A DNA stretch of 40,933 nt. It comes from Spirogloea muscicola. Taxonomy: Eukaryota; Streptophyta; Zygnematophyceae; Spirogloeales; Spirogloeaceae. The stretch spans positions 816,533-857,465 of the forward strand of contig WELB01000034.1 of assembly GCA_009602725.1 (NCBI GenBank), read 5' to 3'. The notes beneath the pieces were generated by a model. It did not search any database, was not told where the DNA came from, and saw only the letters and a program-made list of their open reading frames with translations. The position numbers and the translations under genes are program-made. Below, piece by piece: positions 1 through 40,933 of this stretch. Positions within the stretch are counted from its first letter, which is position 1. Each line of letters opens with the position of its first letter.

Positions 1-11
1 GGGGGGGGGGG
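1..11. other. Poly-G at contig start
   Basis: Eleven G residues open the window. Together with the poly-T at the other end this looks like a contig edge rather than a biological element. Nothing else is visible before the possible endonuclease fragment that follows. Confidence 0.6.
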
Positions 12-59
12 CGGGGTCGGCACCGGGCCGAGCGAGGCCGTTCGATCGTCTCCTGCCGA

Positions 60-122
60 TCCTCGATCCGACGAGCTGCTGCCGCTGTGCTTCGCCTGGC
101 ATCATCGCCGATGTGGTGACAC
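60..122 (+). pseudogene. Possible tiny fragment of retrotransposon endonuclease domain
   Basis: One plus-strand frame reads PGIIADVVTR here. This resembles the core of the C-terminal nuclease of the longer elements in this window, which read RIIADFVTTD (about 10.3-10.2 kb, minus) and RIIADVVTTD (about 14.9 kb, minus). The match is short and nothing upstream aligns, so this may be only a truncated remnant at the contig edge. It lies directly against the tandem hairpin repeats. Confidence 0.35.
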
Positions 123-125
123 GGA

Positions 126-390
126 AGAAGTGGCTCTCTCCCACTGGGGGCAAGGGCTGTGAGAAGCCAGCCCCGAAAAGAATGGACAAGGTTCGAAGGG
201 GCCAGACTACGAGCTAGGCAGCGACTGCTGGCCGCGCTTGCTCTCAGAAGACGAAGAAGAAGTGGCTCTCCCACTGGGGGCAAGGGCTGTGAGAAGCCAG
301 CCCGAAAAGAATGGACAAGGTTCGAAGGGGCCAGACTACGAGCTAGGCAGCGACTGCTGGGCCTGAAGAGGCTATGGCAGAACGGGTGAC
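126..390 (-). repeat. Tandem pair of about 120-bp hairpin repeat units
   Basis: Two near-identical units start at about 126 and 250. Each reads GTGGCTCTCCCACTGGGGG, a CAAGGGCTGTGAGAAGCCAG stem region, then GAATGGACAAGGTTCGAAGG and a block ending GCAGCGACTGCTGG. On the minus strand the core is CCATTCTTTTCGGGCTGGC, loop, CAGCCCTTGCCCC. The flank at 362-390 is the reverse complement of the 3' UTR seen in the retrotransposon copies at 14.4 kb and 33.1-33.5 kb (CCGTTCTGCCATAGCC type). The array is therefore the 3' tail of a largely deleted copy on the minus strand. Confidence 0.75.
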
Positions 391-499
391 AGCTGACGGC
401 ATCGACTCCGCCCATCCCACCAGATCGGCGTCGGTTGCAGGGCAACGCGGCCGGCCTGGAAAGGATGAGAAGTGGCACTCCCAATGGGGAGTGCCACAT

Positions 500-650
500 C
501 TCCTTCAGACCTTGTCCATTCTTTTGGGCTGGCCTCTCCCAGCCACCACTTAATCTGGCCGCGCTTGCTTGCTCCCAATGGGGGCAAGGGCTGTGTAAAG
601 CCAGCTCGGAAAAGAATCGACGAAGGTTCGAAGGGGCCAAACGACGGAGG
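500..650. repeat. Two hairpin repeat units in inverted orientation
   Basis: A plus-oriented unit (about 503-566; CTTGTCCATTCTTTTGGGCT, loop CCTCTC, CCAGCC, then CACTTAATCTGGCCGCGCTT) is followed at once by a minus-oriented unit (about 571-650; CCCAATGGGGGCAAGGGCTG ... AAAGCCAGC ... GGTTCGAAGGGGCC). The pair could fold back on itself. It lies directly upstream of the truncated retrotransposon copy that begins near 655. Confidence 0.75.
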
Positions 651-654
651 GGGC

Positions 655-1090
655 CTAAAATGGTCGGCCAGGAGGCCCGGGGCAAGGAGCGAAAATATGC
701 CGATCACCCGGTGGGGGATGAATTCGCGGCCCTGGCGATGGATGTACTCGGGGCTTTCGGCAGCAGCTGGCTGGATCTCCTCCAGCGGCTTGCCCGCCAG
801 GCCATTGACCGGCGGCCGGGTCTGCCAGGGGCAATGCCCGGCTTCAAGGCCGCCGGATCGCTCGCCCAAGTCTTCCGCATGCGCCTGGCTGTATCGTTTC
901 ACCCGCTCCCTTGCCCCACGCCGTCCACACGCGAGCAGGCCGTGCTATGGCCGCCGCCTCTGGGTCTCGGCGGAGTGCCTCTTTCCCTAAAGCGAGCTAC
1001 TCAGATCTGATGTTGCTCACTGTGGGTACTGAGCTTCCCTCAGCATCGTCTGTGTGTTTTGTAGTGCTTTAAAGTGTAGCCCTTTTTCCG
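655..1090 (+). pseudogene. 5'-truncated non-LTR retrotransposon, C-terminal end and 3' UTR
   Basis: The frame running to 1010 reads ARGKERKYADH, then GDEFAALAMDV, LARQAIDRRPGLPGAMPGF and GSLAQVFRM. These match, almost residue for residue, the C-terminus of the long element on the minus strand at about 10.2-9.85 kb. The following non-coding tail (GATGTTGCTCACT, GGGTACTGAGCTT, TCTGTGTGTTTTG) is shared with the 3' end of that element too. Reverse transcriptase and nuclease core are missing, the usual outcome of aborted target-primed reverse transcription. The tail leads straight into a hairpin unit at about 1108. Confidence 0.75.
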
Positions 1091-1103
1091 GCTCCTCATT
1101 CTT

Positions 1104-1330
1104 TGGCTTTGGACACTGTCCATTCTTTTTTGGGCTGGCTTTGCCAGCTCCTCTTCTCTATGGGCGAGCACTTCCTCCTTTTCACTTGGCCACTTGGCCA
1201 CTTCGGCCCTTTGGAGAGATGGAGAAGCGTAGTGAGCTCACAGCAATTGACCTCTCTGGGCTTCCTCTCACAGCCGTCGTCCTCTACTGGAAGCGTCTTT
1301 CTTCTGAACGAGAACGCGAGCTCATCCAAA
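1104..1330 (+). repeat. Two further plus-oriented hairpin units
   Basis: Unit one (about 1108-1175) reads GGACACTGTCCATTC, then GGGCTGGCTTTGCCAGC, then CTCTTCTCTATGGGCGAGCA, the same subtype as at 9.72-9.78 kb and 32.9-33.2 kb. A second, diverged unit (about 1230-1300) reads GGGCTTCCTCTCACAGCC followed by GTCGTCCTCTACTGGAAG and CTTTCTTCTG, a subtype also seen at 18.2 and 19.8 kb. Confidence 0.65.
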
Positions 1331-1497
1331 ACTAAGTGAGCTCTTCCACAAAGGCCGCGGGCTGGGAACGGTCAGCCCACATGGGGGGGGAGCGGAGAGA
1401 AGCAGCTGCATTCTTGGTAAGTAACTCTCTCCAGCGGTAGAGCTCCTCCTCCTACTTCTGCCCTTCTACGCCCATCCCCCCCCTTATGCAAAGCTTG

Positions 1498-1562
1498 TCT
1501 TCTGGAGGGGGCAAGGGCTGCTGAGGGCCAGCCCACCAGAATGTCAATAGCTGCTTCCTCTC
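1498..1562 (-). repeat. Hairpin repeat unit
   Basis: GGAGGGGGCAAGGGCTGCTG, then AGGGCCAGCCCACCAGAATG. On the minus strand this is GACATTCTGGTGGGCTGGCC, a loop, CAGCCCTTGCCCCC, the same arrangement as the other units. Confidence 0.6.
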
Positions 1563-2128
1563 CATCTTGCACGGACGGCACTGTGCTCAGGTCATTGCAG
1601 CTCGCCGGGGTTGCACAGAGCGAGAAGCCCCCTCATACATTGACCGCGCTCTGATCTCTCCGCGTCAGTCGGGTCCCGACATCAGTGCCCCTCAGACATG
1701 CTGCGGCTCAGACTCGCTGGCCCAATGGCCATTGCCCAGGAAGCTACCAACGAGGCGTGACAGCTTCATCAGATTGACTCGTTGAGGTCTGTGGCTCAGG
1801 ACCCGTGGTTATCTAATTGCATCGCAGGCACTCCTGTCATTGATCTCTAGCTGGCCCTTCTGCAGCTGCCACTTTACCGTGCAAGCCAGCTTCACCTGGC
1901 CCTGGCACCTGATCAGCAAACAGCAGGTCCTTCCCTCCTGCTACAGATATTCTCATAGAGGAAGGCGAGGCAGTGTGCGCAAGCGCGGCACAGGCAAAGT
2001 AAGCAAAGCCCAGCTCAGGTGGTGCTGGGCACACGAGCGGGAGGCCAAAGGAACGAGCGACCGGCTGACAAAAGCAGCCCCACATTCCCCCCGACGCTGC
2101 TTGCGCTGTGGGAAGTGATTCCTGATGC
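1563..2128. other. Unassigned intergenic sequence
   Basis: Short open frames exist on both strands, but none carries a recognisable domain or convincing splice sites. This is probably eIF5B 3' flank plus decayed repeat sequence. Confidence 0.5.
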
Positions 2129-2133
2129 TTACA
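2129..2133 (-). terminator. Putative UGUAA polyadenylation signal of eIF5B
   Basis: TTACA on the plus strand gives TGTAA on the minus strand, about 38 nt downstream of the eIF5B stop codon. UGUAA is the usual chlorophyte poly(A) signal. A pentamer is weak evidence on its own; the position supports it. Confidence 0.35.
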
Positions 2134-2170
2134 GGGGGTATTTGTGCTCAGCAAAGCACACGACGTAGGG

Positions 2171-5100
2171 CTAGGGTATCTCATAGAGCTTCTTCAACTT
2201 GACCACTAAAACCCAGTCGTCCTTGGAAAGGTCATTCTGCACAACCAAAACATGATTATCAGGCCTGAGCCCTTCAAGCAGGATAGAGAGCTTGAAGCCA
2301 TGCCCTTCGCAACCAAAAGTCAGATGCTCACCACCATATGTCATCAGCAACAAGACAGGCTTTCACTGCTCTGCTGCCTGCGCATAATGCGACCACTACT
2401 TGCAGCTATTAAATTATGCAGCAAGGAGAAGTGGGACCTCACCCTATAGTTCTCCTTAAGAACATCAATTGAATTCCGCGTGATATGGCTTACTAGCTCA
2501 TCTTCCTGCTCAAAATGCCGCCCAAACATTTTCTGCACCTCCTCGGCATTGGTGCCCAATATCTGGAATACAAGGTTGTTCAGTGAGTATGCGCTTGTTG
2601 TGCACTTCTCTGCAGAAGGCCTTGGCAACTTACTGCACAACATGCCCCAATGTGCCAACAAGTTGCAGAATGTCCTGCCAATCTCCAGTCAACAAGAATT
2701 ACTGCCCGTTGAACAAACCAACCGGTGTGCAGTGAGCAAATAGATAGATCCTTACCTTCATTGCCACAGCCTGGCCCTTCTTTGCCATGTCAACAACTTT
2801 GTGATTGATCTCAATAGAAGCAATCTTGCCTATGTCTATGAAACCCTTGGATGGCACACAAATAGGTGTGCCAATCTGGAACAAAGCCCAATAATTTTTC
2901 AGCTATGAAGGACATGCGGAAGATGTTCATTCATTATAGATGCTGTACACAGCAGCTGATGTGCTTTTTGATGCAGCAGGATCAGGAAACAGGACAAAAC
3001 ACAACGTGGGTGGCCCATATGTACAGCTCCTGATAACAGACATACCTTGGCAATCCCGTCAACAACCTCCACACCTAGCACGATAGGGTCCTTCTTGTTG
3101 AAGATGCAGTTGGGCAAAATCTTGAGTACGCAGGGGAAGACAGCTTCCTCTGCCTTCTCTCGGCGCCGCTCTTCTCTGAGGTTGGCCATGTAAGCCGTAA
3201 ACTGGTCAAATAGGTGGTAGATGATGTCTGCAATGAATATTCGCACCCCCACCTCCTCCGCCATCTCGCGGGCTTCCGTTGTGACCTGGCCACTCCAGAA
3301 ATGCAGATGAGTCATTCATTCTTTGATGAGCCTACCCACAAGATAATATTGCACAAGACCTTCAGCACAAGCTCTATGAGACTCGGGATTGAGAGAGCTG
3401 ACCTTCACGTCAAAAGCAAGGATGACGGCAAACTCCTTCCGCTTGCGCTCGAGCATGACAGAAGCCCGCATCACGTCCTTCTTGTGAACAGGGCCGATGC
3501 TGATACCCGACACAGGGATCTTGACGTCCGGGCTCTTGAGGAACTCCAGGAGCGCCTCAAGGGATCCAAGCGTAGACGCTTGCACGCACACGCCCTCGCC
3601 GCTCTTGTCCACCTGGCTCAGCACGGTGCCAATATCCTGCATGGCCTCCTCCTTGATGTCCTCAACGTCATCATCAGGCCCCACCACATACAGCTGAGTT
3701 CCTGCAATTGCGTGCTCCAGGCCCTGCCAGTGGAGTGCACTGTCATGAATGGACTGCACCGTAATGAAAGGGTGCCAAGGAATCAAGTTGCCAACCAAGC
3801 TGGTGGGGCCAAGTGTGACAGTGAATGCAATGTGCAACCTTCATGCAGTACAGTGCAGCAACTTAGTGACATGAATATCATCATCAGCCTTACTTGTGCA
3901 GTTATCTTGATTCCTTGTGCAGCCTTCAGCTCCTTATGGTGAAGGTAGGAGCCCTGCAGCAACAGAGTCCACTCTTAGGTCAGCCTTATCTGTCAGATTT
4001 TCAGATGGCAGCTTCAGCATCTTCTCAAATGATAGCTCGCTTCAGCCTACGATGAAAGATGGACTAATCTGGTCCCTGAGAATCTGTTCTGAAGATAATT
4101 TTCACTGAAATTGATGATTTGGGTGACCCGGCTGGTGTCTGGAATAATAAACATCAACATGGATGACCCTTGCTGACCTTAATGCGCAGCTCCTTCATAG
4201 GGTGCGGCGTCAAGAGCGCTCTGATCGTTGTCACAATTGGTCCCTGCGGTAAATCACAGCGTCAGTGTGCTTAAATGCATAACCCATCATAACCTCCTGC
4301 TACATTGCATCCAGGAGTAAGCACCTGACCATGCATGCCTTCCAGACTGGTGAACCAAGCTGACCTGCAGGCCAGGCACAACAATCTGATCTCCTTCGTG
4401 CAGGATGCCATTTACGAGGACAACATCAATGGTTGTTCCAAGCCCCTCCACGACCTTCACTTCCAACACTGTGCACTGTTCACATCAACATGCAACCAGA
4501 AGGTGGCATTAGTTCCACAGAGCATATACGAGACCAAAGTGGACGCTTATTCTGAGTGGTAGCTCAAGTGGATGGGCTTCAAGGCTCTTGTCGCTCTTGA
4601 TTGGCCAGGTGCGTAGACAGATGTCAAGGTTGGATCTTCAAGCTACCTGGACTTCGGTGATGAACATGAGCTTCTCCTCCATCATCTTTTGAGTGAGCTG
4701 GACCAGTAGCAAGAGAATGTCGGGAATGCCTTCACCACTGCAGGCAGAAGACCCAAGACTTGATTCAGTATTCATATAATTTGATCAATCCAATATTGCA
4801 TCCCCATGATCTCCACTTTCGTGCTCTCACCTGATGGCACTTGTAGGCACTATGCTGAGGTACTTGCGAATGTCTGGATTCTTGTAGTAAAGGGATGAGT
4901 TGAGCCCTTGCTCCTTGAGTTGCGTAATTATCTGTTCGAGAGGTGCAGGTCAAGTCCTGCTGTGTCCAAGCATTTGAATGGTGTAGCTTGCTATTGTGCC
5001 AATTCTTTGAAAGACATCGTAGCTTGCTAACTCATACTGTCGACAAGAGGCCTACCAACTCAGACAACAAACCCTAATTCAATATACTAATTGAGCAAGC

Positions 5101-8100
5101 AGGGAGCTTGCCTGTTCAGATCGTCGATCAAACTCAAGGATCACATCCCTGTTCTGCTGTTTTAAGCATGCTCGGATCGGCGCATTTAGCATGGGTTTCC
5201 AGCTATACAGACGGTCCACCTGATCATGAAGCAACGGCAAGCACTCACATGTCTTAGCGAAGAGTTGACGATTGCCCAGCATTGCATGCTCGTCAGAACA
5301 GTAAGAAGACAGCAGTATTGGAGGAGTCCAGTATTCTGTCTCTCTTTCTCAAGACCCTGGAGCATTTACTATCTAGCCTGATGGTCTACAACTGATCAGA
5401 CAGGTGGGCAAGGGGGTCAACCTTGTTCATGGCCACGATGAAAGGGGTCTTTTTGCTCTTTAGGAGGTTCAGCGACTCAATGGTCTGCGGCTCCAAGCCA
5501 TGCATGATGTCCACCACCAGGATGGCGATGTCGCACAGGCTCGAACCCCGGGCCCTCAAGTTGGTGAACGACTCGTGGCCGGGCGTGTCAATGATCAGGA
5601 GACCTGGGACACGCAGCGTGGCGTCGGCCTTGAGCTCCTTGGTGCGCTCTCGAATGTTCTCCATGGGGAAGTACGTTGCCCCAATCTGCTGCGTGATGCC
5701 CCCTGCCTCGCCCTCCTGCACGTTGGTCCGCCGGATGCAATCCAGCAGCTTCGTCTTGCCTGTGTCTACATGGCCCAGAATGCAGCAAATGGGCGACCGC
5801 AGATCCTCAGCGCTACGCTGGCTCAGCGCCTCCGCCTTGCGCGCCTCCCGCCGTTGTCGTGCCTCGCGCTTCTTCCTCACAGTCACGTTGTCATCCTCAC
5901 TGTCTGTCCCAGACTCACTTGTCATGTCGCTCTCGTCCTCGTCATCGTCCTCCAATTCATTCTCGCTCCCAGACTCGGCAGCCTGGCGCTGCGGCTGCTT
6001 TGTTGGCCCTCGGGCCTTGATCGGCGCCTCCCTGGAGGTGGACGCCTGCTTGACCAAAGTCTTCTTTGCCGGCTCCGCTCTAGCCATGGGCTTCGTCGAT
6101 GTTCTGGTAGCAGCAGCAGTGCGTTCCTCCTCGCTTTCCTCCTCGTCCTCGTCAAAAGCGCCCCGCTTCTTGAGCGCAGGCAGCGCAACGTCATCTGCGT
6201 CCCAGCTCTTGGCATCCCATTCGTCTTCCTCCTCCTCCTCCTTCTCTTCCTCCTCCTCCTCCCCCTCCTCCTCCTCCTCCTCCTCCTGAACTGCAGCAGA
6301 CGGCTCGGCCTCCTCTTGCACAACAGCCTCTGTCTGCTGCACAGAGTCCTCCTCCTGGTACTCCTCGTTGTCCTCCTGGTGATCCTCAATAGCCTGCTCG
6401 GCTGCCCTCTCCGAGGGCTTGGCATCCACAACCTCCCCCACCTTGTCATCCACCAAGTCGCCAGGGTGATGAACTTCGTCAGCCGACGTCTGAGCGCTTG
6501 GCCTCCGCTTCTTCCTGCTCTCGTAAATGACCTTCTTCTTCTGAGCGCCAGGCGTTGGTGGCTCGGCAGCGTCCACCTCCTTATCAGCATCTAGCCCCGC
6601 CTGGGCCAGGAGCTGCTGGCGCATCGCCGCCAAGCGCTTAGCCTCCTCCTTTTGCTTGCCTGTATGCCGGACGTTTATAATGAATTCCATAAGTGGCCAC
6701 AGTGCACTTGCGCATAAGAAAGTTCATACTCAATACAAGTCGTCCACAGGGCTCAGAACAATACATGAATTCGCAGATCAGGGACCTCGTTGCCCATACC
6801 AGTGAGCAGCAAACCCTCCTTCTTCTTCTGCAGGAGCTTCTCCTTCTCGCGCTCCTTGCGCCGCTTCTTGGCCTCCTCCTTCTGCCGCTCCAGCTCAGCA
6901 AGACGAGCCTCCTCCTCCTCCTCCCTGCGCCGCTGCTCCTCCTCCTCCGCGCGCCGCTTCTCCTCAGCCTCCTTGAGCCGCGCGAGCCTCTCCTGCATCT
7001 CCCGCACGTGCTTTGGCAGCTTCTTGTCAGTGCCGGCCTTGCCTTTGGCAGCCGGCGTGGCAGCTGCCACCACTGTCACGGCCTCTGCTGCAGTCGCGGC
7101 GTCGCCAGCATCTGTCTCCTTATTCTCAGCCGCAGCGGCTTTGGCGGCTTTCTCCTTCTCCTTCTTCTTCCGCTTCTTTTTGGCAGCTGCCGACTCGGGC
7201 GCACCTGGCTCTTGCAACTCGTCATCGTTGCCACCCTCGACTGCCGCTGCCTCGGCCACAGCCCCGTCTCCATCCACAGACGACTCTGCCGCCACGGAAG
7301 CCAAGGGGGGACTCTCTTCTGACGCAGGGACCGCCCGAGCCTGAGGAGCAGCCGGTGAGGCACCCTTGGGGGGTCCTTCGAGCTCTGCCAGTAGCGCGTC
7401 GATCTCGTCCTCCTCCTCCTGTGTGCGCAACTTCCCCTTCTTCCCTTTCTTTCCCTTCTTGGCACCAGCAGCAACCGCTGCCAAGTCGGCACTGTCAGCA
7501 CCAGCGCCGCCGCTTGCCGCAGCAGCCTCGTTCATTGACACGCCCTCCGGCAAGGCCGCATCAGCTGCCACCGGTGCTGCAGCTGCTGCCTCCACCTCGA
7601 CCGATGCTGATGCCTGGGTCTGCTGCGATGACGACGCTGCCATCTTTGATGGGCCATCGAGCTCAGCTAGGAGAGCTTCAATGTCATCCTCATCCTGCAA
7701 GGCTCGCAGCGACGCTGCGCCGCCCGTCTCCTTGCCCTTCTTACCCTTCTTCTTGTCATCAAGGAATTGTACAGCGGTGTCGTCGACCCCGTGCACAGCA
7801 TCCGTCTCCAACGGCCCTGCCTCCTGTGGATCGCTGCCGCCCTCGATAGCCGATGGTGATGCAGTATCTGTCGAGGCCGCCGCTCCAGCTTTGGGCAGGC
7901 CATCCATTTCAGCAAGCCGCACGTCTTCCTCTGCAGCATCCTCTCTGAATTCCTTCTTGCCCTTCTTGCCCTTTTTCTTCTTGCCCTCGAATGTGATTGC
8001 CACCTCCTCGCCATCTGCATCAGTTGCGGTAGTGGCGTCAGACTCCTGCCGCTGGCCTTTGGCAGCCCCGTTCATGGCCACCATTGGCGGCTCCTTATTC

Positions 8101-9491
8101 ACCGATCCCCGGGCTGGACTCTCTGCTGCATCCGACACAGCTTCCAGCTTTCTATCGAGCTCGGACATCTCCCCCTCATTCTCCAGATCCTGTGGCCCCT
8201 TCTTTCCCTTCTTCCCCTTCTTCTTCTTGCCACTGAAGGCAAGCACCTGAACATCAGCATCCTCCTCAATCTTCGCAACTGCCATCTCCTGCTGGCGGTC
8301 GTCGCCGCTGACCCCGTTCGACGTGCTGGGCTCTGCTGCGTCCACCGCCGCTTCTGCTGGTGCAACAGCGGCTGCCTCTGGCGGGCCCTCGAGCTCGGGC
8401 AGGACGTCGTCCATCTCGGCCTCATCCTCCACGCCCTGCACAGCCTTCACCCCCTTCTTCCCCACCTTCCGTATCCCGCCAAGAGCTGCTGCCATCGTGG
8501 CGTCCTCGCCCTCGACGTCCGACGGCAAAGCCTCAGGCTCCTCATCGTCCTCTGCTGCCACAACAACGCTCGCAGAGGCAGGCCGTCCGGCTAGCACAGC
8601 GTCCTCGTCCTCCTCGTCTGGCTCCTGCACCGCCTTCTTCCCCTTCTTCCTAGCCTTCTTCTTACTGCCCGCAGAGCTGGCGATCGACGCATCATCGTCC
8701 TCCTCCCGACGCTCGCTGTCGCCGGCATGAGCGCCATTTGTCGCCGTCGCCGCCGCCTCTGCCGCTGGCGCCGCGCTGCCGAGCTCGGCCAGGAGCGAGT
8801 CCATCTCGGCATAATCGTCGTCCAGCCCCTCCCGCGTCGACTTCTTCCCGGCCTTCCCCTTCTTCTTCCGGCCGCCAGCAATGGCTGCCGGGAGGCCTGC
8901 AGCTCCCCCGTCGTCCGCCTCCTTGTGCTCCTCATCCTTGCCGAACCCGTTCACAGCCGCCGCTGGCTGGCTGCCGCCGCCGCCGCCGAGCTCGGTCAGC
9001 AGCGCGTCCATCTCGGCCTCGTCGTCCACGTCCCGGGCCGCCTTCTTGCCCGCCTTCCCCTTCTTCTTCCTGCCGCCGAGTGCGGCCGCCAGCGCCAACA
9101 AGCCGTCCTCGTCGTTGTCAGTGGCGGCCGCCGCCGCCGCCCCCGGCGGCTCGTCACCGTCTTCCGCACCGTTCGCATGCGCCGCCGCCGCCGGCGCCGC
9201 GTCGCGCTCCGGCTCGCCGCCGAGCTCCGCCAGAAGCGCGTTCATGGCGGCCTCGTCGTCCTCCTCCTGCGCAGCCTTCCTGCCCTTCTTGCCCTTCTTC
9301 TTGCCGCCGCCAACGGAAGACGCCGCGCCCGCCACNCCGCCGCCGCCGCCGCCGCGACGCGAGCCACCTGCCGCGCCCTTGGGGTTAGGCCACGGTCGCG
9401 ACGGCTGAAAGCCGCCACTCGGGCCAAGGCGTACCCCGGACACGGCTCTCACCGTCAGGCACGACGTTACTAAACGGCCTTTCGCAACCAT
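2171..9491 (-). CDS. eIF5B: Translation initiation factor eIF5B (IF2-type GTPase), 13 exons
   Basis: eIF5B is the cytosolic GTPase that joins the 60S subunit to the 48S complex. Exons on the minus strand: 9491-6800, 6659-5422, 5219-5112, 4931-4831, 4737-4647, 4475-4365, 4243-4178, 3953-3894, 3723-3403, 3285-3046, 2875-2756, 2562-2443, 2236-2171; all junction phases agree. This gives about 1,777 residues against about 1,220 in human. The N-terminal half is lysine/acidic and repetitive. The G domain starts near residue 1,190: [18 protein letters not shown] (switch 1), [14 protein letters not shown]. Later come PTSAIS, the linker [39 protein letters not shown]-like [33 protein letters not shown] and the C-terminal helix ending LKKLYEIP. 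The intron after 5112 has a GC donor (GCAAGC); the rest are GT-AG. The start is uncertain: ATG 9491 is chosen because the in-frame ATG at 9530 lies in a dispersed repeat; an extra 5' exon is possible. An N base at 9336 hides one residue. Confidence 0.95.
7130..9315 (-). repeat. Tandem lysine/acidic modules inside eIF5B exon 1
   Basis: Nine to ten copies, each 60-100 residues, pair a basic block (KKKGKKGKK or [12 protein letters not shown]) with an acidic-leucine block ([15 protein letters not shown]) and an Ala/Pro-rich spacer. The first follows residue 60 or so; the last basic block is [12 protein letters not shown]. Later copies are more diverged (LDRKLEA, EMDGLP). Metazoan eIF5B has a few looser blocks of the same type near its N-terminus, so this looks like expansion of an ancestral module. 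Confidence 0.85.
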
Positions 9492-9512
9492 CGCAGCGGG
9501 CCCAGGAGAGAA

Positions 9513-9565
9513 GGCGCGCGCGGAGCGCATGAAATTGAAAGGGAGGCCAATCCTAGCCTTACAGA
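9513..9565. repeat. About 50-bp repeat shared with 16171-16222
   Basis: GAAGGCGCGCG, then GGGAGGCCAATCCTAGCCTT here, and GAAGGCGCGCG, then GGGAGGCCAATTCGAGCCTT at 16171-16222, both in plus orientation. It overlaps the upstream in-frame ATG (9530) of eIF5B and marks the edge of the accessory island. Confidence 0.6.
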
Positions 9566-9699
9566 TATCTTGGTAACGGGGGTAACGAGCTAGCTAATGG
9601 GGACACTAATATCCTCGAGTTAGCAAGTACTACATGTTTGACAAGCCAAGCTGAGGAGCCAGACAAGAACAGCTCTTCCAGTGTACGGCAGTGGCTGTG

Positions 9700-9795
9700 A
9701 GGAAAGAAAGTGCTCGCCCATAGATAAGAGGGGCTGGCAAAGCCAGCCCAAAAGAGAATGGACAATGTCCGAAGCCAAAGAAAGAGGAGCCGGAA
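9700..9795 (-). repeat. Hairpin unit in the 3' tail of the long retrotransposon
   Basis: On the minus strand: CGGACATTGTCCATTCTC, then the near-perfect stem GGGCTGGCTTTGCCAGCCC (8-bp arms, 3-base loop), then CTCTTATCTATGGGCGAGCA. It follows the 3' UTR of the element (9840-9800) at the same distance as in the truncated copy at 655-1090. Confidence 0.75.
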
Positions 9796-10179
9796 AAAGG
9801 ACTACACTACAAACACTGCAAAACACATAGACGATGCAGAGGTAAGCTCAGTACCCACGAGTGAGCAACATCAGGTCTGAGTAGCTCGCTGCAGGGAAAG
9901 AGGCACCCCACCGAGACCCAGAGGCGGCCTGCTCGCGTGTGGACGGCGTGGACAAGGGAGCGTTGAAGCGATACCGTCAGGCTGATGTGGAAGACTTGGG
10001 CGAGCGATCCGGCGGCGTTGAAGCCGGGCATCGCCCCTGGCAGACCCGGCCGCCGGTCAATGGCCTGGCGGGCAAGCCGCTGAAGGAGATCCAGCCAGCG
10101 GCTGCCTAAAGCCTCGTGTACATCCATCGCCAGGGCCGCGAATTCATCACCAATCCGGTGATCGGCATATTTTCGCTCC

Positions 10180-10345
10180 TTGCCCCGGGCCGCCAGGCCG
10201 ACCTCGCGCCCTGCAAACGACGCCGATCTGGTGGGATTGGGGGAGTCGATGCAGTCAGTTGTCACAAAATCGGCGATGATGCGGGGACCGCCGCCGGGGG
10301 GGATGGCGACCAGGTCGGCGCGTTGTGTATGGGGCTGGCTGTCTG
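10180..10345 (-). pseudogene. Restriction-like endonuclease core of the long element
   Basis: A variable loop of Pro/Gly separates RADLVAI from RIIADFVTTD, giving the D-x(n)-(E/D)xx spacing expected of PD-(D/E)XK nucleases at the C-terminus of RLE-class LINEs. The copy at 14.9 kb keeps the same positions (RRVDLVATTPGGGGRIIADV). The assignment rests on motif and position, not on a search. Confidence 0.55.
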
Positions 10346-13300
10346 CGCCCAGCTGGATGGGCATTATTGAAGACTTCTCCACAGCCACCTTGAAGCCAGC
10401 CTCCATAAACACCCCCTGCATACCATCTCGCAGGAGATCGTGGGAAGCGGTCCGCTCGCCCCCGTGTGCGCAACGGAGCATATGCGCAGCCAGCTCAGCA
10501 GGTTCAGCGTGACTCGTGACGGGTACCGCACTCACACTGAGTGACGCCCACGAGGCAGGGAGGGAGGAGGCCCAAGAGCCGGTGGACCGCCGTCCTGAAG
10601 ACCTCATCGGGCATGGTGAGCGCCGCGTGGAGTGGAAGCGCTGATAACCACGCCACCGCCCCAAGGGAGGAGGCTGAGAGAAGCCGGGCGCGCCCTCGAA
10701 GGTCAGACGGAGGGAGAAGCTCCACCACCTGGTCAGAGGCCACTTTTCCAACCAGCGCCGAGAAGCGTGCCTGGGCACGCAGGTCAGGGGTGTGGGCGAG
10801 GTGGATGAAAGGGACGGCCTGCTCCGACATGTTGGGGTGGACCGCCAGGAGCCCGTCGCAGGCAGAGCGGAGGGCAACCTGAAAGGGCAGCTGACCGATC
10901 TCCACTTCAGCTGCCGCCCGCTCCAGGGCGCGCTGGCCGTGGACGAGGAACCTCTGGCACATGGGGCTGCCACCTGAGCCCAGCTACCCATGTAGGCCGC
11001 CTCGCAGGCGCGGGCAACTGAGCGGCATCCCAAGCCGCCGCGGCTGGTCGGCAGGCTAGCCTGCAGCAACGCAGCTGGTGACGTGAGGAATGCAGGGTGC
11101 TGCACGAGGGTGGCCGCGGACGCCAGGATGCCGGAGTCAAAAGCCGCATACGCTGCCTTCACTGCCGATGAGGGAGGGATGGTGCGGGCCAGATAGTGTG
11201 GCCGCTGCGCGATGCAGCGTGTCAGCATCGTGGTCGCCAGCTGCATGTCCTGCAGCGTGTGAAGACGGTCCGCCGGCCGGAGGTGTTCCTGCAGCCGCGC
11301 CTGCAGCTGCTCCGTCACAAAGGCAGGTGCGCCTAGGGGGACGCCGAGGAGGGTGAGGCCCCCGGCTGGTGTCTGGCAACCCTCGGGCAGGCGCAGGTGG
11401 GCTGGCAGGCCCTGAGGGGACCAGGCGCTGCATTTGTCCCCCCGGATGTCCATGCCGATCGCGCTGAGCTGCACTTGGAGGGTGGCAAAGGCAGCTGCGA
11501 CATCCTCTGGCTTCCCCACCAGCGTGGTGTCATCAGCGTATGGCGGAACGAGGACGCCGGGGTGAACCACGACCATTGCCTGGAGCGCACTGATGTGCCA
11601 GCGCATACTAGAACCCCGCCAGTGGATCCCCTTGGCGCACGCCCATGGTGGAGTGGAGGGTCTCCACCGCATCACCCCCCGCCCGCCACTGCAGCTCGCA
11701 TGGCTGACCGTACCCCAGCCTGAAGAAGGGTAGAAGGCTGGGGAAAGCCTCTCTCAGCTCCTCCGCGATGACATCACGATCAACGCTGTTGAAGGTGTTG
11801 CGGACGTCGACCCCCATGGCCACCCATTCGGGATGCAGGTCCAGGGCGGCCCGTACGCCGTGCACGACCATCTCACCACCGCTCCGCAGCCCCGCACCAA
11901 ACTGTTGGGGCGCCAGGTGTGCCTGGGCCTGCCCTGCGTGCTGTTGCCAAAGAGCGCGCCCCACCAGGCGGTAGAGCACCTCACCGATGGCCATGGGCCT
12001 TGCCCCCCCCACCAGCCTTACTGAGCGCCAGCAGTGTACTGGTGCACAGGATGCCGCGAATGCTGGCCGGGACTTGGTCGCGAGCGAGGAGCTGGCACAC
12101 CTGGTGGAGCGCCTGGAAGTCGGCCTGGTCGCCCTCCAGGAAGATTTCCCGGAGATGCTCGGTAAGCATGTGGGAAGGACCTCCAGCGGCCACACGGCGG
12201 CTGCTCTGCAGGGCCCTCCGCAGGGCGTCGGCTTCGAGGACCACCTCCTCCGGCGGTGCGAAGGTGGCCAGCCATGGGGGCAGGGGGTGGCGAGCCGCAG
12301 GGTGCAGGAACTCCAGGGCCGCCCTTGTGGCAGCATTGGTGGGCGCCAGCACCGAGTCGTCCAGGGCCTGGACCGCCCTTGACAACTCGCCCGCGTATCG
12401 AAATGCAGAGCCCGGCAGACATTGGCGGCCCTGTCTGGTGCGACCCGCGCGTCACCTCGGTTCGCTGCCGAGGCCGCCACCGCTGCGTCATGGCGCGCGA
12501 GAAGCTCCCTCCAATGGCCGCTCTCAAACAATCGGACGCGCTCCAGAAGGGGCTGCTGGCCCTGCCAGCAGCCGACGTGGGGGGCACGGCCGAGCAGTAG
12601 CCGGGGGAAGAGGAGAAACTGCTTCCAAACCGCCTCGTCCCAGTGGTCCCTGGCAATTCCGCTGCATCGCATGTGCGGGCGCACCCAGCGGGGCACATGG
12701 CGGAGGAGCGGGAGGGCCGCCTGGCGGTGGATGGCAGCCAGGTCGAGGCCGGCCAGCCATTGCCAGTGTTGAGGTGTGGGAGGGTTTGGCGAGGGAGGGA
12801 CAGGCCTGCCTGGTCTGCCCGGCGGCCGCCCGCAGCCGCTGCGCTCCGTGCCTGCGTCGCACGGTTGTTGTTGAGCACGCAGGCGCACTCGTGGTTGGCC
12901 CGGCCTGACCGCGTAGTGAAGGTCGTCTAGCAGTGCTGGCACAGCAGGGGGTCGGGCGAGCGAGGTGGTGGCGAGGGCGCTGGAGCTGGTGCGCTCGGTA
13001 AAGGCGGAGGAGGCGATGGCGAGGTCGGCGTCGTGGCGCCGACGGCGGGGGGCAGGGCGGCTCGAGAGGCGGGATGGTGGATGGCTGGGAAGGCGGAAGC
13101 GCAGACTTGGGAAGCGGCGGCGAGGTCGAGGCGGGTGGCTGGCTCAGCGGAGGTGGACTCTGGGGTGGCGGTGGCGGCGACGGCGGCGACGGGGGTGACG
13201 GCGGCAGAGGCGGCAGCGACGGCGGTGGGGACCGCGGCCCTGCTGGCACGGGAGGCGCACTCACGGGGATATCAGGGGCAGCATCACGCCCAAGGGACAA

Positions 13301-13384
13301 GGCACCCTGCGGAGAGACCGGGTTCACCTCGGGGGCCCTTTCACATCTCGAGGGCTGAGTCGATAAGGCAGGTGCCCGTTGCAT

Positions 13385-13690
13385 CTCACGGGCGGGAGGC
13401 GATATATGCTCCTCCATGGTCTGCTCCTGAGGTGAGGCTGCCAGGACCGTGGCTATGGGGCCGCAAGCCGCGGCGGCTGCATCGGCTGGCTGGCACCGCG
13501 AAGGTGGACTCTGTGGAGGCGGTGGCGGCGACGGTGGCGGCGGAGATGGCGGCGGCGGCGGTGGTGACGGCGGCCCTGGGGCCCGCGGGAGGCGATATAT
13601 GCTCCTCCGGGATCTGTTCCTGAGGTGCGGCTGCCAGGACAGTGGCGTTGGGTTTGCTGGCTGCGGCGGCCGCATCGGGCGTCGAGCCAG
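13385..13690. repeat. Tandem duplication of about 190 bp in the retrotransposon linker
   Basis: GGAGGCGATATATGCTCCTC followed by CTGAGGTG(A/C)GGCTGCCAGGA occurs at about 13397 and again at about 13587. On the minus strand both copies encode PQEQ, two residues, EEHISPP. GGC/GAC triplet repeats (encoding Pro/Ser) surround it. Confidence 0.7.
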
Positions 13691-14099
13691 CGGGGCTGGG
13701 ATACCCCTTGCAGTGTTTCCGGTGCGAGGAGACACCGCGGGGAGTAGCAAAATCCCGCGGACAGATTGGGCACGGCACGCGCGCGGACGCCGCGGTGGGG
13801 AAGACGGCGGCGGGAGAGATGGGGGGGGCGCAGGTGGGGGCGATGGTGCTGGGAGGGGGAAAGGCGGAGGGGGCGGCGGCGGAGGTGGCGTGGTGGCGGC
13901 ATGGAAGGCGGAGAAGGCGAGGAACCGCTGCGCCCAAGCGAACTTGGCCGGTGCACAAGTTCAGGACTCCGGCTCCCAAGGCGGCGCCGAGAACGCGAGG
14001 GTGGGCGACGGGGGGCGGCGCGGGGGCGACGGGAGCGACGGGAGCNGGCGACGGCGACGGCCCGGGGTTTAGGAGGGGCGGCGGCGGCGGCACGAGAGA

Positions 14100-14150
14100 G
14101 AGCCAAGGGCTGTGAGGGGCCAGCCCAAACGAATGAACGAGGTCGCAGTC
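14100..14150 (-). repeat. Hairpin unit at the 5' edge of the long retrotransposon
   Basis: AGGGCTGTGAGGGGCCAGCC, then CAAACGAATGAACGAGGTCG: on the minus strand, a diverged GGCTGGCCCCTCACAGCC hairpin. The element is thus bracketed by units of the same family on both sides. Confidence 0.6.
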
Positions 14151-14294
14151 GACGTGGAGCCTGCCCGCACGTCGGCAGTCTCCCACTGAGCTTCTTGAGA
14201 GATCCCTCGGTGTCTTTCAGCGCTTTCAGCGCTTTTTCCAACACTCCGCCCCCTCTGGAAGGCTAGGCATGCAGCTGCGAACGCCGCTCGAGGC

Positions 14295-14470
14295 AACGAA
14301 AGTGGCTCTCCCAAGAGAAGGGGCACTCCCAATGGGGGCAACGGCTGTGAAAAGCCAGCCCGAAGAAGAATGACAAAGTTTCGAAGGGGCCAAATGATGG
14401 AGGGGCCTAAAAAGCGCTAAGCAGCTTTGAAGGGGCCTGAAGAGGCTATGTCAGAACGGGGGAGGATGGA
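14295..14470 (-). repeat. Hairpin unit plus 3' UTR of the second retrotransposon copy
   Basis: Minus strand order: TGAGTGGTCCATCCTCCCCC, TTCTGACATAGCCTCTTCAG, CCCCTTCGAAACTTTGTCAT, then GGGCTGGCTTTTCACAGCC, GTTGCCCCCATTGGGAGTGC. This is the stop-proximal UTR of the copy at 14475-15548 running directly into a hairpin unit, as in the tandem tails at 126-390 and 33505-33712. Confidence 0.75.
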
Positions 14471-14474
14471 CCAC

Positions 14475-15548
14475 TCAGTAGTTGCGAGTGAGGAGCCTCA
14501 AATCCGAGAGACTAGCTGCTGGAAAACTATCCCCCTGACGAAAGCCGGAGGCCGCAGCGAGAGCACGGCCAGCACGCAGATGCAAGGCGTGGGCCATGGA
14601 CTGCTGAAGGGAGACGAACAATCGCATACGGTATACCTGAGCCCACGGACCAGCGCCGTTGAAGTCAGCCGGCTCACCGCGCCTGCGGGACACAGCACGC
14701 CACGCAAGCCTGGCCAGCAGGTCGAGCCACTGGGACCCGAGAGCCCCGTGCACGTCCACAGCGAGGGGGACGAAATCATCTGCGGCCGGGTGGTCAGCGT
14801 GTTTGGCCGCCTTGCTGCGAGCGGCCTTCGCGGCAGCGTGGCCAGCTTGCGAGGCAGAAAGCCCCGGGTTGGAGCGGTCGACCACATCAGTGGTGACCAC
14901 ATCAGCAATGATGCGCCCGCCGCCGCCCGGCGTGGTCGCCACCAGGTCGACGCGGCGCGTGTGGAGTCCGTCGGCCCTGTGGAGGATTGGCATGACAGAC
15001 GTATTCTCCATCGCAACCGTGTATCCGGCCTCCTGGAAGATGCCGAACATCGCGTGTCGGAGGAGGTCGTGAGCAGCTGTACGTTCGCCTCTAGTGGCGC
15101 AGCGGAGGATAGGCGCCGCCAGCTCCGCCGGGTCCGTCGACCTGCTCCCCACACGCACACTGCAGCACGCCAAGGCGGGGGGGGACCCAACAGGCGATGG
15201 GTGGCCGTACGGAAGAGTTCGTCCGGCCCCTGAGGGCGTCGTACAGGGGGAGCGCGCAGAGCCAGGCTGCCGCGCCAGGGGAGGCGGCCGACAGCAGCCC
15301 GAGCATGGCCGCGCGCGTTCGTGGGAGGGAGGAACTGCAGCGTGGCCGTGAAGGACGCCGTGTCGACTGCCGCCATGTACCGCGCCTGCGCTTGCGAGTC
15401 GGTGGAGTGGGCAAGGTGGGCAAACGGGACCACGCTCTCTGCGAGAGCAGGGTGCTCCGCAAGTAACTCGTCTTGAGCTGAGCGGAGCGCCACCTGAAAG
15501 GCAGCGAGCCGGTCGCCACCTCCGCCACAGACTGCTGCAGCATGGGCC
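14475..15548 (-). pseudogene. 5'-truncated retrotransposon copy (C-terminal third)
   Basis: This begins inside the region after the RT (FQVALRSAQDELLAEHPAL, matching FQVALRSACDGLLAVHPNM in the long copy), then carries LQCACGEQVDG, ELAAPILRCATRGERTAAHD, RRVDLVATTPGGGGRIIADV, DFVPLAVDVHGALGSQWLDL and SGFRQGDSFPAASLSDLRLL. At least one frameshift lies near 15.15 kb, between the part carrying LPPTNARGHAR and the nuclease part. The nuclease-to-stop part (about 15120-14475) is open. It differs clearly from the long copy, so it represents another subfamily. Confidence 0.8.
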
Positions 15549-15650
15549 GCCCAAGGGGGCGAGGGCTGTGAAGAAAGAGCTCTTCCAACATAAAGCAGTG
15601 GCTGTGCATGGCCAGCCAAAGGATGATACAAGGTCTGAAAGGGCCGAATT
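15549..15650 (-). repeat. Hairpin units at the 5' truncation point of the second copy
   Basis: GGGGGCGAGGGCTGTGAAG, AAGAGCTCTTCCAACATAAA, then GTGGCTGTGCATGGCCAGCC and ACAAGGTCTGAAAGGGCCG. The retrotransposon sequence stops exactly where the repeat starts. Confidence 0.6.
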
Positions 15651-15689
15651 GAGGCAAAAAGCAGGATACTACTATCTTCAAGAAGTCAG

Positions 15690-15995
15690 CAAATGAGCGC
15701 TCAATAACCCTTAGTCAGCAAGTGCAGATCAGAATAGCTAGAGGGCGGAAGTACGCCGCCCTGGCGGAACTCAGAGGCAGCAGCTAGGGCGCAGCCTGCC
15801 CGCAAACGGACGGCAAATGGCAAAAACTAGTGCAAGGAGATGGCAAATCGCATCCTGTACACTTGAGCAAGCGACCCGACGGCATTGAAGCCGGGCTGCT
15901 CCCTCTGCTTCCCCTTAGCGGAGGGACACAGCACGCCGCGCAAGTCGCTGGAGTAGGGTCGAGCCACCAAACGCCCCGTGGCGGAGAGTTCGCTT
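15690..15995 (-). pseudogene. Short retrotransposon C-terminal fragment
   Basis: The minus frame reads PGFNAVGSLAQVYRMRFAIS, a stop, then FAVRLRAGCALAAASEFRQG and YSDLHLLTKGY before the terminal stop. It aligns to the last 90 residues of the 14.5-kb copy, with one internal stop codon. Confidence 0.7.
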
Positions 15996-16017
15996 ACTGC
16001 TGTCTCAGTCCTTAGCA

Positions 16018-16160
16018 CTCCGACTCCTTCAGACCTTGTCCATTCTTTTGGGCTGGCCTCTCCCAGCCACCAGTTAATCTGGCCGCGCTTGCCCGTGGAC
16101 GTCGATAGCAAGCACGACAGCCAGCCAATCAACAAGGTCCGAAGGGGCCGAAAAGCGCAG
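16018..16160. repeat. Hairpin unit and partial opposite unit
   Basis: Plus: ACCTTGTCCATTCTTTTGGG, CTGGCCTCTCCCAGCC, ACCAGTTAATCTGGCCGCGC, nearly identical to 503-566 and 32655-32712. An inverted remnant follows at about 16132-16160 (CAAGGTCCGAAGGGGCCG). It separates two head-to-head retrotransposon fragments. Confidence 0.7.
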
Positions 16161-16224
16161 GCGCAAAGAGAAGGCGCGCGGTGGGCATAAAAGTGAAAGG
16201 GAGGCCAATTCGAGCCTTACGGGA

Positions 16225-16600
16225 GTCCGCAAAGAGGCCAAAGAGGCCACGCCGACCGCCATGATGCGGACGAGTTCGTCCAACTGGCCGTCGATGTGCA
16301 CGGGCTCTCGCTCTCAGTGCTAGATCTGTTGGCCCAGCCTGCGCAACACGCTGTATCCCGCAGGCGGGGCGAGCAGGCCGACTTCAATGCCGCTGGCTCG
16401 CTAGCGCAGGTGTTTCGCATGCACCTGAACATATCCCTCCAGCAGTCCATGGCCTACGCCTTGCAATTGCGTGTTGGCCGTGCTCTAGCTGCAGCATTTT
16501 GCTTACGTCAAGGGAGTTCCTTCCCGGCGGCTATTCTCTCTGACTTGCGGCTAACTTTACTGCTGCCACAATTATCATCGCAGTACCAACAGAAATAGTT
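16225..16600 (+). pseudogene. 5'-truncated retrotransposon C-terminal fragment
   Basis: The plus frame reads DEFVQLAVDVHGLSLSVLDL, AQHAVSRRRGEQADFNAAGS, LAQVFRMHLNISLQQSMAYA and LRQGSSFPAAILSDLRL, matching the end of the 14.5-kb and 33.2-kb copies. It starts after the nuclease core. The final residues diverge before a stop near 16598. Confidence 0.75.
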
Positions 16601-17150
16601 GGATTGCTACTATGACTAGAGGTTATCATGTGGTTATCCTTCATGGTCCTTGCTTAGTAATGTCTTTCAGCGCTTCTCGGCCCCTCTGACCATGTCAATT
16701 CTTCGCAGGCCGGCTGTTCACACCCGCTTGGAAAGGCACAAATGTATGCCGCTATGATAGTTGTGTTCAGTATGTGCCACTTCTGCACTGAGCAACACAC
16801 GAACGTACTCCTATATGGCTACAGGTCTGTTTCGAGTGGCCGCCAAGAATTGCTGCTTCAGGACTTCAGTCAAGGAGGAGGTTCGTCCTACACAATATTC
16901 TAGTTGACCTCGGGCTGCTATTGTGCTCGTGCAGGAGTTGCCTGGTTGCTGTTGATTACTTCGCTGCGTCTCTCCTTTGGTGGCTTGTTCAGCTCAGCTT
17001 TGAGTCACTTACGGGTTGGTCACTCCAGCTTCTTCCTCTTGAGAGCGCCCCCTGGCACGAAAAATAAATACACGAAATCTTCCTGGCTTTCCAGTAGAAG
17101 CAGGCTCTTGCTCCTCAGCTCCTCTTTGTGGCTGATTCCTCAGGCTGCCC
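16601..17150. other. No gene recognised; one diverged hairpin unit
   Basis: Around 16665-16740 a weak unit is visible (GACCATGTCAATTCTTCGCA, GGCCGGCTGTTCACACCC). The rest has only short frames without domain or splice support. Confidence 0.4.
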
Positions 17151-17154
17151 CCAA

Positions 17155-17365
17155 TGTATGAAGAAAGACGCTTCCAGGAGAGGGCGGTGGCTGGGAGAGG
17201 CCACCCCAGGAAAATGCATTTTCAAAGTCCGAAGGGACCAGTAAGAGCACTCTCAAGCGGCAGGAACGTCCTTGACAAGGACTTGACAAGGACTCCATCC
17301 CTTTGGGCTGGCCACCCACAGCGACTCCCTTTTCCAGGCGTTCTTTCTCTTTTCGCTCAAGTTTT
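17155..17365. repeat. Opposed pair of diverged hairpin units
   Basis: A minus unit (about 17160-17235: GCGGTGGCTGGGAGAGGCCA, then AAGTCCGAAGGGACC) is followed by a plus unit (about 17270-17350: GGACTCCATCCCTTTGGGCT, GGCCACCCACAGCGACTCCC, TTTTCCAGGCGTTC). Confidence 0.55.
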
Positions 17366-17629
17366 GGTCTCGTATTTGCCGGTGCGATGTTGCCCAGCGC
17401 TTGCTAGAAGGCTCATATATCCAGCATTTTGCCCTTTGAAGTGCTCCTGTTGAGGAGTGCAAAACATGTGAAGAAGAGTCGTGGCCTGCCACACACAATT
17501 AATTCCTGCAGTCTGCGACCCCGCTCTCACACCTACTAGGACTACTAAGGACCGCTGATGCGCAGTGCTCTCATTGTCAAGCCACTTTCAAGTTCACTTC
17601 GTTGCCATGCCTTGATCTTGAGCGATTCC

Positions 17630-17808
17630 ATCAGGCGCCAGCTTCAATATGTATATGGCATACCGGCTGTGCCAAGCCCAAGCTAGCCAATACCACGGAT
17701 GGCAAGACAGACACTCTCAAGGTTGATCTTGCAAGGCAACAGGATGCAATTAGAACCCTACTGAAGTATCTTAAAGGCATGTGTGGTATTGGTGGAACAG
17801 AGGCGTAA
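17630..17808 (+). CDS. Possible exon of an unrecognised gene
   Basis: The plus frame encodes a soluble, lysine-rich stretch with KVDLARQQDAIRTLLKYLKG, which looks helical. A stop follows at 17806-17808. A further short open block bounded by CAG and GTAAGA lies at about 17950-17991. I recognise no family, and no confident exon chain can be built, so this may be a decayed gene or chance. Confidence 0.2.
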
Positions 17809-18204
17809 CTGCATATTAAAAGCTACATTTTCTCAGCAGATGTGGCAAGCTACTCTGAAAGTCCTAGATCCGTGTAACTGATGTTTCTCCTCAGTAAAAA
17901 AAAGCTTATAGAGCATGCCAATGACAGCTGTGAATACTCTTTGTGCAGGTACTTCATGACTTTGGAACAAAGGCCACTGAGCATCTCTTGGTAAGACAAC
18001 CTCTCTCACCACCTGTGTTGTAATGCCAGACGCCGTTTGCTTTCTTAACTCGCCCTGGGCTTCCACCTCTTGCGCGAACGCCTCCTGCCGGCAGCAATCG
18101 CGCAGGCCCAGCCTTCCGGCCCTGAGATACTCCGACTGGCACCAATCGATAGTGTGATATGCAAGAGTCAAGATTAGAGCAGTGTGCTTTAGCACTTATC
18201 TGGC

Positions 18205-18290
18205 ACCTACGCACTCTTTTCATTCTCTTTCTGGGCTGGCCAATCACAGCCATCGCCCTTTACTGGAAGAAACTTCCTCTCCTTAGAGCA
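18205..18290 (+). repeat. Hairpin repeat unit
   Basis: TCATTCTCTTTCTGGGCTGG, CCAATCACAGCC, ATCGCCCTTTACTGGAAG, AAACTTCCTCTCC. This is the subtype with a TCTACTGGAAG-like 3' part, shared with 1257-1300 and 19790-19830. Confidence 0.65.
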
Positions 18291-19080
18291 GAGTATCAGA
18301 AACAGGTTCTTGAGCCTACACTTTCCTTCTAATGATGCACCAGCATTCCAAGATCGCAGACTTGGTGGCATGGGTTATGCAGAATAAGTAGCAATCAATA
18401 CTCATTAGCAGCGACCGAAACATTCTCACATGGCCAAACGAACCGTATCATGCAACAAGATGTAAATCCCTCTGCGCTCGAAGCAATGGCATTCGAATGG
18501 TGGCCCCTGAATCCAGCAATGCTATTTCCACTTTACAAGGTTGAGAGATTGATTAGGAGCCATCATACATCCAACGGGCTTAACATCACTGCCTACTGGT
18601 AAGAACAGCAGGTTCGTGGCAGCAACAGGACCAACTTTTCAGCGACTAGGACGGTGTTGAGTAGATACATGTATTATTTGCTGTCCCCAAAGTGACTTCC
18701 TCAATGAGACAAGCACTGGACTCCTATGAGCTTGATGCAGTGGACATAAGCATCTACATTCAACGCCTCACAGGATTACGTGTCTGCAGATACATTGACC
18801 AGCAACTGCAATCTCGCTGCAATCGCACTTATGCGCGATGCTTATCTGGTGGAAGCTGTAGAAAGACATAACAGAGGAGTTGATACAGGAAGACTTTACT
18901 GTATGAGTGACCGCATCAATTCACAGACTGAGAATACTGCCCCTATAGCAAGTCTCAATCTCCTAGCACAGAACCGCAAGAACCTGCATCCACTCGTGTG
19001 ACCTGCTTCCCAAAGTGCACGAGCATGCATGTTGCTCAGAGAGGCCCAAGACTGACTTGCTATCTGCTTATGGCAGTGGA
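18291..19080. other. Unassigned intergenic sequence
   Basis: AT-richer than its surroundings. The longest frame (18780-19001, plus) encodes 73 residues without a recognisable motif. No repeat units are visible. Confidence 0.4.
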
Positions 19081-19084
19081 GGAG

Positions 19085-19195
19085 AGAGGCCCTTCAACCA
19101 GGCCTGCCTAGAGAAGCTTTTGCCAAGAGGAGGGCGGCGGCTGTGAAAGGCCAGCACGAATAAAACGGACAAGGTCTGGGGAAGCCTCGACAGGG
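19085..19195 (-). repeat. Hairpin repeat unit
   Basis: AGAAGCTTTTGCCAAGAGGA, GGGCGGCGGCTGTGAAAGGC, CAGCACGAATAAAACGGACA, AGGTCTGGGG. Read on the minus strand it has the usual order: GTCCGTTTTATTCGTGCTGG, a loop, CACAGCCGCCGCCC. Confidence 0.6.
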
Positions 19196-19559
19196 GACGC
19201 CAACAAACCAGCACAACGAGTGGCCACAAAAAGGGAGGGGAGAGGGATCGACGGAGGCAGTTGGGTTGCAAGAGAGAAGGGCTCGCCCACTGAGGATAGG
19301 GGAGGGCCAAGTCAGCCAAGAGGGCCAGTCAGCCTCAGAGGCAGCGCCAGGGAATAGAAACGACTATTCCGCCAGGGGAGAAGCCCGCATGCAAATATTG
19401 GACGGCAAGAGCGGCCAAGTGCATAGGCAAGCGCACCTACTCAATGCAAGCCGCCCAGCCGCTGAGGGAAGGGGCGGCACACAGCAGCCACCGCCCACTA
19501 CTGGAATCGTCTTCAGTTCTTGCAGCCGCTCAGCTGGTCCCCCCGGGCTGGTGGCTTTT

Positions 19560-19840
19560 CACGATTCCGGCTCCGTTGGACCTTGTGTTCTCTTGTGGGC
19601 AGGCTTTTACAGCCCCCGCCCCGGTGGAAGAGCTGCTTCTCGTCCACGGCCATGGCCCTCGGGGGCAGAGCTTCCCCCCGGCTAGGCCAATGTCCATCCC
19701 TTTCGGGCTTGCTTTTCGCAGCACTCGCCCCCCTCTGGATGAGCTAGCTCAAATCCTTAATCTTGCAGACCTTGTAAAGTTCAGGCCGTTGGGCTTGCCT
19801 CTCACAGCCATCGCCCTCATCTGGAAGTCTTACTTCTGCT
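19560..19840 (+). repeat. Three consecutive plus-oriented hairpin units
   Basis: Units at about 19572-19640 (GGACCTTGTGTTCTCTTGTG, GGCAGGCTTTTACAGCCC), 19685-19740 (AATGTCCATCCCTTTCGGGC, TTGCTTTTCGCAGCACTCGC) and 19768-19835 (GACCTTGTAAAGTTCAGG, GGGCTTGCCTCTCACAGCC, ATCGCCCTCATCTGGAAG). Each ends in a CTGGA(A/T)(G)-like motif. They are more diverged from one another than the tandem units at 126-360. Confidence 0.6.
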
Positions 19841-20590
19841 GGCCGGGCGCGGGCGCGGGCAGCGGGGCGGGCGGATGCGGAGAATCAGGAGGCGTGGGCC
19901 CGAGGGCAGGGAGCATGGCGGGTGGGAGATCCCGGGCGGCGGATCAGGGCCTGCAGCCGTGCGAGCACGGGGGGGGGTTGGGGGGGGCACGCATTTGCGG
20001 CACGCCCGCCCAAGACGGAGCCGGGCCGCGGCCGGGCGACATCCAGCTAACTTACCGGTAAATGCGCGGCTGAGCGCGAGGGGGCTCGCGGGCGGGGCCC
20101 GCGGAGGTGGGCCATGGTGAATCCGCCACGGCGTCCCGCCACGCCGTCCTAACGGCGGTAGCATTTGGGCAGCTCTCCGACGGGCGCCTTGGCGGGTGGG
20201 GACGGTACATCCCGGGCTTTGGCCAATGGCTTGGCACCAAAGCCGACCGTCTGGCTCGTTGCACTTCCCACGTGGGGCCGCCCGCGGCCTCTTGGGGCGG
20301 GCACCCGCGAGCCGCCGGCCAGGGAGGACGCGGCCTGTCCAACGTGGCGTGAGCGAAGCCACAAGCCTTGCCATGCTGGCGCGTGGTAACGGGCGCCGCC
20401 GGCCAGGGGGGCCCCCAGGGCGCGCCACCTACCTGGCCCACCCTGTTGCGCGCCCCTGGGCCTTCCTCCCTCGGCCGTGCGGTTACTGAGCGTGGTGGGT
20501 AAATGTACGTCACCAAATGGGGCTGGCCTTGGGCCTTTCGTTCGCTTCCCAATACACGCAAGCTCACGTCAAGGCTTCCCCTTAGCGACT
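19841..20590. other. Very GC-rich region upstream of the bHLH gene
   Basis: Runs such as GGGCGCGGGCGCGGGCAGC and long G tracts give open frames on both strands, but none has recognisable content. It may contain the promoter or 5' leader of the gene beginning at 20863. Confidence 0.35.
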
Positions 20591-20594
20591 CCTA

Positions 20595-20665
20595 GCTTAA
20601 GAGAAGTTCGTCGCCCAAAAGGCCAGCCCAAACGAATGGACCAGGTCCAAAGCGCCTCGCTGAAG
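20595..20665 (-). repeat. Hairpin unit remnant
   Basis: GCCCAAAAGGCCAGCCCAAA, CGAATGGACCAGGTCCAAAG: the GTCCATTCGTTTGGGCTGGC half of the unit on the minus strand. The second stem arm is lost. It is the last unit before the bHLH gene. Confidence 0.5.
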
Positions 20666-20862
20666 GACAATACTCTCCCCCCCGCGGCCCCCCGCCCTCC
20701 CCGCCGCGCCGCCCAGCTCGGTGTACGCCCGCGCCTCCGGCACTGCAGGCGGCCCGCCTGCATTGCCGTCTGCACTGCCGCCTCCGCCGCCGCTGCGCAG
20801 CCGGCCATGCCCTGAGCCCTCCGCCCGCCTCGCCCGGCGCGGCCTCCGCGGCGCCGGCGGGG

Positions 20863-23800
20863 ATGCTGCTGGCCATGATGGGTGGCGCCATGGACGAGGC
20901 GGCGCCGGGCCCCGCTCGCCCGCAGCAGCTGCACGACGTGCTCGCCGGCCTCTGCCGCTCCTCCGGCTGGGCGTACGCCGTCTTCTGGCGCCTTCGGCCC
21001 CGCGCAATGCCCCAGTGAGAAGCCCATCACTACCCCCCCCTCCCCTTTCACCGCTACTTTCCCAGCGTTTCGGCTGTCCTCGTCCTCTGCGTCAACCCGA
21101 TTGCTCATAGGAGATGTCAGTGTCGAGCGCAGCGTCGTCGCCGTCGTCTGGTCAGTGTCAGTGGGCAGTGGGGCTGCCAGCGCCCCGACCACCCCTTGCA
21201 TCACGAGTTACGTCTCCCGACCAAGGTGTGGAGCGACCGGCCTCTTCGCTGCGGCAGCGGCTCCTGTGATGGAAACAGGGGCAGGCACAGGGTTTGCCAT
21301 GGCAGCGAGCACGCCAGTGGAAGGCAGGATGGCACGGCGGAGGACGTAGAACTGGGGATCAGGCGGCGCGATCAGGACGTGGCCAGCAGCGGTCCGCCCT
21401 TGTCTGACGGCCCTCAGAGCTGCACCCGCTGTGTCGCCGCCGCAGGCCCTCGGATCCGTCGGGCCTGGGCAGTCTCAGTGGTGCCCAAGCTCGGGAGCAG
21501 GGCTGGTAAGTGCACACTCACTCCCTCTGCCTGTGTGTACCTGGCTGTATGAAGCCTGCTCACATCCAGCCTTATTGCCTGCTGGCGAGGAGAGGCTGGC
21601 ATTCACATTGCTGCAACATATCTGGATGGATAACGTGCGTGAGAGATTGACATTTTCATTTGGTGTGGAAGCAATGGAGTGGCATGGAGGCTTCTGCTGG
21701 CCTTGCTCCCTGACTGAGCGAGGCCTCGAGAGGCAGATTGTAGACAGTCGGCCTGACTGCAGTAGTATGAGAGATGTCTGAAGCAGACACTCACTCTGCT
21801 CATCTTTAGGCACATGTTGACTTTTGCAAGAGCTGCCTATGGCCCGGCTCGGCTGGGCACCACCTGCAGGGTACTCATGTGGGAGGACGGCTTCTATTCC
21901 CTCAAAAACTGGCGCCTGTCCCCCGAGGAATTCAGCAGCGTTGACCCAGCAAGGCTCTCTGAGGAGTTCGGCCGCATGTCCTACCAGCTGTACAACTGCA
22001 ACAATGGGTGCGGCAATCTGGCAGTCGCAACTGGCGAGCCGGCTCTTTCCCTGTTGGTTCCTGAACAGCAAGTGCCGCGGCCGCAATCTCAACATGTCAA
22101 GTCCTGCAATATCTTGTGGGTGACCTCATGCGGAGCTCATGCCATTGGTTATTGATCGAGGCGTGCAGGTTGATAGGGAAGGTGGCCGCTCATGGCAGCT
22201 ACCAGTGGGTGCACAAGAAGGACCTGGAGCAGGCTGCCGCCTTAGATAATGGCTTGGACGGCCTTTCGGAGCAGGTATAAGCGGCCCCTTTGCATCTCAC
22301 TTCCTTGCGCTTGGCAAGCACCCTTAGGCAATGCCAACGAACATCAGTCGTTTTGTCATGACTTCTGAGATTGGTACTGACTGTGAGCTTGCCAGCCTCG
22401 CACTGTGCAGTACCCTGCAGGGTGGCAGGAGCAGTTTGACGCTGGCATTCAGGTACGACTACGCGTGAAGGCGCCCAAGCGCTGCTCAACTTGAAGAGGA
22501 AGCGCAGATTCTGAGTTCTGGTGGGCCTGCGAGATGCAAATCTGCTCTTGGCCCAGCAGTGGCATGCATATTGCACTGACAGCCAAGCGGCACCTTGTCA
22601 TCACAGACAATTGCTGGCATCTCGGTTGACCAAGGCGTGCTGCAGCTCGGCTCCTGCTGCATGGTAAGCAGGCCCAACCCGTAGTCTGACACCTGTGGCC
22701 TTGCAACCGGGTTGGCAAGTCCTCGATTGCCAACAACCTTATTGTTATAATACCAGGAGCAATCAGGAGCATGCTATGCATACCTCATCCCCTTTCTCGA
22801 GAGGAAGAGCGGCCGCCTCTTGCAGAGCGGCTGCCTTGCAGCTCTGCAGCAGCATGTCGCAGCGTGACGAAGCTAGTCAAAGCGGCTGTTCTTGTGGTGC
22901 CACTGGCCAGATCAGGCCGGCAAGGTCATTCTGTGCAGCCCAAAAACGCCGGGTGTTACAGTAGCAGCCTCGAGTAGCACTGCTGGCCTGTGACAGTGTC
23001 CTGGAGCGAAACATCTGACAGCCTGTTCCACGTCTGCCACTTGCGCAGCTGCCTCCGAATGCGTCACTGGTGCAGCATGTGCGCGACCTTTTCCAGGCCC
23101 TCAACAACGTGCAGGAGCATACCCTGGTTCGAGCAGGGCTGAGCCCAAAACAGCAGCCCACAGCGCAACTGACCGCACAGATGCAGCCTGGCCGGAGTAC
23201 GTCAATGCCAACCCCCATTTCTGTGACCACTGATGAAACTGTCAGACCTTGTCAGACTTCGCAAGGACCTTGTCAGTAAGCTCTGGGCAGCAGATCATTG
23301 AGCATCATGTCAGTGGTATGCAGATTCTGGAACCATGACCAGGATGGCAGGGCGTGTGACTATGTTCGATTCTCTGCTATGCAGGGCGCTGGGACCTCGC
23401 ATCAGGTGGCGGCGCTCCAGGGGACGCCGATGCGGGCTTCCTCAGCGCCGCAGGCGAAAGCAAAGTGCGCGGCACGCAGTTGGTCGCAATGCCCATCGAT
23501 AATGGCAGCTGGGATGGCTTGCACAGTAGCAGCCAAGGTCAGCCGGGGGCGGCAATGGCAGGCACTGTGCATGTGAAGGAGGAGCCAGGTACCAAGGCCA
23601 GCAAGGTGCAGTCAGTGAAGAAGGCCACACTTGAGTCGCTGCGAAATGTTGCACAACGCTTGATTGGCCAAAAGCGACCGGGGCAGAAGCGAGGAGCCGC
23701 GGCCGTCTCTGCGCGTTCAGGCAAGTCACCGCAACAGTGTCAACAGGCTATGCCTGCAGCAGGTGATGCGGACTTGGCGGCCACAGTTGATGCAGAGCTC

Positions 23801-25899
23801 CACCCGGAGCTCACTAGGGTGGCCTCCAGGAGCAGGAGCGGGAGCAGCCCACCGCGGCCGCGAGGCAGCCGCGGCGGCCGCCGCTCCACCAGCCTGGACC
23901 TCACGGACAGCGCCGAAGCGAGGATGTCTGCACAGCTGCTCCAAGCTGGGTTGCATGGCAGCAGCGCAGCAGCCGCTGGCAATTGCAGCGGCTTCACCAA
24001 CGGGGCCTCCCTGGGAGGTCAACCACAAGGTGGCGGCGGTGGCGCCGCCTTGCGAGACAGCCAGGACTTCCTCGGAGACCTGCTCTCGCCGTCGATGCGC
24101 AAGCTCTCGCTGGCCAGCGACAAGCGGCGGCGCTCGAGCTTCGACACGGCGCAGCTGCCGCGGATGCTGCCACTGGAAATCATCGACCTGCCGCAGCCAA
24201 CTGCGGTGTCCCACCCCACCCACATGGCGCCCGCAGTGCATATGCCAATACCAATGACGGTGCCACCACCCACAACGGCAGTGGCCCACCCGAGCTTTCT
24301 CATCGACCACAACGCTGCCATCCAGTCGCCAGATGTTATGGTGAAGGCGGAGGATGGCAGCATGCAGCCCACCAAGCTGAAGCCGATCCACCCTGGCCTG
24401 ACGCTCGTCGAAGCTTACGACCTCGAGTCGCCGCAGTCCGCATCGCCGTTCCCCTTCCACCCCTCTCGTCTCGCCAGCGCCAAGCCCGCCACGCTGGCCA
24501 AGGCCGTCGCCGGCACCGCTCCAGGCCAATCGTCGATGGCTACGCCACCGACTGAGGAGGATCTGTCCGCAGACTGCATCTCGGAGCTCATGCTGTTCTC
24601 CCCGCCGTCGCTTGCCCACATGAGCTTCTCCTTCACGCCTGCGCCGCTGCACGGCGGCCCCTCCATCTTCTCCGACTCATCCTCCACGACGCACGTGACT
24701 CTGCAGCAGCCACCACAACCGAGCTCCAGCTTCATGTTCCCACCTTCTGCTGCAGTCAACAGCCGTTTGCTGGAGCAGGACAGCGGCCAAGGTGGCGGCA
24801 GCAGCAGCAGCGCTGATGCTGCTTTCCCGCCGCGCTCCAAAAGCCCCGGGGGCTCCAGCTCCGACTCGGACCAAGGCGGGACACCTCCTCGGCGGCCCGC
24901 GCAGCTGGTCATCCCTGGCGGCGCTGCCGCATTGGGCGACGAGCCTTTGTGCTTGCCGCCGCCAGCTTGCACTGAGCCGGTGCCTCGCATGCCAGCCGCC
25001 ATGCTGCAAGAGGCGTTGATGCTGTCACCAGCATCCCCACTTGGGGGCCTGTCTGGGTTCCTGGACGAGCTCAGTGGCGGTTGGCCGATGCCGTCGCCGC
25101 TGCCAGCCGGAGGGGCCCTGTCGCCCAGCCAGCTCGGTCTCATGTGGCAGATCCAGGGCTTCGTTACGCCGTCACGTCAGCTGGTGGACAGCCACATGAC
25201 CTCGGACGACTGGTCCAACCTGCTGCAGAGCAGCAGAGCGCCAGCGGGCGGCAACGTGGCGAGTCTGCCAGCACCGGTATCCGAGCCTCTCACAAGTCCG
25301 ATGCAATTTATGAGTCAAGCCAAGAAGCAGGAGCAGCAGCAGGTTGCGCCTGTGGAGGATGGTGAGAAGGTCCTGCAGCCCCAAGTTGAGCAGCAGCAGC
25401 AAATGCTGCCGCCCTTTGCAGCCGCCCCTTCGCCTCCTCCCTTTGCAGCAGAGCTGGTGGGCGAGGGTGGCGATAATGCATCCGGGGAGGATAAAAGCAA
25501 GCTGCTGGTCCAGAAGCTGCGGCAGGCCAGCTCCGTGCTGCAGCAGCAGATCAGTCAGCTGCGTGACCACTTCCCTGATGGCGCCGAGGTGGGCACGGAA
25601 CCCAAGGGCCAGTCTGAGACTACCAATATATTGCTATAAGTGGCAGAATGACCAGGATGTTGAGATACATGACCACCTGACAAATATGAGCATGAAGAAT
25701 GTAATTATGCATGCACTGCTTCTGTATAGAGCCTTGCTAGTGCATGGGTGACCTGCTAATAGTTCGTGTCGGTTGGCCTGAGCCCACCTTGTAGATGCCA
25801 CTGTCTGACCTGCTGGAGCGCACACTCAACGACCTGCGCAAAAACAGCCACCAGGCCATACAGGGTACTGCCGCCATGCCGGCCATCACCTGGCAGTAG
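20863..25899 (+). CDS. bHLH-MYC_N transcription factor, LONESOME HIGHWAY-like, 8 exons
   Basis: Nuclear bHLH regulator of the plant LHW class. Proposed exons: 20863-21014, 21870-22007, 22169-22274, 22411-22452, 22607-22663, 23049-23275, 23446-25588, 25795-25899, giving about 989 residues in a consistent frame. Residues 18-190 form the bHLH-MYC_N domain: LHDVLAGLCRSSGWAYAVFW, VLMWEDGFY, LIGKVAAHGSYQWVHKKDLE, FDAGIQ|TIAGISVDQGVLQL, LPPNASLVQHVRDLF, each aligning with LHW family blocks. A long low-complexity middle carries basic patches (SDKRRRSS) and Ser/Pro/Gln-rich stretches. The C-terminus holds the HLH: helix 1 VLQQQISQLRDHFPDGAE ends exon 7, and helix 2 MPLSDLLERTLNDLRKN opens exon 8, so an intron falls in the loop. 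The basic region lacks the His-Glu-Arg E-box contacts, as in LHW proteins, which act as heterodimer partners. The 23276-23445 intron is the least certain. Without the last intron the frame stops at 25639. Confidence 0.8.
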
Positions 25900-26548
25900 C
25901 TGGCGCCTGTTGCACCACCTCGGCCCGCAATAATATAGAAAATACAAAGGTGTAGAGATGACACAACCCCTGCTATCACCTGCACTCTTCTGTAGCCCTT
26001 CTCCTAGATCAGCCTGGTCACCAGAAGTCCACTTCGTTATCAGATCCCCAATGGGCACGGACTGACCCGTGACCACTTCGCTAGTTGGCTCAGCGCTGCT
26101 TGCTGATTCATTCGAATGACTTTCAGACTGCTGCCACCAAAGAGGAGGTTAGCAGTGTTCAAGCTTGCAGGTCTTAGCCACCACATTGAGCAAGCCTCAA
26201 CACCGCTGACCTTAAGAACTGGATTGGCTGCAACATCACTAGATGTCACTTGATTTGCCTCATTCTTTTCATCGCTCAGGGCTCTCAAGCAGCAACAAGA
26301 CTTGTGTATACAACATGCCCCTTGCGTGGGCCGCAGATTGAACACCCGGTAGCGCGAGCCAGCACATGAACTTAATACAAGGAAAGCCACCCAGCAGCAA
26401 AATTGCAGATACCAACCATATTATCCTGACCATCGACACACTCTGAAGACGGATCAATGGAGCCCCCAGAGGGGCTTCAAATTCTGTCTGCCGGAAAGTA
26501 CAACGAGCCTCTCAATGGAGGCAAGCAGCAGGGATTTGCACAGCACAG

Positions 26549-29500
26549 TCACCCTGCTGGTGCTAGCCGCGCCTTGTACAGAAGAATGTACGCCATATGC
26601 CAGTCCCCTGCCAGGAATACCAAAGACATACAAGTCAGTGAAGCTTCAGCACACAGGGTTGGCAAGTGACATGGTAAAAGGATGTAAAGCAACTGTAGAT
26701 AGCGCATCTGCTGATGTGTTTCATAGCCCATTGATTTTGGCTGAGAATGAGACTTTGAACAGGATGCCATGGGCGTCTGGTCAGGTGGAACAACAAGTGC
26801 AGGACGAGTACCTCCGCCTGACAAACGCACAATATCATCGTCCTTTTTGGGGAATAACTTCTCATCGGTATAATTCACCCATGTACCTGCTCACAAGCCC
26901 CCAGACTGCAGTCAATCACTGAGATCCTTGAACAGGTATGCACAAAGAATTGCAGAAAGTATGTGCAGCTTCCTCAGTCTTGCATTTGCTGCCTTCCACT
27001 CAGGGTTCATGAGCATGCTCGTGCTTGGTCATCAGCAAACAAGCATAAGAGGAGCTTCTATAGGTCCTGGACTGGCGGGATTGCATACCGCTTTCTTGCT
27101 TGACCCATGACACATAGTGCCCAGAATCAGCACTCCGTCCCTTGTGGGTGAGGACAGACACAAGGTCGTACATTCCCATCAAGCGCTTCTGTTCATCAGC
27201 GCCTGATAATGTTGCCGAGCAAGTCCACCCACAGCACCATGCCGACCAAGTCAGACCGACGGTGCCTTCAGTATATATGCCCCTAACCTTGCCACTTGTC
27301 AATCACTGGCTCTCAGTTCCAATGATTTCCAAGAGGCACATGGGAATGGGCTTCAAGAAGCCTCACGCTGTGCTCACAGGTGCACACTCTTAACACCGAT
27401 ATATGGGATGTCCATAAGAGCAAGATGACAGAGGCAAGCTGCACAAATTTGCACAACAGCTGATGCATTCGCATTGGTCAGATTGGTACCTTGCGAAGAG
27501 CCTTCGCCACTGGTGAACGATGTTGTGGGCCTATCTGACTCCTGATGACATGCAAGCAAGCGGTGAGCGGGTCAGAACGAGCAACAGGGACCTTTCTGAT
27601 ACTCTGAGCTTTGTCTAACACGCTTCTATATTCCGCATGCTTTCAATAATCTACTGCGTGACAGGACCTGAGACATGCCTGACCACAAAGGCAGACCTCT
27701 CTACTAGTCCCTTCTGTAGATCTCGGGAGCACAGGTCGTATAGCTACTATTTTAAGCTGAGAGACGTATGCAACACCTGGTGGGGTGATATTGTTACCTT
27801 GCTATCAGCCATGTTAACATCAGCTTCCATAGCAGTGGAGATATTGACCTGGGCAGCCGCTTCTGGCATTGCACCACTTGATGCGCGCGTTGCCTCCACA
27901 TCCTTGCTTGCATCCTGGCCAACCACCTTGCCATTACTGGTGGCCTTCTCCAAGCCAGCCTTCTGTTCATCCTCAGCTACCGCGGCCTACACAGACCAGC
28001 AAACTTGGCTGAGGGGTGCAGGAGCTATGCTACACTAGCAGTGGTGTACAGGAAGCCACTGCTTTCTCCACGGATGCGGTAGAGCAATCATCGGCAGCTG
28101 TACTTGGCGACCAACACTCGTTCGCATTGTGTGGAATAGACCAACCTGAGAGTGGGCACCCCACTATTCTTCTTGTCAAGTGCTTGCAGGACACTAATAA
28201 CATGATTGCAGACTTGACATGTAACTGTCTTGCATTGCTAAGTCAAAACACTACAGATACCAGTACCTTTCGCGGCTCAGTAAGGGCCTCCTTCAGCTCC
28301 TCTGTGCAGAAAGCATATATGTCAAGTACTAACGGATACCCGACTTTCTGCAGCCAAAAAACAACATTCATCATGAGCGTAGGTATTCAAGTGCGTTGTG
28401 GCCAGCAATTCTTGCGACTGCCAGATTACATTCTTGAAGCACTCGCAAAGTAAGGCATTCATTGTAGTAATCTGCAGATTACAAACTTACTCGCAGTATC
28501 TTGGCCTTTTGCTGAGATTCTCTCTTCCAGAAGAAGCGAACAAACTGAACAGTCAAGTACCTGCAAGCATAGCAAGTAGAGTTGAGTCAGGAACATTGTA
28601 GATATTGTTATTGTCTCGCGAGCCAGGACTTCTTCAATTGACATGAATAACGTATTGCATATTGCTGCTGTGACCCTAAAGCTCCTACATTTGACAAGAG
28701 CTTGCCAGTCTATGAGAAACTCCACTGAGCATGCAGGCAATATGATAATACTATCAGTGCAACAGCGATAAAGCCTGACGGTCAAAGAGTAAAATCAAGG
28801 GACACATCCATTGCATGTGGCTCAACATTTCACCGCAACTCACTTTGGCAACCGACTAATGAGTGAATCTCTCTTGAATACAGCACTACGGCCTAGTTGG
28901 ACAGAGTTCTTCTCCACTTCATCCTTCAAGCCCTGCAAGAAGCTTCAATAAAATGTGAGCATAGCCCATGGCTAGCTTATAGCCCACAATTAGGAGAAGG
29001 CAAGACTGCTGAGCCCCTTGGTCAACATATATCCTAGATGCTGTTTAATGATGACTTAAGCACCTTGTTGGTTCCACTGCAGATGTGGCTTTGCAAATGA
29101 CAAGCCGTACCTGCTTCAGACCTTCCTGTAAGAAATTGACCTCCGCAGAGATGTGACACTTCAGCATGTACACAGTCTCTTTCTCTATGCTTTCCTCTCC
29201 AGTTTCGGCACAGCGAAGCCTGCAAAAGCATGCAAATTAAGCCACACTGATAAGCTTTGTCAGGTATGCTTGACCTCTGCAGACAAGAGAAAAATGGAAG
29301 ATGCTGAAGCTTCTGAATCAGGAATAACAAATGCAGCTGAAGCTAAAATTGCATGTCGGTCATCCCCACATTGGACTGACAGACTGTGTATACGCTGTTG
29401 TGCCTTACATGGTCCTGCGACAGTTGAGATCAGATATGCACAGGCAGCCTGGAGGCGAATTGAAGGCATGGACAATCATAGGGTAATTAATTCCTGAGTC

Positions 29501-32408
29501 TGCAGAACTCGGCAAATGGACTTACGTGCTGACAAGTTCGATGCCAAACAACTCCTTGACTGGGTCAGCAAGCCTGCAAGTATCAAGTTTTAACAAGAAC
29601 TGGTAAGGACCAGCGGCAGCTTTCAGCAGTTCCTTTGTAAAAAGGTTACACTCCACTATGAGCAGACCACAACAGTAATCCGTCCTCCTTCACTCTCAGT
29701 GAAAGGGAAGGATATCGGTGCTCGACGTATCTCAGCCATCAAAGAGTTGATGCTGCTGCTTCTCCCCACCCCCATCCTCCCTCCCTCCCTCCCTCCCTCT
29801 CTCTTTCTCTCCGTTGTACAAAGTAGCTAAGCAGACCGAATGAAATTTGGAACTGGACTCAGTTTTCCAATTTCTAGTTTACCCATCTGTGATTTTGGCA
29901 TAGAGCTACCTCCCGTGGCCTTCCCCTGGAATACTGTAAACTCGATTTCACACCATCAAGTTCAAGGGATGCTTGTGTGTGCCCACACCTGCCTGCACCT
30001 GCTGTGTTCACACTACTGGATTTAAGGCGTTCTGAGAGTGTGGAAAGAAGCTGTGTCCAACACTCCTCAGCATCCTGGCGAGTATAAAGACAAGAGCAGG
30101 TAGACTATTACGTGCGAAATCTGGAAATATGATAATTGAATCTGCCTATTGCAACAGAGCTGTAGGATGACTACTGCAGCATAGCCTCCTACTAGTACTT
30201 TCTCTAATCGGCACACAATAAGTACAGGAATGCTTCAGCAGATGAGACTCATTGTGCACACAGGATATTGACAGTGACATATGCAAGACATCAAGGAGAC
30301 ATACACAATCTCAAACATGTGGGGCTCACAGAAGTGCTGTAGTAAGAGAACCTGAGAAGGTATGTCAAGATACCTGCTGCATAGGTGCACCCCCCTCGCT
30401 GGTCTCAGCAAATTGAGGAAACAGCTCCCGCAGGAACTGCAGGACGATAGCTGCCGATGCAAAAGTTACAGGACTACAAAGATAAACAGCGATAAAGAAC
30501 ATTGTCGTCTTGCAATACAAAATTTTGCAGGGCTGATCGTGTCAGCACCATAAGGGTACTGACCATTGTAAAGCGGAAGGGAGCAACTGGCTTTTGGCTG
30601 GTTTTGAGCTCCACAAAGAGGTCCCGAGTTGCCAGCGCAAGCTTATGAGATCTGTCCTGGGTAATGCCTGACCCATCTGAATAGCTGCACAGGTGATTCA
30701 GATTGCCAAAGTCAGGTACAGCTTCTACTGCGTAACCCTTGACATGTTCAGAAGAATAAGCAGGAATACTTTGAATCCTCGATTCATACGAGGACTCAAA
30801 GCTCTCTAATTTGCAGTCGTGAGCCAATAGCTCTAACATGCATGCTCTAAGTGCAAGGTGTAGCTTGTGGCCAATGATCACTGAATTCATGAACATAAAT
30901 GATGCACAAACTTAAAGAGTGTCCATGTACGACCATGCACCATCAAGCTGCGAGACCTCACAGGCTGAGAGCAGAATTCAGTTCGGGCACATGTTGTAGA
31001 CACTGGATGGTTGAATTCATGTAACACGTTTCTCCCAGATTGATCAAGCCTGCGCTGTACTCCGACTGCAGTGGCATAGTATCTGACTTTGATCATCTGA
31101 CAAGATCTTCGGTACACCAGCGCAAGCTACAAGTGGAACAAGCGCTGCCATAACACTTGCACTGCCAGGTAGCACTCACAACATGCCACTGCAGTTTGGC
31201 AACCGCAAGACTGACTGTGGGACTTGCGCATCCCAATGGCAGCAATCACTCACGTTTGCAGCAGCTTCCTGCTCCTCATGCGGCAGGTCCTCAAGAAAAG
31301 TCGTCTTGTCTACTGGCTGGCTCGGCAAGGCATCAGCAGTTCCCATCATCATCAGCTTTTGACCCTGTTATACAGCAATAGAGTGTCTCGGGTTTAGGGT
31401 TGTTGGTTTGCTGGCATGTGTGCACCTTGCTGTGATATACAACCACGGGGCCGCTACAGCTTCAGCTACGCAACAATTAGAAGCCAGGGCTACAAGGAGC
31501 ATTCTCCCTAACGAAGGTGTTGTCGTTGACAGCTGACCTCCTTGATGGCCACCTTTGACCACTCGGCGTCATCCTGCAAAGCACGCACAGGGCTTTAACA
31601 AGCGCACTTCGAACAGATGCTTGACAAACCATTACCCTCAACCTTGAAAGGACAAGGTGGGCTAGTAAGAGAGATTGTTACGCATGCTTAATTCCACTGC
31701 AGCTTGAGTAAGAACAAGTTTGCCAGGATAATTGCTCAAGATTCATGTTGTCAAAGTGGACTTTAAACTGGCCATATAGTCATGTGCAAAACGAGGAGGC
31801 ACCTGAAGAAGGCCTCCCTTGACCATGATCTTCTGGCGCTCAGGTGCGACACCAGTCAGGGCAAACATCTGCCCCTTGAAGACCAGGGGCAGCTGGCTGA
31901 CGTCGATCTCCACGTCTTCGAAGAGCTCCTTCTGCCACTTGACGCTCACTGCAATGGGGGCAGCTTGCCACTGTCGTCAGCACTTGCACGGGCGCGCTGC
32001 CAACGACGGATGCTCTGCACGGTGCGCTCGAGGCAGCCTCCCACTGGTCAGAATCACTCATGATTGTGGGCAAGGCCGGCGGCTAGTCAAGCGCAGCTTC
32101 GCGCAGACATGTCTCCTTGCCCACAGGAGCACGCACACTGGCTCAATTGTTGCAGCATGCGGGCCTGTGGCGGCGGTGCCACGTGAGGACTCCAAGCCCC
32201 ACGGCCGAGTCGCTTTGGAAGCAGCCAGTGAATCGGACCCGCTAATGGTCTTGCGGACGAGGATCAGTGGCCCACGCTAATTCTCGTCCGCCTCAGCTGA
32301 CTGCCACTGAGTCCGGTCAGGCAAGGAGCCTGGTGCGAGCTAGCAACAGTCCCGCCTAAACAGTTCAGGAAAGGGGGGCTGGCGAGGTGCACGCTCACCC
32401 TTCACCAT
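26549..32408 (-). CDS. UBP6: Proteasome-associated ubiquitin hydrolase UBP6/USP14, 18 exons
   Basis: Cysteine protease that removes ubiquitin from substrates docked on the 26S proteasome. Minus-strand exons: 32408-32399, 31948-31803, 31573-31538, 31364-31254, 31065-30962, 30684-30564, 30436-30374, 30074-29989, 29573-29526, 29219-29111, 28932-28844, 28560-28491, 28347-28267, 27986-27798, 27541-27490, 27202-27089, 26886-26812, 26607-26549; phases agree and give about 520 residues (482 in Arabidopsis UBP6). The N-terminal ubiquitin-like domain reads VSVKWQKELFEDVEIDVSQ and PERQKIMVKGGLLQDDAEW. Catalytic domain: Cys box NLGETCYMNST, APMQQ|DAEECWTQLL, LKCHISAEVNFLQEGLK, YLTVQFVRFFWKRES, YPLVLDIYAF, His box GRSADSGHYVSWVKQESG, then SGGG|DWHMAYILLYKAR. 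The usual NLGNTCYM carries Glu (codon 31032-31030) for the second Asn, while the oxyanion Asn, Cys, His and Asp are kept. The 10-nt first exon is inferred from ATG plus a GTGAGC donor. The gene ends convergently, 650 bp from the bHLH gene. Confidence 0.93.
29766..29812. repeat. CCCT/CT microsatellite in a UBP6 intron
   Basis: CCTCCCTCCCTCCCTCCC followed by CTCTCTTTCTCTCC, within the intron between exons 8 and 9 of UBP6. On the transcribed strand it is a GGGA purine tract. Confidence 0.8.
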
Positions 32409-32654
32409 GGCTGCGAGCCGCCGCCGGCAAAGCCTTCACGAGGACTGTCGAGCGTGGCGGGCCTGCCGCGAGACCTGCGGCGGCAGCGACGGCGGCGGCG
32501 GCGGCGGAGTTGGCGGAGGAGGATGGCTGTGGAGGGGACTTCGCGTGTGATAGGAGGCGGGGTGGTCTAGCTGATATACACGCTGAAGCACACAGCGACT
32601 TAAGTGGCCACTGGATGCTCAATATAGAGCACCCTATACCACTCAACTTGGAAG
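32409..32654. promoter_or_regulatory. Upstream region of UBP6 with GCC/GGC triplet tract
   Basis: A (GGC)n-like stretch at about 32479-32515 lies 70-110 bp upstream of the inferred UBP6 start and probably belongs to its 5' UTR or core promoter. No TATA box or specific operator can be named. Confidence 0.3.
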
Positions 32655-32812
32655 CGCTTTCCATTCCTTTGGGCTGGCCTCTCCCAGCCACCAGTTAATC
32701 TGGCCGCTCTTGCTTTCTTTTTCGTCCAAATGTAGAGTGCTCAGTAGCAGGGCGATGGCTGTGGTTGGCAGCCCAGGAAAGGGATTTGAGAATGAATGCT
32801 GCGCCAGAGTGG
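32655..32812. repeat. Opposed pair of hairpin units upstream of UBP6
   Basis: Plus unit at about 32662-32712: TCCATTCCTTTGGGCTGGCC, TCTCCCAGCC, ACCAGTTAATCTGGCCGCTC, the same subtype as at 503 and 16033. Minus unit at about 32750-32805: GCGATGGCTGTGGTTGGCAG, CCCAGGAAAGGGATTTGAGA. Confidence 0.65.
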
Positions 32813-32899
32813 AATCTTCAGACATTGATGTGAAGAACAGAAGAAAGAGAAGAAGAGAGCTCTGCCAAGAGATATGGGCGAGCCGTCTTCTCTGCCAAG

Positions 32900-32998
32900 A
32901 GAGACAGAAAGTGCTCGCCCATAGAGAACAGGGGCTGGCAAAGCAGAAGAAAGTGCTCGCCCATAGAGAAGAGGGGCTGGCAAAGCCAGCCCAAAATA
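32900..32998 (-). repeat. Tandem short hairpin modules (about 45 bp)
   Basis: AAGTGCTCGCCCATAGAGAA, CAGGGGCTGGCAAAGCAGA, then AAGTGCTCGCCCATAGAGAA, GAGGGGCTGGCAAAGCCAGC. The module occurs twice head to tail; the first copy has lost its second stem arm. It is the same sequence that is inserted at 33165-33209 in the opposite orientation. Confidence 0.75.
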
Positions 32999-33117
32999 CC
33001 GGCGAGCCCTTTGTCAGGGTGATAGTTTTCCGGCAGCTAGTCTGTCGGATTTGAGGCTCCTCACTCGTGACTACTGAGTGGTCCATCCTCCCCCGTTCTG
33101 CCATAGCCTCTTCAGGC
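32999..33117 (+). pseudogene. Extremely truncated retrotransposon 3' end
   Basis: GGTGATAGTTTTCCGGCAGC, TAGTCTGTCGGATTTGAGGC, then the 3' UTR TGAGTGGTCCATCCTCCCCC and CCATAGCCTCTTCAGGC. It repeats the last coding codons and UTR of the copy that begins immediately after it, so two 3' ends lie in tandem. Confidence 0.7.
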
Positions 33118-33504
33118 TGCTATGAGTTCGTCCCCCTGGCTGTGGACGTGCACGGGATCCTCGGCTGGCTTTGCCAGCCCCTCTTCTCTATGGGCGCGCA
33201 CTTCTTCTGATCCCACTGGCTCGACCTGTTGGCCAAGCTTGCACGGCGCGCTGTGTCCCGCAGGTGCGGTGAGCCGGCTGACTTCAACGCCCCTGGCTCG
33301 TGGGCTCAGGTATATCGTATGCGCTTGTCCGTCTCCCTCCAGCGGTCCATGGCCCACGCCTTGCATCTGCGTGCTGGCCGTGCTCTCGCTGCGGCCTCCG
33401 GCTTTCGTCAGGGGGATAGTTTTCCGGCAGCTAGTCTGACGGATGTGAGGCTCCTCACTCTTAACTACTGAGTGGTCCATCCTCCCCCGTTCTGCCATGG
33501 CCCC
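33118..33504 (+). pseudogene. 5'-truncated retrotransposon copy interrupted by a hairpin module
   Basis: The frame reads YEFVPLAVDVHGIL before the insert. After it: HWLDLLAKLARRAVSRRCGE, PADFNAPGSWAQVYRMRLS, LQRSMAHALHLRAGRALAA, SGFRQGDSFPAASLTDVRL and a stop at 33469-33471. It is very close to the 14.5-kb copy (for example SGFRQGDSFPAASLSDLRL), so probably a recent insertion. The 3' UTR runs into tandem hairpin units. Confidence 0.8.
33165..33209 (+). mobile_element. Clean 45-bp insertion of the hairpin module
   Basis: The flanks CACGGGATCCTCGG and ATCCCACTGGCTCGAC, joined, align without a gap to CACGGGGCTCTCGG and GTCCCAGTGGCTCGAC of the 14.5-kb copy. The 45 bp between them is CTGGCTTTGCCAGCCCCTCT plus TCTCTATGGGCGCGCACTTC and TTCTG, the same module as at 1120, 9735 and 32905-32998. 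No target-site duplication longer than one or two bases is apparent. The insert places a stop codon in the host copy. Confidence 0.75.
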
Positions 33505-33712
33505 GCAGTCGCTGCTTAGCTCGTAGTTTGGCCCCTTCGAACCTTGTCAATTCTTTTCAGTGCTTCTCACAGCCCTTGCCCCCATTAGGAGAGCCACTTC
33601 TTCAGGCCCCGTAGTCGCTGCTTAGCTCGTAGTTTGGCCCCTTCGAACCTTGTCAATTCTTTTCGGGCTGGCTTCTCACAGCCCTTGCCCCCCATTGGGA
33701 GAGCCACTCTTT
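33505..33712 (+). repeat. Tandem pair of about 105-bp hairpin units, retrotransposon tail
   Basis: Each unit: GTCGCTGCTTAGCTCGTAGT, TTGGCCCCTTCGAACCTTGT, CAATTCTTTTC, then (GGGCTGG)CTTCTCACAGCC, CTTGCCCCC, ATTGGGAGAGCCACT. The first unit has CAGTGCTTCTCACAGCC, so one stem arm is mutated. This is the mirror image of the array at 126-390 and follows the retrotransposon 3' UTR directly. Confidence 0.8.
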
Positions 33713-34155
33713 CCATCGACGGACAGGCACATGCGGTACACCTGCGCGAGCGAGAAGTGTCTGCGAGGCGTGCCTGCACTTAACGGTGGGTTCAGCGAGC
33801 GGGCTCGCCCCGCTAGTGGGCGCCGCCATCGCTTGCTCAACGGCGCAAATGCATTGCCCCACCACCGCCAAGCGGCGCCTTGGTCTTGGCGCGGAGCTCA
33901 GCGGGAGGCCGCGCTCGCCGTCAAGACGGCCGCAGACAACTCACCAGCAAGTTGTCGCTAAAATCGCCGCCTGCGCCATGACAGCCGCCGCCACCACCGC
34001 GCCAGGAGGCCCGCCGCCGCCGTCGCCATCGCTGGCCGCCCGCGGCCTCGCCGTCGGCCTGGCGCTCGCCGCGGCGGCGCGGGCCCCGGGAGGCCATCTC
34101 GCTCGGGCGAGGAGCCGCAGCGGCGCCGGAGGTGGCCGTTGATGGTGCCGGCACA
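33713..34155. promoter_or_regulatory. Upstream region of golgin-84
   Basis: GC-rich, with CCG triplets (about 33980-34030), probably promoter and 5' UTR of the gene starting at 34156. No gene or specific regulatory site is recognised. Confidence 0.3.
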
Positions 34156-37100
34156 ATGGCCGGCTGGCTTCGCGCCGCGGAGTCGTTCCTCAACAAGGTA
34201 CGATGACCAGCCTCGCGCCATCTGCGGCGGGATAGGCGCGCCGAAGCCGCCGCCCCGCTCGGCGCTGTCCTAGGCCCGTTCCCGGCGTCCGGCTTGAATG
34301 ACCGGTAGCCGGCTTCCCGAGAGCCGGCGCGCCCCTTGGCCATGGATGCCATGCCGGCTGGGCTGTCGAGCCAGCAGCCGCTGGAGCAGCGCACCTGGCA
34401 CGGCGAGACGACGGTTGCCTTACCATCGCCGTCAGCTAATCACATCGTCTTGACGAGTGGCGCTGGTGCTGGCCGGCTGCCCTTTCGCCAGATCGACGAG
34501 AAGGCGGCGGGGTCCCTGAGGCGCGGCGACGCGGACGCCGCGGGCCGCGGCAGCGAGTCGGAGGACTCCGACGCCGCACGGCCGCCGCCACACCGCCGCC
34601 AGTACCACTCGGACGGCCAGCAGCCGCCTCTCGCAGGCTCCAATGGCCGCGCGCAAGCTGCAATTAATGTCGGTGCTTACCATTCTGACCCGCGATTGGA
34701 CGCTGGCCCGGGGCCTGCCTCGACGTCAGGGAATGGGTCTGCAGCTAGCTACGCAACGAGTGGCAGGGCGAGGCTTGCGACCAGGCAGCCGCCTCTGAGG
34801 GCGGCAAAGTCTGCCAAGGAGGACGACTGGGGAGTCCTGCTCGGCTCCACTGGGGGAAGCATCGGCCGTGGCGACCAGCGCGCAAGAGATGCGCCGAGCT
34901 CGGCAGGCAGGGAGGCCAGCGGGAGTCTCGCTGGGACAGCCACTGGCGGTGCCCAAGGTGGCGGCGGCGCCCTCCGGAGTCATGCAGCCTCGAAGGGCAG
35001 AAGCCAGACGGTGCTGGCAGCAGCACCAGCAGCAGCGAGCCCTGCTGCAGCGCCTGGCAGACCAGAGTCCGTTACCTCGGATGCGCCGAGTACACCGAGT
35101 AGTCACATTGGGGCGGACATCATTGATGTCACGGCGAAGCCCGACAGCAAGCTTCCGGTGGTCCAGGACACGGCTGCGCAGGCCGGGAGGAGTATCGCCG
35201 CCACTAGTCCTGCAATTATGGAAGCCGCCACAGCAGCGGCAGCAGGTCCTCCTGCCCGACCGCGGTGGACGAGCGATGCCGCCCACGCCTCCCAGGAGGA
35301 GAGGCAGCAGCAGGCGCAAGCACTGGGTGCGGCCTCTGGCGGCAGGGCTGCAGCTGCCACTGTGGCTGGTGTCAGCGAGCAGTCTGCACAAACGGCATGT
35401 CCTGCCCCCCTTGATGGCGCTGCTGACACTTCGTCGGCAGCACAGTGTGCTGTTCCTGAGGCCACAGGAGAGGGCAAAGTCCCGGACGGTGGGAGCAGAG
35501 CTTTGACAGCAGGTGCCGCCCTCGAAGACATAGGCGGCCTTGGAGGTGCTGCTTCTGAGGAGGACATGCATCTGGGAAAGTCAGAGGATTTGGCGGAGGA
35601 TGGCACCATGGCGGAACCCCTCCTTGCTGGACCCAATGTTGACGCCGATGCAGGGCCCATGGCTGGCCAAGCGAAGGAAGCCGCAGATTCCCTGCCTTCA
35701 CAGGCAGGCAATGGCACCTCCATCGAGCAGGGCATGCCCTTAATCGACAGGCACCGTGTGTCGGCGGTGCCTACGGAGAGCGGCAGAGAAGCTGCCGAGC
35801 CCGCGCAGTACACAGAAGGTGCAGCGGATACACCAGCAGCAGCTACCAGCAGCTCGTCCCCTGCCCGAGAGATGGCATCGGCAGGCTGGCCCCATGAGGC
35901 GCTGGGCAAGGACGACGACCTCATTGCTGCATACATTGAGGGCATCCAGACGCGTGGCACACAGTCGGCTGGCGAGATGTCAGGCGGCGACGTTGACAAG
36001 CGGCCAAGCCCCCTGGACCTGCCCCCGCGCCAGGGCCGGCGGGGCTATGCCTATGGTGCGCCAGCAGGGGCGGCGAGAGGCGGTGGTGGGGGGCCCATCG
36101 GGATCTCCACCTTCTTCAAGGCCGGGAGGAAGAGCAGCGACACTGCCGACAAGCGGCTGCAGCAGCTGGACGGCGATGGGGCCAGCAGGCACAGCAGTGC
36201 TGGTGAGGAAGAGGAGGAGGAGGATGACGACGACGAGTCCGCCTCGGGCACGACTATGTCCTCTGACGACGAGGAGGACAGCGCCGACGAGGCCGTGGCC
36301 CGCGCTGCGGCCGCCAAGGAGGAGGCTGACCAGGCCGCAGCCCTGGCTCGACGTATCCTGCAGGTGCAAGAGTAGTGCTGAGATCTGCGATAGATTGTGG
36401 CGCGCACAGCGCCTCTGCATTGCTCAAGGAGTTGCTCAAGGAACCATTTAATGACAGTGACCGTAGGTCTTGAGCTCTCTCTTGAACATCTTGTCGCGTC
36501 GATGCTGCAGGAGAACCTGGCTGCCTCCGCTGCGGCGGTGGCACTGCAGGAGCAGGAGCAGGAGCTGGTGCGGTTGGAGGAGAAGCGAGAGGGTATCAAG
36601 TGGCAGGTTGCGACAGCTGCCGAGGAGCATGCTAAAGAGGTGGGCACGTGTTGTGCTTGTCCTTTGTCCTGGCTGTTTGAAAGTTCTGCAGGCAGCTCTG
36701 GACGTTCAGATAACTAAGATATTTTTGTTGAAATACGCCGAGGATGCTGTAGAATTGCATTGCTAGCAGGTCTTTAAGTGCTGTTCGAGCAGGCTTCATC
36801 GTCCTTGCGTGTGGCAGATAGCGAAGCTGCGAGAGAGCATGTTGGAGGGTATGCAGGCTGTGCAAATCGAGAAGCACGCTCACAGTGGCACCCGCCTGGA
36901 GGCCGTGCAGCGAGAGGCGTCGCTGGAGGTGCGCTGTTCAGCTTGATGATGACCTATAGCTGCTCTTTAGTTCAGCTTTGAGCAGTGCTTTGGAGGACAA
37001 AAGGCTGCCTTTTACAAGCAGCCGCAAATGTGGCAAGCGTGACACAAGGGTTTCAGGAATTCAAAGGCAACAAGAAAAGACAGGTTACAGCTCTTAGAGT

Positions 37101-39101
37101 CCGAGAGACGTTCCTGGTCTTACCTATATGCTTGGCTGCTGTTGGACAGACGGAGACATTAGATCATGCCAAGGCTCTCGCTGCAGCGCAGCGTGCTCTG
37201 GACGAGAAGGTGCGCAACTTGGCAATCAAACAGCTCTGCTGTTTGGCTTTAGGATGAGACTTCAGGGATGCAGGTGTAATATCGATTGCTGGGCCACTAC
37301 AGCATATACGTGAGTCTGGGCTGGTACTGCCATTTAAGTCTATGATCCTTGGGCACGTTCCACCCAAGATTCCAAGCAATTCTTGAGGTTTGGTTTCTTG
37401 AGGCTGGTCACCATGCGAGCCCTATTTTCTTGTGCTCGCAGGTGGCTGTTGTCCGCAGTCTCCAGATGAAGATTGAGACAGCGGAGATTAGGCAAGCAGG
37501 TGAGGCTGTCAAGAATGGTCGTTTGTGACTACTGTCCATGCTGCCTGCTTTGTGGTCAAGCCGTCTTTCTACATACAGAGCTGACACGTGTCTGAGTGAA
37601 ATGCTTTGATGGTCTTTCAATTTTGTCATCTCAATAGTGATGGAGCAGGAGGTAGCAGAGGCCGAATCATCTATTGCACAGCTGGAGCAGCTCCGCCATG
37701 GAGGACTGGCACAGGATGGGGTAAGTGTACCTGAGCATAAGTGTACACGCTCAGGCACACCCTCACTGTCATTGTCAGATGAGGGTGTACCTTATAGTGA
37801 TACAGGAGTGACAGGGCAGCCGGACTTAGTACAACTTCAGTCTCCCTACAATTGAATCTCCCTCATCTGACGATCCTCTACGTGCAAATGACACTTGCAG
37901 ATCCATGATACCCAGCAGGCGTCTCTAAAGAGTGACGAGCTCGAAGTACTTGATGCCCGGTATGAGGAGGTGCAACAACAGGTGAGGGAAGCAGTTGTAA
38001 TGTGAGCTTAGACTCAGCTTTCAGCTTAAGCCCTCCATGTGGTTCTCAGATAGTACTGCAGACTTGCTTGCATTACCAAGGGTGGTTGCAATGAGTCATG
38101 CTGGGGCCTGTTGGGATCATGAAAGGTTCTGGAGCTGGAGGCACAGCTGCATGCTGAGCAGTCTGCACAGCGGCAGCCGTCAGCGCTGGAGATTGACCTC
38201 CAGCAGAATCTGAAGCAGCTGACTGACCAATTGATCCAGAAGCAATCCCAGGTAGACTCAGGAGTCAGACTGACGAGTGCCACGTCTCAATGAAGCACCA
38301 CAGAAGCTTGCATCGCTGGCAATTGTGTTTTGCAACGGCGGCCAACAATTGTAGTAGTTAGTAGTTATGCCAACAACTGCGGGTGTAGGAGCAGGTGATA
38401 GTTGATGTACAGACCAACTCGGCAGCATGAAAACTATGCACACCTTGTAGAGGTCTTAAGAGCAGATATTGATGCAGGTGGAGGCACTGGCCAGCGAGAA
38501 GGCCACCCTCACATTGCGCCTCGAGGTGGGGTCTCTAGCCAGTCTTGAGCTCGGAATGACATGGCCGGCAGTGAACCTTCCTGCTGTGGAGCTTCCAGTG
38601 AGGCTGGTCATCTCTTAGTTTGTATTATGCACCTTGTAGATCTAGAAAGGGCCACAAATTAATGATCAAGTCTTGCTTGATACTGACGATTCCTCGGGTA
38701 TCCGGTGATGGGGTCAGACCATCACCAACACTCTTGAAGAGGAGTCTGCGGCAGCCCTGCTGCAGTCAAAGCGGCGGAAGGCGGCCGCTGCCATACTCGA
38801 CCAGCGGGATGGAGACGATGAGGATCCCGAGTATGGTCTGACGCGGACCAGCACGCCCAGCAAGAGCCGGCGGGCAGCGTTTGCGGTCAGAGACTTTGGG
38901 CTTGGCGCCGCAGGGAACGCCGTTGTGCGCCAGGTCTCGCTACTAGCGCTGGGCCTGGACTCGCTCTTCTTGGGGGGTGCGCGGTATCTGCGTGGCAGCT
39001 CCTCTGCACGCGCCATGCTTGCAGGCTACCTCTGCCTGCTGCATGCCTGGGTGCTGCTCGTGTGGCTCATGAGCTCCCACACAGCAACTGCCCTGCGGTA
39101 G
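34156..39101 (+). CDS. Golgin-84 family Golgi tether (golgin candidate 1-like), 11 exons
   Basis: Coiled-coil tether of Golgi membranes. Exons: 34156-34197, 34309-36363, 36511-36639, 36818-36928, 37150-37209, 37442-37499, 37638-37720, 37902-37982, 38126-38251, 38478-38525, 38718-39101; phases agree, about 1,058 residues. The N-terminal MAGWLRAAESFLNK resembles MASWLKAAEDLFE of the Arabidopsis protein. Residues 15-700 are low-complexity Ala/Gly/Ser-rich, ending in an acidic run (EEEEEEDDDDESASG). The coiled coil follows: LQEQEQELVRLEEKREGIK, AKLRESMLEGMQAVQIEKHA, EVAEAESSIAQLEQL, LKQLTDQLIQKQSQ|VEALAS. The last block aligns with ELTDLLYYKQTQLETMASE of plants. The C-terminus has an amphipathic stretch (VVRQVSLLALGLDSLFL) and a tail anchor GYLCLLHAWVLLVWLM, matching ALLHLWVMIVLL of human golgin-84. 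The coiled coil is shorter than in plants, so an exon may be missed. The 3' splice site of exon 2 is the least certain. Confidence 0.85.
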
Positions 39102-40354
39102 CATTATGCATGAGAACCAAATCAAGCAGTAACAAAACAGCAAGTTGCTCTCTCTCTCTCTGAAGCTACTCCAAGTTACTTCTTGGAGAGGTTGTGCCAA
39201 ATGTTGTGCTGCGCTTACGAGCTGGAGCAAGAACTTTCAGCCTTCGTATTGCAGAATTGGCAGGGGCTCCCAGTGACTCACGCCCTCGGCCAGCGGCTGG
39301 ACTTGTGTGACTATTACGAGGGCTTACCGTTGCGTGGTGAGCCCACTGAGGTCGCCAGCTGTGAGCTGGCACGCGAACATTGCCAGCTTTGATGCATGCA
39401 TGTGCTATGGCCCTCACCTTTTCACTATGCTGTCAAGCATCAGCACTACCACAGGTGGCAATTGTCGTCTGTGCATGTGGAGGGAGCTGCAGACCTCAGC
39501 TCTTGAACCATGGCTATGCCTCTACTTTCATCTATGATGCAAGGCTGAGACCTGGCGCATCGTTGGGCAGTCTTGTAAAGCCACAAATCTTGTCAACTAA
39601 GCTGGACCGCAAGCCGCAAGTCTTGCTATGTAAGTTGGACCATGGCTGCACCCTTGTTAGGCGGAGGGCTCCATCACCTCACTTGCAGAGGCCAATCTGG
39701 ATAGTTGGACCAAACTCCTGGACTGGACTGCTCGAGCATGCATTAGTACCACCATGAATGAAATCTCAAGTCAATTGGCAACCCCATGTCACTGAGCGCC
39801 TCAGCATACTTGGATAAATTTATGGCTCTGACAAGCAACAAGACTAGCATAGGCCCCTTTACTTGAGCACGCTATCACTAGCATAGGCCCCTGAGATGGA
39901 GCACGCCAAATATCAGCTGCAATGATCCCTGGGATCCTCCCAAGAGTCGCATGCATGACCATAGCTCGGGGGTTGCGAGCCCGTGCTTCCAACAACAAGC
40001 AAGCAGAAGCGTCCGGTAAGGACAGCACACAAGCGCCGGGCAATGCGTGGTATGACGAATCTCCTATGGAACAGATGAACAATGACTAGCAATTTTAGGC
40101 TGGTCCCAGGTGCGCATGCCGGCATGCCATGGTGCTCGACATCTGACAAAGGCCTCACTCCTTGGAGGCGCACTGTGTACTATGTACAAGTTGAGGCCGG
40201 GTAACAACAAAGCGAGGGTAGTGATGAAGCGCCCATGCAGGCGCTCGTGGAGCAACAGCGATGGGAGGTCGGTATGTGCGAGAGCAGGAGGACAGCCATG
40301 GCCGTCGCTGTGGTGCGCACTGCAGAGGACAAGGCGGGTGCGCTTGCAGCACCA
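39102..40354. other. Intergenic sequence downstream of golgin-84
   Basis: Frames up to about 125 codons occur without recognisable domains. A 34-bp imperfect tandem duplication (ACTAGCATAGGCCCCT ... GAGCACGC) lies at 39842-39908, and short repeats of (A/T)AGTTGGACCA type at 39598-39710. No hairpin-family units are seen. Confidence 0.45.
39842..39908. repeat. Short imperfect tandem duplication
   Basis: ACTAGCATAGGCCCCTTTAC, TTGAGCACGCTATC and ACTAGCATAGGCCCCTGAGA, TGGAGCACGCCAAA follow each other directly. Confidence 0.65.

Positions 40355-40933
<579 letters not shown>

Follow-up and report, generated by a model that had tools for sequence, protein, structure and literature searches.

A short hairpin-forming repeat recurs in a 40,933-nt stretch of the Spirogloea muscicola genome (GCA_009602725.1, contig WELB01000034.1, positions 816,533-857,465 of the forward strand; hereafter the window), which raises the question of whether it is an element in its own right or a part of something larger. 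We searched the window with a 73-nt profile of the repeat unit and obtained 25 matches at E<=0.01; relaxing the threshold raised this number to 29 (E<=0.02) and 31 (E<=1; Table 1). The initial annotation had described a dispersed family with multiple subtypes in both orientations, and the profile matches confirmed this. All 28 of its points (entries marked x2 counted as two) had a profile match at most 70 nt away, 27 of them at E<=0.02 and one (32749-32787) at E=1.2 only.

The family is also enriched beyond this contig, a check proposed with the original description: the core hairpin pattern GGGCTGGCN{3,9}CAGCC has 28,005 exact occurrences genome-wide compared with 14 for a control, and the exact box TTGTCCATTCTTTT has 4,408 compared with 1. 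The genome holds perhaps ~47,000-72,000 copies in total. In 268 kb of sequence (29.6 kb of it masked N) we found 243 profile matches at E<=0.01 and none in the reversed sequence, and an enlarged set of 309 kb gave 281 at the same threshold, where the reversed sequence had 0 and reached a single match at E<=10; most of the sequences searched were loci picked by LINE protein or by the box. Within the window, all 29 matches at E<=0.02 fall into three islands (1-1.6, 9.6-20.7 and 32.6-33.75 kb), and the rest of the window has 0. The claimed position outside gene-bearing stretches holds for this window. The island borders were set partly from the profile matches themselves, and only one host gene outside them, encoding an eIF5B-like GTPase, was independently identified.

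The hairpin unit is very likely the tail at the 3' end (in the 3' UTR) of R2-like LINEs, a diverse lineage that carries a restriction-like endonuclease (RLE). A degenerate LINE occupies about 14.2-9.7 kb of the window on the minus strand, and its tail box lies 152 nt past the C-terminal coding match. Among 30 loci fetched by the C-terminal protein of this LINE, 25 have the tail box 140-174 nt beyond the coding match. Where homology continues upstream of the tails, it runs into LINE 3' UTR and coding sequence; for 72 of 199 tails, LINE coding sequence was not found within 420 nt upstream. With a coding region attached at a nearly fixed distance, the unit is not the stand-alone undescribed element that had been proposed, and a repeat otherwise listed as an unknown hairpin family is explained. 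A literature search of open papers by title and abstract returned none describing this tail or lineage.

Table 1. LINE parts, tail copies and insertions in the window, in order of position.
Feature	Position	Strand	Evidence or remark
Tail	136..203	-	E 6.8e-17; orientation as 263..332
Tail	263..332	-	E 4.6e-18
202-bp insertion with two tails	460..661	.	Empty site in L017; 11-nt flank overlap
Tail, CCAG..CTGG type	502..564	+	E 1.3e-13
Tail	572..638	-	E 9.1e-13
LINE C-terminal coding fragment, upstream of tail 1105-1173	627..899	+	64% to L041 ORF, E 9e-30
Tail	1105..1173	+	E 4.3e-17
Partial tail	1253..1295	+	E 0.01-0.012
Partial tail, absent from initial annotation	1339..1381	-	E 6.3e-4
Partial weak tail	1505..1543	-	E 0.015
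LINE 3' tail (box + hairpin + GGGCGAGC motif)	9708..9776	-	Profile E 2.5e-18
Zinc-knuckle end and RLE region of the window's LINE	9924..10511	-	
Reverse transcriptase segments of the window's LINE, broken frames	10953..12133	-	79-82% identity to L041 ORF
Putative N-terminal C2H2 zinc finger	13716..13775	-	PF13894 E 0.02, weak, below curated cut-off; residues 148-167 of frame window:13389-14216:-
Partial tail	14103..14144	-	E 1.8e-6
Tail downstream of LINE fragment 14478-15149	14321..14391	-	E 1.7e-13
Second LINE fragment, C-terminal coding	14478..15149	-	65% to L041 ORF, E 1e-69
Tail	15575..15645	-	E 1.7e-9
Tail, CCAG..CTGG type	16024..16088	+	E 7.3e-14
LINE C-terminal coding fragment	16239..16529	+	50% to L041 ORF, E 1e-20
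Weak tail	16682..16725	+	E 0.012
Tail	17169..17239	-	E 7e-10
Weak tail	17295..17330	+	E 0.016
Tail, CTGGAAG type	18202..18270	+	E 5.1e-9
Tail	19129..19178	-	E 2.7e-7
Partial tail, absent from initial annotation	19277..19319	-	E 0.0062
Tail	19570..19633	+	E 1.2e-7
Tail	19685..19745	+	E 4.4e-7
Tail	19764..19827	+	E 7.1e-6
Partial tail	20618..20655	-	E 4.3e-5
Tail	32660..32706	+	E 2.3e-7
Doubtful tail	32749..32787	-	E 1-1.2
Truncated tail, orientation as 32951..32996	32909..32944	-	E 1.5e-6
Tail	32951..32996	-	E 4.2e-11
46-bp tail-only insertion, start inside hairpin	33165..33210	+	Empty site in 2 related sequences; profile match 33163-33203, E 3.3e-8
LINE C-terminal + 3' UTR fragment	33206..33502	+	Inverted repeat (91%) of 14444-14740
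Tail directly behind LINE fragment 33206-33502	33530..33596	+	E 2.5e-11
Tail, tandem with 33530-33596	33636..33706	+	E 3.4e-17

The protein of these LINEs is ordered as reverse transcriptase (RT), linker, zinc knuckle and RLE. The RT is of the non-LTR type, with the L041 ORF matching RVT_1 at E 1e-11 and the window's own frames only at E 0.15 and 0.093; an RVT_1 profile search of the genome gave at least 150 matches, all families together. At E<=1, the RT profile retrieved eight PDB sequences, namely three R2 proteins, four L1 ORF2p and 8c8j (labelled RNA-directed DNA polymerase). We linked the lineage to R2 because R2 proteins were the best PDB match both in this search and by structure comparison (VIA-align, covering the 1,000 chains ranked highest by Foldseek). 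Sequence-only PDB searches retrieved no R2 or other retrotransposon protein with the C-terminal profile and no retrotransposon with the single L041 protein, and an NCBIfam search gave nothing.

The C-terminal region has the RLE fold. Its KX2KY motif, described for RLEs in PMC5678591, reads KERKY or a close variant in most rows of the main group and KLQHY in a distant group, and residues D135, D150 and Y184 are each conserved at >=90%. The zinc knuckle residues C, C, H, C are present with a spacing of CX1CX11-12HX3C, compared with the published CX2-3CX7-8HX4C. We infer that the putative zinc finger at 13716..13775 is part of the same LINE; the N-terminal frames, which are broken, gave this zf-C2H2 match below the cut-off and no Myb match. 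Likewise, three window translations that lie upstream of the RT or span it, where frames are broken, gave no match to an apurinic endonuclease. Because frames may read through masked N (as in L039), open-frame lengths were not used as evidence of intact elements. The RT resembles R2 more closely than L1 ORF2p and is accompanied by an RLE, and the assignment is at the level of an R2-group RLE LINE, not R2 proper. R2 proper inserts at one site in 28S rDNA, whereas the copies here lie in LINE sequence and intergenic islands.

Read in the sense of the element, the tail runs from the TTGTCCATTCTTTT box through a GGGCTGGC..CAGCC hairpin, a GCCC- or CC-rich block and a TGG..(A/C)GC motif to a CTTCTTC-like end. 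The core helix, located at the 3' end of the LINE, is paired in 86.6% of the cells of the tail alignment. Folding z-scores were -2.7, -2.6 and -2.0 for three copies and 0.1, -0.2 and -0.9 for three others; an RNA structure is backed by folding in some subtypes only, and covariation does not add to this. RNAalifold predicted no consensus pair on 65 tails, aligned from 71 representatives after setting aside six with an unusual length (long or short) or a long C run. Counted arm pairs showed no clear excess over shuffles (25/500 for the lowest of five measures), and in a comparison of own with swapped arms the core hairpin had p=0.035 and a possible outer helix p=0.80. The proposal that the arms covary is thus unsupported. 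The sequence of the core arms is largely conserved, and we attribute the changes it does show to decay of dead copies. The outer helix, in which ATGGGCGAG pairs with the box, folds well in only part of the subfamilies, so we do not claim it for the whole family.

The tail subtypes probably belong to separate LINE subfamilies. Tail type T1 and protein group A agree in 61 of 73 cases, and T2, T3 and T5 are mixed, for which nesting could be responsible; a clear match of subtype to subfamily was obtained for T1 only.

Pairs of filled and empty sites identified 15 single-tail insertions, 46-119 bp long, with hardly any sequence besides the tail. Their 3' ends lie near one common point, and their 5' starts range from a point within the hairpin to one ~60 nt above the box. 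The flanks overlap by 5-10 nt in nine of the 15 and by at most 3 nt in the other six, two of which have a small gap. The common 3' end, variable 5' starts and flank overlaps together suggest that 5' truncation was extreme, of the kind known from target-primed reverse transcription. In a broader comparison of 187 insertion/deletion places, 144 were without a tail and 43 had one, which was not at the edge in 17 of the 43.

We considered whether the short copies could instead be a SINE family, with short pol III transcripts that have a fixed 5' head and a borrowed LINE tail. In some copies one strand contains GGTTCGAA, which resembles the pol III B-box consensus, but this word is antisense and confined to some subtypes. 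The idea of a tRNA-derived SINE that it suggested was dropped on these grounds and for want of a fixed 5' end, and ARAGORN detected no tRNA in the window. Many copies are indeed short and end in a LINE tail, and such pairs are known from the green alga Chlamydomonas, where SINEX elements end in RandI/Dualen LINE tails (PMC3747384). Unlike SINEX, the copies here yielded no fixed 5' head: the 15 short insertions begin at different points, and upstream homology, where present, leads into the LINE. A SINE origin is therefore improbable. A stand-alone hairpin DNA element (a MITE or a Helitron-type 3' hairpin) would likewise be short, hairpin-bearing and numerous in both orientations, but the variable length, fixed 3' end, flank overlaps of varying length and attachment to a reverse transcriptase gene make it hardly credible. 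A regulatory RNA or transcription terminator that is conserved and arose at many genes without transposition would suit the intergenic hairpin and T-rich stretches, but is extremely unlikely given the insertions into LINE sequence with empty sites, the tens of thousands of copies, the grouping of window copies in islands instead of one per gene, and an Rfam search of the window at E<=1 that gave the repeat no match and had one weak match elsewhere. Annotators of such genomes should be aware that a short hairpin repeat may be a LINE tail rather than a SINE, a MITE or an RNA.

LINE tails often lie directly behind older tails. Genome patterns gave 186 tandem junctions and 6 head-to-head, although the two patterns were built from different words and the ratio is no pure measure of preference; the upstream extension of LINE bodies also works against head-to-head pairs. 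Among neighbouring tails with a gap of <=60 nt, 40 pairs have the same orientation, 17 are tail-to-tail and five head-to-head, a modest effect in a biased sample.

The LINE protein probably binds the tail in RNA and nicks a pyrimidine-rich target, whereupon reverse transcription would start at the 3' end of the tail and often halt within about 50-150 nt to leave tail-only copies. Older CTTCTTC tails probably act as preferred landing sites, which would let copies accumulate head-to-tail in the intergenic islands. We put forward, tentatively and with considerable doubt, that this R2-like lineage gave up a fixed target and lands on pyrimidine tails left by its earlier copies, that abortive, tail-only reverse transcription is its main product, and that the tails form self-made safe havens (the islands) keeping insertions out of genes. 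In this single genome, LINE reverse transcription has left natural end-points by the tens of thousands, and counting across the tandem junctions and filled/empty pairs could measure how an R2-like enzyme truncates at the 5' end, chooses its targets and targets itself.

The proposed mechanism is of a known kind, combining stringent LINE tails with Zepp-like nesting; unusual features are that the lineage is R2-like, that copies consist of the tail only, and the scale. As in other RLE LINEs (R2, NeSL/Utopia, HERO, R4, CRE), we found the RT-linker-knuckle-RLE order, KX2KY and, weakly, a putative N-terminal zinc finger. Unlike them, the lineage is not confined to one target gene, has a very high copy number and differs in knuckle spacing. 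Dualen/RandI carry both apurinic and restriction-like endonucleases; here the RLE was found, and the three broken-frame window translations gave no apurinic endonuclease match. In stringent-type LINEs (UnaL2, ZfL2 and plant L1), a 3' stem-loop is recognised by the LINE protein (PMC4176376, PMC3747384); the stem-loop at the 3' end of the element is shared, and its recognition by protein would be too. A CGAG next to the stem is likewise present in the plant L1 tail, a likeness limited to these four letters that may be chance. Zepp and Zepp-like L1 LINEs of green algae show nested insertion, tandem arrays mostly of 3' ends and frequent 5' truncation (PMC8226300), and the lineage described here shares these features, with nesting into existing copies. 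However, Zepp is an L1 element that forms a single, presumably centromeric cluster on each chromosome, whereas this lineage is R2-like and dispersed.

The initial annotation had listed, from sequence alone, copies of a hairpin repeat across the window. To search for this repeat we built a tail profile seeded with LINE-linked tails and two copies from the window, and it matched at each of the 28 listed points examined, with E ≤ 0.02 at 27 of them and E = 1.2 at the other. At E ≤ 0.02 the window held 29 profile matches, every one inside the three islands (1-1.6, 9.6-20.7 and 32.6-33.75 kb). At E ≤ 0.01 there were 243 matches in 268 kb of collected sequence and later 281 in 309 kb, and the reversed sequence used as a control gave no match at this threshold. 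In the 153.1 Mb genome the exact 14-nt box, the conserved motif 5' of the core hairpin, had 4,408 occurrences, versus one for the box reversed; the core hairpin GGGCTGGCN{3,9}CAGCC occurred 28,005 times versus 14 in the control. The repeat is real and very abundant. Profile matches and exact hairpins numbered 18 and 9 in 20 arbitrarily placed 3-kb loci (unmasked part, 39.3 kb of 60 kb), 25 and 15 in the window, and 36 and 14 in eight loci that had been retrieved through the box. From these ratios we therefore extrapolate, from small numbers, to roughly 47,000-72,000 tail copies in the genome.

When the C-terminal protein of the LINEs was used to retrieve 30 loci, the box (≤3 mismatches) lay 140-174 nt past the coding match in 25. 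The repeat, which had been put forward as a candidate undescribed element, is explained as LINE tails. At two fetched loci, L024 and L030, the box beyond the coding match belongs to a nested copy. Same-strand LINE coding sequence was found within 900 nt of 69 of 86 full tails and within 300 nt of 61, fractions that do not represent the genome average because most of these loci were picked by that coding sequence; opposite-strand LINE coding sequence was present at 22 of the 86. Of 73 tails of type T1, 61 went with protein group A, and the remaining types were mixed. No coding match was found within 420 nt of 72 of 199 tails.

Individual copies share a 3' end and vary in 5' extent. Across 117 copies, conservation was lost within about 6 nt beyond the profile end, after a pyrimidine run. 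Homology 5' of the tail ranged from zero to more than 1,000 nt (172 of 243 matches), extents that are bounded by the locus ends and by the relatives available for comparison. When the loci were compared with one another for filled and empty sites, 187 insertions or deletions of 40-300 bp were detected, and 43 of these contained a tail. In 26 of the 43 the tail 3' end fell within 16 nt of the insertion edge, whereas 1,000 random shifts gave 6.3 on average and never more than 20. Fifteen distinct insertions of at most 140 bp carried a single tail at the edge, with lengths of 46, 50, 54, 65, 69, 73, 74, 74, 80, 88, 106, 107, 108, 116 and 119 bp (an alternative reading of one insertion is omitted). 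The flanks overlapped by 5-10 nt in nine of the fifteen and by at most 3 nt in six, with two small gaps among the six. We read these short insertions as retroposed LINE tails shortened from the 5' side.

Tails also occur in tandem. Searching the genome for exact tail ends with a box 8-38 nt further on yielded 186 junctions, against none in the reversed control. Head-to-head box pairs were present at 6 places by exact search, a comparison in which orientation preference and target preference are mixed. Among the 100 of these junctions that were listed, CTTCTTC-like ends were followed by the next copy at a variable distance to its box; therefore, the landing of new copies behind an older tail is common. 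A known parallel is Zepp of green algae, in which nested insertion and 5' truncation produce arrays of mostly 3' ends (PMC8226300).

A second, more distant LINE group is present in the same genome, with C-terminal pieces 35-43% identical (12 loci fetched). Its tail differs and is without the GGGCTGGC hairpin, and thus the tail is a lineage character. This other tail, in the 3' flanks of the C-termini (L069-L080), is short and reads TACTTGGCC...GGCC...CAAATACACGAAA, with TTCTTC behind it in several loci. A first look at the genome gave 10,220 candidates for this distant R2-like group.

In an alignment of 65 tails, the core helix was formed in 86.6% of cells. Covariation of the hairpin arms had been proposed in the initial annotation; both arms are nearly constant in sequence, and covariation measures were not clearly above shuffles. 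In some subfamilies the box also pairs with ATGGGCGAG. In stringent LINEs a 3' stem-loop is bound by the LINE protein (PMC4176376), and by analogy the tail probably acts as the signal to begin reverse transcription. Tails of type GGGCGAGC have CGAG adjoining the stem, like the CGAG reported beside the stem-loop of the plant L1 tail (PMC3747384); this likeness is possibly due to chance.

The principle is already known. As far as limited literature searches show, an R2-like lineage whose tail-only, self-nesting copies are dispersed at such scale is a new form of it.

Features of the window, comprising neighbouring genes and one tail insertion
Feature	Position	Strand	Observation
Translation GTPase gene	5389-6723	minus	GTP_EFTU, E 8e-31; eIF5B-like by our reading
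Long repetitive frame	6756-9593		Adjoins the GTPase gene; no match in a Pfam search
Single-tail insertion	33165-33210		One of the fifteen short insertions; 5' start within the hairpin
Part of third gene-bearing stretch	38709-39098		Weak Golgin_A5 match (E 2e-5, under the curated cut-off)

Twelve places from the genome search (G000 C19, C31, C35, C63, C77, C111 and others) had an identical score of 331 bits at 82%. These shared search scores suggest near-identical, and therefore recent, copies of one LINE subfamily.
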